Below are positions 1 through 64,000 of a DNA stretch of 64,000 nt, one piece after another. Location: positions 2,275,001 to 2,339,000 of the forward strand of contig NZ_JBBOOE010000001.1 of the NCBI RefSeq assembly GCF_038002965.1, in the 5' to 3' direction. The stretch's first letter is position 1. Each line of letters starts with the position of its first letter. The position numbers and the translations under genes were made by a program. The DNA is from Robertmurraya sp. FSL R5-0851 (GTDB lineage: Bacteria; Bacillota; Bacilli; Bacillales; Cytobacillaceae). The notes under the pieces are model-generated. The model searched no databases. It was not told the DNA's origin and worked only from the letters and a program-made list of their open reading frames with translations.

Positions 1-310
1 GTTTCTGGAATACCATTTGCATTTGCTTTCGGCTTTTACGTAGTTCCCTCCCACGTAATTCTAGGAAATTTCTACCTTCAAAGTTGATTTCACCACTATC
101 TGCTTTGATTAACCCCATAATCAAACGTGCCAAAGTACTTTTACCGCATCCGGATTCACCAACTAAACCAAAGGTTTCTCCTTCATTAATGGTAAAGCTA
201 ACACCATTTACTGCTTGAACATAATTTTTATGTGTAGAAAATAATTTTTTATCACTAACAGGAAAGTGTTTTTTTACATTTTTAACCTCTAAAAGAGTGT
301 TACTTTTCAA
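1..310 (-). CDS. Oligopeptide/dipeptide ABC transporter ATP-binding protein (OppF/DppF type), 3' part outside window
   Basis: This is the second ATPase of a peptide-type ABC importer; it would hydrolyse ATP with OppD on the inner face of the membrane. The visible N-terminal 103 residues carry the Walker A motif GESGCGKST after an N-terminus reading MKSNTLLEVKNVKKHFPV. The start is a TTG at 308-310, chosen because GAGGAGA lies just upstream and the family N-terminus begins there. It follows the OppD-like gene after 7 bp, so the two are co-transcribed. The gene runs off the window edge, so the signature and Walker B motifs cannot be checked. The ligand (peptide, nickel or sugar-amino acid) cannot be told. 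Confidence 0.9.
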   Translation of the reverse strand, partial: MKSNTLLEVKNVKKHFPVSDKKLFSTHKNYVQAVNGVSFTINEGETFGLVGESGCGKSTLARLIMGLIKADSGEINFEGRNFLELRGRELRKSRKQMQMVFQK

Positions 311-317
311 TGTCTCC

Positions 318-1292
318 TCACACTCCTTCGTTTATATGCCAACATTTAGCCGTATGATTGGATTTGATCTTTTGTAACTCTGGTTCCTTTTCAACACACA
401 AATCTGTAGCAAAAGAACAACGTGGATTAAATCTACAGCCTTTTGGCATTGAATTAATTGTCGGAACATTTCCTGGAATGCTATATAGGGTTTTATCAAC
501 CTGATGTAATGGTGGAACTGATTTGATTAACCCTTTCGTATACGGGTGTTTGGGCTTTTTAAATATGGTCATTACATCTGCTTCTTCGACGATTTGCCCC
601 GCATACATAACGGCAACTCGATCAGCCATTTCGGCTACTACTCCTAAATCATGGGTAATTAGCAGAATGGCCATATTAAACTCTTTTTTGATTTTATTTA
701 ATAAATCTAAAATTCTAGCTTGCACAGTCACGTCCAAAGCAGTTGTCGGTTCATCGGCAATTAATAAGTCTGGTTTACAGGATAGGGCCATCGCAATCAT
801 GACACGTTGGCACATTCCACCCGAGAGTTCATGGGGATATGCATCGAATATGGTTTCAGGGTGAGGGATTCCAACTTCCTTCAACAGTTCGATTGCTCTC
901 CTTTTAGCCTCTTCTTTCGAAATGTCCTCATGAATTTGGATGGCTTCCGTTATTTGACTTCCGCAAGTAAATACAGGATCAAGGGCTGACATTGGATCCT
1001 GGAAGATCATAGAGATAGACTTCCCTCTAATTTTGTTCATCTCTACTCTGTTTAATTTCACCAAATCTATATCTTGGAAAAGAATCTCACCTGAAGCTAT
1101 TTTCCCGGAAGAAGGTAGAAGCTGCATAAGTGACATAGATGTAATGGTTTTTCCACTCCCACTCTCACCTACGATACATAACGTTTCACCTTTTTTTAGG
1201 GACAAGTTGACATCCTTTATGGCTGGAAAAACACCATAATCTGTATTAAATACAGTCGATAAACCCTTTATATCAAGAAGTGCATTCCCCAC
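318..1292 (-). CDS. Oligopeptide/dipeptide ABC transporter ATP-binding protein (OppD/DppD type)
   Basis: This is the first ATPase of a peptide-family ABC importer. It has Walker A GESGSGKT near residue 45, the signature LSGGMCQRV, Walker B LLIADEPT with the following D-loop, and the family's C-terminal extension with the cysteine-containing segment CRFNPRCSFA. Length (324 aa) is normal. I start at GTG 1292 because AGGAGG lies 7 nt upstream; the ATG at 1298 abuts that site and is too close. It pairs with the downstream OppF-like gene. Permease and binding-protein genes are not on this side of hyuB and probably lie beyond the window. The neighbouring HyuAB and FrlB-like genes suggest, but do not prove, a modified amino acid or peptide as cargo. 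Confidence 0.92.
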   Translation of the reverse strand: MGNALLDIKGLSTVFNTDYGVFPAIKDVNLSLKKGETLCIVGESGSGKTITSMSLMQLLPSSGKIASGEILFQDIDLVKLNRVEMNKIRGKSISMIFQDPMSALDPVFTCGSQITEAIQIHEDISKEEAKRRAIELLKEVGIPHPETIFDAYPHELSGGMCQRVMIAMALSCKPDLLIADEPTTALDVTVQARILDLLNKIKKEFNMAILLITHDLGVVAEMADRVAVMYAGQIVEEADVMTIFKKPKHPYTKGLIKSVPPLHQVDKTLYSIPGNVPTINSMPKGCRFNPRCSFATDLCVEKEPELQKIKSNHTAKCWHINEGV

Positions 1293-1348
1293 AAACATCC
1301 CTCCTCACTCCTATTAGAACGCCTAATGGTATTGTTTTGTTATAATAT

Positions 1349-1377
1349 ATAATAAGTCATCTTGTGAGAATATTCAA
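1349..1377 (-). promoter_or_regulatory. Sigma-A-type promoter for the oppDF-like genes
   Basis: On the minus strand a -35 TTGAAT (1377-1372) and a -10 TATTAT (1354-1349) are separated by exactly 17 bp. The promoter lies between the hyuB terminator and the oppD-like start, so the transporter genes look like a transcription unit separate from hyuAB. No operator palindrome was recognised. Confidence 0.6.
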
Positions 1378-1430
1378 TCTTATTTGAAAATTAACACAAA
1401 ACTCTTATTATATTAATAACAAATTTAGAT

Positions 1431-1479
1431 AAAAAAGCGCTCCTACCTTGACTTTCTTATTAAACCTGTAGAGAGCGCT
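1431..1479 (-). terminator. Rho-independent terminator after hyuB
   Basis: AGCGCTCCTAC (1436-1446) pairs with GTAGAGAGCGCT (1468-1479) with one bulge, and on the minus strand the stem is followed by a run of T (A-run at 1431-1436). It begins 7 bp after the hyuB stop codon. Confidence 0.8.
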
Positions 1480-1485
1480 CTATTA

Positions 1486-3243
1486 TTAAATACTATTTTG
1501 CAAGACACCAAGCCTATTTCTCTTTGTTTCTTCTATATCAATAGAGTAGGTTCCATTGTTATAAATGATACTAACACCATAGTCTTCTAAAGCTTTTTCT
1601 ACTGAGACCTTCTGATCAATAACATCAAATAAAACTAACTCTGGATTTCTTTCAAATGGTGATCCAAAACCTCCTGATCCAGGTGAACTTACTCTAACAA
1701 CATCACCTTTATTTAATGGTAGTTCTGATACTTTTGAACTTAATTTAATTTCTTCTTTTCCGTTCTTTGCAAAAGAGAAAATACCAGGACTTCCTTCTTT
1801 TCCACCATTAATTCCCCAAGGTGCAAACTTATGTCGATCCCCAAGACCGGTATAGGAAAGGCCATCGGTTAAAATACGATAGTCACGTTGAATTCCTAAT
1901 CCTCCACGGTGTAAGCCTGCTCCACCCGAATCCGTTCGAAGCGCATACTTCTCAATTAAGATTGGATACTCTCTTTCAAGTGCTTCTACTGGTAGATTAG
2001 AAGTGTTGGTCATATGAACCTGTACTCCACTAAGTCCATCTCCAAATGCATGTGCACCCGAACCACCCGCAATGGTTTCTAAATAGACAAAGTAATTTTC
2101 TGTGTTTGGGTTGGTTCCTGAGAAGATCGCCGAGGTTACAACACTGTTACATGCTGCCAATACTCGTTCAGGTGCAACCTTGGAGAGCGCCCCAAGAATG
2201 ACGTCTACCACACGTTGCGAAGTATCAATCCTTTGTCCTACCGGGACCGGCAATGTACAATTGACGATGGAACCCTTTGGAGCCTTCACTGTTAATGGAC
2301 GATAAATACCTTGATTCGAGAAAACATTTTGCCCAGCAACCGCCTTAAAGCAATAGAAGATGGTTGTAACTAAGCCGGAATATACCATATTGAGTGGTCC
2401 CGGAACCTGTGGACTGGTTCCTTCAAAATCCACAATGGCATTGCTTTCATCAATTGTGATTTGGGCACGAATGAGAACCGGATCCTGTGAATGTGTTCCC
2501 GCATCATCTAAATAGTCCTCAAATGTATAGGTACCATTTGGTAATGAACGAATTCCAGCTCGCATTAACTCTTCTGCATAATCCAGTAGTGCATCCGTGC
2601 ATGCTTCAAAATAATCTACACCATATTTTCTAACTACTTCTTGTAGTCTTCTAACACCCGCTTTATTGGAAGCGATCTGAGCATCTAAGTCTCCTTGTCT
2701 TTCGACCGGAGTTCTCGTATTGAGTGTGATAAAATCATAACTTTCTCTTATTAATTCACCTTTAGAACAAATTTTCACAAGAGGAATACGCAAGCCTTCT
2801 TGATAAATCGTCGTTGAATCAGGCGATACACTACCTGGAACCATTCCACCAATATCAGAATGGTGGGCAATGTTCGCTACAAAACCTACTAATTTATCTG
2901 TCTCGAATACTGGCGCAACCATGGTGATATCCGGTAAATGAGTCCCCCCACCTGAGTAAGGATCATTCGTAACAAACATATCCCCTGGATAAATTGAATC
3001 TGTAGGGTATCTTTTTAGGACTTCATTGACTACATCTAACATTGAGCCTAAATGCATCGGTACATACTCCGCTTGAGCTGTCATATTTCCCTTTGCATCA
3101 AAAACAGCCGTTGAACAATCTTTCCGTTCTTTGATATTCGTTGAAAAAGCTGTTTTAACAAGAGTGATTCCCATCTCTTCAGCCACAGAAAGCAATAAGT
3201 TCCCAACAATTTCTAGAGTAATAGGATCTACTTGATTCACCAT
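1486..3243 (-). CDS. hyuB: Hydantoinase B / 5-oxoprolinase family subunit (HyuB)
   Basis: This is the B subunit of an ATP-dependent hydantoinase/oxoprolinase, which with HyuA opens the ring of hydantoins, 5-oxoproline or related cyclic amides (acetone carboxylase is a relative). The N-terminus DPITLEIVGNLLLSVAEEMG and the segments NDPYSGGGTHLPDI and HHSDIGG are family hallmarks. Length is about 585 aa. The start is ATG 3243, because GGGGAGGAG lies 7 nt upstream; a longer TTG frame to 3264 would overlap hyuA and has no ribosome site. It starts 4 bp after the hyuA stop codon, and its ribosome site sits inside the last codons of hyuA, so the two are translationally coupled. The substrate is not determinable from sequence. 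Confidence 0.9.
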   Translation of the reverse strand: MVNQVDPITLEIVGNLLLSVAEEMGITLVKTAFSTNIKERKDCSTAVFDAKGNMTAQAEYVPMHLGSMLDVVNEVLKRYPTDSIYPGDMFVTNDPYSGGGTHLPDITMVAPVFETDKLVGFVANIAHHSDIGGMVPGSVSPDSTTIYQEGLRIPLVKICSKGELIRESYDFITLNTRTPVERQGDLDAQIASNKAGVRRLQEVVRKYGVDYFEACTDALLDYAEELMRAGIRSLPNGTYTFEDYLDDAGTHSQDPVLIRAQITIDESNAIVDFEGTSPQVPGPLNMVYSGLVTTIFYCFKAVAGQNVFSNQGIYRPLTVKAPKGSIVNCTLPVPVGQRIDTSQRVVDVILGALSKVAPERVLAACNSVVTSAIFSGTNPNTENYFVYLETIAGGSGAHAFGDGLSGVQVHMTNTSNLPVEALEREYPILIEKYALRTDSGGAGLHRGGLGIQRDYRILTDGLSYTGLGDRHKFAPWGINGGKEGSPGIFSFAKNGKEEIKLSSKVSELPLNKGDVVRVSSPGSGGFGSPFERNPELVLFDVIDQKVSVEKALEDYGVSIIYNNGTYSIDIEETKRNRLGVLQNSI

Positions 3244-3247
3244 TCTT

Positions 3248-5314
3248 TTACTCCTCCCCACCAAACGTATTTATAATCAGATTCCCATAATCATCTACCT
3301 CCATAGTTTGGTCGGGTAGGACTAATATCGTTGTATCCATTTGTTCGACGATTAAAGGACCTTGAACTTTATTCCCTGGCTTAAGATTTTTGCGATCATA
3401 GATTTTTGTTTCGTAATACCCCGGTCTTTCAATTTCAGAAAAATAAACCTGACGAGCAGCTCTAGGGATTGCCGTTTCGTTTGCAGCAGTTGATTTTTCA
3501 AATCTTGCTTTAGGTAATTGACCTACAGCAGTTAGACGATAGTTTACAAATTCTAAAATCCCATCCTTCTTGGCATAACCATAAATCTTTTCATGCTCTT
3601 CTTGAAAACGTTCCTTTAATGCCGCAAAACCAGCTGATGTCAACTCAGCCCATTCAACCGGAATGGGAATTTCATAGTTTTGCCCTTTGAATCGTACGTC
3701 GATAACCAACTCATATTTGCGTTTTGACTCAGGGATATTCTCTTTTTCCAGTAATTTAACCCCTTCATTTTTTAACTCCTTAAAATGCGAGGCAACTACA
3801 TTCATACTTTCTGGTGAGGCATCTTCCAATGTTGAACGAACATAATCTGTTCTTACATCTGTAACCAACAAGCCTAATGAGCAAAAGGTTCCTGGTGAAG
3901 GTGGAATTAAGACTCTAGGAATATTTAACTCTTTAGCTAGAGCACTACAATGCAATCCACCCGCTCCACCAAATGATACAAGAGTAAAGTCTCTTGGATC
4001 ATGTCCCTTTTGAATAGAGATTAATCGAATGGCCCGTGACATATTAGCATTAACTACAGAGATAATCCCCGCTGTTGCTTCTTCTAAAGTAAGCTTCGAT
4101 TGGTTACAAATGTGTTCTTGAATGGCCTGCTTTGCAGCATCCATATCTACTGACATACGACCTCCTAATATCTCTTTCGGATTTAACCGACCAAGTAAAA
4201 GGTTTGCATCCGTAACAGTTGGCCTTGTGCCTCCTCGACCGTAAGACGCAGGACCAGGTGTAGAACCGGCGCTTTCAGGACCCACCTTTAATGCTCCACC
4301 GTTATCAATATAAGCAATCGAGCCACCACCAGCACCACAAGCATGAATATCTAACATAGGGATACGGGCAGGAAAACCTTCCACTTCTCTTTCCATAGAA
4401 ATCTTAGGTTCTCCATTTTCAATTAAACTAAAGTCCGCTGATGTACCTCCCATATCGAAAGTAATCATATTTTTATATCCAGTAAGCTCTGCTAAATTCT
4501 TAGCTGCTACCACTCCTGCAGCAGGGCCTGATACAGCAGTACGTAAAGGTGAGGCAACTGATTCATGAATGGAGATAATTCCACCATTAGATTGTGTGAT
4601 ATAGGGTTCCACCGGAATTCCATATTCCTTTACTGAATTCAAGAAGTTTTCCATATAGTTCTTCATTACTGGCCCTAAGTAGGCGTTCAATGCTGTTGTA
4701 CTTAATCTGGAGTATTCACGAAACTCAGGAACAATCTCATGGGAAGCTGAAACGTATACATCCGGAAAACGCTTTTTAATTTCCTTAACTGCAAATTTTT
4801 CATGCTCTGGATTTAAATAAGAGAATAGGAAACAAACTGCGATCGATTTTACCCCTTGTTCCTTTAATGCATCAATGGCTTTGTGTAGGCTGTCTTCATT
4901 AATGACCTTATACACTTCACCATTTGCTAAAAGCCTTTCGCTAGCTTCATATCTTAAATTGCCAGGAATAACGGGTTGAGGTTTTTCTTCGAAGAAATTG
5001 TATAAACTAGGACGGGTTTGACGTCCAATTTCAAGTAAATCACGAAATCCTTCTGTAACGATAAGACCAGTAACCGCACCTTTTCGTTCAATTAGGGCAT
5101 TGGTAGCAACAGTCGTTCCATGCGCTAAATATTGGACATCACTTTCGGCAATATCATTTATTTCTAGAATATCTTTTATACCTTTCATAATGGCCCGTGA
5201 AGGATCTTCAGGGGTTGAAGAAACCTTGTGATTTTTGATCTCTCCCGTTTTACTATCAACCAATGTAACATCTGTAAAAGTCCCCCCAACATCCACGCCT
5301 ACCATGTAGCTCAT
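3248..5314 (-). CDS. hyuA: Hydantoinase A / 5-oxoprolinase family subunit (HyuA)
   Basis: This is the ATP-binding A subunit that activates the cyclic amide for hydrolysis together with HyuB. The N-terminal phosphate-binding motif GVDVGGTFTDVTLVD and the central AVSGPAAGVVAA and DMGGTSADF motifs of the ASKHA fold are intact, and GAGGGSIA is present around residue 330. Length (688 aa) is typical. The start is supported by AAGGAGG 7 nt before ATG 5314. It is the first gene of a hyuAB pair downstream of the FrlB-like gene but behind a terminator-like hairpin. Hydantoinase, N-methylhydantoinase and oxoprolinase activities cannot be separated by sequence alone. Confidence 0.9.
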   Translation of the reverse strand: MSYMVGVDVGGTFTDVTLVDSKTGEIKNHKVSSTPEDPSRAIMKGIKDILEINDIAESDVQYLAHGTTVATNALIERKGAVTGLIVTEGFRDLLEIGRQTRPSLYNFFEEKPQPVIPGNLRYEASERLLANGEVYKVINEDSLHKAIDALKEQGVKSIAVCFLFSYLNPEHEKFAVKEIKKRFPDVYVSASHEIVPEFREYSRLSTTALNAYLGPVMKNYMENFLNSVKEYGIPVEPYITQSNGGIISIHESVASPLRTAVSGPAAGVVAAKNLAELTGYKNMITFDMGGTSADFSLIENGEPKISMEREVEGFPARIPMLDIHACGAGGGSIAYIDNGGALKVGPESAGSTPGPASYGRGGTRPTVTDANLLLGRLNPKEILGGRMSVDMDAAKQAIQEHICNQSKLTLEEATAGIISVVNANMSRAIRLISIQKGHDPRDFTLVSFGGAGGLHCSALAKELNIPRVLIPPSPGTFCSLGLLVTDVRTDYVRSTLEDASPESMNVVASHFKELKNEGVKLLEKENIPESKRKYELVIDVRFKGQNYEIPIPVEWAELTSAGFAALKERFQEEHEKIYGYAKKDGILEFVNYRLTAVGQLPKARFEKSTAANETAIPRAARQVYFSEIERPGYYETKIYDRKNLKPGNKVQGPLIVEQMDTTILVLPDQTMEVDDYGNLIINTFGGEE

Positions 5315-5535
5315 ACAGTTTCCTCCTTTTGGAAATTCATTACCCTATTAATCTAACAAACTTAAATATGTAACAATTTTGTAACTATATTTACAGAAAA
5401 TTTATAATTTTGTCAATAAAGCCTATTTAGAATCATTCTGTAAATATAAAAATAGTACCTCTTCTTAAATATCTATACTTCCTGTCACCTTTTCTCTAAA
5501 ATCGCTTTGCTATTAATACTTTTTTATTTGGAAAA

Positions 5536-5556
5536 CGGCCCCTTTGTTAGAGGCCG
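5536..5556 (-). terminator. Short GC-rich terminator after the FrlB-like gene
   Basis: CGGCC at 5536-5540 pairs with GGCCG at 5552-5556, extended inwards by a few pairs. On the minus strand it is followed by GTTTTCC and a later T-rich stretch. It separates the FrlB-like gene from hyuAB; the rest of 5315-5587 shows nothing recognisable. Confidence 0.55.
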
Positions 5557-5587
5557 AATATCCATCAAAAAGAAGGCGTGATTTATT

Positions 5588-6559
5588 TTAGTACGCAACT
5601 TTCCACATGTAACGGCGGTCATTCATTGAATGATTTCGAATAAGCGACATTTGGTAAACGAAATATCTTTCTACCGGTATCATTACAACAGAATTGAAGA
5701 ATTCAGCAACAGAAGGATCGATTTCGTTTAAGCCTACCTCTTCTGCATCGATTACGATAAATCGCTCTGCGTATTGATTCAAGAATGTTTCTACCCTTTC
5801 ATCCATCGGACGAGTACGTCCTAAGCTTTTTAGTAATACGAATGGAAGAGATTTGTCAGTTGTTTCGAATGGACCATGGAAATATTCGCCAGAGTTTAAC
5901 ACAACAGCATGTTTCCATTGCATCTCCATGAAGTGACAGCAAGCCATTGTATAAGCTGTACCGAATAGCGGTCCACTACCTAACACATAAAAGATTTCAT
6001 CATCCTTAAAATCTAGTGCAAATCTTTGAGCCTTTGGAAGTAGGTTCTCTTTCGCAGAAGCAACAATATCATCAATTTGATCATATGCAGCCATAGCAAC
6101 TTCATAGTTTTGGTAATCTTCAAATTGATGAAGGATTTCAAATCCTAATTTTAAAGCTAGCGCTTGGTTTGCCTGAGAGTATACCTGATTGTCTCCATTT
6201 GAATAAATCACTTTATACTGACCATTTTGTGCCATTAACGTATCAGGTGACCCAGTCATTGCGATGGTAATAGCACCTGCATTGTTTGCCACCTTTACAG
6301 CTTCTACTGTTTCTGGAGTTGCATTTAAAGAACATATAATACAAATTGTTTGTTCATTTAAGGCTGCTGGAGTAGCATGTACAAACTCGTTACTGTTATA
6401 AATTGCAGTTGCTATATTTTTCGCTTCACTCTGCATTAAGTACTTAGCCGGATAAATAGCAGCTTGAGATCCACCACATGCAACGAAATAAACTACTTTT
6501 AATCCACCTGCTGCATCTACCTTCTGTTTAATTTCACTAATAATTGATTTAATTTCCAT
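5588..6559 (-). CDS. SIS-domain sugar-amine deglycase, FrlB-like
   Basis: This is a double-SIS-domain protein related to FrlB, the deglycase that splits fructoselysine 6-phosphate into glucose 6-phosphate and lysine. It shows the family start VYFVACGGSQAAIYPAKY, the EYFHGPFE segment around residue 220 and the C-terminal RRYMWKV ending typical of FrlB. Length (323 aa) fits FrlB rather than GlmS, which also has a glutaminase domain absent here. No FrlD-type kinase gene is next to it, so the phosphorylated substrate must come from elsewhere. The adjacent GntR/UTRA gene upstream is its likely regulator, as frlR is in Bacillus subtilis. The true Amadori-type substrate is unknown. Confidence 0.8.
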   Translation of the reverse strand: MEIKSIISEIKQKVDAAGGLKVVYFVACGGSQAAIYPAKYLMQSEAKNIATAIYNSNEFVHATPAALNEQTICIICSLNATPETVEAVKVANNAGAITIAMTGSPDTLMAQNGQYKVIYSNGDNQVYSQANQALALKLGFEILHQFEDYQNYEVAMAAYDQIDDIVASAKENLLPKAQRFALDFKDDEIFYVLGSGPLFGTAYTMACCHFMEMQWKHAVVLNSGEYFHGPFETTDKSLPFVLLKSLGRTRPMDERVETFLNQYAERFIVIDAEEVGLNEIDPSVAEFFNSVVMIPVERYFVYQMSLIRNHSMNDRRYMWKVAY

Positions 6560-6612
6560 GTTTATGTACTCCCTCTCTATTTGTATTATATTGTATATCT
6601 ACTTTCCATAAC

Positions 6613-6630
6613 AATATAGTACCATATATG
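6613..6630. promoter_or_regulatory. Possible GntR operator upstream of the FrlB-like gene
   Basis: AATATAGTACCATATATG is an imperfect palindrome, and on the minus strand it shares the core ATATGGTNNTATA with a second AT-rich palindrome upstream of the gntR gene (7765-7787). Matching sites before both genes would fit autoregulation plus control of the target. AT-richness makes chance similarity possible. Confidence 0.35.
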
Positions 6631-6923
6631 CGGAGTATTTCAATAACTTTTTGAAATATTATAACAATTTAGTAACTTTATTGGTTTAATATCTATTTTT
6701 CTCAATAGAAATAAAGTCAAAACACACTGATTCTTTTAAAACAACTGTAAAGCGTTAGTTGTGAATGGTACAAATGACGATCTTAATGCTAATTGTTACA
6801 GAAGGTTATATCGTGGAGTTTATAGGTTATAACAAATAGTATTACAACTTCATTCTAATATGTCAATATGATTTCATTGAATTATATTTATTTTCAGAAT
6901 AATACAATTGAATGCCGATAGAA

Positions 6924-6975
6924 CAAAAAGCACATAACCCAAACAACGAATGGAAAATTGTTTGAATTATGTGCT
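6924..6975 (-). terminator. Rho-independent terminator after the GntR gene
   Basis: AGCACATAA (6929-6937) pairs with TTATGTGCT (6967-6975), with further pairing inside between CAAACAA and TTGTTTG. On the minus strand the stem is followed by TTTTTG. The rest of the gene-free stretch 6560-7030 holds only AT-rich sequence and the candidate operator at 6613-6630. Confidence 0.75.
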
Positions 6976-7030
6976 AGTCTTTTATAAAGCAATTGAATGG
7001 CTACTTTCAACGCTTCTTGTAAACATCTAC

Positions 7031-7744
7031 TTATACAACGAATTTGAACTTGTCTGCGACAATAAATTGCATGGATCGATGGGTTGGTATACCTTCTTTA
7101 TCATAAGATAGACCCGTTATTAATAGAAGTGGATGACTTAATGATAAACTAAGGTAACGTGACATTTCATATGTGGAATACGTTAACTCAATTTCTTTTC
7201 TAGGATTCGTAAAGACAATACCATACTTTTCAGCCAGAATTGAAAACATGGAAGTATCGTTCAAGTCTTCATCCAATAAAAAAGTGAAGCGTTCCGGTAA
7301 TCGGGAAATTTCAAATGCAACTGGTACCCCATCCGCATAACGAATACGCTCGATTACGATGATCTTTGAGTTGGGTTCTAATTGTAACACCTCAGTATCC
7401 TTATCATTTGCATCTTCAATTACACACTTAATAACCTTTGCACCCGGTTTACAACCAGATTCACGACACATATCTGAGAAACTTATAGAACCACTTATCC
7501 CTCTACTTAATTTCTCAGTGTTTACGAATGTGCCTTTCCCCTGTTTTCGAATTAAAAGATTTTCTTTCGCCAACTCTTCTAGAGCATTACGTACCGTAAT
7601 TCTGCTAACATTATAGAGTTTACTCAATTCAACTTCTGTTGGAATTTTTTGACCTTTTTTAAACTTTCCTACTTCAATATCACTACGAATTAGATCGGTC
7701 AGCTGTTTGTATAAAGGTAAAGCATCCTTTTTATCTAATGTCAT
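7031..7744 (-). CDS. GntR-family transcriptional regulator, HutC/UTRA subfamily
   Basis: This is a DNA-binding repressor or activator responding to a small ligand. The N-terminal winged helix (about residues 8-75) reads PLYKQLTDLIRSDIEVGKF, then PTEVELSKLYNVSRITVRNALEELAKE and the wing GKGTFV. The rest (about 90-230) is a UTRA ligand-binding domain with the RIRYADGVPVAFE segment. Length (237 aa) is standard. Its position just upstream of the FrlB-like gene, on the same strand, suggests it senses a sugar-amine phosphate, as FrlR-like proteins do. It has its own terminator. Confidence 0.9.
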   Translation of the reverse strand: MTLDKKDALPLYKQLTDLIRSDIEVGKFKKGQKIPTEVELSKLYNVSRITVRNALEELAKENLLIRKQGKGTFVNTEKLSRGISGSISFSDMCRESGCKPGAKVIKCVIEDANDKDTEVLQLEPNSKIIVIERIRYADGVPVAFEISRLPERFTFLLDEDLNDTSMFSILAEKYGIVFTNPRKEIELTYSTYEMSRYLSLSLSHPLLLITGLSYDKEGIPTHRSMQFIVADKFKFVV

Positions 7745-7764
7745 TGTATTTACCCCATATCGAT

Positions 7765-7787
7765 TAGTATATAACCATATAATACTA
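7765..7787. promoter_or_regulatory. AT-rich palindrome upstream of gntR, possible auto-operator
   Basis: TAGTAT (7765-7770) and ATACTA (7782-7787) flank the core ATAACCATATA, about 20 bp upstream of the gntR start. It resembles the element before the FrlB-like gene. The rest of 7745-8180 holds AT-rich DNA and the 95-bp repeat block described separately. Confidence 0.35.
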
Positions 7788-8018
7788 TTTAATCGGTTTA
7801 AATTGCAATAAATTAGAAAAATGTTATCTTTAATGCTGATATAAAAATAAAAAATTATTAAACTATATAACCAAATGTGATATTTTGTATTAATATCTGA
7901 TAATCATTTTTTCAATGCTATTCATTATCCTACCTTTGCGGGACACAACAGGGTTAGGAATAAGGCCAGATACACTCAGTTACTTCATACTTTATTGCCA
8001 ACTTCAACAAATATCTCC

Positions 8019-8113
8019 TATGCACATGAATGATCCCTCTATTTCATTTATATCAATTTCCGAGATATATAACCAAAAGAATATAGTTTTGATTTTATTT
8101 TGAAACCAAATAT
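8019..8113. repeat. Copy 1 of a dispersed 95-bp block (decayed MhqR-operator block)
   Basis: This block aligns almost end to end with 12737-12830. Both begin TATGCACATGAATGATCC and end GAAACCAAATAT, with about a dozen differences and two or three single-base gaps. In the second copy the centre is a perfect MhqR-type palindrome; here it has decayed to TATATCAATTTCCGAGATA. No related stress gene is adjacent, so this copy looks like the relic of a duplication. Confidence 0.75.
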
Positions 8114-8180
8114 ATTAAAGGTTATAAATTATATATTGTGGTAATAGATATATTAATGAATTTGACAGGAGGTGTATGAA

Positions 8181-8645
8181 ATGGAACCGGTTAGGGATAC
8201 ATTTGAAGAGCGAAAACGCTTTATATATGAATACTTAAACAAGAAGATGGAACTATCACCGGATAAAAATGAACTCATACTCTCTATAGATCCAATACCA
8301 TTTCAGCCAAACGCTCCCTTAACGGATGAATATATGATTGAATTAAAGAATTGTGAATCAGAGGAACAGGTAGGAAAAATATTGAAGAAGGTATTTGAAA
8401 TGCAATCGGAGTATGAGTTTAGACATATCGGTGATATAAGGAAGAAACTGCACGTTCATAGCATGGATATCTACCAGCAACTTAATTTGCTTATTCATGA
8501 ATTTAAGCGGATGCAAACACACCCGCTTCAAAAAGATATTACCGATTTAATTACCCAGCTCAAGAAACAGAAACGGGACTTATCTGAAGGGATCGATGTG
8601 GCGGTACAGTTCCTAGAAAATTGGACAAATAAAAAAGAGAGCTAG
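8181..8645 (+). CDS. Hypothetical protein, 154 aa, helical
   Basis: I do not recognise this family. The protein is soluble, charged and predicted mostly helical, with heptad-like stretches near the C-terminus (for example LLIHEFKRMQTHPLQKDITDLITQLKKQKRD), so a coiled coil is possible. There is no signal peptide or membrane segment. I start at ATG 8181 because AGGAGG lies 8 nt upstream; the GTG at 8172 overlaps that ribosome site. It converges on the Rpn-family gene, and both stop codons lie in the loop of one shared terminator hairpin. Nothing in its neighbourhood gives a firm hint of function. Confidence 0.75.
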   Translation: MEPVRDTFEERKRFIYEYLNKKMELSPDKNELILSIDPIPFQPNAPLTDEYMIELKNCESEEQVGKILKKVFEMQSEYEFRHIGDIRKKLHVHSMDIYQQLNLLIHEFKRMQTHPLQKDITDLITQLKKQKRDLSEGIDVAVQFLENWTNKKES

Positions 8646-8666
8646 ATTAGATAACCTTGCTCTCTT
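8635..8666. terminator. Bidirectional terminator whose loop holds both convergent stop codons
   Basis: AAGAGAGC (8635-8642) pairs with GCTCTCTT (8659-8666). The plus-strand TAG (8643-8645) and the minus-strand TAA (8647-8649) both lie in the loop. The A-run at 8631-8636 gives the T-tract on the minus side. Confidence 0.7.
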
Positions 8667-9675
8667 CTATGTTCAAGAATTTCTTTAAAGATTCTCCTGT
8701 AGGGTCCTGGCTAATTAATTCCCAAGAATGAGAAATGATGCTGCTATCAAACGTGTGATTTAATTCTTCAATGATTTTCTCTTTCCCAGAAACATGGTTT
8801 GTCTCAAGAGAAGTTTTAATTAAACCTTCTACAATTTTATCGGTTTCAGATTTGTAATGCAGTCCTCTTTGTGCAACTTTGATTAATTCCACGACTTTTT
8901 CCCCCTCATCACTTTTCTTTAATTCCTCAAGACCCTTTTCAAACTCGTCTATTTGTTTAGAGCTCATATCGTTATAAACGTAATCAAAAAGGAATTTGTA
9001 AGGTTGAGATAATTGTTCGGGATAGTCTGCCTTAGATTGTATTTGGGCTAATAACCTGTGCCCTTCCAACATCATCATAACACCATCTTTTTTAATAACT
9101 TTATTATCTGACATTAATCCCCAAAATGCAATAGCGACGGGGTTCGGGTCCTTCGTGTTATAAAATAGCGGCGCATTCCATACCCATTTTCGCTCAGTTA
9201 AGTTAATCAAATCATAATCAAAGGATTTGTGAGATTTCATTCCGTAACTCATAAAATTATAAGCGAACTTCTTTGTAGTTGTGTGTTTAAACCCTCTAAA
9301 ACCTATTAAAATTGAAAGAATAGGAATATTGTTGAATGTGTGAGTAAGAAGATTGTGATAGTCCCTTACCCTTTCATCCATATTGTTGTCGTTCGTTGAT
9401 TGATACTCAAAATGAAGAATAATTTCGTTTTTGTCTACATTATCCATTCGAACCAAAAAGGCTCTGTCTAAATACTTCTTTCCATCATCTTTTTCTAGCA
9501 AGTGCTGATATAGATGCCTATAAGGTGACGTGACATCCTCGCTTAATGCCAACCATCTCCCGTTTGTGTCCAAGTCTAGATATAATTTATTGTAGAAGAG
9601 CTTCATAAAGTCTTTCACGGAAAACTTGAATAACTGTTTAAAATTATTGTCATGTTTGTGATGTTCTTCTGTCAT
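8647..9675 (-). CDS. Rpn/YhgA-like PD-(D/E)XK nuclease family protein
   Basis: This belongs to the Rpn family of recombination-promoting nucleases, once annotated as putative transposases. The N-terminal half shows DNNFKQLFKF and the PD-(D/E)XK-like strand ILHFEYQS (E-x-Q active-site pattern), followed by DERVRDYHNLLTHTF and a hydrophobic strand IPILSILIGF. The C-terminal third is helical and charged. Length (342 aa) fits the family. Such proteins make DNA cuts in vitro and have been tied to recombination and phage defence; no inverted repeats flank this one. It is next to a GIY-YIG gene on the same strand, 110 bp apart. Confidence 0.8.
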   Translation of the reverse strand: MTEEHHKHDNNFKQLFKFSVKDFMKLFYNKLYLDLDTNGRWLALSEDVTSPYRHLYQHLLEKDDGKKYLDRAFLVRMDNVDKNEIILHFEYQSTNDNNMDERVRDYHNLLTHTFNNIPILSILIGFRGFKHTTTKKFAYNFMSYGMKSHKSFDYDLINLTERKWVWNAPLFYNTKDPNPVAIAFWGLMSDNKVIKKDGVMMMLEGHRLLAQIQSKADYPEQLSQPYKFLFDYVYNDMSSKQIDEFEKGLEELKKSDEGEKVVELIKVAQRGLHYKSETDKIVEGLIKTSLETNHVSGKEKIIEELNHTFDSSIISHSWELISQDPTGESLKKFLNIEESKVI

Positions 9676-9786
9676 TGATATGTATCCTCCCTTGGACCAC
9701 TAGCATCTGATTCTATTCGTTCTTTGTTGCAATCAAAATATTGCATAGGATGTTGTTCTAACTATATATCCAACGCTCTTATTCTA

Positions 9787-10590
9787 TTAATTATTATTTA
9801 ACTGAATTCCATTATAAGGACCACGATTGATCGTTCCAAGAGTCTTTTTCCACATCGACTCTCGCTTGATGATTTCAGAATCCGTCCCTTCCATAAATTC
9901 AATGACTGAAAAGATGACTGAATTATAACCGTTTTCTAGAACAAACAAATTAAGATGTTGTGCATCACCAAGTGAATTTAAATGAGCCATCCATCTACCT
10001 AAAATTCCGTCACTGTTATAGGCACTTCCTATGTATCTACTTTTTCCATCTTCGGATCGTTGAATGTAAATCCCATTTTGACGCAAAACCTGTTTTAGCT
10101 TATTATCTTCTGAATTATCTTCCCAAATAGCAATTACTTCTCTCCATGTAAAGGTTTGTCCTAAGACATTTTCTAGTGATGTATCCACATCAGGTAGTTC
10201 AAGCCCCTCAAATTTGGATGTACGAGCTAGCTTACTGTTGGCTTTGCTCTCTATTATGATTTCATCTGATTGTAGAATATCAGCTATTTTAGTAGCTAAA
10301 GAAACATAATCATCTGTCTTAAAGTCCGTATATGATCTTTTGGAGGTTGACACCTCTGGAAAGGAATCCAACAATGTTTTAAGGCTGCCATTTATATTAT
10401 CCGCGTGATAAATCCTAAATAGTTCGGGACCTTCTCCCCATAGTTCAAACGCCCTTATTTTATAAATATTACTCTTAACTCGATATGAAACCCATGGTCT
10501 TGAATTTGCTGTGTTATCATCCTTAATTCTTAAATCAAACATTCTAGCTAATCCACTCTTGATAAGAATGGGTTCTAAAATTTCAAACAT
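9787..10590 (-). CDS. GIY-YIG nuclease-domain protein
   Basis: The C-terminal third holds a GIY-YIG catalytic fold: GIYIQRSEDGKSRYIGSAYN around residues 173-192, then RWMAHL and a glutamate in the ESMWKKTLG helix that would bind the metal. The N-terminal 130 residues are an unrecognised domain with HADNINGSLKTLLDSFPEV. A similar architecture occurs in stand-alone GIY-YIG proteins of unknown target. The start at ATG 10590 has GGAGGGG 6 nt upstream. It lies upstream of the Rpn-family gene on the same strand, with no transposon ends around the pair. The natural substrate is unknown. Confidence 0.75.
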   Translation of the reverse strand: MFEILEPILIKSGLARMFDLRIKDDNTANSRPWVSYRVKSNIYKIRAFELWGEGPELFRIYHADNINGSLKTLLDSFPEVSTSKRSYTDFKTDDYVSLATKIADILQSDEIIIESKANSKLARTSKFEGLELPDVDTSLENVLGQTFTWREVIAIWEDNSEDNKLKQVLRQNGIYIQRSEDGKSRYIGSAYNSDGILGRWMAHLNSLGDAQHLNLFVLENGYNSVIFSVIEFMEGTDSEIIKRESMWKKTLGTINRGPYNGIQLNNN

Positions 10591-10803
10591 GAATACCCCT
10601 CCAAATGACCCACTATATAATTCCCTTATTATAGCAAACTATTATATAATTACCTATTCTACAAGTAATAGTCTTTATATTCTCCGTCTCTTTTATGTAC
10701 TTGGTAAGCATGAGGTAGAATTACACCCCTCCATTTGTTAGACTTCTTACCCCACTTGTAAATAAAGCCATTTGAGTGTTTTCTCGCTGATACTAAACAA
10801 AAA

Positions 10804-10851
10804 AATAAGCCAGTACATTCAAGAAATTCATTCTTAATGTACTGGCTTATT
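10804..10851 (-). terminator. Strong terminator after the MhqO-like gene
   Basis: A perfect 16-bp stem, AATAAGCCAGTACATT (10804-10819) with its complement at 10836-10851, is followed on the minus strand by a T-run. The remaining gene-free DNA at 10591-10803 is AT-rich and shows nothing recognisable. Confidence 0.85.
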
Positions 10852-10899
10852 AAAATCTCTTTCCTATTTATCGGAGGGATTGAAATTATGAAACAGTTA

Positions 10900-11877
10900 C
10901 TATTCTTTGATGATTTCCCTCGTACTTCTCACTGTATCTATAGGGCGTACTAATTTTTCAATTTGTTCACGTTTAGGCTCTAAGAACGGAGGTAAAGATA
11001 GTTTTTCCCCAAGGGTTTCGTAAGGTTCATCCCCCATAAAACCAGGGCCATCTGTAGCAAACTCAAATAAAATTTGTGGAGCAACTCTTGCATATAAAGA
11101 CTCAAAAAAGTGACGATTGACATAACCGGATGTCGAGAATCCCAAACTACTCAATCTTTCTGTCCATTCATCCAATACGGAGCGATCCTCTACGCGGAAT
11201 GCAGCATGGTGTACGGTGCCATACCCTTGTCGAGCTTGAGGGAGAACAGTATTGTGCTCTACAATAACGGATGCTCCATTACCGCCTTCTCCTACTTCGA
11301 ATAAATGGAAGGATCCTTCCTGAGCCGTTTCTTTAAATAATAGTGCTTTTTCCAATATTTCTTTGAAGTAATCAAAGTTCGCAATCCGAACAAAGACAGG
11401 ACCTAAACCCGTAATGGCATGCTCCAATGGGATAGGACCCTTTTGCCAAGGGGTACCAGATTCTACGCCTCTATTTAATTCATCTGAAATTAATTGATAT
11501 TGTTGATCATCGAAATCAACGAAAGAGAGAGTTTTCTTGCCAAATTGCTCTTTAATTCCAGTATGCTTGACGTCTAAACGATCAAACCGTTTTACCCAAT
11601 AATCCAATGCTGCATCATTTGGTACACGGAAAGAGGTCTTAGAAATCTCGTTTGTACCATGCATACCTTTTGGGATGCCTGGGAAGTCAAAGAATGTCAT
11701 GTCTGTGCCCGCACTGCCTTTATCATCAGCAAAGAATAAATGATAGGTTTGAATATCATCTTGATTGACTGTTTTTTTAACTAAACGCATCCCTAATACA
11801 TAGGTGAAAAATTCATAGTTCTTTTCTGCACTACTGGTAATAGCTGTTACGTGGTGTATTCCCTTTAGTTGGTTCAT
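10900..11877 (-). CDS. mhqO: Ring-cleaving dioxygenase, VOC/glyoxalase family (MhqO-like)
   Basis: This is a two-module vicinal-oxygen-chelate dioxygenase like MhqO, which helps B. subtilis survive quinone-like electrophiles by opening hydroquinone rings. The first module starts KGIHHVTAITSSAEKNYEFF and the second carries HHAAFRV; LFEFATDGPGF supplies the family's terminal glutamate ligand. Length (325 aa) is close to MhqO. I start at ATG 11877, with AGGAGG 8 nt upstream; the longer frame to 11925 lacks a ribosome site. It follows an FMN reductase gene whose upstream region has a perfect MhqR-type operator, matching the mhq/azoR pairing known in Bacillus. No metal or substrate is proven. Confidence 0.88.
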   Translation of the reverse strand: MNQLKGIHHVTAITSSAEKNYEFFTYVLGMRLVKKTVNQDDIQTYHLFFADDKGSAGTDMTFFDFPGIPKGMHGTNEISKTSFRVPNDAALDYWVKRFDRLDVKHTGIKEQFGKKTLSFVDFDDQQYQLISDELNRGVESGTPWQKGPIPLEHAITGLGPVFVRIANFDYFKEILEKALLFKETAQEGSFHLFEVGEGGNGASVIVEHNTVLPQARQGYGTVHHAAFRVEDRSVLDEWTERLSSLGFSTSGYVNRHFFESLYARVAPQILFEFATDGPGFMGDEPYETLGEKLSLPPFLEPKREQIEKLVRPIDTVRSTREIIKE

Positions 11878-12005
11878 TTTATTTTCCTCCTGAAAATTCA
11901 GATTCAATAGTAAGCTTGGTTTCATTCTTTAGCATAACTACTGAGCACATCTATCAATATTGCTTAATATGACCTGCTCAACCTTCATACTCCTTTTATG
12001 ATTGG

Positions 12006-12046
12006 AAATATGTACATGGGTATAAAAAATACTCATGTACATATTT
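12006..12046. terminator. Long palindromic hairpin between azoreductase and mhqO genes
   Basis: AAATATGTACATG (12006-12018) pairs with CATGTACATATTT (12034-12046), and an inner GTAT/ATAC pair extends the stem. The T-run is weak, so it may be a leaky terminator or an mRNA-stabilising hairpin between the two stress genes. Confidence 0.5.
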
Positions 12047-12073
12047 TACACTTCAGTCACATTTTTAAGTAAA

Positions 12074-12667
12074 TTATCGGATCGTGAATAATGCTTTTGA
12101 CCAAGGAATTAATTGGTCTAGCATTTGATTGACAGAATCCTCTTGAACGGCCTGTGGTTTAAAGACTGTTCCATTCTCAAAATCAGTGAATAACGATAGG
12201 GCTGGATGTACACGAACGTCAGCCACTAATAACTCACCTAAAATACCTCGTAAATGTTCAGCCGCACGAGCTCCACCTACGGAACCGTAAGAAACGATTC
12301 CAGCTGCTTTATTGTTCCACTCAACACGTAGATAGTCTAATGCATTTTTCAGTGCTCCAGTAATCGAGTGATTGTATTCTTGAACAATAAATACGAATCC
12401 ATCTTGATTAGCGATTATTTCTGACCAAGCAGCAGCCCCTGAAGCATCTGCACCAGCTTCACCAAGTAATGGTAATTTGTAATCAGCAATATCAATAATG
12501 GTATAGTTAGCGTCGCCACGTTTGTCAGCAATTTCTTTTACCCATGCACCTACTTGTGGACTTACACGACCTTCACGTGTTGAACCTAAAATAATCCCAA
12601 TGTTTAATTTTGTCATTGTTTCTTCCTCCTCTTGTTTTTTTCCAAATAATTTATCTAAAAATCCCAT
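12074..12667 (-). CDS. NADPH-dependent FMN reductase / azoreductase-type flavoprotein
   Basis: This flavodoxin-like reductase transfers two electrons from NAD(P)H to FMN, quinones or azo dyes, keeping quinones from redox cycling. The FMN-binding loop is GSTREGRVSP, followed by the family segment EYNHSITGALKNALDYL and SYGSVGGARAAEHLR. The annotated start adds a 17-residue leader MGFLDKLFGKKQEEEET, possibly amphipathic; an internal ATG at 12616 has an equally good AGGAGG 8 nt upstream, so a shorter 180-aa form may be the main product. Upstream lies the MhqR-type operator. It is the likely first gene of a unit with the MhqO-like gene, as in the B. subtilis quinone stress regulon. Confidence 0.85.
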   Translation of the reverse strand: MGFLDKLFGKKQEEEETMTKLNIGIILGSTREGRVSPQVGAWVKEIADKRGDANYTIIDIADYKLPLLGEAGADASGAAAWSEIIANQDGFVFIVQEYNHSITGALKNALDYLRVEWNNKAAGIVSYGSVGGARAAEHLRGILGELLVADVRVHPALSLFTDFENGTVFKPQAVQEDSVNQMLDQLIPWSKALFTIR

Positions 12668-12736
12668 TTCCTACTTTCACCTCCTTTTATGTTCTGAAAT
12701 ACGGATTATTGCTGTGACATGATGTAGAACTTTTAG

Positions 12737-12830
12737 TATGCACATGAATGATCCTTCTATTTCAGTTATCTCGATTTCGAGATATATAATCAAAAAAATA
12801 ATGTTTTTATTTTATTTCGAAACCAAATAT
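12737..12830. repeat. Copy 2 of the dispersed block, carrying an intact MhqR-type operator
   Basis: This 94-bp block is the intact partner of 8019-8113 and lies in the promoter region of the azoreductase gene. The shared flanks extend well beyond the operator on both sides, so the pair arose by duplication of a promoter fragment rather than by chance. Confidence 0.75.
12767..12784. promoter_or_regulatory. MhqR-type operator
   Basis: TATCTCGATTTCGAGATA is a perfect 8-2-8 palindrome that matches the inverted-repeat operator reported for the MarR-type repressor MhqR of B. subtilis. It lies about 100 bp upstream of the FMN reductase start. The mhqR gene itself is not in the window. The rest of 12668-13182 shows only AT-rich DNA. 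Confidence 0.75.
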
Positions 12831-13182
12831 CTTTAACCTGAGATAATTTTATTATATGTACTTATTATTGTCAACTCATTTAAGTGATTTTTTATACTTT
12901 AAAAATAGGATAAGGGCTTGTTTCAACATGGGCCACCATTCAAACGACCTAAGGATAAACCAATTGAATGAATGGATACAGCCTACAGCCTGGCAACCCA
13001 TACCCTTTTTTCATCATCAAAGTAAGAAGACAAATAATATTTCTATATTATTTTCTAAAAAACAATCTAAATTTGATATTGGTTTAATCTAATATTTAGA
13101 TATATAATAAAAACAAGAAAAGAAAACGTTTTCAACAACATTCAAATACATAGTTACTTCTCATATTATAGGAGGATATAAA

Positions 13183-13329
13183 ATGAGCCAAGTTGAAAGA
13201 AATACAAAAGTGCAGAAATTAATTGAGCTACAAAAATTCAATGAGAAAGAAATTTCTAAAATGACAGATTCACAGATTGAATATTACCACTGGCTCTATT
13301 TTGATGATTCAGTTTATGATTATATGTAA
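13183..13329 (+). CDS. Small protein of 48 aa, Fur-regulated-basic/BH0509-like in style
   Basis: This short gene has a clear ribosome site (TAGGAGG, 7 nt before ATG) and ends at a strong terminator, so it is probably real. The product is soluble with helical pattern QKLIELQKFNEKEISKMTDSQIEYYHWLY and an acidic, aromatic tail. It resembles in size and layout the small Bacillus proteins annotated as Fur-regulated basic protein or BH0509 family, but the resemblance is too weak to assign. It converges with hcp, sharing a bidirectional terminator. About 350 bp of gene-free AT-rich DNA precede it and must hold its promoter; none was pinned down. Confidence 0.65.
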   Translation: MSQVERNTKVQKLIELQKFNEKEISKMTDSQIEYYHWLYFDDSVYDYM

Positions 13330-13346
13330 CTTAAATAAAAGATAAG

Positions 13347-13387
13347 AAAAGTGGGAAAACATTAATCATTCATGTTTTCCCACTTTT
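13347..13387. terminator. Bidirectional terminator between the small gene and hcp
   Basis: A perfect 16-bp stem, AAAAGTGGGAAAACAT (13347-13362), pairs with 13372-13387, with T-rich sequence on both outer sides in the respective orientation. It serves the plus-strand small gene and the minus-strand hcp. Confidence 0.9.
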
Positions 13388-13418
13388 GTTTTTATCATTT
13401 TAATGAAACGACTGAAAG

Positions 13419-15077
13419 TTAGTTAGCTACCACATTCATAAACATATCAATATCATCCGTTGTATTCGTAATGCTTCCTACACCAAAGTTTTCTACCAAG
13501 AAGTTTGTTACATTTGGTGAAAGGAATGCTGGTAATGTAGGACCAACATGAATATTCTTCACACCTAGATATAGAAGGGATAAGAATACAATGACCGCCT
13601 TTTGCTCATACCATGCGATATTATAAGACAATGGAAGGTCATTAATACTTTCCAAGCCAAGGGCATCCTTTAGTTTTAATGCGGTCATGACAAGTGAATA
13701 AGAATCATTACATTGACCAGCATCAAGTACCCTTGGAATCCCATTGATATCACCCAAATCAAGCTTATTATATCTATATTTCGCACAACCAGCTGTTAGG
13801 ATGATGGTATCGTTAGAAAGTTCTTCAGCAAACTCTTTATAATACGTTCTACTTTTATGGCGTCCATCACAGCCTGCCATAACAAAGAATCGTTTAATAT
13901 CTCCATTCTTCACTGCGTCAACCACTTGATCAGCCACTTGAGCGACTTGATTATGTGCAAATCCTCCAATAATTTCACCCTTTTCAATCTCAATAGGAGG
14001 ATCACATTGTTTCGCATGCTCAATAATCACTGAGAAGTCTTTTGTTCCATCTTCTTTCTCCGCGATATACGTAACACCTTCTACTCCTGTTGCTCCAGTT
14101 GTATACATTCTATCCTTGTAGGTAGCTTTCGGTGGTACAATACAGTTTGTTGTCATTAGAATCGGACCATTAAAGCTTTCAAATTCACGTTTTTGTTCCC
14201 ACCAAGCATTTCCGTAGTTACCTACAAAGTGATCATATTTTTTAAATGCTGGATAATAATTGGCGACGAGCATTTCACTATGTGTATACACATCCACACC
14301 CGTGCCCTCTGTTTGCTTTAATAATTGTTCAATATCTTTAAGGTCATGACCGCTTATTAAAATTCCAGGATTTTTACCAACACCGATGTTTACTTTTGTA
14401 ACCTCCGGATGTCCATAAGTGGAAGTATTTGCGGTATCTAATAATTCCATTCCATGAACCCCATACTTTCCAACTTCCATAGAAAGTGCAATCAATTCAT
14501 CCAATGTTAATGTATCATCTGTGATCTGCGACAATGTCTTTTGCATAAAAGCATACAGAGAGTCCTCTTTATAGCCTAAATGTGCGGCATGCTGAAGGTA
14601 TGCAGCCAATCCTTTTAGACCATATGTAATTAGTTCTCTTAACGAGCGAATATCTTCATCTCTTGTGGCAAGAATACTTACCTCTTGTGAAGCGGCTTTG
14701 TTTTCAAACTCAAGAGTAGTCTCACCATACCAGGTCACAAAATCACTTGTATTAGCTAATTGTGAGCCAGCCTTTTCAATCGAGAACTTGATCTCTTCAC
14801 GAATGTTTAGACCCTCTCTAACCTTATTATAAAAGTCATTCTTATCCCAGTTGGCATTTGTAATCGTCATAAAAAGACTATTTACAATAAACTCATCTAC
14901 CTTACTATGCTTCAATCCTAGTTCTCTAGCTTCTGTATGAACAATCCCCAGACCCTTTACCACATAAACCAATAAATCTTGCATATTTGCTAAATCATCT
15001 TTTTTTCCACAAATACCGGCAATCGTACAACCTGTTCCATTTGCTGTTTCTTGACATTGATAACAAAACATACTCAT
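13419..15077 (-). CDS. hcp: Hydroxylamine reductase / hybrid cluster protein
   Basis: Hcp is a cytoplasmic iron-sulfur enzyme with a hybrid Fe-S-O cluster. It reduces hydroxylamine in vitro and is thought to detoxify nitric oxide or act as an S-nitrosylase under low oxygen. The N-terminal cluster motif [15 protein letters not shown] is intact, and hybrid-cluster cysteines are visible in GCDGRHK, TAGCAKY and DAGQCND. Length (552 aa) is typical. No partner reductase (Hcr) is adjacent, as is common in Gram-positives. An FNR-type site at 15166-15181 indicates anaerobic induction. The gene is monocistronic, between its promoter and a strong terminator. Confidence 0.95.
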
Positions 15078-15138
15078 TTAACTTCCCCCTACCTTCTAAT
15101 CATTAGGTGACTTTACATAGTCATTCAATAATGATTTC

Positions 15139-15181
15139 ACTTTAACAACGATCAGAAAAAGTAGGTGTGATATAACTCACT
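15139..15181 (-). promoter_or_regulatory. FNR-type activator site and promoter for hcp
   Basis: TGTGATATAACTCACT (15166-15181) matches the FNR/CRP-like palindrome TGTGA-N6-TCACT used in Bacillus. On the minus strand a -10 TAAAGT at 15144-15139 would place the start of transcription near 15132, so the site is centred near -41.5, the classic position for direct activation. The ATG of hcp follows about 55 bp later. Confidence 0.7.
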
Positions 15182-15333
15182 GATAAGACATATTTCACTT
15201 GATTGTCAAAATTGATGGAGAAAATCAAAGATTACTTGCTTTTTCTAAGACACGGCAATCGAACAAAGTTGTGATCTTCAAGATTAAAACACTATTAAAC
15301 TTACAGCAGTTAGACATACGAAATAAAAAGAAA

Positions 15334-15360
15334 AAAACTAGGGAGTCATCCCCTAGTTTT
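15334..15360 (-). terminator. Terminator after the fdhA-aquaporin operon
   Basis: AAAACTAGGG (15334-15343) pairs perfectly with CCCTAGTTTT (15351-15360) around a 7-nt loop, followed on the minus strand by a long T-run. The same hairpin type recurs at 20949-20974 and 36348-36376. Confidence 0.85.
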
Positions 15361-15370
15361 CATCCTTACG

Positions 15371-16135
15371 CTATTTACCTATTTCTTTATGAGAGTTTTC
15401 CTTTATTAACGGTAGCTTTTCCGAACTATATATATACTTATAAAGTACCGCCGCTGCAACAGCACCCATGATTGGACCAATTACATACACAGGAAATTGA
15501 ACCCAGTTGATATTGCCGCCGAGTAAACTATCGACAACATATGGTCCGAAGGTTCTTGCGGGATTAAATGATGCTCCCGTAGGACCGGCGGTCATCATGA
15601 TGATCCCACCAACCGTTAAACCAATCACAAGCCCACCCCAATCCTTTGGGGCCCTGGAGTCTACTGCAACTCCCATAATGACGAACATAAGAATAAACGC
15701 TGCAATGGCTTCGATAAATATCCCCTGAATATACCCGGTAGATGGGGCAAGGACAGTTGCTCCTAAATTACCTATTAATACTCCATCCATGCCTAAAACG
15801 CTTACAATTCCAAACGCGCCAATGGTACCACCTACACATTGTGCAAGTAGATAGGGTCCTACCTCTTTCCATGGAAAATGACCTGTTGAAGCTAGTGCGA
15901 TTGTGACAGCTGGGTTAATGTGACAACCCGTTAATCTTCCTATTGAATAGATCATTGCCATAACAATAATTGCGAAGGCAAAGCTTATCACTCCAATATC
16001 AGCCAATGTGGTAGACTCGTTGTTATTAGCCGTAATTATTCCATTAAAAGCGGCTGTGCCTGGACCAATTAGAACTAATAAAGCCGTACCGATACCTTCA
16101 CCAAAACATCGTTTGAACAGGCTGGGTGTCTCCAT
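15371..16135 (-). CDS. MIP-family aquaporin (AqpZ-type)
   Basis: This is a six-helix membrane channel with both hallmark half-helix motifs, HINPAVTIA and FNPARTFGP. The residue after the second NPAR is T rather than D, as in water-type aquaporins and unlike glycerol facilitators, although formaldehyde, methanol or another small neutral solute could also pass. Length is 254 aa. It starts 12 bp after the stop of the formaldehyde dehydrogenase gene and shares its sigma-54 promoter, which suggests that the channel serves the same small-aldehyde or alcohol metabolism. The ribosome site is weak (AAGG), so translation may be coupled to fdhA. Confidence 0.88.
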   Translation of the reverse strand: METPSLFKRCFGEGIGTALLVLIGPGTAAFNGIITANNNESTTLADIGVISFAFAIIVMAMIYSIGRLTGCHINPAVTIALASTGHFPWKEVGPYLLAQCVGGTIGAFGIVSVLGMDGVLIGNLGATVLAPSTGYIQGIFIEAIAAFILMFVIMGVAVDSRAPKDWGGLVIGLTVGGIIMMTAGPTGASFNPARTFGPYVVDSLLGGNINWVQFPVYVIGPIMGAVAAAVLYKYIYSSEKLPLIKENSHKEIGK

Positions 16136-16147
16136 CAGCAGCCAGCC

Positions 16148-17362
16148 TTATTTCACAAGTCCATGAGGGTCAATGACATATTTTCTTGAAGCCCCTTTAT
16201 CAAACTCTGCATAGCCCCTTGGCGCTTCATCTAAGGATATGACCGTTGCATTAACCGCTTTTGCAATCTGTGCTTTTCCACTTAAGATCGCTTGCATTAA
16301 GTCACGGTGGTATTGCATGACTGGTGTTTGACCTGTAACAAATGTATGTGCTTTCGCCCACCCTAATCCTAAACGAACTCTCAATGTACCAATTTTTGCA
16401 TCCTCATCCACTCCACCTGGATCTCCTGTTACATATAGACCTGGAATCCCCAGTCGTCCCCCAGCACGAGTGACCTGCATAATGGAATTTAAAACCGTTG
16501 CCGGTGCTTCTGTCGCATTGGCACCATGTGCAGATGCTTCAAAGCCTACGCAATCTACTGCACAGTCAACCTCAGGACTGCCTAGAATTTGATCAATTTG
16601 CTCTCCCAAATCAGGGTGATTACGTAGATTGACGGTTTCACAACCAAAGCTTCTTGCTTGGGCAAGCCTTTCTTCATTTAAGTCCCCTACAATAACGGCA
16701 GCAGCCCCTAATAGTTGTGCTGAATGGGCAGCTGCTAGCCCCACAGGACCTGCTCCCGCAATATAAACAGTCGCTCCTGGCTTAACACCTGCGCTCACTG
16801 CCCCATGATAACCGGTTGGAAAAATATCAGATAGCATTGTTAAATCTCTAATTTTTTCCATCGCTTGATCTTTATCTGGAAATTTCAATAATTGGAAATC
16901 AGCATACGGTACCATTACATATTCAGACTGACCTCCTACCCAGCCTCCCATATCTACATAACCATACGCTGAACCCGGACGGTCAGGATTTACATTTTCA
17001 CAAATATGTGTGTTGCGCTCTTTACAGCTTCTGCATCGTCCACACGCAATATTAAACGGGACAGACACCAGATCCCCTTTTTTGATAAATTCCACATCAC
17101 GACCAACTTCAATGACTTCTCCCGTTATTTCATGCCCAAGCACAAGTCCTTCGGGAGCAGTCGTTCTCCCTCTCACCATATGTTGGTCACTTCCACAAAT
17201 ATTTGTTGTTACTACCTTCAAGATCACACCGTGTTCACATTTACGTCCTACGTTTAAAGGATTGACTCCAGGTCCATCTCTTAAAACTAAATCTGGATAA
17301 CCAATATCCATTACCTCTACTTTACCTGCACCCATGTAAGCTACTGCTCTATTTCCCCTCAT
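16148..17362 (-). CDS. fdhA: Glutathione-independent formaldehyde dehydrogenase (zinc MDR family)
   Basis: This medium-chain NAD-dependent zinc dehydrogenase is of the Pseudomonas FdhA type, oxidising formaldehyde without glutathione; relatives dismutate aldehydes. Catalytic zinc ligands lie in ICGSDQHM and GHEITGEV, the structural zinc site is CGRCRSCKERNTHIC, and the nucleotide-binding loop is GAGPVGLAAAHSA. Length (404 aa) fits FdhA, which is longer than ordinary alcohol dehydrogenases. GGGGAGG precedes ATG 17362. It heads an operon with the aquaporin under a sigma-54 promoter, next to the divergent gene of a sigma-54 activator. Formaldehyde as natural substrate is inferred from family, not shown. 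Confidence 0.88.
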   Translation of the reverse strand: MRGNRAVAYMGAGKVEVMDIGYPDLVLRDGPGVNPLNVGRKCEHGVILKVVTTNICGSDQHMVRGRTTAPEGLVLGHEITGEVIEVGRDVEFIKKGDLVSVPFNIACGRCRSCKERNTHICENVNPDRPGSAYGYVDMGGWVGGQSEYVMVPYADFQLLKFPDKDQAMEKIRDLTMLSDIFPTGYHGAVSAGVKPGATVYIAGAGPVGLAAAHSAQLLGAAAVIVGDLNEERLAQARSFGCETVNLRNHPDLGEQIDQILGSPEVDCAVDCVGFEASAHGANATEAPATVLNSIMQVTRAGGRLGIPGLYVTGDPGGVDEDAKIGTLRVRLGLGWAKAHTFVTGQTPVMQYHRDLMQAILSGKAQIAKAVNATVISLDEAPRGYAEFDKGASRKYVIDPHGLVK

Positions 17363-17410
17363 GTGAAAATCCTCCCCTTTTGTTATGAAGTTTTATTTAC
17401 AACCATATCA

Positions 17411-17428
17411 TTGCAATTTTGATGCCAA
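17411..17428 (-). promoter_or_regulatory. Sigma-54 (-24/-12) promoter of the fdhA-aquaporin operon
   Basis: On the minus strand TTGGCATCAAAATTGCAA carries the invariant GG (17426-17425) and GC (17414-17413) exactly 10 nt apart, as the TGGCA-N-TTGC consensus requires. Transcription would begin about 40 bp upstream of the fdhA ATG. Confidence 0.8.
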
Positions 17429-17478
17429 CTCTAAAAGGCGATTATGTAAGCGATTCCACACGACCCCTGGTAAAAGCG

Positions 17479-17517
17479 TGTTCAATAAATGAGCAAAGGG
17501 TGTCCTATTTTAAGACA
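17479..17517. promoter_or_regulatory. Two tandem 17-bp palindromes, probable upstream activator sites
   Basis: TGTTCAATAAATGAGCA (17479-17495) and TGTCCTATTTTAAGACA (17501-17517) are palindromes of the form TG-N13-CA with centres 22 bp apart, two helical turns. They sit about 85-110 bp upstream of the predicted sigma-54 start, where enhancer-binding proteins bind. The probable binder is the product of the divergent gene at 17613. Confidence 0.65.
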
Positions 17518-17612
17518 AATGACTTTTAATCATTTCCTGAATATTGAAATAATAGTATAATATGGACAAAGACTGAATGGCCTTAATGTGAAAAGGAGGT
17601 AATATTTGTCAT

Positions 17613-19379
17613 ATGGTTACAGAAGTTCTTTTCGATAAGTATAATCTCATTAGTCAATCGTGGAAGCGTTGTCATGATTTTGGCCTCTCACCAACCGATC
17701 CTTTTGAGGACTCTATTTTGACTGGTAAGGCTTTGAGTGATCTGATTAAAGAAAATGAACAGTTAATCAACCATGCCTCTTCTGCTATTAACACACTCTT
17801 TCCCAACTACTATTCGGGTCTAGTGATCATCATTGTTGATCGAAATGGAACCATCATACATAGAGTGGGGCAATTGGATGGAACCAGCTCTGTTGATGTG
17901 CTATCCATAGGCTCTAATTGGTCAGAAGAAAACAAAGGAACCAATGCCATGGGGCTTGCCATCTACACGAAAGAACCCATTATCACTCATGCGGATCACC
18001 ACTTCTATGTGAAAAATCATTTTCTAACATGTGCGGCAAGCCCTATATATTCACCAACGGGTGAGCTGATTGGTGCCGTTAATATCAGTGCAAGAAAGGA
18101 AATGTATCATCCATTTATTTTCTCCTTAACCAACATCATGGCGACTTTTATTCAAAATGGCTTGCTTTTAGACATAGCAAAAAATGAAAAGGTTTTGACC
18201 ATGAAAGAACTAGAAGCGACTGCGAACTTGGCAAATGTCCCCCTTCTTTCACTCGATGATGACAATAGAATCATCCGTGCCAATCAGTCAGCACGTAAAT
18301 TACTAGGTGATGACTGTTATGGAAAAGAATTTCACAATACAAAGGGATATCCGACAAAAGTGGTGTCTGATCCAACACGTAAACAATATCGATCCATATT
18401 AGCTTTAAATCAAACAACAAATAAGAAATTGACTCCACAATCTCTATATACCATTAAGGATATTGTCGGGTCATGCCCAAAGATGAATGAAATCAGAAGG
18501 ATCGTTAAAAAAGCGGCACTAACCGATTTCCCAATCATTGTATATGGAGAAAGTGGGACAGGAAAAGAGTTAGTTGCACAGTCTTTACATACATCTGGAC
18601 CAAGAGGAGATCAGCCTTTTATTGCGGTTAATTGTAGCGCCATACCGGAAAACCTCATTGAAAGCGAATTGTTTGGTTACGAAAAGGGAGCCTTTACCGG
18701 TGCCAATCGTGATGGAGGGATTGGGAAATTTGAGGCAGCGAATGGTGGGACCCTCTTTCTTGATGAAATTGGTGACATGTCCCTAAAGGCACAAGCGGTT
18801 TTATTAAGAGTTTTACAGGAAAAATCAGTGACCCGTGTAGGTGGAACGAAACCCATCCCAATAAACACAAGAGTGATTGCAGCGACACATAAAAACCTTA
18901 GAAGAGAAATAGAAGCTGGACGTTTTCGAGAAGACTTGTATTATCGACTGAAAGGTGTGGTTCTGACACTACCTCCTCTCCGCGAGCGTTCAGACCTGAT
19001 TGAATTGTCCAATCACTTAATGAAACATTTAGAATACCCATCTTTGCCTCTTTCAAAAGAGGCAAAAAAGAAGCTACTTTCGTATCAATGGCCAGGAAAT
19101 GTGAGAGAGCTGAAAAGTGTTCTCATGCAGGCCTCGTTTCTCGCTGATGGAAATGAGATTCAAGCGGAGGACTTGGATTTTGAAATCGAATACGAGCAGG
19201 ATAAACCATTTCTACAGGAAGAAAAGGATCCCCTTACCTCTCTGGTTCATTCAGAGAAAGAGGTGATTCGAAGAACGTTGGAATATGTAAGTTGGAATAT
19301 TAGTAAGGCAGCTACGATCCTAAAAATTAGTCGAAATACACTTTATCTTAAAATTAAAAAATATCATCTTCAACAATAG
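17613..19379 (+). CDS. Sigma-54-dependent transcriptional activator (AcoR-like, GAF-PAS-AAA-Fis)
   Basis: This is an enhancer-binding protein that opens sigma-54 promoters by ATP hydrolysis. Residues 1-170 form a GAF-like sensing region, 205-250 a short PAS-like region, and about 285-510 the AAA+ domain with GESGTGKELVAQ (Walker A), the sigma-54 contact loop GAFTGA and LFLDEIGDM (Walker B). The C-terminus is a Fis-type helix-turn-helix (NISKAATILKISRNTLYLKIKKY). No receiver domain is present, so a small molecule rather than a kinase is sensed. AAAGGAGG lies 13 nt upstream of the ATG, rather far. Divergence from fdhA-aquaporin, with its sigma-54 promoter and palindromes, makes that operon the likely target. 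Confidence 0.92.
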   Translation: MVTEVLFDKYNLISQSWKRCHDFGLSPTDPFEDSILTGKALSDLIKENEQLINHASSAINTLFPNYYSGLVIIIVDRNGTIIHRVGQLDGTSSVDVLSIGSNWSEENKGTNAMGLAIYTKEPIITHADHHFYVKNHFLTCAASPIYSPTGELIGAVNISARKEMYHPFIFSLTNIMATFIQNGLLLDIAKNEKVLTMKELEATANLANVPLLSLDDDNRIIRANQSARKLLGDDCYGKEFHNTKGYPTKVVSDPTRKQYRSILALNQTTNKKLTPQSLYTIKDIVGSCPKMNEIRRIVKKAALTDFPIIVYGESGTGKELVAQSLHTSGPRGDQPFIAVNCSAIPENLIESELFGYEKGAFTGANRDGGIGKFEAANGGTLFLDEIGDMSLKAQAVLLRVLQEKSVTRVGGTKPIPINTRVIAATHKNLRREIEAGRFREDLYYRLKGVVLTLPPLRERSDLIELSNHLMKHLEYPSLPLSKEAKKKLLSYQWPGNVRELKSVLMQASFLADGNEIQAEDLDFEIEYEQDKPFLQEEKDPLTSLVHSEKEVIRRTLEYVSWNISKAATILKISRNTLYLKIKKYHLQQ

Positions 19380-19383
19380 AGAT

Positions 19384-19422
19384 AAAAGACCATCAAACAT
19401 TTTAAACGTTTGATGGTCTTTT
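19384..19422 (+). terminator. Terminator after the sigma-54 activator gene
   Basis: AAAAGACCATCAAAC (19384-19398) pairs perfectly with GTTTGATGGTCTTTT (19408-19422), ending in T-rich sequence 4 bp after the stop codon. Confidence 0.9.
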
Positions 19423-19666
19423 GTATGCCGTAAATGTTGCGACTTTTTCTCCAAAATAAATATATCCCAGCCAATCTAGATCTTGCCTGCCGATTTATGA
19501 AACCACTTTTACATACTAATAGTTCTATATAAAATAATTATTTTTAGAAAATCAACCTATTTTATAAAATCTTGTGATGGTTGGATTTTCTAACTTGTTA
19601 CATACTTTTTATACTCTAAGAAAACAATAAAAATACTAAATAATTTCGTGAATCGGAGGATGAACC

Positions 19667-20686
19667 TTGGAGACAAATAGCCCAATTCGATTAAGTGCTC
19701 CGGAAATTGCAAGCCTTTGGACACAATACATTTTTGATACAATGTCCATTTGTTTCTTTCGTTATGCACTCGAACATATCGAAGATTACGAAGTCAAATC
19801 GATCTACCAAACTTCTCTTGAAATATCAAAAAAGCATGTCGAAGAAATTACAGTATTTTTGTTAAAAGAAAATCACCCTATTCCACGTGGGTTTACAGAA
19901 AAAGAGGACGTAAACATTCACGCACCACGTCTTTTTCAAGACCCTTTCTACCTAAATTATATTTATATCATGACTTTGCAAGGAATGACTGGGTATGCTT
20001 TATCTGTTAGTAATTCTATTCGTTCTGATTTACGGAAGTATTTCAAAACCTGTATGTCCGAAACGATGGAGCTTTTTGATCAATCCATTGATTTAATGCT
20101 TTCAAAAGGACTTTTTACTCGACCTCCTATTATTACACCACCCGAATCGATCGATTTTGTAAAGCACCAAAGTTTTTTAACTGGATGGTTAGGAGATCGT
20201 CGTCCACTGAATGCTATCGAAATTGGAGATATTTCTTTCAATTTGTTGAAAATGCATTTACATGCTGCTTTAAAAGTCGGATTCATCCAAGTAGCTCAAT
20301 CAAAAGAGGTTCGTCAACATTTCACGAGGGGACTTGACATTGCCAATAAACATATAAATATATTTGAATCGGTATTTAAGGAAGATAATTTAAATTCACC
20401 TATTTCCTGGCAATCAATGATCACGAACTCTACCTCTGTGACCTTCTCAGATAAATATATGATGTATCAAATTCAATTGTCTGCACAATTAAGCCTTTCA
20501 TATTATGGTTCTGCTTTGAGTGTCAATGCAAGAAGAGATCTAGGTGCTAAATACTTACGACTCATTTTAGAACTTTTACACTTTGCTGATGACGGAGCGA
20601 ACATAATGATAAAAAATGGATGGTTAGAGCAGCCTCCATTAGCAAGTGACCGAGAATCGCTTGCAAAGGAAAGGAATAATAAATAA
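19667..20686 (+). CDS. DUF3231 family protein
   Basis: This Bacillales protein of unknown function consists of two related helical halves of about 165 residues, each ending in a conserved pattern such as GLFTRPP and GWLEQPP. The fold may be ferritin-like four-helix bundles, but no metal-ligand set is obvious. Length (339 aa) is typical. The start is TTG 19667, supported by CGGAGG 7 nt upstream and by the absence of a nearer ATG. It is monocistronic with its own terminator. A remnant of a second family member lies at 33129-33270, so the family has been duplicated in this genome. The role is unknown; expression in sporulation is often assumed but nothing here shows it. Confidence 0.88.
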   Translation: METNSPIRLSAPEIASLWTQYIFDTMSICFFRYALEHIEDYEVKSIYQTSLEISKKHVEEITVFLLKENHPIPRGFTEKEDVNIHAPRLFQDPFYLNYIYIMTLQGMTGYALSVSNSIRSDLRKYFKTCMSETMELFDQSIDLMLSKGLFTRPPIITPPESIDFVKHQSFLTGWLGDRRPLNAIEIGDISFNLLKMHLHAALKVGFIQVAQSKEVRQHFTRGLDIANKHINIFESVFKEDNLNSPISWQSMITNSTSVTFSDKYMMYQIQLSAQLSLSYYGSALSVNARRDLGAKYLRLILELLHFADDGANIMIKNGWLEQPPLASDRESLAKERNNK

Positions 20687-20710
20687 TATGGGTCACTCCT
20701 CTTGGTTGAA

Positions 20711-20757
20711 TAAAGGCGAATCTAAATTTCAGATAATGAAGTTTAGATCCGCCTTTT
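20711..20757 (+). terminator. Terminator after the DUF3231 gene
   Basis: AAAGGCGAATCTAAATTTC pairs with GAAGTTTAGATCCGCCTTT with two mismatches and ends in T-rich sequence. Between here and 20948 I see only an AT-rich palindrome (20761-20785) and a doubtful 50-codon frame. Confidence 0.8.
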
Positions 20758-20948
20758 ATTGAATATTTCTTTCTTGAAAATATTCATAGCATAGGGAGAG
20801 AAAACCTTGTATGCGTCATTCATTTTTCAAAGAAAATGGAAATGATCTTAGTACGATTGGTAAGGAATTTGATACAATTCCTCTTCTATATCCATCCCTT
20901 CTGAACATTCCCTATTTCCCGCAAAGAGAATTTTCGCTAAAAATAGAA

Positions 20949-20974
20949 AAAACCAGGGCATAATCCCTAGTTTT
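20949..20974 (-). terminator. Terminator after the YkvA-like gene
   Basis: AAAACCAGGG pairs with CCCTAGTTTT (20965-20974) with one G-T pair and is followed on the minus strand by TTTTTTC. It is nearly the same hairpin as at 15334-15360. Confidence 0.8.
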
Positions 20975-20982
20975 CATGTTTA

Positions 20983-21372
20983 TTAACCAATCTTTCCATC
21001 GATGTCAGATGTATCAACGTTATCTCCGAACCATTCTTGTAATTTCTCTTTTGCTTTACTCTTAATATCTTCATCAATATACATAGCCACTTGGAACAAG
21101 GCAACTCCTAGAGCGCCTAAATCATCTGTATACCCTACGCCTACCACTACATCTGGAATTAAATCAAGCGGAAGAATAAAGTATCCTAATGCTCCAATGA
21201 TGATGGTCTTTGCTTTTACTGGTACTTCTGGTTTTTGAAGAGTAAAGTATAATAGTAACACTGCATACACAACGGAAGAACCTGCTTTTTTAGCAAACTT
21301 CTTTAATTTCCCCCAAAACTTTTCATCCGAGAAGTGTTTTCCGGAATCTTTGAATTCTTCTGTATTAGTCAT
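20983..21372 (-). CDS. YkvA/DUF1232 family small membrane protein
   Basis: This 129-aa protein carries the DUF1232 signature PLDLIPDVVVGVGYTDDLGA, in which P-D-L-I-P-D and D-D are conserved, flanked by hydrophobic segments at about residues 34-45 and 60-72 that likely enter the membrane. Function in the family is unknown. I start at ATG 21372 with AAGGGGAAG upstream; a longer frame beginning TTG 21423 lacks a ribosome site. It is a single gene with its own terminator, unrelated in sense to its neighbours. Confidence 0.82.
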   Translation of the reverse strand: MTNTEEFKDSGKHFSDEKFWGKLKKFAKKAGSSVVYAVLLLYFTLQKPEVPVKAKTIIIGALGYFILPLDLIPDVVVGVGYTDDLGALGVALFQVAMYIDEDIKSKAKEKLQEWFGDNVDTSDIDGKIG

Positions 21373-21428
21373 CTCTCTTCCCCTTTGTACTTTATAATTT
21401 AGTATATTTTTTACTCGATCCAAAAGAT

Positions 21429-21578
21429 TTACTTACTGGGCACCACCTGTCTATTTTTACCATTTTTTTCGGTGGCCTGCTCTAAATTTATTTCTAGCTC
21501 ATTTGATAGAAGCAATGCGTAGATCACCACATCTGCTATTTCATCAGTAATAACGTACATTTTGTCGTCTCTGGCTTC
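21429..21578 (-). pseudogene. C-terminal remnant of a MazG-like nucleotide pyrophosphohydrolase
   Basis: The minus strand encodes DEIADVVIYALLLSNELEI followed by NLEQATEKNGKN and a stop. This matches the C-terminal helices of small MazG/dCTP-pyrophosphatase-like enzymes, where the E-x-x-D metal ligands lie. An in-frame stop (TAA) lies six codons upstream of the first ATG (21560), and the N-terminal half is missing, so it is a relic. The flanking DNA up to 21726 shows only the promoter region of the ABC-F gene. Confidence 0.6.
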
Positions 21579-21726
21579 TTACATAACCCCATTTAATAAC
21601 GAAGGTCAGACTCCATTTAACCTAATAATTATAGTACATTTTGCAAATAAAATAAATTCAAGATAGAAAATCTAGTCTAAATCTAGTAAGATATCTTCAT
21701 GTGACATTAGATAAGGGGTTAAAAAA

Positions 21727-23280
21727 ATGAGCGTATTAAACGTACAAAATTTAAGTCATGGTTTCGGTGATCGTGCCATTTTTAATGATGTGTCTTTTCG
21801 ACTATTAAAAGGCGAACATGTTGGATTAGTTGGGGCAAATGGTGAGGGTAAGTCTACTTTCATGAATATTGTTACTGGGAAGTTACAACCTGACGAAGGA
21901 AAAGTGGAGTGGTCACGAAAAGTTCGTGTTGGTTATCTAGATCAGCATGCTGTACTTCAAAAAGGTACTACGATGCGTGACGCTTTGAGTACTGCTTTTC
22001 AATATCTATTTGATGCTGAAGCAGAGATCAATGAACTTTATGCAAAAATGGGTGATGAAGGTGCCGATATCGATGCATTACTCGCAGAAGTTGGAGAGCT
22101 ACAAGAAACGTTAGATAGTAATGATTTCTATCAAATTAATTCAAAAGTTGAGGAAGTGGCTCGTGGTCTAGGATTAGACGCTGTTGGACTCGATCGAGAT
22201 GTAGATGATCTTAGCGGTGGGCAACGTACGAAAGTTTTGCTAGCTAAGCTTTTGCTAGAAAAACCTGAAATCCTATTACTAGACGAGCCTACCAACTATT
22301 TGGATGAACAGCATATTGAATGGTTGAAGCGCTATTTACAGGAATATGAGAATGCATTTATCTTGATTTCACATGATATTCCATTCTTGAACAATGTGGT
22401 GAACTTGATCTATCACATGGAAAACCAAGAGTTGAACCGCTATGTTGGTGACTATGATAACTTCTTAAAAATATATGAAATGAAGAAGCAACAGCTAGAA
22501 TCTGCTTACAAGCGTCAACAACAAGAAATTGCTGATTTGAAAGATTTCGTTGCTCGTAACAAGGCAAGTGTTGCGACCCGTAATATGGCGATGTCTCGTC
22601 AAAAGAAGCTCGACAAAATGGAAGTTATTGAATTGGGGAAAGAGAAGCCGAAACCAGAGTTTATTTTCAAAGAAGCTCGTGCTTCTAGTCGTTGGATTTT
22701 CGAGGCTGAAGATCTGGTTATTGGTTACAATGAACCCCTTTCTCGCCCTCTGAATTTAAAAATGGAACGCGGACAAAAAATTGCATTCGTGGGTGCAAAC
22801 GGTATTGGGAAGTCTACTCTTTTAAAAAGTATTCTTGGGTTGATTGATCCGCTGGAGGGTAAAGTGGAACGTGGTGAGTATCAATACATCGGGTACTTCG
22901 AGCAGGAAGTGAAACAGTCCAACTACAACACTTGTATTGAAGAGATTTGGAGCGAGTTCCCAAGTATGAATCAGGCTGAAGTCCGTGCTGCTCTTGCAAA
23001 ATGTGGATTAACGACGAAACATATTGAAAGTAAAATCGAAGTCCTTTCTGGTGGAGAAAAAGCCAAGGTTCGATTGTGTAAAATTCTAAACACAGAAACG
23101 AATTTATTAATTCTAGACGAACCTACCAATCACTTGGATGTGGATGCAAAAGAAGAATTGAAGCGTGCTTTAAAGGCCTATCGCGGAAGTATCTTGATGG
23201 TATCCCACGAACCTGATTTCTATCGTGAAATTGCGACTGATATTTGGAATTGTGAGGATTGGACTACGAAAGTATTTTAA
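21727..23280 (+). CDS. yfmM: ABC-F family ATPase, YfmM-like
   Basis: ABC-F proteins are soluble twin ATPases that act on the ribosome, relieving stalled translation or protecting from antibiotics. Two cassettes are visible: Walker A GANGEGKST and GANGIGKST, signatures LSGGQRTKV and LSGGEKAKV, Walker B ILLLDEPT and LLILDEPT. Between them (about residues 245-300) is the charged interdomain linker that reaches the peptidyl site. There are no membrane segments. Length (517 aa) and the N-terminus MSVLNVQNLSHGFGDRA fit B. subtilis YfmM. AAGGGG precedes the ATG. No leader peptide or attenuator of the antibiotic-inducible type is seen, so a housekeeping role is more likely. Confidence 0.88.
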   Translation: MSVLNVQNLSHGFGDRAIFNDVSFRLLKGEHVGLVGANGEGKSTFMNIVTGKLQPDEGKVEWSRKVRVGYLDQHAVLQKGTTMRDALSTAFQYLFDAEAEINELYAKMGDEGADIDALLAEVGELQETLDSNDFYQINSKVEEVARGLGLDAVGLDRDVDDLSGGQRTKVLLAKLLLEKPEILLLDEPTNYLDEQHIEWLKRYLQEYENAFILISHDIPFLNNVVNLIYHMENQELNRYVGDYDNFLKIYEMKKQQLESAYKRQQQEIADLKDFVARNKASVATRNMAMSRQKKLDKMEVIELGKEKPKPEFIFKEARASSRWIFEAEDLVIGYNEPLSRPLNLKMERGQKIAFVGANGIGKSTLLKSILGLIDPLEGKVERGEYQYIGYFEQEVKQSNYNTCIEEIWSEFPSMNQAEVRAALAKCGLTTKHIESKIEVLSGGEKAKVRLCKILNTETNLLILDEPTNHLDVDAKEELKRALKAYRGSILMVSHEPDFYREIATDIWNCEDWTTKVF

Positions 23281-23289
23281 ATAAAGATG

Positions 23290-23326
23290 AAGGGGTACCT
23301 CAGTAAAATTTTACTGGGTACCCCTT
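23290..23326. terminator. Bidirectional terminator between ABC-F gene and GH32 gene
   Basis: AAGGGGTACC and AGTAAAATTTTACT form one long stem with the complementary GGTACCCCTT. It ends in T on the plus strand and lies 10 bp after the ABC-F stop and 20 bp after the GH32 stop in the other orientation. Confidence 0.85.
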
Positions 23327-23345
23327 TTCTATTTATTTCAATATA

Positions 23346-24779
23346 TTAAGATCTAAACGCCTCATAACGAACTTCTTTTAATTGGGCTCCTTTGCCTGAA
23401 AGGACAATGCTTGTTCCTTTATCTTTTTCATATGCCGTAAAAGTTACCACTTTTTCGCCCTTATTCACAAAGAGTTCAATTGAATGAAGATCCACGTAAA
23501 ATTCTAGTGTGTTTTCATCATTGTTAAAGCAGTCATGTACGGTAATTGGTTCACTATCTCCATAATCAGAAGTAATCACAACAGAATTGGATGATGGATT
23601 CACACTCACACGTGTTGCTTTTTGATCTTCCTTGTTTAATTCAACAACAAACGATTCACTCTTAGATAACAGTGATAGGGATAAATATCCTGCTCTTCCG
23701 CTTTCAATGGTCAAGTCCTCATTTAATGTAACATGTTCATGAACAGCAACCGTTGTGAAATAATCGTCATGGCTAATATAAGCTTGTTGAATGAGTGTGT
23801 TGTTTTTGATGTGTAACTTTCTTGGTAAACTCATCATGCCGTTATAACCGTACTCTTTTGGTGGCGTTGCTTTTGACCAACGGTGCATCCATCCAATTAA
23901 TAGTCTTTCTCCGTTTTGACCGTCCGTTGTTTGAGGTGCATAAAACGTTGAATAATCTAGCAAGCCCTTTGCCTCAGGTATGAATGCTCCGTTTTCAAAA
24001 TCCATGTGTCCAATCACATATGATGTCTTTTTCTCTACTTCTCCGTCAAATTCAGGGTCGCATGGCATTTCAGAGAAAATTAGCACATCTTTTCCGTCTA
24101 AATGGAAGAGATCCGGACATTCTAGTAACGTATTTTCTTCAAATGACATTTGAAATATGGAAGAATGAAAGCTCCACTGAAGTAAATCGTTTGATTGGAA
24201 CATGATGATTTCACCACGACGTTTCGCGTTTCTTACCGCTAAAACACAGTAGTATACCCCTTTATGCTCTAACACTTTAGGGTCTCTGAAATCACAAATG
24301 AGATACCCTTCTGGCAACTCTTTTTCACCAATCACGGGATTCAATGAAGACTTCTCGAAATGGATACCATCCTCTGACACTGCCACACACTGACGTTCAG
24401 CAATTTGTGATTCATCTTTATCAAACCCTAAGTTAGGATCAATATGACCTGTATAAATGAGATAGAGTTTCCCATCCTTTTCAATCGCACTTCCGGAAAA
24501 ACACCCGTTTGCATCATACGCTTTGTCATTGGCCATCGCTACAGGGAGGTACTCCCAATTGACAAAATCATTGGTTGTTGCATGACCCCAATGCATGTCA
24601 TTCCATACAATGTCGTACGGGTAATACTGATAAAAAAGCTGGTATTTCCCTTTGTAAAAGGAAAAGCCATTCGGGTCATTGAGCCATCCGATTTCCGGTG
24701 AAAAATGATAAAGGGGGCGATTATTTGTTTTATGTTTGTTTTCTTTAATAAAGTCGTTTGCTTTTTGTAGTCGATTCAT
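23346..24779 (-). CDS. Glycoside hydrolase family 32: sucrose(-6-phosphate) hydrolase / fructanase
   Basis: This is a beta-fructosidase releasing fructose from sucrose, sucrose phosphate or fructo-oligosaccharides. The catalytic nucleophile lies in WLNDPNG (about residue 33), the transition-state aspartate in FRDPKV and the acid/base glutamate in LLECPDLF. A C-terminal beta-sandwich follows from about residue 340. No signal peptide is present, so it acts in the cytoplasm on imported sugar. Length (477 aa) is standard. It is the last gene of a run with CUT1 permeases and a binding protein, which implies uptake of unphosphorylated fructo-oligosaccharide or sucrose by ABC transport rather than a PTS. 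Confidence 0.9.
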   Translation of the reverse strand: MNRLQKANDFIKENKHKTNNRPLYHFSPEIGWLNDPNGFSFYKGKYQLFYQYYPYDIVWNDMHWGHATTNDFVNWEYLPVAMANDKAYDANGCFSGSAIEKDGKLYLIYTGHIDPNLGFDKDESQIAERQCVAVSEDGIHFEKSSLNPVIGEKELPEGYLICDFRDPKVLEHKGVYYCVLAVRNAKRRGEIIMFQSNDLLQWSFHSSIFQMSFEENTLLECPDLFHLDGKDVLIFSEMPCDPEFDGEVEKKTSYVIGHMDFENGAFIPEAKGLLDYSTFYAPQTTDGQNGERLLIGWMHRWSKATPPKEYGYNGMMSLPRKLHIKNNTLIQQAYISHDDYFTTVAVHEHVTLNEDLTIESGRAGYLSLSLLSKSESFVVELNKEDQKATRVSVNPSSNSVVITSDYGDSEPITVHDCFNNDENTLEFYVDLHSIELFVNKGEKVVTFTAYEKDKGTSIVLSGKGAQLKEVRYEAFRS

Positions 24780-24797
24780 AGGGCACCTCTTCTATTT

Positions 24798-24983
24798 AGG
24801 CTGTTTTCGCAAAGCTTGTTGTTAAAATCTAAAAGCCGATTTTAACGTGGAAATAGCTATTTTGCGCTTAAGAATGTAGTTTGCAGGCTCTTTTCTTATT
24901 AAATTCATGCTATTTTCTGCTGATATTTAGCACAATTATTAAAATTAGGTTCCAAAAAGCAACAAAGTTTAAGAAAATAGCCT
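24798..24983. repeat. MITE-like element with terminal inverted repeats
   Basis: The left end AGGCTGTTTTCGCAAAGC and the right end, read on the minus strand as AGGCTATTTTCTTAAAC then TTTGTTGCT, are imperfect inverted repeats about 28 bp long. The 186-bp element has no coding capacity and fills the space between the GH32 and permease genes. Related ends occur at 55517-55550 and 61420-61564. Confidence 0.55.
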
Positions 24984-25817
24984 TTATTTAATTCCACTTT
25001 GCATGGAACCTTCCACAATGTATTTTTGGAAAATGATATAAAGAATAACAATAGGAATCGTTACGATGGTTAGTGCTGCCATCATATGACTTGTGAAAAT
25101 GTTATACGTGTCTGCAAAAACTGCATTAAGCGCAACTTGAATCGGCATCAAATCTGCGTTTGATAACGCCATTACCGGCCATAAAAAATCATTCCATGAT
25201 GCTAAGAACGTTAAAATTCCAACGGTAATATACATATTTAAGCTTGATGGCATGACGATTCGGAAGAAACATCCTACTTCACTTAGTCCATCGATTTTTC
25301 CTGATTCAATTAATTCACCAGGAAAGGATAAGAAATGTTGTCTGAATAAGAATATGTTCATCACATTGATGATAAATGGCAGCAAATAACCTGGAATTGT
25401 GTTGATTAATCCCATCTCATTTACCACTAAAAACAATGGAAGAATGGTCGCTTCAATTGGCACAATCATAAGTGCGATAATAAAAATTAAAATCCAATCC
25501 TTCAATGGAAATTTAAATCTTGCAAGAGCATACCCTGCCAATGAATTGATGGTTAATCCTACAACCACTGTAACGGATGCATAAATCAAACTATTTCCAA
25601 CGTTCTTAAAGATGTTATAAAAACCTAATAACTCCACATAAGAGTCAAACGAAAGATCAGAAAATCTTGGAACAAAGGCAAAGATTGTACCCATATCCTT
25701 GTAAATCACTTCATCGATTTTAAATGAAGAAAGAATCATCCAAATGAGAGGAAGTAAAAATTGTAAGGCCACAATAGAGGCGAAGAGATAAAATAAGGTT
25801 TTCTTTACAATTTTCAT
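24984..25817 (-). CDS. Carbohydrate ABC transporter permease, MalG type (CUT1)
   Basis: This is one of the two inner-membrane subunits of a CUT1 sugar importer. About six membrane segments are visible, and the cytoplasmic EAA-like loop reads ESGKIDGLSEVGCFFRIVMPS (near residues 185-205), where the ATPase docks. Length (277 aa) is normal. It overlaps the MalF-type gene by 4 bp (ATGA), so translation is coupled. The sugar is inferred to be a fructo-oligosaccharide or sucrose from the adjoining GH32 gene. No ATPase gene is present; a shared MsmX-type ATPase is expected elsewhere in the genome. Confidence 0.9.
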   Translation of the reverse strand: MKIVKKTLFYLFASIVALQFLLPLIWMILSSFKIDEVIYKDMGTIFAFVPRFSDLSFDSYVELLGFYNIFKNVGNSLIYASVTVVVGLTINSLAGYALARFKFPLKDWILIFIIALMIVPIEATILPLFLVVNEMGLINTIPGYLLPFIINVMNIFLFRQHFLSFPGELIESGKIDGLSEVGCFFRIVMPSSLNMYITVGILTFLASWNDFLWPVMALSNADLMPIQVALNAVFADTYNIFTSHMMAALTIVTIPIVILYIIFQKYIVEGSMQSGIK

Positions 25818-26755
25818 GCTACTTTCTCCTCTCTAAATAGCTTTTTAATAATGATTGAAATTACGACTAAGAAAATCGTGAATACTAACGTAATCGCACT
25901 GGCATATCCAATGTTTCGATGACGGAATCCATACTCATAAATATATTGCAAAATGGTAATCGTGGAGTAATCTGGACCTCCACCTGTCATAACCATCGGT
26001 TGAACGATGAGTTTAAAAGCCTGAATCGTAGTGGTAATCACTAAAAACATCAGAATGGGTTTTAATGAAGGAATGGTAATAAATAAAAACTTTTGAAACG
26101 CATTGGCTCCATCAATATCCGCTGCCTCATAAAGGCTTCCATCAATATTTTTAAGTCCCGCTAAAAAGATCATCATTTGATACCCACACCCTGACCATGC
26201 AGAGATCCCAATGATCGTATACATTGCTTGAGACGCACTGGAGAGGAAAGGCTGCTTGGAAATCCCAACATTCGCAAGGAGTTCATTAATTAAACCAGAT
26301 GTAGGGTTTAACATGACCGTCCAAAGGATTGAGATCACAACAAGAGATAAAACAGCTGGAGAAAAATAAGCAGTACGGAAGAATCCTACACCTCTGATTT
26401 TTTTGTTAACAATGAGAGCAAGTCCAAGTGCCATTGACAGTTGCAGAGGAACAACAAACACCACAAACTTTAACGTGTTTTTAAAACTTTGGATCAACAC
26501 TTCATCTGTCAGCATTCGCTTAAAGTTTTCAAGTCCAATATATTCCTTGTCGTTTGGTTTTAATAAATAGTAATCTGTAAACCCGTACGTAAACGCTAGA
26601 ATAATAGGTAATACAATAAAGAGAATCGCCAGTATTAAAGCAGGTGTTAAAAATCCGTAAGCGGACACGATATCTCTTGTTTTGTAATGTTCACTTTGTT
26701 TGAGGTGTTCAGTTGTATTTCTCACTTTTACAATACGTTTGATCAATTTCTTCAT
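25814..26755 (-). CDS. Carbohydrate ABC transporter permease, MalF type (CUT1)
   Basis: This is the partner permease, with six membrane segments starting near residue 35 and the conserved loop EAADIDGANAFQKFLFITIP close to residue 220. I start at ATG 26755 because AAGGGG lies 8 nt upstream; the GTG at 26764 abuts that site. It follows the binding-protein gene after a strong hairpin that probably lowers expression of the permeases relative to the binding protein, a common arrangement. Length is 313 aa. Confidence 0.9.
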   Translation of the reverse strand: MKKLIKRIVKVRNTTEHLKQSEHYKTRDIVSAYGFLTPALILAILFIVLPIILAFTYGFTDYYLLKPNDKEYIGLENFKRMLTDEVLIQSFKNTLKFVVFVVPLQLSMALGLALIVNKKIRGVGFFRTAYFSPAVLSLVVISILWTVMLNPTSGLINELLANVGISKQPFLSSASQAMYTIIGISAWSGCGYQMMIFLAGLKNIDGSLYEAADIDGANAFQKFLFITIPSLKPILMFLVITTTIQAFKLIVQPMVMTGGGPDYSTITILQYIYEYGFRHRNIGYASAITLVFTIFLVVISIIIKKLFREEKVA

Positions 26756-26775
26756 GGTCCACACCCCTTTTTAAA

Positions 26776-26815
26776 AAGAGTAAGAGGTGAGGTCATTCCC
26801 TCACCTCTTACTTTT
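26776..26815 (-). terminator. Partial terminator between binding-protein and permease genes
   Basis: AAGAGTAAGAGGTGAGG (26776-26792) pairs with CCTCACCTCTTACTT from 26799 around a short loop, and on the minus strand CTCTTTTT follows. It probably ends most transcripts after the binding-protein gene and stabilises that mRNA. Confidence 0.75.
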
Positions 26816-26824
26816 AACAACCGA

Positions 26825-28204
26825 TTATTTTTTGTACTTGGCAAATTCTAATTCAATTTTCTTCGATGCATCGTCTACATATTTCTTGATTGTTGCTTCA
26901 TCTGTCGCTTTGTTTTGAGCGATTTTTAGAATAACGTCTTTTGCAAAGGTTTCAGAAAGATAAGGATATCCAGGTGATACCGGACGAGATTTGTTTGTGT
27001 TTTCAACTTGATACTTTAATACGGTCCATGCATCGTTGTGATATGGGTTGTCCGTATTGGTATCAATCGCGTCAACAGAATTAATTCTGGTTGGAATAGA
27101 ACCGTTTTTAGCGAAGTATTCTTTTGATGCTTCGTCGTTTGTTAACCATTCCATGACTTCAACGATTTGCTTAACGCGTTCTTCGTCTTCTTCTTGTCCG
27201 TTTCGAACAAATGCCCAAGAACCAGATGGTGTGTATAACCCGTCGAAGTCTTCACTCATTTTCGGATAACGAACGGTCTTGAATTTTAAGTCAGGATAAT
27301 TATTGATTAGTTCATTTACATACCAGAATCCACTAACAGATAGTGCTGATTTTCCTGTATGGAATGTTTTTTCAGATTCTGTCGCACTAGCAAGTGCTGG
27401 CTCAGCAAATAATTGCGCATATTTTGTTAATGCTTCTACACTTTTCTTACTGTTTAAGACGCCATCAACAGTGACACCATCTTCAGCAACGATGTTTGCA
27501 TCATTTCCCCAAAGAAGTGGTGTGAAGTAGTATGTTCCTAATTCATAGGCACCTGCAGTAATGTCTGTTAATAATAGACTTACAGCCGCTTCATAATTTG
27601 CAAACACTGGATCATTCGACGATTTTGCAAACTCGTCCACTTTTCTTGATAACTCAATAAATTGATCCCATGTCCAGTCTTGATCCAGTGATGGAACTAA
27701 TGCTTTTATATCTTCAGGTAGTGCATTGATCATGTCTTCGTTATACATGATGGCTACGCCTGAATCAGAATAACCCATTCCGTAGAATTTCCCGTCCACT
27801 GTTCCTTGGTCGATGATTGCTTGCGTGAATCCATCTTTGAATCCTTCGCTCATGTATCCATCTAGTTCTCCAAGTAATCCTGAATCAACATAAGCCCCAA
27901 TATCAGGTCCGTCTAATGTAAAAATATCAGGCATGTCGTTTGCTGTAATTGCTGCATTCAGCTTATCAATGTAGCCTGAACCAGCTCCTGCACGTGTGAT
28001 GTTTTGTATTTCAACTTTAGGTCCGTCTGGATGAGCCTCATTGTAGCTCTTTACTCGGTCAGCAAACATCTTTCCTTCTGGATGATCTGCCGCGGCTTGT
28101 GTCCAAACGACAATTTTGTCACTGCCGCTAGTTTTGTCTGAACTACAAGCTACTAACGAAAAGACTAAAGACAGTATTGAAACAAACAATATTAACTTCT
28201 TCAT
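26825..28204 (-). CDS. Sugar ABC transporter substrate-binding lipoprotein
   Basis: This lipid-anchored binding protein captures the sugar outside the membrane for the MalFG-type permeases. The signal peptide ends in the lipobox LVACSS (cysteine about residue 20), and the mature part has the family-1 solute-binding fold with ANDMPDIFTLDGPD and GSWAFVRNG. Length (459 aa) is normal. GGGGAGAGG precedes the ATG. Three regularly spaced TGAAAGCGC elements lie just upstream, suggesting catabolite or LacI-type control. It is the first gene of the sugar operon, followed by permeases and GH32 hydrolase. Confidence 0.9.
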   Translation of the reverse strand: MKKLILFVSILSLVFSLVACSSDKTSGSDKIVVWTQAAADHPEGKMFADRVKSYNEAHPDGPKVEIQNITRAGAGSGYIDKLNAAITANDMPDIFTLDGPDIGAYVDSGLLGELDGYMSEGFKDGFTQAIIDQGTVDGKFYGMGYSDSGVAIMYNEDMINALPEDIKALVPSLDQDWTWDQFIELSRKVDEFAKSSNDPVFANYEAAVSLLLTDITAGAYELGTYYFTPLLWGNDANIVAEDGVTVDGVLNSKKSVEALTKYAQLFAEPALASATESEKTFHTGKSALSVSGFWYVNELINNYPDLKFKTVRYPKMSEDFDGLYTPSGSWAFVRNGQEEDEERVKQIVEVMEWLTNDEASKEYFAKNGSIPTRINSVDAIDTNTDNPYHNDAWTVLKYQVENTNKSRPVSPGYPYLSETFAKDVILKIAQNKATDEATIKKYVDDASKKIELEFAKYKK

Positions 28205-28235
28205 ACCTCTCCCCCTATTTCTCTCAATATATTTT

Positions 28236-28312
28236 CAAGCGCTTTCATTATTGAAGTACGAGTTAGCTTGGCGCTTTCATAAGTTAATGATAAGGTATAT
28301 AAAGCGCTTTCA
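28236..28312. promoter_or_regulatory. Three evenly spaced cre/LacI-like elements
   Basis: On the minus strand TGAAAGCGCTTG, TGAAAGCGCCAA and TTGAAAGCGCTTT have GCGC cores at 28239-28242, 28271-28274 and 28304-28307. Spacing is 32 and 33 bp, close to three helical turns. Each resembles the CcpA cre consensus, but a dedicated LacI-family regulator is also possible. Confidence 0.6.
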
Positions 28313-28526
28313 AAATGCGACATTTCTCTAAAAAATGTTTAAATTCTTATTATTGAAAAAAAATACTAAAAGATTCTGTTTTTTCGAGTACTTTCTTTTT
28401 AAAATACACAAGAATTAACGTATGAATTGCCATAGCTTTTCTTTCTTTATTTACGTTTCTACGAAATCGAGGGTCAAAACAAACTTATCTGTTGAGGGTT
28501 AGGTTAAGCACATCCGAGATGATATA

Positions 28527-28715
28527 TAGACGGAGAAATTCCGCCTAATAATTAATAATTATGAAAAAAAGCAAAAATAGACGGAGAGATTCCGCCTATT
28601 GGCTCGAAAACTTAGAAAATAGGAGATTTTGCTTTGCATAAGCGGAAAACCTTCCCCTATTTCCCCCGGAACAAGGCTCTATTCTGCATCTAGCCGGAAA
28701 TTCTCCGCTTATTAT
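28527..28715. repeat. Cluster of short GCGGA/TCCGC palindromes
   Basis: Two similar hairpins, TAGACGGAGAAATTCCGCCTA (28527-28547) and its near copy ending 28600, are followed by AAGCGGAAAACC and TAGCCGGAAATTCTCCGCTTA (28691-28711 region). Such intergenic palindromes occur in several Bacillus-group genomes. The rest of 28205-28767 is AT-rich DNA with the cre-like elements and the start of the binding-protein transcript. Confidence 0.55.
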
Positions 28716-28767
28716 ACTTTTGCTAGTTTCTCGATTACGGAGTTTTATCAAAACGGAACACTTTAAC

Positions 28768-29955
28768 CTAGTTGGGAGAGGCTTCCTTATTTTTTACTAG
28801 TTTACGATATTCGCTTGGTGTATTTTTCATTTTCCTTTTAAATACTTGGCTGAAGTAGCGCTGATCGGCATAGCCTACTTTTTCGGCAATTTCATATGTC
28901 TTAAGATCTGTATTTTGCAGGAAAAGGCATGCATATTCTATTCTGACATTTGTTAAATAATCGAGAAATGTAAGACCGGTTTTTTGTTTAAAAAGCAAGC
29001 AGAAATAGCTAACACTTAACCCTACTTGTTCCGCTGTCTGCTCCATGCCTATATCGGTTTGAAAGTTTTTTCGGATATAGTTGAGTGCCTCTTCCATCAT
29101 ATCTGCAGCGGATTGGCTGGGCTTATATTCTTTCTTTAACCGCTCCTCTGTCAAAACATTACCACTTATATAGTTTTCATATTTAAGTAATTCCTTGGCA
29201 GCATCAACGGAATGCTTTATTTCAAATAACTGCTCAACGACTTTACCAACAGAGATGATGCAAGGGTCAGCCCCTGCAGAAAGAAGTTGCTGTGAAAATG
29301 CATCGGTAATATCAGCTGCTTGATTGATAAAGTCCTTTGCCATTTCAACGACTACTATCACTTCTCTATCTGACAGCTTGTAAACAAATAAATCCGCATT
29401 CCACTTAGAAACAAAGTCTTCAATTTTTGTAATAATTAATTCGATTTCTTCCTTAAAGTTTTTTAATATTACTGAGAAATAAAGAGCTTGCTTGTTGTTG
29501 ATTTGTGCGTCCACTTTCCCGGATGTAATCAGCTCATATATCGCATATTTCTCATGCTCATACACAGTTACTTTTTGAGCTTTTATCTTGTTAAGTGCTC
29601 TTTTAACGCAATCTTCCAATTCATCATAATCAATGGGCTTTAAAATATAGTCAAACGCGTTATTTTTAATGGCTTCTTTTGCATATTCAAAATCATCATA
29701 GCCGCTTATTAAAATCACCAGTGGCTTATGATCGATCTGATTTAATGTTTTTAGCAGTTCAATTCCGCTCATTTCGGGCATTGAAATATCCGTTAATAGA
29801 AGATCTGCTTGTTGATTTTTGATGATCTTCATAACTTCTTGTCCATTTTCAGCTGTCCCAATGATTTCACAGTCTAATCCCTGCCAATCAATGATTTGTG
29901 TAAGATTATTTAAAATTAACTTTTCGTCATCCGCAATTACTACTTTATTTCGCAT
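28768..29955 (-). CDS. Response regulator with AraC-type DNA-binding domain (YesN type)
   Basis: The N-terminal receiver (residues 1-120) carries phosphorylatable D56 in LLLTDISMPEMSG and the KPIDYDEL segment. A middle region of unknown fold follows, and residues 295-390 form two AraC helix-turn-helix motifs ending in KVGYADQRYFSQVFKRKMKNTPSEYRK. It is translated directly after the kinase gene (TAG-ATG join, AAAGGTG upstream). In this subfamily the pair regulates neighbouring sugar ABC operons, so the fructan-type genes upstream of 28204 are the presumed target. Confidence 0.92.
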   Translation of the reverse strand: MRNKVVIADDEKLILNNLTQIIDWQGLDCEIIGTAENGQEVMKIIKNQQADLLLTDISMPEMSGIELLKTLNQIDHKPLVILISGYDDFEYAKEAIKNNAFDYILKPIDYDELEDCVKRALNKIKAQKVTVYEHEKYAIYELITSGKVDAQINNKQALYFSVILKNFKEEIELIITKIEDFVSKWNADLFVYKLSDREVIVVVEMAKDFINQAADITDAFSQQLLSAGADPCIISVGKVVEQLFEIKHSVDAAKELLKYENYISGNVLTEERLKKEYKPSQSAADMMEEALNYIRKNFQTDIGMEQTAEQVGLSVSYFCLLFKQKTGLTFLDYLTNVRIEYACLFLQNTDLKTYEIAEKVGYADQRYFSQVFKRKMKNTPSEYRKLVKNKEASPN

Positions 29956-31710
29956 CTAATCACCTTTAATCGGAAATGAAATTTTAATTACCGTCCCTTT
30001 ATTTTTCATCGAACAAATGATGAGACCATATTTCTCTCCGTAAAAAAGTCTCATCCGCTCATCAACATTGCGTACACCGTGACCATTATTTGCCTGACTA
30101 TGCAGATTTTCTAGTCTCCAATTATTTAGTTGCATCAGTACACGTTCATCAATACCCTTACCATTATCTTCAATCCAAAATTCACCTTGGCCGTTTGATA
30201 TCGTACCCCTAATCTTAATCAGCCCTTCTTCATCATCTCTTTTTGAAAACTCATGGATTAAAATATTTTCTACAAGCGGCTGTAGAATTAATTTAAGGAT
30301 CGGATAATGATTCAGCTCTTCCACTACATCTACTTCAAAAGAAAATCGATTATTAAATCTTATTTTCTGAATTTCCAGATAACTAATTACATGACGGATC
30401 TCATCTTTTACTTTCACTTCATACCCTCCATTAATGCTAATGCGCAACAGCTTACCAAGGTTAATCGTCATTCTACTAATTTCCCTTTGCCCGTTTAAAG
30501 CGGCGAGTGCATTAATGGATTCAAGTGTATTGTATAAAAAATGAGGATTGATTTGCTGCTGTAGCACTTTAAACTGAGCCTCACGCTTGCGTTCCTGTTC
30601 TGTCTCAATATCTCTCATTAATTGTTGAAGTTTTCCGGTCATGTTATTAAAGCCTTGCGAAATATTTTGTAATTCTTGAAATTTAAATCTTCCCATTCGT
30701 TTGCTCAGCGTGCCTCTTTCAACATGCTTCATGCCATTTAATAGTTCATGAATAAAGCGAGAAATTCTTTTTAAATACAAAAAATTAAATAAACCGGCGG
30801 TTAACACTGTAAACCCTACTACGAGTAACATAGTGTTTCGAATATTGACAATATCACTCGCAATCGTTTTCAATGGCTTTATTGATACTAGAATGAGCTG
30901 TGTGTTACCTCCGGTTTCAAAACTAGACGGCATATAGGTAATTAAACTTTTTTCACCGTCCCATTCATCCGTAAGGTAACCACTTTTATTTGTTGGAAAT
31001 TCAGCAAAACTTTCAATGTCCAGAGTTTTACCAATGAAATTTCGATTTAATGAATAAAGCACGGTCCCCTCTTTATTTACAATCAATTCATGGCTGGGAC
31101 CTCCATAAATATCTTTGAAAATAGGATCAAATAAATCTAGTTTTACATGTAGTATTAAATACCCTAAATTATCAAGCGTGTTTATATCCTTTACGACTCT
31201 AGATTGAGTTAGAATATAGTCCTGGCTAAAAACAAGATTTTGATTTTCATATGGTGTTAACCAAACCGGACGACCTTTCTCCTGTAAAAGCTTATCCAAA
31301 AACAAATTTGAGCGAAGATCATCTAAGCTCGTAACCATATCATCGGTAAAAGTAATCACATCCCCATCATGCCTATAAAGAACAAGATTATCAATCTGTG
31401 AATTTCCATACATCTTTCCAGCGATTTCCTGCTGATCGCTGTAAAATTCATAGATCGAGGATGTATTTTGTGTATTTAAATAGTCCTGAATGGCACTTGA
31501 TGAAACAATATAGTCAGAAAAGGAATTCACTTCAGTAACAGCAGCTAATAAATTTCGATCAACCGCCTTTAAAGTTTGAATCATTTGCTCACTAATATTT
31601 TTTTGTAAGGTGGTGGATGAAATTTTGTATGAAACAATCCCTAGTATAATGATAGGAATTAATACAAAACAGATAAAAGCTATAATTAACTTATGCTGAA
31701 ATTTTAACAT
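29956..31710 (-). CDS. Sensor histidine kinase (YesM type)
   Basis: This is a membrane sensor with one helix near residues 7-29, an extracellular sensing region of about 250 residues, a second helix near 290-310, a HAMP linker (FLKRISRFIHELLNGMKHVERG region) and a His_kinase domain with QQQINPHFLYNTLESIN, whose H is the phosphorylation site. The ATP-binding region shows EDNGKGID. Length is 584 aa. It is followed immediately by the cognate regulator and preceded by a second sugar-binding lipoprotein gene 17 bp upstream, which may present the ligand to the sensor. Confidence 0.92.
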   Translation of the reverse strand: MLKFQHKLIIAFICFVLIPIIILGIVSYKISSTTLQKNISEQMIQTLKAVDRNLLAAVTEVNSFSDYIVSSSAIQDYLNTQNTSSIYEFYSDQQEIAGKMYGNSQIDNLVLYRHDGDVITFTDDMVTSLDDLRSNLFLDKLLQEKGRPVWLTPYENQNLVFSQDYILTQSRVVKDINTLDNLGYLILHVKLDLFDPIFKDIYGGPSHELIVNKEGTVLYSLNRNFIGKTLDIESFAEFPTNKSGYLTDEWDGEKSLITYMPSSFETGGNTQLILVSIKPLKTIASDIVNIRNTMLLVVGFTVLTAGLFNFLYLKRISRFIHELLNGMKHVERGTLSKRMGRFKFQELQNISQGFNNMTGKLQQLMRDIETEQERKREAQFKVLQQQINPHFLYNTLESINALAALNGQREISRMTINLGKLLRISINGGYEVKVKDEIRHVISYLEIQKIRFNNRFSFEVDVVEELNHYPILKLILQPLVENILIHEFSKRDDEEGLIKIRGTISNGQGEFWIEDNGKGIDERVLMQLNNWRLENLHSQANNGHGVRNVDERMRLFYGEKYGLIICSMKNKGTVIKISFPIKGD

Positions 31711-31727
31711 ATCGGCACCTAATTCTT

Positions 31728-32948
31728 TTAATTAGAATAACGGTTAAACATCTCTTGTAGATTCTTAAGATAAACATCCATATTGTGATCATAGTAAAAC
31801 TGTGCTGTATATTTTCGAAAATCAGATTCTGCAGCTGTTCCACCTGCCCAGTAATGATTTGGCCAATTTACTATTTGCCCATTTGCAATTTTTTCTCTTA
31901 TTAAATGACTTTCTTGATGGGTGTTTGTGACTCCTATAACCGCACTGATCGAACCTTCAAAATCGGATATCCTTTGAGCGTTTTCCTTTTTTATTAAAAA
32001 CGCTAAAAACGATTTCGCTACTTTAGGATGTTGCGTATCAGCTGAAATGGCAAATCCAATATCCACTCCTCCCAACACATGATGATCCTTTTGATTCGAT
32101 GCAGGAAACGGAAAAATCCCATAATTTAAATAAGGATTTGACTTTTCGATCATCTTTAACGCCCAAGTTCCCATAATGTACATGGATCCTTCACCATGCG
32201 CAAATTTATTATTTACCTCATAATAGCTGTCTTCAAAAGAATTGGGCTGCACATATGAAAGCACAGTTAGGGTTTTTTCTGATATTTCCCTCCACCTTGG
32301 ATCAGATACAATGGAAAACTCATTCTTTTCCCAATAGCTCGTCTCGAATTCATTGGCTACTAGATTTAGATTAAAAATACTCGCCTGGTTTGTATCTTTG
32401 TTTGGCATGAGTAAAGGTGTTTTTCCATTAGACTTTAAATCTTCCAAAACTTGCACAAACGAATTCCAACTGTTAGGAACCGATAAATGTAATTCTTCGA
32501 AATGATCCTTATTATATAGAACTCCTACAGCATTTTGCGTTAAGGCAGCACCGTACATCTTTCCGTTTATAAGATAACGATTTTGGATAGTGGGTTGGAT
32601 ATTTTTAATGAAGGGTTCATTTGATAAATCAAGCAAATATCCTTTTTCAGCTCTTACTTTATAATCTTGTTCGATCGGATAGGTAATAAATAGATCTGGA
32701 ATATCACCTCTCGCAATTCTTGCCTTTAACACGGTCATCGGCTCAGGTACAATGACCTGCTTTATCGTAACGTTAGGATGCTGTTTTTCAAACTCTTGAA
32801 TAAGTTCATTAAAGATCACTTCTGTCTCAGGTTTCGGTGAAAAAAATTCAAGTTCAATCTTATCTTTTTTTTGGAGAGATTGATCTATTTCATTTCCTGT
32901 ACAACCGGCTAACAAGAGTATGATAAGAATAGAAAGTAATCGCTTCAT
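31728..32948 (-). CDS. Second sugar ABC-type binding lipoprotein, in the kinase operon
   Basis: This extracytoplasmic binding protein has signal peptide MKRLLSILIILLLAGC with a lipobox cysteine at residue 16. I start at ATG 32948 because AGGAGGG lies just upstream; the longer frame to 33044 adds a charged leader without a ribosome site. Length is 406 aa. Family-1 features include DIPDLFITYPIEQ and GTWALKM. It has no permease partners of its own and heads the kinase-regulator operon, so it probably serves as a sensory co-receptor rather than a transporter subunit, as reported for some YesMN systems. That role is inference. Confidence 0.85.
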   Translation of the reverse strand: MKRLLSILIILLLAGCTGNEIDQSLQKKDKIELEFFSPKPETEVIFNELIQEFEKQHPNVTIKQVIVPEPMTVLKARIARGDIPDLFITYPIEQDYKVRAEKGYLLDLSNEPFIKNIQPTIQNRYLINGKMYGAALTQNAVGVLYNKDHFEELHLSVPNSWNSFVQVLEDLKSNGKTPLLMPNKDTNQASIFNLNLVANEFETSYWEKNEFSIVSDPRWREISEKTLTVLSYVQPNSFEDSYYEVNNKFAHGEGSMYIMGTWALKMIEKSNPYLNYGIFPFPASNQKDHHVLGGVDIGFAISADTQHPKVAKSFLAFLIKKENAQRISDFEGSISAVIGVTNTHQESHLIREKIANGQIVNWPNHYWAGGTAAESDFRKYTAQFYYDHNMDVYLKNLQEMFNRYSN

Positions 32949-33128
32949 ATACCCTCCTAAATAATATCTAACTAATACTTTGTTAATCTTTATATATACT
33001 ATAAATCTCACTATTTTGCTTAGCAATCTTTTATTTTCATTCAATTCATTCTATCCAATTTGACCATCTAAAAATACTATAGAAAAATCTTAATTACTTT
33101 CTTCGTATTTACGACAAATGAAAAGAAA

Positions 33129-33270
33129 ATGAATTTTAATGGAATGAACGTCGGGGGTGATGGGGTTGCAATGGGGTTGATCCTTAGAAAAGATCTGGTT
33201 GGTCAATATACGAGGTTAATAGCAGAAATAATGCAGTATGCTAACGATGGTACAAAAATAATGAAACTGC
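33129..33270 (+). pseudogene. C-terminal remnant of a DUF3231 gene
   Basis: The frame encodes AMGLILRKDLVGQYTRLIAE then IMQYANDGTKIM, which lines up with ALSVNARRDLGAKYLRLILE and LLHFADDGANIM in the intact DUF3231 protein at 19667-20686. The upstream 300 residues are gone and no start codon with a ribosome site remains. A strong hairpin after it may be the original terminator. Confidence 0.7.
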
Positions 33271-33310
33271 CCCCCTTATTGATAGATTTATATCTGACAA
33301 TAAGGGGGGC
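33269..33310. terminator. C-rich hairpin after the DUF3231 remnant
   Basis: GCCCCCCTTATTG (33269-33281) pairs perfectly with CAATAAGGGGGGC (33298-33310), and outer bases extend the stem. The following T-run is weak on both strands. Confidence 0.6.
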
Positions 33311-33315
33311 GGTTA

Positions 33316-33429
33316 TTATCTTGAAGACTTCCACTTTCGAAAAAAAGCCTGCCATTGTATCTTTTCTGATTCCTTTTTAGCTAACATTAGCTCGCCACCA
33401 GGAAAAGGTTCAATCAATTTGTCTATTTT
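33316..33429 (-). pseudogene. Possible C-terminal fragment of an unknown gene
   Basis: Between two stops the minus strand encodes DKLIEPFPGGELMLAKKESE and then KIQWQAFFRKWKSSR. The composition is protein-like and unlike random AT-rich DNA, but there is no start and I do not recognise the family. It could equally be chance. The remaining gene-free DNA from 32949 to 33128 shows nothing. Confidence 0.3.
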
Positions 33430-33439
33430 CTATTTCCAA

Positions 33440-36115
33440 CTAGTTTTTGGATTGATACTGTATTTTTGGTCCATTAATAGCTTCTCTCTGCAGGTATTGA
33501 AAGAGGTCTTTTTTTACTAGTGGGTATGAAACATAAAATCCTTGGATTTCATCCGAGCCTTTGTCAATAATATATTGAAGTTCTTCTTCTGTCTCAATTC
33601 CTTCACAAACAACTTTCATACCCAGATCATGTATTAAATTAATCATTGCTGAGGTAATGGCTGCGTTTTCTTTTGCTTTGGGCACGCCAGTCACGAAAGA
33701 ACGATCAATTTTAATAACATCCATATTCAATTTTTTTAGATAAGTAATCGATGAATTTCCTGTTCCAAAATCGTCAATGGACAATTGAACACCCAAGCTT
33801 TTCAAATTCTTTAGTATATCAAGTATTCTTTGTTCATCACTAATCAAAATACTTTCTGTTAATTCTAGTTCCAATGCTTGTGGAGGAAGTTTGTAACGTT
33901 GTAACATTGTCTTAATGGATTGGTCTATAGTCGATTGATACAATTGTTTTACTGAGACGTTAACGGAGACTCGAATATCTGTATTCCCAATTAAATGGAG
34001 GTGCTTAAGGGTCTGCAAAGATTCATTTAGTACCCATTCACCAATGAGAACAATGTCTCCGGTTTCTTCAGCCAAAGGAATAAATTCGTCTGGGCAAATC
34101 AAACCCAAACTAGGATGTCTCCACCTTAGCAATGGTTCAAAGGTTGATGTTATTCCTGTTTTTACATCTATTCTCGGTTGGTACACAAGAAAAAAATCTC
34201 CATTTGATAAAGATGATTCTATGCTATTTTGAATAAGAAATTTTCGCTCTTCTTGCTCTTGAATGGAATTTTCAAAAACTTTGTAATTGTTCTTTTTCCC
34301 TGTTTTAACAAGGTACATAGCCTTATCGGCTTTATGAAGTAATTCGTTAATATCTTCTCCGTGAGCAGGATAAACACTAATTCCCATACTTGCTGTCGTA
34401 CGAAATAATTTTTCTTCGAGATAAAAACCGGGTTTAAATGCTTCTAAAATTCTTTGAGCTATATCAATGGCAATATCAAACTCGCTGATATTCGGGATAA
34501 TCAGGACAAATTCGTCTCCCCCAACACGGGCCAGTGTATCTTCCTTTCTTATACAGCTTAATATTCTTTTTCCCGCTTCGATGATCATCGCATCACCAAA
34601 TTCATGACCTAAATTGTCATTAATGATTTTTAGTCGATCTAAGTCAATATACAAGATCGCCATCATAAACCCATGGTTTTTAGCTTCTTTCATATGACTA
34701 TGCATAAGTTCTAATAATTTTCTACGGTTTGGTAATCCTGTTAAATGGTCCTTATAGGCCAGTTGCTCAATGGTTTTTAAATGTTCTTTTTGTTTAGTAA
34801 CATCTTTTGCGATGCAAAATACTCCAGTGACGATTGATTTGACGGTGATAGGCATGACCGTGACATCCAGGTCAACCCTACGACCTTCTTTATGAAATGC
34901 TTGAATCTGTATTCGTTGTGGTTTACCTGACAGAACTTGTACAAATAATTGTTCTGCCTCATTTCTAAATTCAGGCGCAATTAAATCAAGAGGGTATTGT
35001 TGACTCATTTCTTCCCTTGAATACCCAAATGTTCGAATGGCCATTTCGTTAACAGTGATGATATTTCCTTCAAGATCTAGTGAGAACACACTATCTAAGT
35101 TGTGATCAAACAAAGATTTATAGCGATTTTCGGTTAGTACTAGTTTATTTTCTTCTACAAGACGATCTGTAATATCTTGCATCGTTCCAATGGTTTGAAT
35201 GGGTCGTCCATTATCATCGAGAAGGCATTGAGAGATTGAATGTAATGTTCTTATACTTCCATCATCTAATATAATACGGTAGATATTCGTAACGTTTTCC
35301 CCTGTCAATTCCTTTTCTCTACTATTGATTAAAATACACCGATCCTCATCATGAACTTTGGACAATAAATATTCAAACGTAGGTTTGATGTTTGGAGACA
35401 ACCCGAAGAGTTTGTACGTCTGGGGACTCCAAGTTAACTTATTGTTCACATTGTCAAATTCCCAGTAGAGAATGCCTGCAATCTTTTGGGCTTGTGATAA
35501 CACTTTTTCACTTTTCTCCAATTCATTCTGGATTTGACGCTTTTCTGTCACGTTTACCGCACTTCCGACAATTACATTTTGCCCATTAAAGGATTGTAAA
35601 GAAGGATAAAGGTCTACGTAAAGCTCCATACCATCCTTTCTTTTGGCTTTCACTTGATATTTACTACTTACCTTCTTTCCATCAAGTCTATCTTTTACAT
35701 TTGTAGATATCATTTCGTGGTATTCCTCAGTCAATAAATCATACCTGGTTATTGGTTTTTCATAGATTTCTTTTCGTGTATAACCGAATAATTCAGCAAA
35801 AGCAGGACTCACGTAAAGAAAAGCATTATCTTTATAGATAAAAGCAGCTATGGTCGAATTTTCTAGTGTTAGTTTGTACTTTTCAATTTCCATCTGGTAA
35901 GTAAAATTCTTTAACTGTTGTTTCTTTACAGACTCTAAAAAGATATAAAACGGAATTGTAAAGATAACCATCAAAAAAAGTTTAACTGACCAAGAAGGAA
36001 TATTAAGAACCTCGTATAGGTAATGAATGATTAAGTGGTCGAAAAAAGTAGTTAGTAACAAAATAAGAACGTATATAAATAAGACTGGGTATGGATATTT
36101 AGCGAACCAACGCAT
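33440..36115 (-). CDS. Membrane PAS-GGDEF-EAL cyclic-di-GMP enzyme
   Basis: This protein makes and/or breaks the second messenger c-di-GMP. Two hydrophobic segments (about residues 8-32 and 42-62) anchor it, followed by three PAS domains (about 80-195, 205-320, 330-450). The cyclase domain is intact with VGGDEF at about 532. The phosphodiesterase domain has FEPLLRW (EPL instead of EAL, about 660), NVSVKQL, DDFGTGNSS and CEGIETEEEL, so the metal and catalytic residues are kept and activity is plausible. Length is 891 aa. AAGGTG precedes the ATG. It is a single gene with no operon partners; the PAS signal is unknown. Confidence 0.93.
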   Translation of the reverse strand: MRWFAKYPYPVLFIYVLILLLTTFFDHLIIHYLYEVLNIPSWSVKLFLMVIFTIPFYIFLESVKKQQLKNFTYQMEIEKYKLTLENSTIAAFIYKDNAFLYVSPAFAELFGYTRKEIYEKPITRYDLLTEEYHEMISTNVKDRLDGKKVSSKYQVKAKRKDGMELYVDLYPSLQSFNGQNVIVGSAVNVTEKRQIQNELEKSEKVLSQAQKIAGILYWEFDNVNNKLTWSPQTYKLFGLSPNIKPTFEYLLSKVHDEDRCILINSREKELTGENVTNIYRIILDDGSIRTLHSISQCLLDDNGRPIQTIGTMQDITDRLVEENKLVLTENRYKSLFDHNLDSVFSLDLEGNIITVNEMAIRTFGYSREEMSQQYPLDLIAPEFRNEAEQLFVQVLSGKPQRIQIQAFHKEGRRVDLDVTVMPITVKSIVTGVFCIAKDVTKQKEHLKTIEQLAYKDHLTGLPNRRKLLELMHSHMKEAKNHGFMMAILYIDLDRLKIINDNLGHEFGDAMIIEAGKRILSCIRKEDTLARVGGDEFVLIIPNISEFDIAIDIAQRILEAFKPGFYLEEKLFRTTASMGISVYPAHGEDINELLHKADKAMYLVKTGKKNNYKVFENSIQEQEERKFLIQNSIESSLSNGDFFLVYQPRIDVKTGITSTFEPLLRWRHPSLGLICPDEFIPLAEETGDIVLIGEWVLNESLQTLKHLHLIGNTDIRVSVNVSVKQLYQSTIDQSIKTMLQRYKLPPQALELELTESILISDEQRILDILKNLKSLGVQLSIDDFGTGNSSITYLKKLNMDVIKIDRSFVTGVPKAKENAAITSAMINLIHDLGMKVVCEGIETEEELQYIIDKGSDEIQGFYVSYPLVKKDLFQYLQREAINGPKIQYQSKN

Positions 36116-36347
36116 GAAAACACCTTCTAAATTAATTTCATTTACTAAAATCTCTTTTGATTGTTATCGTAGGTGTATTTTACTAATAACTAAATAAAAT
36201 TATATTTTATCTTATGTTGGTGAAAAAATACACAACCATTTTTCTTCCTTATTAAAGTTTAATATCCTTGGGTTTAAGGGATCATTTTTTCCATACATTA
36301 TTTAGTAGATACATCTGACATTGATGGAAAGATTGGATAATAAATAT

Positions 36348-36376
36348 GAAAACTAGGGATAATGACCTGGTTTTTT
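36348..36376. terminator. Orphan hairpin of the AAAACTAGGG type
   Basis: AAAACTAGG pairs with CCTGGTTTT (one G-T) and is followed by TTTTTT on the plus strand. No plus-strand gene ends here, so it may be a terminator left from a lost gene. The rest of 36116-36784 contains the catabolic-cluster terminator and some short frames I could not identify. Confidence 0.5.
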
Positions 36377-36602
36377 CTATTTTTTAGCGACTATTCTTTT
36401 TGCAGGAAATAGAGATGGTCAGAAGAGAAATGATACAGAAAATGAATTGGAGCGAATTCCTTAAAATTATAAGTAACTAAATTTCATCATGGTGGAACCT
36501 TCGAGAAATTTTTTTGAAGCTGCATATCAATCCACAAAGTCTAATAGAGTTTAAAACTTCATGAAAATAGAATCACTTTTACAAGTATTTGCTTGTAAAA
36601 CA

Positions 36603-36643
36603 CAAAAAACTCACAAGCATTGAATGAACAACATTTGTGAGTT
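36603..36643 (-). terminator. Terminator of the catabolic cluster
   Basis: AACTCACAA (36608-36616) pairs with TTGTGAGTT (36635-36643) around a loop, and the minus strand continues with a T-run (A-run at 36604-36609). It lies about 140 bp after the last gene of the long minus-strand run. Confidence 0.75.
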
Positions 36644-36784
36644 CCGTCTTCTAAATTAACTAAAATTTCACGAATATTCCCGCCTGGCAGGATTAAGTAT
36701 ATCCCTGTTATATCTATCCTAATCACTAAATATTCCTATTTATAGATTACAGATAATAGTTACACTTTACTGCGCCATCCCTTT

Positions 36785-37987
36785 TCAAATGACACCTTTT
36801 TGATAAAGTTGTATTATTTGTGCGTCGGTAAGCCCTATTTCTTTTAAGATCTGTTCATTATTCTCTCCTAGTTTTGGACCTAACCACTTCACCTGGCCTG
36901 GTGTTTTTGTTAGCTTGGGAACAATTCCTGGAACTTTTATTGTACCTAAATCTGGATGCCTAGCATCTAATATCATCTCTCTCTCTATATATTGAGGATC
37001 TGTCATCATTTCCTCCACACTATAAATTGGGCCTGCTGGAATTCCATTCTTATTTAATATGTCTACACACTCTTGTAAAGGTAGAGTAGAAGACCAACCT
37101 TGGATCATGGAATCAATTAAATCAGCATAAAGTACACGCTTGTCATTTGTAATAAACCTTTCATCGCCAACCAAATCTTCTTTATCTATCACTCTAAGTA
37201 ATCTTTGAAAAACATTATCCCCATTGGCGGCGATAACTACATATGAATCAGCATCCTTTGTTTTATAAATATTTGATGGAACAATTCCTGGAAGGGTTGA
37301 GCCTGTTCGATCCCTTTTAACTCCTGCAAAGTCATAGTCTGGAATCATACTTTCCATCAAACTAAAAATAGATTCGTATAAAGCAACATCAATTTCTTGA
37401 GCTTCTCCCTTATTGACATCACGGTGATAAAGAGCCATTAATATTCCAATGACAGAGTATAATGATGCCACCGAATCTCCTATGCTTATCCCAACCCGTG
37501 TAGGAGGTAATTCAGGGTATCCTGTTAAATATCGTAGTCCTCCCATAGCCTCTCCTATTGCTCCATAACCTGCTCTATCTTTATATGGACCTGTTTGGCC
37601 ATATCCTGAAATGTGACATGTAATTAATTGCGGATTAATTTCCTCTAGTATCTGTTGATCTAATCCCCACTTCGCCAGAGTTCCTGGCCGGAAATTTTCC
37701 ACTAAAATATCACATTCCATTAGTATTTTTTTTATCACCTCATGTCCATCTTCAGTTCGACAATCAATTGCTAGAGACTTTTTGTTTCGAGATTGGATAT
37801 ACCACCATAATGAAGTATCATTATGCATAACCCGCCATTTTCTGATTTGGTCTCCTTGCTTAGGTAATTCAATTTTAATGACATCCGCGCCAAACTCTGC
37901 TAAAATTCTTGTACAGAATGGACCAGCAATCAATGAGCCCATCTCAAGTACTTTAACTCCTTCTAAAGGAAGCTTTTGATTTGCCAT
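36785..37987 (-). CDS. CaiB/BaiF family (class III) CoA-transferase
   Basis: This enzyme moves CoA from a donor such as succinyl-CoA to an organic acid. The N-terminal motif VLEMGSLIAGPFCTRILAEFGADVIKIE and the catalytic-aspartate region around IDCRTEDG and VENFRPGTLAKWGLD are typical. I start at ATG 37987, with AAGGGGGA upstream; the frame to 38008 overlaps the lyase end without a ribosome site. Length is 400 aa. It follows the HMG-CoA-lyase-like gene by 11 bp. In known pathways such a pair acts as succinyl-CoA:citramalate CoA-transferase plus citramalyl-CoA lyase, giving acetyl-CoA and pyruvate; that assignment is inference. Confidence 0.88.
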   Translation of the reverse strand: MANQKLPLEGVKVLEMGSLIAGPFCTRILAEFGADVIKIELPKQGDQIRKWRVMHNDTSLWWYIQSRNKKSLAIDCRTEDGHEVIKKILMECDILVENFRPGTLAKWGLDQQILEEINPQLITCHISGYGQTGPYKDRAGYGAIGEAMGGLRYLTGYPELPPTRVGISIGDSVASLYSVIGILMALYHRDVNKGEAQEIDVALYESIFSLMESMIPDYDFAGVKRDRTGSTLPGIVPSNIYKTKDADSYVVIAANGDNVFQRLLRVIDKEDLVGDERFITNDKRVLYADLIDSMIQGWSSTLPLQECVDILNKNGIPAGPIYSVEEMMTDPQYIEREMILDARHPDLGTIKVPGIVPKLTKTPGQVKWLGPKLGENNEQILKEIGLTDAQIIQLYQKGVI

Positions 37988-37998
37988 ACAATCCCCCT

Positions 37999-38901
37999 TT
38001 ACAGACATTTTGATTTATTCACTTTCCAAATCTGACTATTCAATTGTTTATGAATAAAACCCTCTAGTGTATGAGATGTATTCAGTAGCTTCCTTTTATC
38101 AATACCTGTATTGATTTTCATCTCCTCAAGTAAATCTACTACATCCTCTGTTGATATATTTCCAGTTGCTCCAGGTGCATATGGACATCCACCTAATCCT
38201 CCTATACTACTATCGAAGGAAAATACACCAGCTTGAATTCCAGCCAAAACATTGGCTAATCCTCGACCATAGGTATCATGAAAGTGTAGCTCAAACTCTA
38301 GTTGTTTGAATTCATTCGTTAATTTTGTCATCCATTGATACACTTGAGACGGGTTTGCAACACCAATCGTATCGCATAACCCGACCCTTTTGAATCCAAT
38401 CTTAGCTAGACTCTCAACAATTCCTGCTATACGACCGAATTCGGTCTGACCCTCAAATGGGCATCCAAAAACGGTTGAGACTGAAGCTCTATATAATCTA
38501 TTATCTTTTTGGCAATGCTCTACCAATGAGGAAAGTTCTTTTATAGAATCCTTCGTGCTACGGTTCAAATTCTTTTTACTATGTGAATCAGTTGCTGAAA
38601 GGACAAATGTAATCCCATGTATCCCGATTTTTATTGCCCTTTCATATCCTTTTTCATTTGGCACGAGTGCGAAAAATGTTGCAGATTGTTCCCGAATCCC
38701 ATCGATAACCTCTTCTGCATCCGCAAGATTAGGAATTGCACGCGGATGTACGAAGGATGTAGCTTCAATTTCTTTAAATCCACACTCTACTAACTGCTTA
38801 ATAAGCTCGATTTTATTTTTCGTTTCAAGAAAAGTAGCTTCATTTTGTAAACCATCCCTTGGTCCAATTTCAATAATCTTTATATTTTCAGGTAGTTTCA
38901 T
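37999..38901 (-). CDS. HMG-CoA lyase-like enzyme, possible citramalyl-CoA lyase
   Basis: This TIM-barrel lyase of the HMGL family cleaves a 3-hydroxyacyl-CoA by retro-aldol reaction. The metal/active-site start EIGPRDGLQNE, the conserved HFHDTYGRG segment and the cysteine loop SSIGGLGGCPYAPGATGN are all present. Length (300 aa) is standard. HMG-CoA lyase, for leucine breakdown, and R-citramalyl-CoA lyase share this fold; the tight link to a CaiB-type transferase favours the latter, as in Chloroflexus. It lies downstream of malic enzyme in the aromatic-catabolism cluster. Confidence 0.88.
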   Translation of the reverse strand: MKLPENIKIIEIGPRDGLQNEATFLETKNKIELIKQLVECGFKEIEATSFVHPRAIPNLADAEEVIDGIREQSATFFALVPNEKGYERAIKIGIHGITFVLSATDSHSKKNLNRSTKDSIKELSSLVEHCQKDNRLYRASVSTVFGCPFEGQTEFGRIAGIVESLAKIGFKRVGLCDTIGVANPSQVYQWMTKLTNEFKQLEFELHFHDTYGRGLANVLAGIQAGVFSFDSSIGGLGGCPYAPGATGNISTEDVVDLLEEMKINTGIDKRKLLNTSHTLEGFIHKQLNSQIWKVNKSKCL

Positions 38902-38958
38902 CTTTTATTTCCCGCTCCCCCCCTAAATTTGTACCAATTCACTGAATGGATACAATGT

Positions 38959-40395
38959 TTACTTAGACAAGCGACTATCAATTATTAAAGGATCCTTTCT
39001 CGCCACTTCCGTTTTGTATGCTGCTTTTATTACAGCTTCTCTCACTCTTTCCACAACCTTTTTATTAAACACACTTGGGATAATATAGGATTCATTTAGT
39101 TCATCATCTGTTACAACACTTGCAATCGCCTGTGCTGCAGCGATTTTCATTTCTTCATTAATGATGCGTGCACGGCAGTCAAGTGCTCCTCTAAAAATTC
39201 CAGGGAAACAAAGCACATTATTAATTTGATTAGGATAATCAGAACGTCCTGTTGCCATCACTCTTACATACGGCTCTGCTAATTCTGGATCAATTTCTGG
39301 ATCTGGATTAGCCATCGCAAACACAATTGGGTCACGCGCCATTTTCTTTAAATGCTCAACAGTCAATAGCCCTGGTGCAGAAACACCGATAAATACATCA
39401 GCCCCTTCAATAACATCGGATAGGCTTCCTGTTTCATTGTCAGGGTTTGTAAGCTTCGCAAATTCTGTCCAGCTCGGGTTACGATATTTTTCTCTCCGAT
39501 GGATCGCTCCATTGATATCGACACCAATGATATTTTTCACTCCTGCGCCTAGCAGGATTTTGGCACATGCTGTTCCTGCCGCACCAATCCCAGTCAAAAC
39601 TACCTTAATCTCACTTAGCTTTTTCTCTGTAAGCTTCAAGGCATTAATAAGTCCTGCTAGAATCACGACAGCGGTTCCATGCTGGTCATCATGAAAAACA
39701 GGAATATCAAGCTCTTCCTTTAGTCTTTTTTCAATCTCAAAGCATCTAGGTGAAGAGATGTCTTCTAAATTAATGCCACCAAACGCTGGTGCAATTGATT
39801 TTACAATTTGAATAATTTCTTCGGTATCCTTTGTATCTAGGCAAATCGGAAAGGCATCAACCTCACCCATTTGCTTAAATAGCATTGCTTTTCCTTCCAT
39901 TACTGGCATTGCAGCTAAGGGACCAATATCTCCTAGTCCAAGGACAGCTGTTCCATCTGAAACGACTGCAACTGTATTTCTTTTAATGGTAAGCGAAAAA
40001 GCCTTACTTGGTTCTTCTGAAATAGCTGTACAAACCTTCGCAACACCAGGTGTATATACTCGTGATAGGTCATCACGGTTCTTAATAGGGTTCTTTGATT
40101 GCACTTCAATTTTCCCACCAATATGAAGAAGGAAGGTTCGGTCTGATACAGAAACAACATGAACACCCTCTAAATCTTTCATTTTTTCTGTCATTAGATG
40201 TGAATGCTTTTGGTCATTTACATTAATTGTAATGTCTCGAATTGTATGCGTTTTACTTGAAGAGATAACATCAATCCCAACTATATCGCCACCCATCTCA
40301 CCTATTTCCTTCGCAATATCACTAAATGTAATTAGCATTTTATCAATCTGGATCCTAATTACAATATTCATATTAGAATTATTTACTGTTGACAT
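38959..40395 (-). CDS. Malic enzyme with N-terminal ACT domain
   Basis: Malic enzyme decarboxylates malate to pyruvate with NAD(P). The first ~85 residues form an ACT domain (IVIRIQIDKMLITFSDIAKE, DITINV), an amino-acid-type regulatory module. The catalytic part starts YTPGVAKVCTAI and carries the nucleotide-binding loop LTGIGAAGTACAKI and HDDQHGTA. Length (478 aa) reflects the added ACT domain. GGGAG precedes the ATG. In this cluster it would feed malate, from fumarate or from a maleate-type intermediate, into pyruvate. The ACT ligand is unknown. Confidence 0.93.
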   Translation of the reverse strand: MSTVNNSNMNIVIRIQIDKMLITFSDIAKEIGEMGGDIVGIDVISSSKTHTIRDITINVNDQKHSHLMTEKMKDLEGVHVVSVSDRTFLLHIGGKIEVQSKNPIKNRDDLSRVYTPGVAKVCTAISEEPSKAFSLTIKRNTVAVVSDGTAVLGLGDIGPLAAMPVMEGKAMLFKQMGEVDAFPICLDTKDTEEIIQIVKSIAPAFGGINLEDISSPRCFEIEKRLKEELDIPVFHDDQHGTAVVILAGLINALKLTEKKLSEIKVVLTGIGAAGTACAKILLGAGVKNIIGVDINGAIHRREKYRNPSWTEFAKLTNPDNETGSLSDVIEGADVFIGVSAPGLLTVEHLKKMARDPIVFAMANPDPEIDPELAEPYVRVMATGRSDYPNQINNVLCFPGIFRGALDCRARIINEEMKIAAAQAIASVVTDDELNESYIIPSVFNKKVVERVREAVIKAAYKTEVARKDPLIIDSRLSK

Positions 40396-40550
40396 AAATT
40401 TCTCCCTTACTCTGAAAAAGCTTTACTACACCACATAAATTTGTAGGTTTTTCCGTTTTTTATTCATTGTGCACATAAATTGGCTAAAGGACAGAAGGCT
40501 AATAATGATCATGCATAAAAGATACATGAAGGTATGGAAACCAGCCTAAA

Positions 40551-41801
40551 TCATAAGGTGATCATCTTCTTGTCATTAACCCTCAAAACTAGGAATGAGC
40601 ATACTATTAATATCACGGTACAAATCCATAGGGTAGATAAGTAACTATTGGATTGGCTAAATAAATACCCGGGAATTAATGCTCCAACAGCTGCCCCTAA
40701 TTGATGAAATAACCCAATAACCCCAACTGAAGCACCCATATTATTTACGCCAAAAATGTTCGTACAAAGCATTGTAAATGGTGTAATAGTAGAAATATCT
40801 GTTAAACCATAAAGCAAGGCAAATATTAATAACCAAATTGGTTCATTTAATATAATTAAAACCAAAAGTGCGGTTATTCGAATGCCAAATAAGATGATTA
40901 GCAATCGTTTATTACTAAATATATCGGTCACATATCCGATGGCAATTGTCCCGAGAATATTAAATAATCCATATAGGAGCATTGCATTGGCAATAAATGA
41001 GCGTGAATACTCTCTACTCTCTCCAAAAGGTACTAGATGAGAGTGAATCAATCCTATATCTGTAAATCCGCAAATAAAATTGGCGAGAATAAGCATCCAT
41101 GTGACGGGATAGCGAAAAATAGCGAAAACAGCTGGCTTTAGACTTTTATCTATTTTTTCATCTACCGTCCCTTTACTCAGAAACTTCCCTTCCAAATTTG
41201 GCTGGTCTTTAAAAAACAATAAATATAGTGGGAGTAGGACACATGCATATATACCTCCGTATAATACAAATAAAAGCTTCCAGCCAATTTTATCGATAAG
41301 AACGATATTTAACGGGGTATAAATCATTGGACCAGCAGCCATACCGACTACTACTATACTAATCATTAACCCCTTCTTCTCCTTAAACCATTTGACAATA
41401 GCCACTGAGACAGTAATGTATGAAGCAAGCCCAAATCCTATCGAACCTATGAATCCGTATAAAATGATCATATGCCACAGTTCCGTTACATAGTAGGAAC
41501 CCAATAAACAAATACTCAAAAATACCATGCTATAGGATAAAACCTTTCTAGGACCAATCCTATCTACTAATCTTCCTGCAAGCATCATGCTAAATCCATA
41601 TATAAATAGACTAATAAATGAAACAACACTTACCATAAAACGATTTACGGAGAAAGTCTGTTCCCACGGTGTCGTGTAGGTACCAAATGACCCTCGGATT
41701 CCCATCGCTGCAAATAATGCAAGAAAAGATAAAGCAACAATAATATAGCCATAATTGAATTTACCCTGTTTTTTTGGATAAATAACCGTAGTCTTTTCCA
41801 T
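40551..41801 (-). CDS. MFS transporter, OFA/monocarboxylate-like
   Basis: This is a 12-helix major-facilitator transporter. The first loop shows GRLVDRIGPRKVL, the MFS signature between helices 2 and 3. Helices 1-6 and 7-12 are separated by a charged loop near residue 200. Length is 416 aa. The layout is typical of oxalate/formate-antiporter-like or monocarboxylate permeases, so it likely carries a carboxylate related to the pathway. It begins 9 bp after BenE, with a ribosome site at the BenE stop. Which acid it moves is unknown. Confidence 0.82.
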   Translation of the reverse strand: MEKTTVIYPKKQGKFNYGYIIVALSFLALFAAMGIRGSFGTYTTPWEQTFSVNRFMVSVVSFISLFIYGFSMMLAGRLVDRIGPRKVLSYSMVFLSICLLGSYYVTELWHMIILYGFIGSIGFGLASYITVSVAIVKWFKEKKGLMISIVVVGMAAGPMIYTPLNIVLIDKIGWKLLFVLYGGIYACVLLPLYLLFFKDQPNLEGKFLSKGTVDEKIDKSLKPAVFAIFRYPVTWMLILANFICGFTDIGLIHSHLVPFGESREYSRSFIANAMLLYGLFNILGTIAIGYVTDIFSNKRLLIILFGIRITALLVLIILNEPIWLLIFALLYGLTDISTITPFTMLCTNIFGVNNMGASVGVIGLFHQLGAAVGALIPGYLFSQSNSYLSTLWICTVILIVCSFLVLRVNDKKMITL

Positions 41802-41810
41802 TTGTGTCTA

Positions 41811-43037
41811 TTATCCCTCCTTTACCTGTAGTTCTTGCTTCCTTTCTATGAAATTAGCAATTAGCGCTCCTCCTGCCAAAGCCCAGACAGGAGAACTGAT
41901 ATAGAAAATGGTTATATTCGATAAAGCTATTACAAAGGTAAAGGTGACACTCAACACCATTTTCGGTTGGGAGAAGCTAAGGTTTAAGCTCGTTCCTAAA
42001 ACACCAAACAAAGCCAATCCAGCTAGAAGTGATACAAAATCTTTTGGTAAAGATTGAATAAACGGAACAATTAGCCAAGCAAATATTCCAAAACACATAA
42101 GTAACACCCCTGATAGAACGGCTCCGACATATCTTTTTTCTCTTGGACCTGAGTCTTTGCCACTACAAATAGCTGACATCATACCGGCAACATTAGCCGA
42201 CTGACCACCAAAGAAATTTGTGATTAGTGAAAAGATACCGCTTACCGTGATAATTCGATTAATCGGCGGGTGGTAATTGTTTTGTCCTAATGCTCCAATA
42301 CCAGGAGCTGCATCATTACTTAATATTAATAACGAAAGTGGAACAGAAATAGCTAATATACTTAACCAACTGAATTCAGGTAGTTGTATCGTTGGTATGA
42401 CAAACGGCATACTAGCTCCTGCACTTCCAATACCATTTGTTACTAATAGCATGATAAACGCAGCAAACACAGCTGCAATAACAGGTGGTATTCTCCATTT
42501 CCATTTAGAAAAAAGAAGGAAAACTAGTAATGCCACTCCCCCAATTAGCGGAAGGTTTTGTACAGACACAATCAATCTCACAACATAACTCGTTATAATC
42601 CCCGCCATCATTGCCGAGATTATTTCTTTTGGAACATATTTCATAAGTTTAGAAAATAAGCCCAGTAGTCCGACTAAAAGGATAATTAAACTAGAAATAA
42701 GGTAGCTTCCAACAAGTTGCTGATAAGAGAATTGTCCTGTCATTGTTGCTAAAAAGGCAACTCCTGTAATAGAGTGTGCACCCACAATTGGCATCCTGTA
42801 GTAAATGGGTAAAATAATACTAAATAATCCACCGAAAAAATAGACAGAGAACATCCAAAGTATGGTTTGCTCATTTGAAAAGTTCCCGTTTGCGGCTGCT
42901 TGCAAGATTATGACAGGAGGACCTGTTGCTGCCAGTAAGCCAGAAACAATTCCTGATGATAGGTTGTTTGAATTAATCATTTTGGATAGCTTACCTTTCG
43001 TAGATACATGTAACGGTTTGAGCTCTGTATTTCTCAA
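41811..43037 (-). CDS. benE: BenE family benzoate-type transporter
   Basis: BenE proteins import benzoate and related aromatic acids with protons. About 10-12 membrane segments are visible, with the family's AATGPPVIILQAAANG and MPIVGAHSITGVAF stretches in the first third and NDAAPGIGALGQNNYHPPIN near the middle. Length is 408 aa. The start is TTG 43037, supported by AGGAGG 7 nt upstream. It lies between the Liv-type ABC genes and the MFS gene, behind a hairpin at 43076-43103. Its presence argues that the substrate or an intermediate is an aromatic acid. Confidence 0.88.
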   Translation of the reverse strand: MRNTELKPLHVSTKGKLSKMINSNNLSSGIVSGLLAATGPPVIILQAAANGNFSNEQTILWMFSVYFFGGLFSIILPIYYRMPIVGAHSITGVAFLATMTGQFSYQQLVGSYLISSLIILLVGLLGLFSKLMKYVPKEIISAMMAGIITSYVVRLIVSVQNLPLIGGVALLVFLLFSKWKWRIPPVIAAVFAAFIMLLVTNGIGSAGASMPFVIPTIQLPEFSWLSILAISVPLSLLILSNDAAPGIGALGQNNYHPPINRIITVSGIFSLITNFFGGQSANVAGMMSAICSGKDSGPREKRYVGAVLSGVLLMCFGIFAWLIVPFIQSLPKDFVSLLAGLALFGVLGTSLNLSFSQPKMVLSVTFTFVIALSNITIFYISSPVWALAGGALIANFIERKQELQVKEG

Positions 43038-43075
43038 CTTTATTCCTCCTTAAACAACCAACATTCAACAATAGG

Positions 43076-43103
43076 AAAAAGAGGCAACTTTCGCCCCTTT
43101 TTT
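43076..43103 (-). terminator. Weak internal terminator after the Liv binding-protein gene
   Basis: AAAGAGGC (43078-43085) pairs with GCCCCTTT (43093-43100) with one G-T, and the minus strand continues with TTTTT. It probably reduces read-through from the transport genes into benE. Confidence 0.5.
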
Positions 43104-43123
43104 AACCATCATTATTTATTAAA

Positions 43124-44365
43124 TTATTTAAGGTAATCGGCTGTGTAGAACTCCACTTGTTTAAATTCTCCTGAAATAACCTCCATTAGGGCGTAGCTTG
43201 CTATAACATTACCATGATCATCAAAATCAATAGGTCCTGATGCACCTTGATAGTTTATGTCATTTCCAGCTCTTAACTCTTTAATTCCATCCTCAAAAGT
43301 TGATACTTCTTTCCCAGGAGGATTTGTAACTTCACGGATTTTCTCATTAATAGCCTCTCCACTCGCTTCACCTGCTGCTTCCATTGCTAAAGCAGAAGCA
43401 ATTAACAGATCATACGTGTTTGCGTTGTAATACCCACTAGAAGGTTTAGCATTGAATCTTGCTTCATAGCTTTCGTTGAAACGTTTAAATGCTTCATTGT
43501 TTTCATCCTCCATTGGTATAATGGTTTTGATGCCCTCAGCAACATCCTGCCCAATTACATCAATGAACTCCTGTACAGCCACGTCTGGTGTTACATACCA
43601 ATCCCATTCATAGCCTCTTTGTTTAGCTGATTTAAAAATGGTTGGAGCAGTATCAATCCCGCCAGAGTAATAAACTACTTTCGGGTTTGCATTTGCAATA
43701 TTTTTTAATTCCCCATTGTACGTGTTTTGTCCTGGGTTAAAGGTAACCTCTTCTAGAACTGTTCCACCAAGGCTTTCAAACATTTCGCGGAACTTCTCAA
43801 CATCACTTTGAGCTCCTTCATAATTTCCTACCATTACCGCTATTTCTTTAATTCCTGCATCAATTAATACCTGTGCTCTCACTTCACCAATTGTGGAATC
43901 AGATGCCGCAGTACGGAATGCATAATTACCACCAACTTCATCTAGCTCTGTCGATCCTGCAAAGGCAGACATAATTGGCACCTTAGATTTTGGAGCTTCC
44001 TTCAATAAAGCTAGCATCGACTCTGTTTCAGGCCCAATCGCCACAACAGCTTTATCTGCATTTACTAGCTTTTGATATCCTTTTATAGCTCCTTCAACCG
44101 TTGAAGCTGTGTCCACGTCTACCGTTTTAATTTTCTTCCCATCAAGAATTCCGCCAGCCTCATTTATTTCTTCCTTAGCCAAAACGAAAGCATTAATATT
44201 TTCCTTTGTAAAAGCACCTAACCAACCGGTTAATCCGGAAAGGAATCCTACATTTATTTCTTCTCCTCCACTCGAGCCTGAATCCCCTCCTGTTGAACTA
44301 GAACATCCAGTCATAATAGCTAAGGTGGCACAGATTGAAAGCGAAGCTACTTTGAATTTTTTCAT
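43124..44365 (-). CDS. Branched-chain amino-acid-type ABC transporter binding lipoprotein
   Basis: This extracytoplasmic receptor of the Liv/HAAT family has a signal peptide ending in lipobox IMTGC (cysteine about residue 21) and a periplasmic-binding-type-I fold with EINVGFLSGLTGWLGAF. Family members bind branched-chain amino acids, amides, urea or aromatic acids. Length is 413 aa. GGGGGGA precedes the ATG. Unusually it is the last gene of the liv set. In this cluster an aromatic acid is the more likely ligand than leucine, by context only. Confidence 0.9.
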   Translation of the reverse strand: MKKFKVASLSICATLAIMTGCSSSTGGDSGSSGGEEINVGFLSGLTGWLGAFTKENINAFVLAKEEINEAGGILDGKKIKTVDVDTASTVEGAIKGYQKLVNADKAVVAIGPETESMLALLKEAPKSKVPIMSAFAGSTELDEVGGNYAFRTAASDSTIGEVRAQVLIDAGIKEIAVMVGNYEGAQSDVEKFREMFESLGGTVLEEVTFNPGQNTYNGELKNIANANPKVVYYSGGIDTAPTIFKSAKQRGYEWDWYVTPDVAVQEFIDVIGQDVAEGIKTIIPMEDENNEAFKRFNESYEARFNAKPSSGYYNANTYDLLIASALAMEAAGEASGEAINEKIREVTNPPGKEVSTFEDGIKELRAGNDINYQGASGPIDFDDHGNVIASYALMEVISGEFKQVEFYTADYLK

Positions 44366-44377
44366 TTGATTTCCCCC

Positions 44378-45082
44378 CTAATGTCCTAAGAATAATTCTT
44401 CTAGGTTTTCTTTTTCTAAAAACTCTTTTCCAGTTCGCTCCATTTTAATCAATCCAGAGTCCATTAAATACACTCGGTCCGCATGCTTAAGTACCTCCTT
44501 TGGATTTTCCTCAACCACCCAGACTACCGTTGTACCACTATTACAAATTTGTACAATCATCTCGATAAGTCCCTTGATAATTTGTGGGGCTAACCCTGTA
44601 ATCGGCTCATCCAATAGCAAAAGTTTTGGATTTACAATTAGTGCACTAGCTAACGCAAGCATTTGCCTTTCTCCACCACTTAACGTACCGGCCTTCTGTC
44701 CAATTCTTTCTTTCAAACGAGGAAATAAATCCAGCATTTCATTTATTTTGTCTTTCGGATTTCTTAAGGTATATGCCCCCATTTGCAGATTTTCAAGAAC
44801 AGACATTTCTGCAAACACATTTTTTCGCTGGGGAACATATCCCAAACCCATTCTCGCAATCTCACTAGCTGACTTATTGTCGATTCGGACTCCCTGGAAT
44901 GAAATTGACCCATTCATTAGTGGAAGAAACCCAGCAATGGTATGCATCAACGTCGTTTTCCCGGCACCGTTTGAACCGATAATTGCAACCATTTCCCCTT
45001 CCTGTATCTCTAGGCTCGCTTCATGTAATATAGGAATTTTCCCATAACCAGATATCACATCTTTTATTTCTAAGAAACTCAT
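44378..45082 (-). CDS. Branched-chain-type ABC transporter ATPase, LivF
   Basis: This is one of two ATPases of the Liv-type importer. Walker A GSNGAGKTT, signature LSGGERQML and Walker B LLLLDEPITGLAP are present; 234 aa is normal for LivF. It starts 2 bp after the LivG stop and is followed by the binding-protein gene at 12 bp. The five-gene set H-M-G-F-J is complete, so the transporter should work. Confidence 0.92.
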   Translation of the reverse strand: MSFLEIKDVISGYGKIPILHEASLEIQEGEMVAIIGSNGAGKTTLMHTIAGFLPLMNGSISFQGVRIDNKSASEIARMGLGYVPQRKNVFAEMSVLENLQMGAYTLRNPKDKINEMLDLFPRLKERIGQKAGTLSGGERQMLALASALIVNPKLLLLDEPITGLAPQIIKGLIEMIVQICNSGTTVVWVVEENPKEVLKHADRVYLMDSGLIKMERTGKEFLEKENLEELFLGH

Positions 45083-45084
45083 TA

Positions 45085-45834
45085 TTAGCTCACTCCTAAG
45101 TACACAGATTTAACTTGTTCGTTATTTGATATTTCCTCTGGACTACCTGAGGCAATCAACTCTCCATTTGCTAAGCAATAAATTCGGTCACATATCCTAT
45201 AGATAAATCCTAAGTTGTGGTCAATCACTAGGAATGTCATTCCTTCTTTGCGTAGACGTAATATGTGATCGACCATTTTATCGAGCATTAGTGGGTTTAC
45301 ACCAGAAGCAGGTTCATCAAGTAGTAAAATCTTCGGGTTTGCCATTAACTGTCTGCACAGTTCTAATAACTTAAGTTCAGCTGCACTTAAATTTTCAGCT
45401 AATTCATTCCTTTTTTCGTATAAATTAAATTGCTTTAGTAAAGTACATACTTTTTCGTAATTCTCCTTTTCTTGCTTAGCGATCATCTTCCCTTTATAAA
45501 AAGCTTGAAATATCCCATCACCATCATGTGGTGGAACCACCATCAAATTCTCGAGTAAACTAAGCTTTGGAAAACCGACAGGAGTTTGAAAAGTCCTTAA
45601 CAAACCCTTACTAACGACATCTTCAGCAGTATAGTGGTCAATTTTTTCATTCAAAAAAGAGATCTCTCCTGAATTTGATGTTAAAAACAGACTAATCATA
45701 TTGAACAAGGTGGTTTTTCCAGCTCCATTTGGTCCAATTAATCCGACAATCTCACCTTGATTTACTTCAAGATTGACATTCTTCACTGCCTGAATCCCAC
45801 CAAAATTTTTGCTTAAATTTTTAACTTGCAGCAT
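45085..45834 (-). CDS. Branched-chain-type ABC transporter ATPase, LivG
   Basis: This is the second ATPase, with Walker A GPNGAGKTT, the longer LivG-type insert, a diverged signature LSAAELKLL (in place of LSGGQ) and Walker B ILLLDEPASGVNP. The diverged signature is within what LivG proteins show. Length is 249 aa. GGAGGTAGGAG precedes ATG 45834, inside the end of livM (14-bp overlap). Confidence 0.9.
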   Translation of the reverse strand: MLQVKNLSKNFGGIQAVKNVNLEVNQGEIVGLIGPNGAGKTTLFNMISLFLTSNSGEISFLNEKIDHYTAEDVVSKGLLRTFQTPVGFPKLSLLENLMVVPPHDGDGIFQAFYKGKMIAKQEKENYEKVCTLLKQFNLYEKRNELAENLSAAELKLLELCRQLMANPKILLLDEPASGVNPLMLDKMVDHILRLRKEGMTFLVIDHNLGFIYRICDRIYCLANGELIASGSPEEISNNEQVKSVYLGVS

Positions 45835-46795
45835 TTCTCCTACCTCCCTTCTGCTCAGTAATTATTGAATTTTGTTGAAAATAAAAAAGCTTTTCTACCG
45901 ATTTGAATTTCTCAGCAACTAACCCCTGAGGTAAGAATCTTAATACTAAAATCAGCATCATACCTGACACGAATTGACGTAGCCCTGCAAGTAGTACACT
46001 GTATTCTGTTGGTACTGGAACAAAACGTGTCGCTTCCTGTACTAGGATAAGAACGAATGCACCAACCACTGCACCTCGGTTATTTCCAATTCCACCTAGT
46101 ACCAGTGCAGTCCAAACCGTAAATGTAATGGCAGAGGTAAACATATTTGGTGCAATTATGGACATATACCAAACATAGAAACAGCCGGCGATTCCAACCA
46201 TGCAGCTACTTAAGACAAATATCTTTAGTTTCGTAGCAAATACCTTTTTTCCAATAGATTGGGTCACTTGCTCGTTTTCACGAATGGCTCTCATATATCT
46301 TCCCATCGGAGAATGAGCGAGCTTCTGAGCAAATAGATAATAAATTCCCATAACCGCAAGAACTAATCCTGCAAAAAAGATCATATATGTTGTACCTGGT
46401 AAAAAGTTCTCAAATGGTCTTTCTAGTCCGAAAATTCCGATATTTCCGTTCGTAAGCCATTCTTCGTTTATGGCAATAATCCGAATAATTTCCGCAAAAG
46501 CAAAAGTTGTAATTAATAAATACTCATTTTGCAACCTAAGCGAGGTATAACCAATAAGTAAACTGAACAATCCGGTAATAATTGCCGAACCGATCACACC
46601 TACTATCATAGGAAGTCCAAGTCCTAGATCATGAGAAGTAAGCAGGGTATATGCGTAAGCGCCTACTGCAAAATAACCAACGACACCTAGATCCCATAGT
46701 CCAAGCAATCCACCATTTACGTTTAGTGAAATGGCCAGCATCGCATATATTCCTCCAAGAGCAATCAAACCAGATAGAAATAAAAGAATATCCAT
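45821..46795 (-). CDS. Branched-chain-type ABC transporter permease, LivM
   Basis: This membrane subunit has about nine helices and the conserved loop LAHSPMGRYMRAIRENE near residue 175, where the ATPase docks. Length is 324 aa. It begins directly after the LivH stop (AAAGGAGG lies in the end of livH). The C-terminal tail extends past the last helix with a charged stretch. Confidence 0.9.
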   Translation of the reverse strand: MDILLFLSGLIALGGIYAMLAISLNVNGGLLGLWDLGVVGYFAVGAYAYTLLTSHDLGLGLPMIVGVIGSAIITGLFSLLIGYTSLRLQNEYLLITTFAFAEIIRIIAINEEWLTNGNIGIFGLERPFENFLPGTTYMIFFAGLVLAVMGIYYLFAQKLAHSPMGRYMRAIRENEQVTQSIGKKVFATKLKIFVLSSCMVGIAGCFYVWYMSIIAPNMFTSAITFTVWTALVLGGIGNNRGAVVGAFVLILVQEATRFVPVPTEYSVLLAGLRQFVSGMMLILVLRFLPQGLVAEKFKSVEKLFYFQQNSIITEQKGGRRNAAS

Positions 46796-47650
46796 CTATG
46801 TCGTACCTCCTTTCGATAGACCCTGAGGACGAATTAATAGAACAAGAATGACTATAACAAACGCAATTGCCGTTCTATATGAAGTAGGAATTACAATCGT
46901 GCTTAAGTCCATACTCAACCCAATAATCAATGCTGCAAGCATCGTGCCATAAATATTTCCTATTCCCCCAACGATAACGACAGACATGATAATAAGTATT
47001 TGCTGCCACCCTAATTCCATGTTTAAGGTCCCAGTCATCGCTAAAAGAATACCGGCTAACCCTGCTAATCCGGATGAAATTAACCAAACATAGTCTGATA
47101 GTTTTCTAGAGTTAATCCCCCTGATTTGTGCCAGATCACGATTTTCAGCCATCGCTCGGAATCCTTTGCCGTTTTTTGTTTTCGTTAAAATAAAGTGAAG
47201 TAACCCGACACATATTAGTGATAGTACGATTATAAATAATTCTTGATAGGACATAATTTGTGTCCCTACCAGACTAATCATATTACTCGTTTCCAGTCCA
47301 AAGGTCCGTATTTCAGGTCCAACAATTGCTTGTATCACCCCGTAAATGACCCATGAAAGACCAATACTAGTAAACAACAACACAAGTATTCCACTTTTTC
47401 GAACTGGGAAATAGAATACCTTTGCTAATAATAGTCCCAAGACCGCAGTTGCAATGACCGAACAAATCATAGCTAATGCGAATGGAAAGTTTAATACAAC
47501 CTTGAAAAGATATGCTGTATAAGCTCCAATTAACAACAATTGGCCATGGGCGATATTTAGAAAGTTTTCCGTTTTCCACACCATCGAAAACCCAATTGAC
47601 GCAATGATTAGAATACAGCCTGTAATAATGCCATAGACTACATAATCCAT
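46796..47650 (-). CDS. Branched-chain-type ABC transporter permease, LivH
   Basis: This is the companion permease with eight or so helices, beginning with the family segment IIASIGFSMVWKTENFLNIAHGQ and the coupling loop KGFRAMAENRDLAQIRGIN near residue 170. Length is 284 aa. It starts 18 bp after the xdhC stop codon, so the transport genes and the molybdenum-enzyme genes belong to the same transcript or overlapping ones. Confidence 0.92.
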   Translation of the reverse strand: MDYVVYGIITGCILIIASIGFSMVWKTENFLNIAHGQLLLIGAYTAYLFKVVLNFPFALAMICSVIATAVLGLLLAKVFYFPVRKSGILVLLFTSIGLSWVIYGVIQAIVGPEIRTFGLETSNMISLVGTQIMSYQELFIIVLSLICVGLLHFILTKTKNGKGFRAMAENRDLAQIRGINSRKLSDYVWLISSGLAGLAGILLAMTGTLNMELGWQQILIIMSVVIVGGIGNIYGTMLAALIIGLSMDLSTIVIPTSYRTAIAFVIVILVLLIRPQGLSKGGTT

Positions 47651-47668
47651 CCTTCAGCCCTCCCTTTC

Positions 47669-48730
47669 TTATGTGTGAATTTTACTTTTCCCTCTTAAAT
47701 GATTCGAGTTCTTTCTATTTCGAACGGAGAGCAGCTCTGATACAATACTGAGGGCTACTTCCTCAATTGTATCTCCTCCTAAATCTAATCCAATAGGAGC
47801 ATAAATCCGGTTATCTGTAATTGATATTTCACTAGACACTAGCAGCTCCTCTGTTCGTTGTATTGGTCCAAGCACTCCGACATACTTAGGGTTAGATTCA
47901 AGTGCAAGTTCGAGTGCAGCCCGATCTCGTTCCAGATGATGGTTCATGATGATCCACCAAGAATTACGTAATGAGGAAGGAACCTCTTCAAGATCCTCAG
48001 AATCTACAGCCCAGTTATGTGCACCTGGAAAGCGCTTCTCATTATTGAATTGACTTCTCGGATCAAGTACTGTTACATCAAAATTAGCTTTTATCGCCAA
48101 TTCTACCACCGGTACTGCATCATGGCCTGCCCCTGCAACTACTAGCTTTTCAAGAGGAAATATTGGATCTACGATAAACTGGCTTTCTAATCGTTTTATT
48201 ACTTTAGCACTATGAATATATTGTTTTTTATGAAAAAAAAGTTCGTTTATCACCTCAGACGGTAGATAACCCCCGCTTTTTGTAAGCACTTGATGATGGT
48301 AGTTTAGTAGCCAGCCTTCACCTGATGAAGGGTTCAAGAGGAGTGTTACCATTTCCCCCTTAGTGGTCTTATTTCTCACCTCTTTCCAAAACGTAGAATC
48401 CTTTTTAATAGGAAGAATTAAAATATTTTGTGATCCTTTACAGCCAATCCCAAGACCCCATAGGTCATTTTCACTTAGATTATAAGATTTTATCATCGGC
48501 CTATTTTCATTAATTGCGATTTTCGCCCATTCAAGTAAGTCGCTTTCCAGACAACCACCACTCAGTGATCCAAAGACCTCTCCATCACTAGCTATCATAA
48601 TCTTCGCACCGGGTCTTCTATAAGAAGAGCCCCTTACCTCATAGACCATTAAAAGGGCTGCTTCTTCCCCTCGCTCCCAAACCTTCTCCATTTGATCAAA
48701 AATGCGTTGTAATTCTTTTAAAGAAGACAT
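47669..48730 (-). CDS. XdhC-type molybdenum hydroxylase maturation factor
   Basis: XdhC proteins bind the molybdenum cofactor, help to insert the sulfido ligand and load the apo-enzyme. The N-terminal domain shows the SYRRPGAKIMI and GSLSGGCLESDLLEWA segments, and the C-terminal Rossmann-like domain VVAGAGHDAVPVVELA and VTVLDPR. Length is 353 aa. It is 95 bp downstream of the large subunit gene, fitting maturation of CoxL-type enzyme encoded at 48826-52552. Confidence 0.9.
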   Translation of the reverse strand: MSSLKELQRIFDQMEKVWERGEEAALLMVYEVRGSSYRRPGAKIMIASDGEVFGSLSGGCLESDLLEWAKIAINENRPMIKSYNLSENDLWGLGIGCKGSQNILILPIKKDSTFWKEVRNKTTKGEMVTLLLNPSSGEGWLLNYHHQVLTKSGGYLPSEVINELFFHKKQYIHSAKVIKRLESQFIVDPIFPLEKLVVAGAGHDAVPVVELAIKANFDVTVLDPRSQFNNEKRFPGAHNWAVDSEDLEEVPSSLRNSWWIIMNHHLERDRAALELALESNPKYVGVLGPIQRTEELLVSSEISITDNRIYAPIGLDLGGDTIEEVALSIVSELLSVRNRKNSNHLRGKSKIHT

Positions 48731-48825
48731 TCCATCCCACCCTCCATTTCGATGTTAGTGCCTTTACCATTCTCAGAAACCAAATGGAATATAGCATGGA
48801 TAAATTGTGCTTGAAATCAAAGCAT

Positions 48826-51180
48826 TTATTTTGCTTCCGCTTCCTCTATTAACCTTCTAAGCTTTCCTGGACTTACCGGCAATGAATTAATTTCCAGCTT
48901 TAATGGTTTTAATGCATCACATATTGCATTAGCAATCGCAGCTGGTGGACTAATGGCACCACCTTCTCCTACACCTTTAATTCCCATTGGGTTTCTCGGA
49001 GACAGAAACTCCTGATGTCCCATTTCTACAACAGGTACTTCCATAGAGGTTGGGAGCAGATAATCCATATACGTACCAGTAATTAATTGTCCGTTCTCAT
49101 CATAAATGATCTCCTCATAAAGAGCCCCACCAATACCTTGTGCAACTCCCCCTTGAATCTGTCCGTCAACGACCATCGGATTAAGAACTCGACCGCAATC
49201 ATGGACGACGATATAACGTTGAATATCAACAAAACCTGTTTCTTTGTCTACTTCCACAACGGCAGCATGAAATCCGGATGAAAAAGTAACGGTCGGTGGT
49301 ACAAAGTAATGTGTCGCACTAGCTCCAGGCTCCATTCCCTCAGGTACCTTACAATGTGGACCAGGCTTGGCAGCAAGGGCAATTTCCTGTAGGGTGAGAA
49401 AGTTAGAAGGCATTGTTTTTGGATAAACCTTTCCACCGTACATCTCTAAATCATCAACAGCAACCTCCAGCATGACTGCTGCTATGGCAAAAAATTTCTC
49501 CTTTAAAAGCTTCGATGCAACATGAACAGCTGATCCTGCCGTAACTGCACCACGACTAGCAAATGTCCCCACACCATAAGGTAGCAAGCTCGTATCTCCA
49601 GCTCTTACTGTAACTTGGTCCGGTCTAACTGCAAATTCATCCGCACAAATTTGAGCAAGAGTGGTTTCGTGGCTTTGCCCATGTGGACTAGACCCAACAT
49701 ATGCTAATATTTGGCCAGTTGAATCAACTCTTACCACAGCTCCCTCATGTGGCCCAATACCTGTACCCTCTATATAAGAAGAGATTCCTACTCCGTAATA
49801 TTTTCCGGACTCCCTACCTTCTTTTTGTAGCTTTCGGAATTCTTCATAGCCAATGATATCTAATGTTTTCTTTAGAGAAACCGAGTAGTCTCCATTTTCT
49901 AAAACCATTTTTGCGCCATCTCGGTAAAATAATTGTGTATCATATGGCATATCTTCAGGGAGAACTAAATTTTTAATTGATACATCAACAGGATCTAGAT
50001 TTAATCTATCTGCGATCATGTAGATTATCCTGTCCATCACAAATACTGCTTCCGGACGCCCAGCACCACGATAAGGAACATTCGGTGTCTTATTTGTTAA
50101 AACAATTTGACCAGTTAAATCATAGTTTGGAATTTTGTACATCCCTCTTAGGTGTGCAGCTGAATTATACGCACAACATAACGCAAAGGAATTATGTGCT
50201 CCATTATCTAGTAAAAAATGATCTTTTATCCCTAGAATTGTCCCAGTATTATCAAATGCCACTTCTACGTCATGGACCTGGTCTCGAGAATGACGAGTAC
50301 TTTGCATATGTTCAAGTCTATCTTCAATCCATTTCACTGGCCTTTTATATTTCATTGCTAAATACGGTATAACAATCTCTTCTGGATATACTGCGCATTT
50401 AGGTCCAAATCCACCCCCAACATCAGGAGCAACTACACGAATATTGTTTTCCACTAAACCAACTAATTTAGATAAGTAAGAGCGCACCATATAAGGTACC
50501 TGGGTTGATGACCATACCTGCAATTGCTCATTTCGCACTTCGTATTCGGCAACTACTCCTCTTGTTTCTAACGGATTCCCAGAAACTCTGGGTGTTTTGA
50601 TTCTAGCCTTTAATACGTGTTCAGCTTTCGATAATAGAGTATCCATATCACCAATTTTCACATGGAATAGTGCTTGTGTGTTATTGCCAAGCTCTTCATG
50701 AATAATGGTTGCATTCTCTTTAATTGTCTCGTAAGGGTCTGTTACAACCGGTAGCGGTTCATAGCTTACCTTAATTAATGAAAGTGCATCCTCTGCAGCA
50801 TAGCGATCTTCCGCTACCACAATTGCAATTGCCTGCCCAACAAACGTAACCTTATCCTTGGCCAACATAGGTTCAGGGTTTTTCTTTATCAAAGGCTTAA
50901 TATGTTCTTCTAAAATAGGTGGAAGAGTAAATTCAACAAATTCAGTAAAAGGTTTTACTTTCCCTTCCAAATCAGCCGCAGTTACAACATCTATGACACC
51001 TTTACAGGCCTTCGCAGCTGAGACATCAATACTGTTTATTTTGGCATGGGCATAGGTACTTCTTAAGATCGCTACCTCTACCATGTTTTGCAGTTTGATA
51101 TCACCGACAAATCTCCCATTCCCAGTTAGAAGTCGGTGGTCTTCTTTTCTTTTCACATTTTGGCCGACGTACTGTGCCAT
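48826..51180 (-). CDS. Molybdenum hydroxylase large subunit (CoxL/XdhA-like, form II type)
   Basis: This catalytic subunit binds the molybdopterin-cytosine-dinucleotide cofactor and hydroxylates an aldehyde, purine or N-heteroaromatic ring using water. The active-site loop is PYRGAGRPEA, the AYRGAGR form of aldehyde/heterocycle hydroxylases rather than the cysteine-containing CO dehydrogenase loop, so it is not a true CO dehydrogenase. The catalytic glutamate lies in GVGEGGAI near the C-terminus. Length is 784 aa. GGGAGG precedes the ATG. It follows the small and medium subunit genes, giving the order M-S-L. In this cluster a heteroaromatic or aromatic aldehyde substrate is likely. Confidence 0.93.
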   Translation of the reverse strand: MAQYVGQNVKRKEDHRLLTGNGRFVGDIKLQNMVEVAILRSTYAHAKINSIDVSAAKACKGVIDVVTAADLEGKVKPFTEFVEFTLPPILEEHIKPLIKKNPEPMLAKDKVTFVGQAIAIVVAEDRYAAEDALSLIKVSYEPLPVVTDPYETIKENATIIHEELGNNTQALFHVKIGDMDTLLSKAEHVLKARIKTPRVSGNPLETRGVVAEYEVRNEQLQVWSSTQVPYMVRSYLSKLVGLVENNIRVVAPDVGGGFGPKCAVYPEEIVIPYLAMKYKRPVKWIEDRLEHMQSTRHSRDQVHDVEVAFDNTGTILGIKDHFLLDNGAHNSFALCCAYNSAAHLRGMYKIPNYDLTGQIVLTNKTPNVPYRGAGRPEAVFVMDRIIYMIADRLNLDPVDVSIKNLVLPEDMPYDTQLFYRDGAKMVLENGDYSVSLKKTLDIIGYEEFRKLQKEGRESGKYYGVGISSYIEGTGIGPHEGAVVRVDSTGQILAYVGSSPHGQSHETTLAQICADEFAVRPDQVTVRAGDTSLLPYGVGTFASRGAVTAGSAVHVASKLLKEKFFAIAAVMLEVAVDDLEMYGGKVYPKTMPSNFLTLQEIALAAKPGPHCKVPEGMEPGASATHYFVPPTVTFSSGFHAAVVEVDKETGFVDIQRYIVVHDCGRVLNPMVVDGQIQGGVAQGIGGALYEEIIYDENGQLITGTYMDYLLPTSMEVPVVEMGHQEFLSPRNPMGIKGVGEGGAISPPAAIANAICDALKPLKLEINSLPVSPGKLRRLIEEAEAK

Positions 51181-51194
51181 ATTTGGACCTCCCT

Positions 51195-51674
51195 TCAGCC
51201 ATTCAGCTGATAAGCTTCCTTGACTGCTTTAATAATGTTGCTATATCCGGTGCATCGGCATAGATTACCAGATATAGCTTCTCGAATTTCATCATCGGAC
51301 GGTAAAGTTGGATGAATTTCCATAAAATTTTTGACTGACATCAAAAACCCTGGTGTGCAAAATCCACATTGGAGTGCGTGATTGTTAGCAAATGCTTGCT
51401 GTATAGGATGAAATGTTCCATCCTCCTTAGCGAGTGCTTCTACTGTTTCCACTTCACACCCATCTGCCTGCACCGCAAGCATTAAACAGGATCGTACTGA
51501 ATCGCCATTAATTAATATTGTACAGGCTCCACATACCCCATGCTCACAGCCTACATGAGTACCTGTTAATCTAAGATTATCCCTTAAGAAATCTGATAAC
51601 AGCCATCTAGATTCAATTTCTTTTTCAATTTCATGGCCATTTACTTTCATTTTGACAATCGTTGTTTGAGTCAT
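51195..51674 (-). CDS. Molybdenum hydroxylase small subunit (2x[2Fe-2S], CoxS-like)
   Basis: This electron-transfer subunit has a plant-type [2Fe-2S] cluster (GCEHGVCGACTI with a further cysteine at SCLML) and a second one in the helical half (QCGFCTPG, then GNLCRCTGY). Length is 159 aa. It overlaps the FAD subunit gene by 4 bp and carries GGAGGGT upstream. All eight cysteine ligands expected for both clusters are visible. Confidence 0.93.
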   Translation of the reverse strand: MTQTTIVKMKVNGHEIEKEIESRWLLSDFLRDNLRLTGTHVGCEHGVCGACTILINGDSVRSCLMLAVQADGCEVETVEALAKEDGTFHPIQQAFANNHALQCGFCTPGFLMSVKNFMEIHPTLPSDDEIREAISGNLCRCTGYSNIIKAVKEAYQLNG

Positions 51675-52552
51675 ACTGTCACACCCTCCCGTGCTCGGTT
51701 TACAGCTTTATTTAAGGCTCTTTCAAGCAATACCCCAGACAGCTGGCGCCGATACTCCTTTGAACCATGGATATCCCCTTCTGGATCTAGTTCATCCAGC
51801 TGAAGAATAGCTGCTTCTTTAATAATGGACTCTGTCGGTTCTTTCCCAATTAGAAATTCTTCTGTCTCTTCTGGAACAAATGGCACCGAATTCGCTCCTC
51901 CAAGAGCAATCTTCGTGTCCTTAATACTTCCATCAATGTCTAACTCGATAACCACTGCCACCTCACAAAGTGCAAAATCTCCATGTCTTCTGGCCACTTC
52001 CTCGAATGCGTAGCCTGCCCCTTTATTCATCTTTGGAAACCGTATTTCTTTAATTAGTTGATTTGGTTCCAGGGTTGTTAAGAGATAACTAAGGAAAAAC
52101 TCCTCAGGGGAAAGAATCAACTCTTCCTCTTGAGAAACAATTACGATTTCTCCTCTTAACGCGGATAGCATACAAGGTAATTCAGCAGATGGATCTGCAT
52201 GTGCTATACTTCCCCCAACTGTCCCTCTGTTCCTTATTTGGGAATGTCCTACCCATCGAATCCCTTCTGTAAGCAATGGGCACTGCTCTTTAATTAGTTG
52301 CGAATTTTCTAACTCAACGTGACGAGTCATTCCTCCGATCACGATAGTATCTTCCTCTTCTGTTATTCCTTTTAACTCCTGTACTCTACTTAAATCAATA
52401 ATATATTTAGGTGTAGAAAGCCTCATATTTAATAAAGGGATAAGACTTTGACCACCAGATAATATTTTTGCATCATCCCCGTAATCAGCTAACAATTCTA
52501 GCGCTTCGGGAAGATTAGTAGGTTTTAAATAGGAAAACTTTGGCGGTTTCAT
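51671..52552 (-). CDS. Molybdenum hydroxylase FAD subunit (CoxM-like)
   Basis: This FAD-binding subunit passes electrons from the Fe-S clusters to an acceptor. The flavin motifs AKILSGGQSLIPLLNMRL (about residue 30) and TVGGSIAHADPSAELP (about 110) are intact, and the C-terminal domain follows. Length is 293 aa. GGAGG precedes the ATG. It is the first gene of the M-S-L set, downstream of the maleate-isomerase-like gene by about 36 bp. Confidence 0.93.
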   Translation of the reverse strand: MKPPKFSYLKPTNLPEALELLADYGDDAKILSGGQSLIPLLNMRLSTPKYIIDLSRVQELKGITEEEDTIVIGGMTRHVELENSQLIKEQCPLLTEGIRWVGHSQIRNRGTVGGSIAHADPSAELPCMLSALRGEIVIVSQEEELILSPEEFFLSYLLTTLEPNQLIKEIRFPKMNKGAGYAFEEVARRHGDFALCEVAVVIELDIDGSIKDTKIALGGANSVPFVPEETEEFLIGKEPTESIIKEAAILQLDELDPEGDIHGSKEYRRQLSGVLLERALNKAVNRAREGVTV

Positions 52553-52588
52553 GTATTAGCCTCCATTAGCTGAATATTTTTTAAGAGT

Positions 52589-53344
52589 TTAATATTTTCC
52601 CGATAATAAGCTACCAGCATTCGGTACTTTAGTATCTAATCCTAATTGCTTTAAAATTTTATAAACAGTTGATGTCCCAGCTGATAATACTGGAATTCCT
52701 AGTTGATCCTCTGCTTTTTGAATTGCGGGAAGTGATGGCATTTGAACACAAGCCGAGAGCACTACTGCATCTGCACCTTCAATATTTAACCCTTCTGCGA
52801 TTCGAGGGAGTTTACTAGGATCTAACCGGCCAACTTCAAGATTATCCGGAACCTCTAGGCTAATGGAATCAATGACTTCAATTCCACTCTGCTCGATATA
52901 GTCAACAACCATTGCGGTTAATGGCTTCATATAAGGAGTGATAATCGAGACTTTCTTTGCTCCAATCGTTTTTATGCAGTCAATAAGCGCTCCAGCACTG
53001 CTTACCACCGGTGCATTACCACCATTATCCTCTGTAGCTGCATTCAATCTTGTTTCGGAAACCTCATGATATCCAGCTCCCTGACACATAATTGCTACTA
53101 GACACGCGTAGGCCAGGATGTCACACCGAGCATCTGATAGCTCAACAGCACAGCGGTCACTTTCTACGTCCATTTTGGACAATTCTTCCTTCGAAACATG
53201 CTTCATTCTCATCCTGCTTGAATGAAATGTGAAAGTCTCTTGCGGAAATTCTGTTGCTCTCGATAGAAGCATTGCAGGAATCTCCGTTTCCATCGTTGTA
53301 TTAGAACTAGGAACAATCAATCCAACCCGATAATTTTTTGACAT
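52589..53344 (-). CDS. Maleate cis-trans isomerase-like (Asp/Glu racemase superfamily)
   Basis: This cofactor-free enzyme resembles maleate isomerase, which turns maleate into fumarate using two cysteines. The start YRVGLIVPSSNTTMETEIP is family-typical; C81 lies in AYACLVAIM and C199 in VLSACVQMPSL. Their spacing of 118 residues is the same as between C76 and C194 of the Nocardia enzyme. Arylmalonate decarboxylase has only one such cysteine. I start at ATG 53344, with AAAGGTGG 7 nt upstream, instead of the TTG at 53377; it still overlaps mocA by 28 bp. In nicotinate- and gentisate-type pathways this step follows a maleamate or maleylpyruvate stage. Methylmaleate (citraconate) is an alternative substrate. 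Confidence 0.85.
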   Translation of the reverse strand: MSKNYRVGLIVPSSNTTMETEIPAMLLSRATEFPQETFTFHSSRMRMKHVSKEELSKMDVESDRCAVELSDARCDILAYACLVAIMCQGAGYHEVSETRLNAATEDNGGNAPVVSSAGALIDCIKTIGAKKVSIITPYMKPLTAMVVDYIEQSGIEVIDSISLEVPDNLEVGRLDPSKLPRIAEGLNIEGADAVVLSACVQMPSLPAIQKAEDQLGIPVLSAGTSTVYKILKQLGLDTKVPNAGSLLSGKY

Positions 53345-53970
53345 TGTTTTTCCACCTTTTTTTGTTTTGTTAACCAACCCAGTGCTTTTTCATAGTCATC
53401 TGGAGTGTCTAAATCAAAGCCCCAGGTATTGGATTCAAAGTACTCTTTTTTAACATAATTTTGATACTTTTTAATGATCCTTTTACCACCTATATCTCCT
53501 GAAAGCTCAGAGAATTCAGAAAATAAGCCGGACGAAAACAAGATTGGATGCCCATCAGTACCACTATAAATAGGTCTAATAATGGAGTATTGTTCGTTAG
53601 ACTCTGTAAAAGTCACTACCATCTTTTTAATAACACTAGTAGGAACAAAAGGTTGATCTGCTAAAAAAACCATCACTCCATCTACAGCCTCTCCGACTGC
53701 TTCGATTCCGAGCTTCAAAGAGGTTCCCATACCATCCACATAGCTAGGGTTTTTTATCATTCTGACAGTTTGGTATCCTTTGAGAATGTCTCTATACTTA
53801 TCTTCATTTCTTCCTACTACTAATATGATTGGACTTAAACCACTTCTAGTAGCAGTGATTATACTATGAATAAACATCGGAGCCCCATTTAATGGTAAGA
53901 ATTGTTTTGGCTGACCCATTCTTTTAGCCTCTCCAGCCGCTAATACGACAGCACCTATTTTCTTACCCAT
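53317..53970 (-). CDS. MocA-like molybdenum cofactor cytidylyltransferase
   Basis: This nucleotidyltransferase probably adds CMP to molybdopterin, making the cytosine-dinucleotide form required by CoxL-type hydroxylases. It has the GT-A motif VVLAAGEAKRMGQPKQFL and the metal site VFLADQP. Length is 217 aa. It overlaps the isomerase gene and follows coxG by 2 bp, which puts it in the maturation block. MobA-type GMP transfer is unlikely because the enzyme clusters with a molybdenum hydroxylase. Confidence 0.85.
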   Translation of the reverse strand: MGKKIGAVVLAAGEAKRMGQPKQFLPLNGAPMFIHSIITATRSGLSPIILVVGRNEDKYRDILKGYQTVRMIKNPSYVDGMGTSLKLGIEAVGEAVDGVMVFLADQPFVPTSVIKKMVVTFTESNEQYSIIRPIYSGTDGHPILFSSGLFSEFSELSGDIGGKRIIKKYQNYVKKEYFESNTWGFDLDTPDDYEKALGWLTKQKKVEKQCQKIIGLD

Positions 53971-53972
53971 GT

Positions 53973-54416
53973 TTACACAGAAGCTTTTACTTCTTTTTGA
54001 ATATCCTTGAAGAATTTCCCTGCTAGAAACTTAGCCACTCCTGAAAGGACTCTATTCCCAACACTAGCGATCATTCCACCAACTACAGCATCACATTTCC
54101 ATTCAAGGACAGATCCATTTTCATTTTCGATAATTCGGCAATCCATTTTTGCCTCCACATGACCTGGCTGACCTGTTCCAGTTGCATGAAGGATATAATA
54201 GTTCGGCTTTTGTACATCTTCTATCTTAACCTGCCCGATATACTCTCCTTTTACTGCTGCAACCCCAAGCTTTAAGATTACGTCATATTCCCCATTTTCT
54301 TTCTGTACCATTTCTTGACATCCCGGGATAACCTTTTTTAGAATTTCTTCATTATGTAACGTATCCCATAAATCCTCTGCTGATAGATTAAATTTTGTTT
54401 CTCCCTCAAGATTCAT
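53973..54416 (-). CDS. CoxG-like SRPBCC protein
   Basis: CoxG-type proteins recruit or assemble molybdenum hydroxylases at the membrane, and resemble START/SRPBCC lipid-binding folds. The visible pattern is FNLSAEDLWDTLHNEEILKK with IPGCQEM and ATGTGQPGHVEAKM. A C-terminal helix SGVAKFLAGKFFKDIQKE may touch the membrane. I start at ATG 54416, where AGGAGG lies 7 nt upstream. Length is 147 aa. It sits between cobW and mocA in the maturation block. Confidence 0.88.
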   Translation of the reverse strand: MNLEGETKFNLSAEDLWDTLHNEEILKKVIPGCQEMVQKENGEYDVILKLGVAAVKGEYIGQVKIEDVQKPNYYILHATGTGQPGHVEAKMDCRIIENENGSVLEWKCDAVVGGMIASVGNRVLSGVAKFLAGKFFKDIQKEVKASV

Positions 54417-54486
54417 ACAACAACCTCCTATTTTGTTCGAAAAATTAATAATTTTCAATCTTTTGATTATAGATCTTACTTTTTAA

Positions 54487-55455
54487 CTAGTTTGCTTTCA
54501 TTAGAAGTTCTTCCACCATTAAACCAGCCTGGTTTGCTAGCTTTTCAACAGCCTCTGTAGAAACTAAATCCACTCCGATTAAGACGATAGAATGGTAATT
54601 CTCACCATTTTGAAACAGTTCCCACGAAATTTGATTACCAGCAAGCTGAACTAAATACATATCCCCTTCCTCTAGTAATACAAAGCCCTTAGCTCGAACT
54701 AGATTCGGTTTTAGACTTTCTAAATAGTTCTCTATGAAACGTTTCGTAACGGGAAATGGTATAGGGACGGCGACCGTTGATAAATAGTTAAAGGATAAAC
54801 CCATTGGATCGTCTTCAATTCTTCCAAAAGTGCTCTTTTTTTCCTCAATAAAACTATTAGCAAGGAAAAGCTGTTCTAACTGGATTTGACTATAAGAAGT
54901 AAAAGTCAATTCCGCTGAAGGATTCATTTTATTAATCATCCTTCTCAATTCTTCTACTAAAAAAGAGTCAATAAGGTCCATTTTATTTACTATTACTAGA
55001 TCCGCTATAGATAATTGTTTCTCACAGGTATGACGGAGCACTGGATGGTTCATATTGCTATTAAGGTTCAATGCATCAACCACTGTAACGACTTTGTTCA
55101 AATAAACCTTAGCGATAATCTCCTTTTTTTCCATTTCCATGATCACTTCATGAGGTTCAGCAACTCCTGTAAGTTCTACATAAATTACATCTGGCTTTGT
55201 TTTCAGGAGTATCTCAAAACTTTTGATAATTTCACTCTTTTTACTACAACACACACATCCATCAAGTATTGTTTCAACACTTGTTGAATGTTTATCAGCA
55301 ATAATATGGCCATCTATATCAACTTGACCAATCTCATTGATTAAGATGCCAACATTCAACCCTTCTTGTTTCGATTGATCAAGTATTTGCGTTAATAAAG
55401 TTGTCTTTCCACTTCCTAAAAATCCACTGAGGAGTATCACAGGTATACGATCCAA
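54487..55455 (-). CDS. CobW/COG0523 family GTPase metallochaperone
   Basis: COG0523 GTPases hand zinc, iron or cobalt to target proteins. The Walker A motif is GFLGSGKTT, the metal-binding CxCC motif reads GCVCCSKKS, and NKMD supplies guanine specificity. A C-terminal CobW domain follows from about residue 210. Length is 322 aa. The start is TTG 55455 with AGGGGGTG upstream. Lying between the oxygenase and maturation genes, it may deliver metal to the Rieske oxygenase, the zinc dehydrogenase or the lyase; the specific client is not known. Confidence 0.88.
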   Translation of the reverse strand: MDRIPVILLSGFLGSGKTTLLTQILDQSKQEGLNVGILINEIGQVDIDGHIIADKHSTSVETILDGCVCCSKKSEIIKSFEILLKTKPDVIYVELTGVAEPHEVIMEMEKKEIIAKVYLNKVVTVVDALNLNSNMNHPVLRHTCEKQLSIADLVIVNKMDLIDSFLVEELRRMINKMNPSAELTFTSYSQIQLEQLFLANSFIEEKKSTFGRIEDDPMGLSFNYLSTVAVPIPFPVTKRFIENYLESLKPNLVRAKGFVLLEEGDMYLVQLAGNQISWELFQNGENYHSIVLIGVDLVSTEAVEKLANQAGLMVEELLMKAN

Positions 55456-55516
55456 TTTCTCACCCCCTATTCTCTTAATCTTTTAATCATTTGGCTATGT
55501 TAAATCATTTAATAAT

Positions 55517-55550
55517 GGCTTTTTTCGTAAACATTGTTGCTTTGTTAAAC
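55517..55550. repeat. Single end of the GGCTGTTTTCG repeat family
   Basis: ATGGCTTTTTTCGTAAACAT with TGTTGCTTTGTTAAAC matches the ends of the elements at 24798-24983 and 61420-61564. No matching second end was found within 150 bp, so this is a solo or decayed copy in the gap 55456-55657. Confidence 0.45.
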
Positions 55551-55657
55551 TGTTTTTATTTCACTGAACTTAGTAGTATGGCATCTTTTTTCTACTGTTT
55601 ACTTTTTTAAACATGTTGTTGTCTAGTCGCGACTAAAAGCTTTTGAGGAAAAGAGCA

Positions 55658-56140
55658 TTAAAATAGAAAACTTAAATTACCAAGAAATTCATTATTATTA
55701 ATTAACTCCACCTTTTTTGAAGCTATTTTCCAGGTTGTATCAGTCTGTTTTAAATGATGTTCAAGTCTACCTGAATAAATGGTTTGAATACTACGTCTTA
55801 GTTCTACAAGGATAAAATTAGATGTGACAATAACCTTGTCTTCCTCACAGTGTAGAACCTTGACGTTTGTGACTAGATGTCTAGTTCTTGATTTAGGCTC
55901 CTGACCATAAGCCAATCCACTTTGTAATCTCCAAACCCGCTCTTCTAACCGGTTTTTATCATCATAGATAATCGAGACATGTGTATTTGGATCAATATCA
56001 TCTTGATTAGATGGAATCCAGTAAAAGCTATCCTCTGTAAATAAATCTAACCACTCACTAAATTTTCCCTCATCCAAATACGCTGCTTCATCAATAAGAA
56101 ACTCCTCAATCTGCTTACGGTCTACCAACAGTTGGCTCAT
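55658..56140 (-). CDS. Ring-hydroxylating dioxygenase beta subunit
   Basis: This small structural subunit of a Rieske oxygenase has the NTF2-like fold: EEFLIDEAAYLDEGKFSEWLDLFTEDSFYWIP and SKSRTRHLVTNVKV-like strands (here KSRTRHLVTNV). I start at ATG 56140, with AAGGGGGA 7 nt upstream; the longer frame to 56173 has no ribosome site. Length is 160 aa. It overlaps the end of the alpha subunit gene by 26 bp. Alpha and beta form the hexameric or trimeric oxygenase. Confidence 0.9.
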   Translation of the reverse strand: MSQLLVDRKQIEEFLIDEAAYLDEGKFSEWLDLFTEDSFYWIPSNQDDIDPNTHVSIIYDDKNRLEERVWRLQSGLAYGQEPKSRTRHLVTNVKVLHCEEDKVIVTSNFILVELRRSIQTIYSGRLEHHLKQTDTTWKIASKKVELINNNEFLGNLSFLF

Positions 56141-57338
56141 GCTTCTTCCCCCTTGTTTCAACATTTGAATCATCTGCTGTCATTAGTTTTTTCCAGGCTT
56201 TATAAAGCGCCCTTGCTGATACTTCATCACTTGAAGTGGCTGTGATAATTCCTTTTTCATCCACTTCTTCTCTTTCCAAGCCACGGCTGATTTCAAGCCA
56301 TTCGCCATCCTTTCCTTTTGCATTCAGACCCTCCATTACCCGGTCAAATCCCACTTCCAGATCATCAACCGTTCCGAATCCAGCTGGGCCATAAAACCCT
56401 TCATGTTTTCTTAAACGGGCTGCATTCTCTTCCACTGAAGCTCCTTTTAACATAATTGGATATAAAAATACATTCGTTTTGTTTACAGACACAGGCCATG
56501 TAACCCGCACTTGTGAACCTAAGAAGCCTAGGTTAGGGAAAACAATTAAATTAAACGGTAATGCACCAATTCCAAGATCACCATCTAATTCATATAATGA
56601 ATGCCCATTTCCTAAATCTCGAATTTTCTCGTTTTTATGCATCTTAGAAAAATTAATTTTCTTCCCTGTTTTTTTACTCATCAGGTTAAAGAAGCTTCTA
56701 TGTGTAACACTTAAGTGATAAGGATCGATCGTATTTTCAACTTGCAATTTCCAATTACCATCAAATCGATATTTATGTGCACCAGCATTTAAACTAATCC
56801 CTTCTGGACAAGTATTTACAACATAGTCAATATACGGGCGTGCGTTTCCTAGATGTTCTTCTAATGTAGGACCTTCCTCACTTAGACTAGCGAAAATAAA
56901 GCCTTGATATATACCAACTCTAGGTACTTTAATTAATCCCATTTTGCAACGATCAAACTCCTCACCGTAACCATCCTGGAAAGGCATACCTGTTAAATCA
57001 CCGTTATTTGAATATGTCCAGCCATGATAAGCACATCTGAAATAGTTCGCATTCCCTTTTTCCTGTTGGCAGACTGTTGCAGCTCGATGCCTACAACGAT
57101 TAAACACCACATGTACTTCATCCGTATCGGAATCCCTTGTAACAATAAGAGGATGCGTACCAATGACAGTTGTTTTATAATCTCCTGAGTTAGCAATTTC
57201 ACTTTCATGCCCTACGTAAACCCAGGTTTTCTCAAAGATGCTTGTCATCTCTTGCTTAAAAATTTCTTCATCAGTATAAATATCTCCGTGAACTGCCGTA
57301 TCCTTGATATACTGCGTAATGTTTTCTGAATTGATCAT
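56115..57338 (-). CDS. Ring-hydroxylating dioxygenase alpha subunit (Rieske, non-heme iron)
   Basis: This is the catalytic subunit that adds both atoms of O2 to an aromatic ring. The Rieske [2Fe-2S] ligands are in NRCRHRAATV (C82, H84) and FRCAYHGW (C102, H105). The mononuclear iron site is in DPYHLSVTH (H208, H213), with D205 as the bridge for electron transfer. I start at ATG 57338, because GGAAGGG lies 8 nt upstream. Length (407 aa) is at the short end for benzoate- or anthranilate-type oxygenases. It follows the dehydrogenase gene after 5 bp. No reductase or ferredoxin gene is found in the window, so electrons must come from elsewhere. The substrate is unknown. Confidence 0.92.
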   Translation of the reverse strand: MINSENITQYIKDTAVHGDIYTDEEIFKQEMTSIFEKTWVYVGHESEIANSGDYKTTVIGTHPLIVTRDSDTDEVHVVFNRCRHRAATVCQQEKGNANYFRCAYHGWTYSNNGDLTGMPFQDGYGEEFDRCKMGLIKVPRVGIYQGFIFASLSEEGPTLEEHLGNARPYIDYVVNTCPEGISLNAGAHKYRFDGNWKLQVENTIDPYHLSVTHRSFFNLMSKKTGKKINFSKMHKNEKIRDLGNGHSLYELDGDLGIGALPFNLIVFPNLGFLGSQVRVTWPVSVNKTNVFLYPIMLKGASVEENAARLRKHEGFYGPAGFGTVDDLEVGFDRVMEGLNAKGKDGEWLEISRGLEREEVDEKGIITATSSDEVSARALYKAWKKLMTADDSNVETRGKKHEPTVGRP

Positions 57339-57343
57339 ATCCT

Positions 57344-58444
57344 TCACCCTTCCATCTTTATGTTTTCATTTACCACAGCTACATGTATACACTGATCTAG
57401 ACCATATGCATGCGTCCTAACTGCTTCAGCAGCCTCTTCTACTGAGAAACTATGAGTTACCATTTTTTCAAGTGGATACCTTCTCGACTCTATCACTCTT
57501 AGTGCGACTCCAACTGCACGTGTTGGACGACCAAGTACTCCCTTTATCGTTAAAAGCTTCCACGTGATTTTACTAGACATTAGATTATTAGATAGATTTT
57601 CATCAGTACCTGAATGAATAATTGTTGCGCGTAAGCCAGCCAAATCTAATGATGTGACAATTTGCTGTGGTGCTGTGGCTGCATTTATTACTGTATCGGC
57701 CATATTTCCGTTCGTAACTGCAGCTATTTCCTTTACAAGATCTTGGGTATCTGCATAAAACGTGTGATCTGCACCGAATTCTTTCGCAAGCTTTAAGCGA
57801 TGTTCATCCTTTGACATTCCTGTAACGATGATGGTTCCGGCCCCAGCTTCCTTTGCTCCAATTACAGCCCCTAATCCCATAGGACCAGGTCCTTGAATAA
57901 CTACTGTATCTCCTACCTTTGTGTTTCCTACCTCTTGTACCCAATGTAATCCATTTGAAATCGGAATGTATAGCTGTAGTAATTCTGGGGAAACATCACT
58001 ACTTGCTTTATGGACGATCGCATTTGGATGAAGATACATATATTCAGCAAATCCACCCCATAGGGCTGTTTTCTCATTATCAATTTTCATCGCTCCATAT
58101 CGAATGTCAAAGCATTGACGATAGTTTCCGGTTAAGCAATTATTACATGCACCACATGGAATGTACTCCTCTACCACTACCCGATCCCCTTCTTTGACAC
58201 CCCAGCGTTTTGATGCAACAGAACCAATATTTTTAATTCGACCAACGATTTCATGTCCAATGACACATGGTAGATTAAAGACACCATTTCCTCCATATAA
58301 ATAGGCTTCACTGTCAAACCCACATACTCCACAGGCCTCCACATGAAGAAGCGCATCATTGTCACCAGTTTCTGGAATGGGAAATTCCATGATTTCTATC
58401 GTTTCTTTACCTGTTAATACAGCTGCTTTTGATGTTTGAGTCAT
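57344..58444 (-). CDS. Zinc-dependent medium-chain alcohol dehydrogenase
   Basis: This MDR-family NAD(P)-dependent dehydrogenase could oxidise a cis-dihydrodiol or alcohol made by the oxygenase. The catalytic zinc site uses CGVCGFD and GHEIVG; the structural zinc site is CGACNNCLTGNYRQC; the cofactor loop is GPGPMGLGAV. Length is 366 aa. AAAGGGG precedes the ATG. It lies between a 75-aa unknown gene and the oxygenase genes, in one transcript. Most cis-dihydrodiol dehydrogenases are short-chain enzymes, so a medium-chain one in this position is unusual. Confidence 0.88.
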   Translation of the reverse strand: MTQTSKAAVLTGKETIEIMEFPIPETGDNDALLHVEACGVCGFDSEAYLYGGNGVFNLPCVIGHEIVGRIKNIGSVASKRWGVKEGDRVVVEEYIPCGACNNCLTGNYRQCFDIRYGAMKIDNEKTALWGGFAEYMYLHPNAIVHKASSDVSPELLQLYIPISNGLHWVQEVGNTKVGDTVVIQGPGPMGLGAVIGAKEAGAGTIIVTGMSKDEHRLKLAKEFGADHTFYADTQDLVKEIAAVTNGNMADTVINAATAPQQIVTSLDLAGLRATIIHSGTDENLSNNLMSSKITWKLLTIKGVLGRPTRAVGVALRVIESRRYPLEKMVTHSFSVEEAAEAVRTHAYGLDQCIHVAVVNENIKMEG

Positions 58445-58493
58445 TTTTTTACCCCTTTATTTATTATTTTGTTGAGCTATAAGCTTTGTGCTA

Positions 58494-58721
58494 TTATTCC
58501 TCATCATCTATTTCATTGATCCAGCGAGTTTTGGAGGGATCTAGTAAATTAGTAAGATCCTTGTGAGTACTCCATAGTAAACTCTCCAATTCCAAGGGAT
58601 CAAAGAACGAGATTTTTCCTGTACGGATATCCTTTATCATTAGCCGGTCACCATTGGCAGATTTATCAACTTGAACTACCACATGTGCAAATTCGTTTTT
58701 AAGCACTACACTTTTATCCAT
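58494..58721 (-). CDS. Small unknown protein of 75 aa, first gene of the oxygenase transcript
   Basis: I do not recognise this family. The protein reads as a compact beta-rich domain, VLKNEFAHVVVQVDKSANG then DRLMIKDIRTGKISFFDP, and an acidic C-terminus (INEIDDEE). There are no cysteines, so it is not a ferredoxin, and no signal peptide. AGGTGACA precedes the ATG. It is the promoter-proximal gene behind a palindromic operator and TATAAT box, 49 bp before the dehydrogenase gene. Its position suggests a regulatory or oxygenase-assisting role; some databases attach the name dihydrodiol dehydrogenase to such small proteins, but the size rules out a full enzyme. Confidence 0.7.
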   Translation of the reverse strand: MDKSVVLKNEFAHVVVQVDKSANGDRLMIKDIRTGKISFFDPLELESLLWSTHKDLTNLLDPSKTRWINEIDDEE

Positions 58722-58746
58722 CCATTGTCACCTACTTTCAAACGTC

Positions 58747-58785
58747 ATTATAAAAACGTAATGTTAGTTAGTATTCACTAACATT
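58747..58785 (-). promoter_or_regulatory. Operator palindrome and -10 box for the oxygenase transcript
   Basis: AATGTTAGT (58760-58768) and ACTAACATT (58777-58785) flank an inner palindrome GTTAGTATTCACTAAC (58767-58782). On the minus strand TATAAT at 58752-58747 lies just downstream, so the palindrome covers the -35 region, as a repressor site would. The GntR/FCD regulator encoded next door (58841) is the obvious binder. Confidence 0.65.
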
Positions 58786-58840
58786 CTGCCGTAAAAAAAA
58801 TGAAATAATAATACTGTTCACCTTGCAATTAAATTTCCTA

Positions 58841-59488
58841 TTATGATAAAAAATTAAGAAATCTGTTAAGCTCTGACTCTATATGACCTTTCATACAAGC
58901 CTCTGCTATTTCCTCTTTTCCTGATTCAAGAGAATAAATGATTTTCTGATGCTCGATTAAATAATCATCATTTTGGTGGAAATGAACTAATCTAGCATTC
59001 GTATAATACATAAATAGCCCAGATAAACTTGCATATAAATCGATCAGTGTTTGATTTTTTGATGCTTGAACAATAGTTTCATGAAACATTGTATTGTATT
59101 TAAGTACATTTTTTTGATCATTTACAAAAGAAACCTTCTTTGCCATTTCAAATATCTCATTTAAATGCGCCAGCTGTCTTGCTGTAATATTTTTTACAGC
59201 AAGGATCGCTGCTAGGGCCTCTATCGCAAGCCGACACTTATACACATCCTCTATATCTTTACTTGTAAATTTACGTATGATCTTATGGTTACCCTCTTTT
59301 TTTATTAATCCATCTTGTTCTAATAATCGAATGGCTTCTCTAATTGGACTTCTGCTCACACCAAGATTTTCAGCTAGAGAAGCTTCTATAACCGGTTCAC
59401 CAGGACAAAAAACACCATCGATAATTTTTTTTCTTAACACTTTATATACTTGAACATGAAGTGGAGAATTCTTTTCAATTTTCTTCAT
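58841..59488 (-). CDS. GntR-family regulator, FadR/FCD subfamily
   Basis: This is a DNA-binding repressor with an N-terminal winged helix (VYKVLRKKIIDGVFCPGEPV, then LAENLGVSRSPIREAIRLLEQDGL) and a C-terminal FCD domain of helices that binds organic acids with a metal (histidines in MFHETIVQ and GHIESELN). I start at ATG 59488, with AAAGGG upstream, rather than the GTG at 59497. Length is 215 aa. It sits between the TRAP genes and the oxygenase genes and faces a palindromic operator, so it most likely controls this cluster in response to the substrate or an intermediate. Confidence 0.9.
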   Translation of the reverse strand: MKKIEKNSPLHVQVYKVLRKKIIDGVFCPGEPVIEASLAENLGVSRSPIREAIRLLEQDGLIKKEGNHKIIRKFTSKDIEDVYKCRLAIEALAAILAVKNITARQLAHLNEIFEMAKKVSFVNDQKNVLKYNTMFHETIVQASKNQTLIDLYASLSGLFMYYTNARLVHFHQNDDYLIEHQKIIYSLESGKEEIAEACMKGHIESELNRFLNFLS

Positions 59489-59540
59489 TATAATCACCCT
59501 TTATCATTCCATCCTTATTATCATCCTTCTTACAGTTTTT

Positions 59541-60821
59541 TTATGAACCATATACTATAGTTGGTAATAGCATCGAAATAATTGGGATAAAAGTTATGAT
59601 TAGAAGTGCTACAAATGTTACCCAAAAAAATTGCATTAAGCCTGGAAGCATTTCATTCATCTTTAAGCGGGTTATACTGTTTGCAACGAAGATGTTTAAA
59701 CCGAATGGTGGAGTAAATGTTCCTATTGCTAAGTTCAGTACCATTACAATCCCGAGATGAATAGGATCTATACCTAGTGTGGTTGCACTAGAAAGAATTA
59801 ATGGAGCGATAACAATTAAAGCAATGGTTGAATCTACAAACATTCCGATAAGGAGAAGCGATAAATTTAAAAAGATTAGAAATGTCCATGGAGATGTAAA
59901 GGTTTCTGCTACAAATCCTGCGAGCATATGAGGTGCCTGACCTATAGTAAGGACCCAACCTAAGGCAGAAGCTGCAGCAACTAATATCATTACTTGTGCA
60001 GATGTTTTTGCTGAATCAAGACTTAACTGAAATAGCTTTTTCCATGTTATCTCTTTATAGACAAACAGCCCAACAAAGATTGCATAGATTGCTGATACAC
60101 CAGCTGCCTCTGTCGGAGTGAATATTCCAAAGGATATACCACCAATAATGATGAGAGGGACTGCTAAAGACCAAGATGCTTCTTTAATAGCTTTGTAGAT
60201 TTCCCTTGAAGAAGAACGCTCGCCTCTTGGGAATTTTTTGAATCTTGAATAAAGATAGATATATAGAAGAAGGAAAACACCGAAAAATACGCCTGCACCT
60301 AAACCAGCTAAAAATAATGAGCCCACAGATGTATTTGTTGCACTAGCATACAAGATAATGGTAATACTAGGTGGGATTACTAATGATACTGCACCAGATT
60401 GAATAATAAGGCCACTAGCGAATTTTTTCGGGTATCCCTGCTTTAAAAGCTCTGGATACATTATTCTGCCTATCGCAATTACGGTGGCAGGACTAGATCC
60501 TGATAAAGCACCGAAAAACATTGCTGCTGTTTGTGTGGCCATTGCCATACCACCATATAAATGACCAACAAGTGCCCTTGCAAAATTTAATATTCTCCTC
60601 GATAACCCTCCTACATCCATTGCATTTGCTGCTAGAATAAAGAATGGTAACGCCATAAGTACAAATTTATCAATCCCCCCAAAGATTCTTTGAACTGCAA
60701 CCATTGAATCTATATCGGTAAAGAATATAAGAGACAAAAAGGTACTCAAAATTAATGATATGTATATTGGTACACCTAAAAGTAGCATCGCAAATAAGAG
60801 AACAATAATAGCAACTAACAT
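59541..60821 (-). CDS. dctM: TRAP transporter large permease, DctM
   Basis: This 12-helix membrane subunit carries out sodium-coupled transport of a carboxylate captured by DctP. Typical segments are FAMLLLGVPIYISL at the start, GALSGSSPATVIAIG near residue 105 and SLVIPPSITIILY near 155. Length (426 aa) is normal. AAGGAG precedes the ATG. It follows dctQ after 12 bp. The nature of the carboxylate is not readable from this subunit. Confidence 0.93.
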   Translation of the reverse strand: MLVAIIVLLFAMLLLGVPIYISLILSTFLSLIFFTDIDSMVAVQRIFGGIDKFVLMALPFFILAANAMDVGGLSRRILNFARALVGHLYGGMAMATQTAAMFFGALSGSSPATVIAIGRIMYPELLKQGYPKKFASGLIIQSGAVSLVIPPSITIILYASATNTSVGSLFLAGLGAGVFFGVFLLLYIYLYSRFKKFPRGERSSSREIYKAIKEASWSLAVPLIIIGGISFGIFTPTEAAGVSAIYAIFVGLFVYKEITWKKLFQLSLDSAKTSAQVMILVAAASALGWVLTIGQAPHMLAGFVAETFTSPWTFLIFLNLSLLLIGMFVDSTIALIVIAPLILSSATTLGIDPIHLGIVMVLNLAIGTFTPPFGLNIFVANSITRLKMNEMLPGLMQFFWVTFVALLIITFIPIISMLLPTIVYGS

Positions 60822-60833
60822 ATATCTGACTCC

Positions 60834-61310
60834 TTAATTTGGTGTATTTAATAAGTCTTTTCTACGAAACAAATGAACTAGCAGCTGGATGTATCTAATG
60901 ACCAATAAACAACCTGAAAGAGGAATGATTAGGTATACGATTGAAAAATTGATTCCTAATCCTGAACTCTTTTGCCCTGTTTGTGAACTGAAATCAACCA
61001 ACAGGTAACTATACCAAACCAACATAAAGCTAAATATGATTGCTACTACATAAATAATTGCCATGAGGAGCTTATATGATTTCCCTTTTAGTAGTTGGGG
61101 TATAAACTCAATACTCATATGTTCACTTTCTCTAGCACATACACTCATTCCAACAAATGTTACCCATATTAAGAGATAGCGAATTAATTCTTCTGACCAA
61201 ATTAAACCCGATCCCATTACCCTAAGAATGACATTTACTATTACCAGCAAGGTAGCTATCAATATGCTCATTGCTATAAATATATCTTCAATTCTATTTA
61301 GTATTTTCAC
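60834..61310 (-). CDS. dctQ: TRAP transporter small permease, DctQ
   Basis: This four-helix subunit bridges DctP and DctM. Membrane helices are visible near residues 12-30, 45-60, 85-105 and 125-145, with SEELIRYLLIWVTFVGMS as the conserved segment. The start is GTG 61310, with GGGGGATACTA upstream. Length is 158 aa. It is separated from dctP by 290 bp that contain a MITE-like element. Confidence 0.88.
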   Translation of the reverse strand: MKILNRIEDIFIAMSILIATLLVIVNVILRVMGSGLIWSEELIRYLLIWVTFVGMSVCARESEHMSIEFIPQLLKGKSYKLLMAIIYVVAIIFSFMLVWYSYLLVDFSSQTGQKSSGLGINFSIVYLIIPLSGCLLVIRYIQLLVHLFRRKDLLNTPN

Positions 61311-61419
61311 TAGTATCCCCCCATCGGATTTTCGTGTAACAACCTTAAAAAAATAAAGGAGAAATTAGGGTTACTCTTAACTCGTAGGTATTATGTTTTG
61401 AGTTTCCCTAATTTTCAAT

Positions 61420-61564
61420 AGCTGTTTTCTAGTAGATTATTGTTTTTGAGGTGATTATATTGATTGGAATTTAGGAGTGTGACTCCTGCACCGCAGAAAG
61501 CACACACCTGGAGTTTCAATCAACCTACCTTAGTTAAATAGCAACAAAGGTTACGAAACAGCCT
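61420..61564. repeat. MITE-like element with a degenerate Bacillaceae intergenic repeat inside
   Basis: Left end AGCTGTTTTCTAGTAGATTA and right end (minus strand AGGCTGTTTCGTAACCTTTG) are imperfect inverted repeats of the family at 24798-24983. Inside, TTGATTGGAATTTAGGAG, GACTCCTGC and CACCTGGAGTTTCAATCAAC look like a shortened form of a repeat widespread between Bacillaceae genes. No ORF is present. It splits dctP from dctQM. Confidence 0.6.
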
Positions 61565-61600
61565 TTTCTATAAATCCATAGATTAAACAAGAAATACTAG

Positions 61601-62662
61601 TTATTGAATTCCTAATTCTTTATAAATGATGTCTAATAGCTCCTTTTTCTCAGGGGTATTGCTAAATTCTTTGTGCAAAGGTAAGGATAATTCCACAAAT
61701 TCGTTTCTTTGTTCTTCAGAAAGTGTATGAACTTCAAGTCCTAGTTCTGGAAATTCTTTTATTCGAGTGTCTGACATTTCCTGTGTTAAATCACGGGCAT
61801 AGATTCTTGATTCTTCTTCAGATTCCATAATGATTTGTTGGAACTCCGGACTTAATCCATTAAACCAATCAAGGTTAGCTACAATCATATAAAATTGGTA
61901 GCCATGTTCAGTTATTGATAAATGGTCCTGGACCTCATAGAGTTTGTTAGAACTAATTGTTTCTAATGGGTTTTCCTGTGCATCAACGACCCCTTGCTGC
62001 AAGGCATTATATAGCTCCGCAAATTCAATAGGTACAGGATTTGCTCCGTATGTTTCATATGTTTTAATTAAAATCTCAGAAGGTATAACTCTCATATTTT
62101 TCCCACTTAAATCTGAGGGAGTAAGGATAGGGTCACCTTTACTTGTCATTGACTTAAAGCCCCCTGCCCAAAAACCAAATCCCTTAAATTTAACTGCCTC
62201 GAGATGATCTAATGCTTTTGTACCTGCCTCCCCTGATAATACCTCCCAAATCTGATCCTCATTATTAGGCCATAAGAATGGATATTCAAAAACTTGAAGA
62301 GTTTCTGCATTAAAGGAGGTAACAGTTGAAAGCAATGTTTGGGTCATATGTATGGTACCTAGTTGAACCTGTTCTGTTTGCTCTCTTATTGCACCTAGCT
62401 GAAGGTTCGGATATAATTCTACTTTAATTTTCCCTTCCGATTTTTCCTCGACAAGCTCCTTGAATTTTTCAGCACCTACTGTTAATGGATGATCTGGTGG
62501 AGTCATACCTGCCAATTTAATCGTTAGACTTTCTGCTTGACTACCTGTATTTTCATTCCCAGCACCTGTGGTAGATGATGAATTGCCACATCCGGTTAAA
62601 AATAGGATTAGAATGAGTGTAAGACTAACTATTTTAGGGTAACTAAGCTTTATTCTCTTCAT
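61601..62662 (-). CDS. dctP: TRAP transporter solute-binding lipoprotein, DctP
   Basis: This receptor of a TRAP transporter captures an organic acid outside the cell. The signal peptide ends in a lipobox LFLTGCGNSS, and the mature protein has the DctP fold with TPPDHPLTVGAEKFKELVEE, IRVIPSEI-like strands (here MRVIPSEIL) and the key arginine in that strand for the carboxylate. EFAELYNALQQGVVDAQENP is conserved. Length is 353 aa. GGGAGGA precedes the ATG. It is the first gene of the catabolic cluster, behind three palindromes and an IS110-type element. Confidence 0.92.
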   Translation of the reverse strand: MKRIKLSYPKIVSLTLILILFLTGCGNSSSTTGAGNENTGSQAESLTIKLAGMTPPDHPLTVGAEKFKELVEEKSEGKIKVELYPNLQLGAIREQTEQVQLGTIHMTQTLLSTVTSFNAETLQVFEYPFLWPNNEDQIWEVLSGEAGTKALDHLEAVKFKGFGFWAGGFKSMTSKGDPILTPSDLSGKNMRVIPSEILIKTYETYGANPVPIEFAELYNALQQGVVDAQENPLETISSNKLYEVQDHLSITEHGYQFYMIVANLDWFNGLSPEFQQIIMESEEESRIYARDLTQEMSDTRIKEFPELGLEVHTLSEEQRNEFVELSLPLHKEFSNTPEKKELLDIIYKELGIQ

Positions 62663-62684
62663 GATAAATCCTCCCTCTATAAAT

Positions 62685-62742
62685 GTTGATCTATCAACGG
62701 TTTACCCCGTTGGTGGGGTGTCAAAAAAATATTTTTCGACAC
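62685..62742. promoter_or_regulatory. Three consecutive palindromes upstream of dctP
   Basis: GTTGATCTATCAAC (62685-62698) and CAACGGTTTACCCCGTTG (62695-62712) are perfect palindromes that share 4 bases; a third, GTGTC (62718-62722) with GACAC (62738-62742), encloses an A/T core. They lie 23-80 bp before the dctP ATG, where operators or leader hairpins belong. Confidence 0.55.
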
Positions 62743-62784
62743 GTTCCCTAACAATATTTTTATATTATGTTAATCTATCCCAAC

Positions 62785-62895
62785 ACATGGGTACGCTACG
62801 CGGTCACTACTGGATAATAGTGGTAAGTAGTGTTGGAGAATTATGTGATGCACAATGGATCTCTGCGTAGCTTATGATGACGTACCCTCCCATGT
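62785..62895 (-). ncRNA. Structured region, candidate IS110 guide (bridge/seek) RNA
   Basis: ACATGGGTACGCTACGC (62785-62801) can pair with GCGTAG (62865-62870), CGTACCC (62881-62887) and CATGT (62891-62895), enclosing an inner hairpin CACTAC with GTAGTG. Such long-range pairing in non-coding DNA beside an IS110-type transposase matches the guide RNAs known for this family; for IS1111-type members they lie downstream of the transposase, as here. The region to 63050 has further short hairpins. Expression is inferred. Confidence 0.5.
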
Positions 62896-63050
62896 CTCTG
62901 GGCATCAATGTGCCTACATTCCTTCGTTCGGTCTAGTCATAAGGCAGAGGCTAGCGAAGCTCCTATAGGGACTCAAGGTCGAATGGAAAAAATATTGCCA
63001 GCTTCTCCGTGTCATCCTGTTGTCTAGGTCTGTTAAGGGGATGTAGAACT

Positions 63051-64000
63051 TTACATAGCCTCTGCGAGACTAGGAATATCCTTCATCATTCGCTGAGCGT
63101 CAAACGCTTTGTGCTTTGTACATATTCCATGTAACACTTTTAATAGTTTTCCGCATAGTACCACGATAGATTGCTTCTTGCGTAACGGATTATCCTTACG
63201 GCTTGTGTAATACTCATGTAGTTTTCTAAAGGCTTCATTATGGCGAATCATCGGCATCATTACCCGGAAAAGGAGGGCGCGAAGCCTTCTTCTGCCTCTT
63301 TTGGAAATGCGTTTTTGTCCTTTATGCTGCCCAGAGGAATTTTCACGTAATGTTAGTCCCGCAAGTTTAATGATTTGGCGTGGATCTCTATAGTGTGAAA
63401 AGCTACCGATTTCAGCTAATAAATCGACAATTGTGATATCTCCAAGTGCTTGAACCGTTGAGAGCCATTCGTACTCTACGGATGTTTGTGTAAGTTCAAC
63501 TAAGTGCTGTGTAATACTTTCAATATCTTGTTCCAACTGGTGGTAACGGCGAACGAGTGTGGCGATTTCAATACGGGCCATCTCACGTCCCTCTGTTACT
63601 CCTATGGAGTTAGCAGCGACTTCAATGAGACGCATTGCTTTCGGTCTCTGGGGGGATTTGAGTCCCTCAACCTGACGATAAAGAGTTAAAACTTCATCGG
63701 GTTGTTTCTGATGAAGATCACTTGGAAATGGGGTACATTCAAGTACAGCCATAGCCATTTTTCCGAATGACGGAAACACCTGGGTAAACTCAGGAAAATA
63801 GCGATCTAACCAGCGAATCATCATATTTTTGACAGCTCCAAGTTCCTCTGTCAACTTACTTCTAAAGGTTGCGCCCACACGGAGTTCGGCTTCCATGTCT
63901 TTCAATATACGTGGATAACTGAAGCGTCCATCTTTTATAAGACGAGCGATTACTAGCGCATCTTTACGATCATGTTTGGTTGGTAGATTGTCGTCTAACT
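63051..64000 (-). CDS. IS110/IS1111-family transposase (5' end outside window)
   Basis: This is a DEDD-type recombinase with C-terminal Transposase_20 domain. The visible part begins inside the N-terminal catalytic domain at DDNLPTKHDRKDALVIARLI and runs on to the C-terminal segment SFSHYRDPRQIIKLAGLTL, then RENSSGQHKGQKRISKRGRR and a catalytic serine-bearing stretch. There is no frameshift in the 316 codons seen, so the gene may be active. The frame is open to the window edge and the start codon is not seen; a shorter reading from TTG 63905 would drop the conserved DRKDA part. Confidence 0.93.
   Translation of the reverse strand, partial: LDDNLPTKHDRKDALVIARLIKDGRFSYPRILKDMEAELRVGATFRSKLTEELGAVKNMMIRWLDRYFPEFTQVFPSFGKMAMAVLECTPFPSDLHQKQPDEVLTLYRQVEGLKSPQRPKAMRLIEVAANSIGVTEGREMARIEIATLVRRYHQLEQDIESITQHLVELTQTSVEYEWLSTVQALGDITIVDLLAEIGSFSHYRDPRQIIKLAGLTLRENSSGQHKGQKRISKRGRRRLRALLFRVMMPMIRHNEAFRKLHEYYTSRKDNPLRKKQSIVVLCGKLLKVLHGICTKHKAFDAQRMMKDIPSLAEAM

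Follow-up and report, generated by a model that had tools for sequence, protein, structure and literature searches.

The pic and nic pathways of Gram-negative bacteria end with a maleamate amidase followed by a maleate isomerase that yields fumarate, as described in a section of PMC10142695. The cluster described here resembles them in this probable ending and in its likely start with a Mo hydroxylase, but they follow a 2,5-dihydroxypyridine route with a 5,6-dioxygenase (NicX/PicD) and a deformylase, and neither gene is present in the cluster. PicA is a Mo hydroxylase. With a NicX query that finds 7cn3, "2,5-dihydroxypyridine 5,6-dioxygenase," at 330 bits, no NicX-type dioxygenase was matched in the own genome (E <= 0.001) or in two Neobacillus (Bacillus) niacini genomes, and the best match in Peribacillus saganii is at 27%.

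The hpo pathway of Rhodococcus rhodochrous PY11 is said to use a dioxygenase and a dehydrogenase to reach 2,3,6-trihydroxypyridine, and its ring-opening product is reportedly 2-ketoglutaramate. Compared by description, sequences aside, it resembles the dioxygenase and dehydrogenase steps proposed below; a cyclase acts there, whereas our cluster has no cyclase and instead has a maleate isomerase (MaiA) and an amidase. PMC9304392 treats that ring opening, in which a cyclase breaks the ring between C and N, and PMC6525221 describes a dioxygenase of Rhodococcus PY11 that attacks the pyridine ring of 2-hydroxypyridine.

Biochemical work on the Bacillus nicotinate route goes back to Ensign and Rittenberg 1964 (cited in PMC4256190), and its ring opening is placed between carbons of 2,3,6-trihydroxypyridine (in the passage of PMC9304392 on this route). 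When Harvey and Snider put forward a candidate cluster in 2014, they described the genes of this route as unknown and left its ring-opening step unassigned (PMC4256190).

Extent and gene content of the cluster

The window, a 64,000-nucleotide stretch of the Robertmurraya sp. FSL R5-0851 genome, carries a minus-strand catabolic cluster at 36785-62662 with 25 genes of at least 100 aa in the ORF list (an earlier sequence-only reading had counted 24) and one 75-aa ORF, given here together with the IS110 copy and the genes beyond it:

61601..62662, minus: TRAP binding protein DctP (Pfam DctP, 269 bits; also in the P. saganii, G093, and G429 clusters)
60834..61310, minus: TRAP small permease DctQ (Pfam)
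59541..60821, minus: TRAP large permease DctM (Pfam)
58841..59497, minus: GntR/FCD regulator (Pfam)
58494..58721, minus: conserved 75-aa ORF beside the Rieske genes (conservation)
57344..58444, minus: Zn-dependent alcohol dehydrogenase (Zn-ADH), proposed dihydrodiol dehydrogenase (Pfam)
56115..57347, minus: Rieske oxygenase alpha subunit (Pfam, alignment of 28 sequences)
55658..56173, minus: Rieske oxygenase beta subunit, Ring_hydroxyl_B (Pfam)
54487..55455, minus: CobW GTPase (Pfam)
53973..54458, minus: CoxG (Pfam)
53317..53970, minus: MocA-like molybdenum cofactor cytidylyltransferase (TIGR03310, 161 bits, below the cut-off of 186)
52589..53377, minus: maleate cis-trans isomerase, MaiA (299 bits to PDB 4fq7)
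51671..52552, minus: CoxM, FAD subunit of the Mo hydroxylase (Pfam)
51195..51674, minus: CoxS, 2Fe-2S subunit of the Mo hydroxylase (Pfam)
48826..51180, minus: CoxL, Mo subunit (Pfam; motif PYRGAGR near residue 369)
47669..48730, minus: XdhC maturation factor (Pfam)
43124..47650, minus: Liv-type ABC transporter, two permeases, two ATPases, and binding protein (Pfam)
41811..43037, minus: BenE-family transporter (Pfam BenE, 244 bits)
40551..41801, minus: MFS transporter (Pfam)
38959..40395, minus: malic enzyme (Pfam)
37999..38901, minus: HMGL-type lyase, peripheral (Pfam; not conserved with the cluster)
36785..38008, minus: CaiB-type CoA transferase, peripheral (Pfam; not conserved with the cluster)
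63051..64000, minus: IS110 transposase, 447 aa, truncated at the window end (complete gene at L083 3052-4395, ending 394 bases past the window)
L083 4746-5555, minus: DUF3891, outside the window behind IS110
L083 5552-6262, minus: isochorismatase-type amidase, outside the window (isochorismatase domain)
L083 6274-6669, minus: DsrE, outside the window
L083 6751-7344, minus: TetR, outside the window

Each gene that the sequence-only reading had named has a strong Pfam match: TRAP DctP/Q/M; the five Liv components; BenE and MFS; Rieske alpha and beta; Zn-ADH; CoxM/S/L; XdhC; a MobA-like MocA; CoxG; CobW; an Asp/Glu-racemase-type maleate isomerase; CaiB; HMGL; and malic enzyme. The GntR/FCD regulator was absent from its list, and it had overlooked the 75-aa ORF. 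All cluster genes do lie on one strand, as had been described, but this is not distinctive, because the minus strand also holds 21 of the 26 ORFs of at least 100 aa listed over positions 1-34000. Likewise, the cluster is present within the limits first drawn, but its gene set carries on past the window end, where DUF3891, the amidase, DsrE, and TetR lie behind the IS110 copy.

Given several intergenic gaps (290 nt between DctP and DctQ, 202 nt between the Rieske beta gene and CobW, and 155 nt between MFS and malic enzyme), the cluster may be transcribed as more than one unit. Promoter-like sites are fewer than in shuffled sequence (40 vs. 60.0 expected and 24 vs. 38.7 expected), and terminator-like sites fall within the shuffled-sequence range (10 vs. 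11.8 and 8 vs. 6.4). We found no Rfam match at the gathering threshold and no tRNA with ARAGORN.

Upper-half enzymes

The Rieske pair has the features of a ring-hydroxylating dioxygenase: a Cys2His2 Rieske site, a 2-His iron site with a bridging Asp, and a Ring_hydroxyl_B beta subunit. Residues C85, H87, C105, H108, D208, H211, and H216 of the alpha subunit are invariant across 28 aligned sequences. Its C-terminal tail of ∼15-19 aa is missing in the aligned relatives, and judging from the alignment the true start may lie a few codons inside the called start. A dedicated ferredoxin or reductase gene, which is not part of the oxygenase itself, is not found among the 25 cluster genes. The 75-aa ORF is matched at 38 of the best 80 loci listed for Rieske alpha; it has no Pfam match (E <= 1) or NCBIfam match (E <= 0.01), and its model (pLDDT 83.4) has no fold match at E <= 0.001.

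Aerobic CO dehydrogenase is the best NCBIfam name for CoxL, at 776 bits against a cut-off of 950. The active-site motif of CO dehydrogenase CoxL is AYRCSFR, with a Cys. The corresponding PYRGAGR here lacks this Cys, and with scores below the NCBIfam cut-offs we rejected the CO dehydrogenase identity. A classical benzoate-type route was also rejected: the 25 genes include no ring-cleavage dioxygenase, and the locus has a maleate isomerase and an amidase instead.

Conservation among relatives

A core consisting of the Zn dehydrogenase, Rieske alpha and beta, CoxMSL, the amidase, and DUF3891 occurs in two Pseudonocardia and, counting the own genome, in nine members of the order, two of which belong to families other than Bacillaceae. 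The maleate isomerase is part of it in eight of the nine, and Zn-ADH shares the cluster with the Rieske genes in all nine and at both Pseudonocardia loci. Gene order, which the sequence-only reading had named as a check on a single pathway, is retained in G116, in P. saganii, and in three strains of N. niacini; in G123, G093, and G429 the same genes are together but differently ordered. These comparisons use gene calls from a simple ORF picker, so that genes may be missed or misplaced, and some genomes carry duplicate handles (G154 is G003, G126 is G004, and G465, which is P. saganii, is G001).

The Rieske alpha subunit has a match (1e-60) in nine of 250 relatives, own included, six of them at 1e-180 or better; at 1e-95, one of the 396 genomes in the phylum of G006 has a match, namely G006 itself. 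The Rieske alpha loci are the best 80 among the matches listed, and their distribution is thus a minimum. Co-occurrence was tallied in 12 genomes picked for the presence of Rieske alpha, which are therefore not an unbiased sample; among them Janibacter (G007) lacks DUF3891. A pyridine-nucleotide-disulphide-type flavoprotein is encoded in the G123 cluster, and another, with Reductase_C, in one Pseudonocardia cluster.

Because of the synteny among relatives we rejected a chance neighborhood. It is very improbable that the locus consists of unrelated neighboring operons, or that a Rieske operon happens to adjoin an aerobic CO dehydrogenase: the gaps of 86-290 nt within the cluster and the NCBIfam name of CoxL would suit such a reading, but order is conserved across genera, the same genes are together in Pseudonocardia, and the CoxL motif speaks against CO oxidation.

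Lower-half enzymes

MaiA shows full-length similarity to "Maleate cis-trans isomerase" (PDB 4fq7), with 299 bits across residues 14-262; its true start is probably 53344. The amidase scores 98 bits to 3ot4/3uao, which we take to be NicF, vs. 133 to N-carbamoylsarcosine amidohydrolase 26st and 117 to 4l07. Malic enzyme is also present in the G123 and G093 clusters and in one N. niacini nicotinate-type cluster.

The CaiB and HMGL genes, which overlap each other by 10 nt, lie beside the cluster on its strand, and the sequence-only reading had taken them as a citramalate-type lower pathway. This part is not supported: they stand next to the Rieske cluster in the own genome only, are missing from the fetched flanks of all seven other clusters of the order (the G004 flank left out), and have counterparts at separate loci in P. 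saganii and N. niacini AT2.8, as CaiB-aconitase-HMGL-MaiA sets. A methylated N-heteroaromatic acid, whose methylmaleate would be isomerized and whose citramalyl-CoA would be split by CaiB and HMGL to acetyl-CoA and pyruvate, accords with this adjacency and with the sets in those two relatives; given their absence from those flanks, and a hydratase pair that is missing from the window cluster, we consider it an improbable substrate.

Lower genes in common with the N. niacini nicotinate candidate cluster

In N. niacini NBRC 15566, presumably the type strain DSM 2923, locus L109 has the same lower genes as the Rieske cluster (identities of 47% for DUF3891, 73% for MaiA, 62% for DsrE, and 70% for the amidase) alongside a flavin monooxygenase and a pair of Mo large subunits. 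It also has genes that we take to be LysR and IclR. Its flavin monooxygenase matches PDB 8uiu at 972.7 bits across all 429 aa (self-score 972.5), and in a 2024 paper the B. niacini flavin monooxygenase is reported to act on 2,6-dihydroxynicotinate or 2,6-dihydroxypyridine. L109 fits the nicotinate cluster proposed by Harvey and Snider (PMC4256190). The two clusters are alike in a Mo hydroxylase with XdhC and CoxG and, at 47%-73% identity, in DUF3891, MaiA, DsrE, and a putatively NicF-type amidase, but differ in their upper halves: in N. niacini there are two CoxL with a flavin monooxygenase, and here one CoxL with a Rieske oxygenase and Zn-ADH.

The nicotinate-type upper genes of P. saganii have no DUF3891, MaiA, DsrE, or amidase in the surrounding 19 kb, and the single DUF3891 of that genome is inside its Rieske cluster; these arrangements suggest that the nicotinate-type and Rieske routes probably meet at one intermediate. 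Similar borrowing of the lower module by the nicotinate-like genes of G093 was rejected, since that locus has its own Cyclase-family protein and nitrilase-type amidase.

The claim that no described Bacillus pathway has this combination stands for the upper half, within the open-access literature searched; the lower half is already present in the nicotinate candidate cluster of B. niacini (PMC4256190). In that literature we found no description of the Rieske-containing combination and no relevant paper on picolinate in Bacillus.

Proposed pathway

The single N-heteroaromatic acid pathway first proposed, with two oxidative attacks and a maleate end, is supported by conserved gene order in relatives and by conservation of the core in two phyla. 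With a confidence somewhat above even, we read the cluster as breaking down a pyridine monocarboxylic acid, most likely picolinate (nicotinate being next), via 2,3,6-trihydroxypyridine to fumarate. The acid would be taken up through BenE, Liv, or TRAP transporters, and CoxMSL would hydroxylate the ring carbon adjoining the nitrogen to give 6-hydroxypicolinate. Rieske alpha/beta would then dihydroxylate C2-C3, at the carboxyl-bearing carbon, and Zn-ADH would oxidize the resulting dihydrodiol, releasing CO2 and giving 2,3,6-trihydroxypyridine. DUF3891 with O2 would cleave the C2-C3 bond to N-carboxymaleamate, which would lose CO2; the isochorismatase-type amidase would convert maleamate to maleate and ammonia, MaiA would convert maleate to fumarate, and fumarase and malic enzyme would carry fumarate to pyruvate. 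XdhC, MocA, CoxG, and CobW may serve in cofactor assembly. In this scheme the gene content, its conservation, the common lower module, and the ligand pattern of DUF3891 are observed, while the substrate, each of the reactions, and the parts played by the ADH and DUF3891 are inferred.

The same pathway might instead begin with nicotinate, CoxMSL giving 6-hydroxynicotinate and the Rieske/ADH pair leading straight to 2,3,6-trihydroxypyridine, so that it would take over from both the flavin monooxygenase and the second Mo hydroxylase. The lower module is common to the nicotinate candidate cluster, and the own genome, G004, G116, G123, and G429 have no nicotinate-type CoxL above 45%, so that the Rieske cluster could stand in. 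However, P. saganii and two strains of N. niacini, F8 and NBRC 15566, carry both upper modules, which argues for two substrates, and we regard nicotinate as rather unlikely.

DUF3891 as a candidate ring-cleavage enzyme

The occurrence of two different upper modules with one common lower module narrows the ring-opening step to DUF3891, perhaps with DsrE. Its AF2 model (pLDDT 92.8) has PhnZ and TmpB among its structural matches, and H18, H50, D51, H81, H106, and D176 are retained in 23 of 26 alignment rows, including every row from such clusters (two unrelated ORFs of L117 left out). By motif comparison these residues form the diiron HD oxygenase ligand set H...HD...H...H...D. MIOX, PhnZ, and TmpB have the same ligands and cleave C-C or C-P bonds, according to a passage of PMC8177086. 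DUF3891 differs from them in having no detectable sequence similarity to these enzymes (a PDB sequence search with its profile gave three matches, best E 0.1), and their known substrates are a cyclitol and phosphonates; the YxxE loop of PhnZ and TmpB is not seen in it by eye. We read DUF3891 as a metalloenzyme whose fold is probably HD and as the best candidate for the ring-cleavage enzyme.

A DUF3891 match (1e-20) occurs in 128 of 397 genomes of the order: three (own genome, G429, and P. saganii) score at least 443 bits, and the other 125 score 75-134 bits. One of the ordinary-score copies also retains all six ligands, which slightly lowers our confidence in both the pathway and the DUF3891 readings. 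The protein might otherwise be a metal-dependent imide hydrolase that forms maleamate from maleimide, the substrate then being a five-membered pyrrole carboxylate; maleamate and pyrrole alike have four carbons, but the same DUF3891 type is present in the N. niacini nicotinate candidate cluster, where the ring is six-membered, and this reading is decidedly improbable.

Tentatively, and with less than even confidence, we suggest that the pathway-type DUF3891 fills the gap in the Bacillus nicotinate route at the C-C cleavage of 2,3,6-trihydroxypyridine. It would then be the first HD-domain diiron oxygenase to open a heteroaromatic ring, and the Rieske cluster would be a second route, parallel to the first, by which another pyridine acid reaches this ring-cleavage module. 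We found no mention of DUF3891 in the open-access literature searched. If this is true, the DUF3891 family would gain a function, and pyridine-ring cleavage would join the activities of the HD superfamily.

Gene content and extent of the cluster

The genes named in the sequence-only reading all lie at 36785-62662 (minus strand), and their Pfam matches are strong. That gene set is real, but its count and extent exceed those first given: The cluster holds 25 genes of at least 100 aa plus a 75-aa ORF, and the set runs past the window. Its single orientation is unremarkable, because in the first 34 kb the minus strand also carries 21 of the 26 ORFs listed. The window end falls within the set; an IS110 transposase is followed by further minus-strand genes, listed here on L083, a stretch of the same genome running past the window end (position p on L083 is window position p + 59999).

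Genes beyond the IS110 transposase, outside the window (L083 coordinates)
4746-5555, minus strand, DUF3891 protein
5552-6262, minus strand, isochorismatase-type amidase
6274-6669, minus strand, DsrE-like protein
6751-7344, minus strand, TetR regulator

The Rieske alpha and beta genes overlap by 59 nt (window 56115-56173) through an alpha C-terminal tail of some 15-19 aa that is not found in aligned relatives and possibly arose from a lost stop codon. The 75-aa ORF (58494-58721, minus strand; pattern NEFA...DPLELE) adjoins the Rieske genes and is matched in 38 of the 80 best Rieske-alpha loci, in several phyla. Pfam and NCBIfam searches found no family for it, and a fold search with its AF2 model (pLDDT 83.4) gave no significant match. 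It may be a small subunit or accessory protein of this Rieske family that has gone unnoticed.

Elsewhere in this genome, L108 (C1:2250000-2269000) carries CoxL/S/M/G, MocA, XdhC, an acyl-CoA ligase, an enoyl-CoA-hydratase-type protein, and BenE, a set that we liken to the furoate (hmf) cluster; its Mo hydroxylase lies about 12 kb ahead of the window. L114 (C1:1758000-1770000) holds a second Rieske alpha/beta pair (29% and 32%) and TRAP genes, together with what we take to be meta-pathway genes.

Conservation of the cluster

The first relatives came from scanning the genomes of named species with Rieske alpha and taking the best 80 loci. Among the matches listed, Rieske alpha of Peribacillus saganii and three Neobacillus niacini strains shows 81-86% identity. 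These clusters share with ours the order Zn-dependent alcohol dehydrogenase (ADH), Rieske alpha and beta (RoA, RoB), CobW, CoxG, maleate isomerase (MaiA), and the Mo hydroxylase subunits CoxM, CoxS, and CoxL; among the four, MocA lies ahead of MaiA in P. saganii only. A TetR-DsrE-amidase-DUF3891 block lies upstream of the cluster in P. saganii and the N. niacini strains. The gene-order comparison proposed with the sequence-only reading thus finds the order kept in P. saganii, three N. niacini strains, and a further genome, G116; in G123, G093, and G429 the genes are together in differing orders.

Counts cover the fetched stretches of nine genomes of the order (G000-G004, G093, G116, G123, and G429), a sample biased for co-occurrence, as all compared genomes were picked via Rieske alpha. 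ADH, RoA, RoB, the 75-aa ORF, CoxM, CoxS, CoxL, CoxG, DUF3891, amidase, and DsrE occur in all nine, MaiA and CobW in eight each (G429 has neither), and malic enzyme in three; CaiB with HMGL occurs in one of eight (G004, downstream flank, left out of the count). In Pseudonocardia, two loci unite MaiA, CoxSML, amidase, ADH, RoA, RoB, DUF3891, and the 75-aa ORF inside about 11 kb, with identities of 29-52%; DsrE was found within neither. Since the same genes are rearranged yet together across two phyla, they very probably serve one process, which upholds the earlier claim of a single pathway.

The G093 cluster has two Rieske beta genes (L156 10747-11226 and 14946-15425) and a single alpha. An aspartate ammonia-lyase gene (L165 3420-4844) adjoins the N. 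niacini F8 cluster, which agrees with a pathway that yields fumarate and ammonia. In P. saganii and N. niacini AT2.8 (L139, L140), CaiB, aconitase-type large and small subunits, HMGL, and MaiA occur together in what looks like a separate methylmaleate/citramalate-type pathway.

Proposed link to nicotinate catabolism and proposed upper steps

A second locus in N. niacini NBRC 15566, L109, contains XdhC, CoxG, CoxM, CoxS, two CoxL, a flavin monooxygenase, DUF3891, MaiA, DsrE, amidase, and GntR, flanked by genes that we take to be LysR and IclR. Its monooxygenase matches PDB 8uiu over the full length at self-score; that enzyme reportedly hydroxylates 2,6-dihydroxynicotinate or 2,6-dihydroxypyridine, either of which would yield 2,3,6-trihydroxypyridine. 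L109 fits the 13-gene contig of B. niacini DSM 2923 that Harvey and Snider put forward as a nicotinate candidate, with nicF- and nicE-like genes, a Mo oxidoreductase pair, and TetR and IclR regulators (PMC4256190), although unlike in that contig no TetR gene was found in L109. In Bacillus, ring opening is described as taking place between carbons of 2,3,6-trihydroxypyridine (PMC9304392).

In the Rieske cluster, one Mo hydroxylation of picolinate or nicotinate at the ring carbon beside the nitrogen would be followed by Rieske dihydroxylation at C2-C3, then by dehydrogenation and decarboxylation to 2,3,6-trihydroxypyridine, an end point with which these steps fit either substrate. For dioxygenation of a pyridine ring, 2-hydroxypyridine catabolism offers a precedent (PMC6525221). 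BenE, Pfam's benzoate transport family, occurs in seven of nine clusters (none seen near G123; G004 flank outside the fetched stretch), which favors an aromatic monocarboxylic acid. The presence of both loci in three genomes favors a second substrate, so that picolinate ranks ahead of nicotinate.

Proposed convergence of two upper modules

In N. niacini F8 and NBRC 15566 the two loci coexist, with separate lower genes for each. P. saganii carries CoxG, CoxM, CoxS, two CoxL, and a flavin monooxygenase at C7:68-77 kb (identities: monooxygenase 86%, one CoxL 88%), and the 19 kb fetched around them holds no DUF3891, DsrE, amidase, or MaiA. The only DUF3891 of that genome lies about 18 kb off, inside the Rieske cluster; a second MaiA lies elsewhere. 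Unless idle, these genes must therefore use the lower module of the Rieske cluster, and, judging from the gene content of this one genome, both upper halves would converge on one compound. In the genome studied here, neither the nicotinate-type monooxygenase nor the nicotinate-type CoxL has a close counterpart. G093 was rejected as a second case of sharing, since its nicotinate-like locus (L166), a Mo hydroxylase pair, has its own Cyclase-family protein and nitrilase-type amidase; this suggests a 2-ketoglutaramate branch.

Two observations count against the proposed scheme. In Janibacter sp. Soil728, CoxGSML, ADH, RoA, RoB, and the 75-aa ORF are present while DUF3891 is absent, and MaiA and a NicX-like gene lie about 26 kb from these upper genes; DUF3891 is thus not necessarily where the upper module leads. 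In one Pseudonocardia locus, a LigB-type dioxygenase lies at a distance of 5 kb from DUF3891.

DUF3891 as candidate ring-opening enzyme

DUF3891 and DsrE are the genes remaining for ring opening in both kinds of cluster, and the Pseudonocardia loci have the former without the latter. NicX has no match in the genome studied here, nor in N. niacini F8 and NBRC 15566. N. niacini AT2.8 has a locus (L141) with NicX (330 bits to 7cn3), an alpha/beta hydrolase, amidase, MaiA, and an HpaB-type monooxygenase, probably a 2,5-dihydroxypyridine route; DUF3891 is not found there. With C2 leaving as CO2, a deformylase would not be required.

DUF3891 scores split clearly: 409-452 bits in clusters of the order, 236-238 in the Pseudonocardia loci, and 75-134 elsewhere. 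An ordinary copy, scoring 75-134 bits, was found in 125 of 397 genomes searched in the order and, as we read it, adjoins a YjbQ-like gene in the two loci read (L142, L145). AF2 predicts the DUF3891 structure with high confidence (pLDDT 92.8, pTM 0.90). Residues H18, H50-D51, H81, H106, and D176 are intact in 23 of 26 aligned rows; the exceptions are at 81 (K in two ordinary N. niacini copies, T in the distant P0177), and an ordinary-score Pseudonocardia copy (L117) has all six. Structural matches have low scores, all alike in kind, Foldseek alone gave no significant match, and DUF3891 may be a hydrolase. In favor of an oxygenase, the conserved residues follow the ligand order of the HD oxygenases MIOX, PhnZ, and TmpB, which break C-C or C-P bonds and work without external reductant (PMC8177086).

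The cluster is a variation on a route that is known in part; what is new is its Rieske/Zn-dependent ADH upper half and a concrete candidate gene for ring opening.
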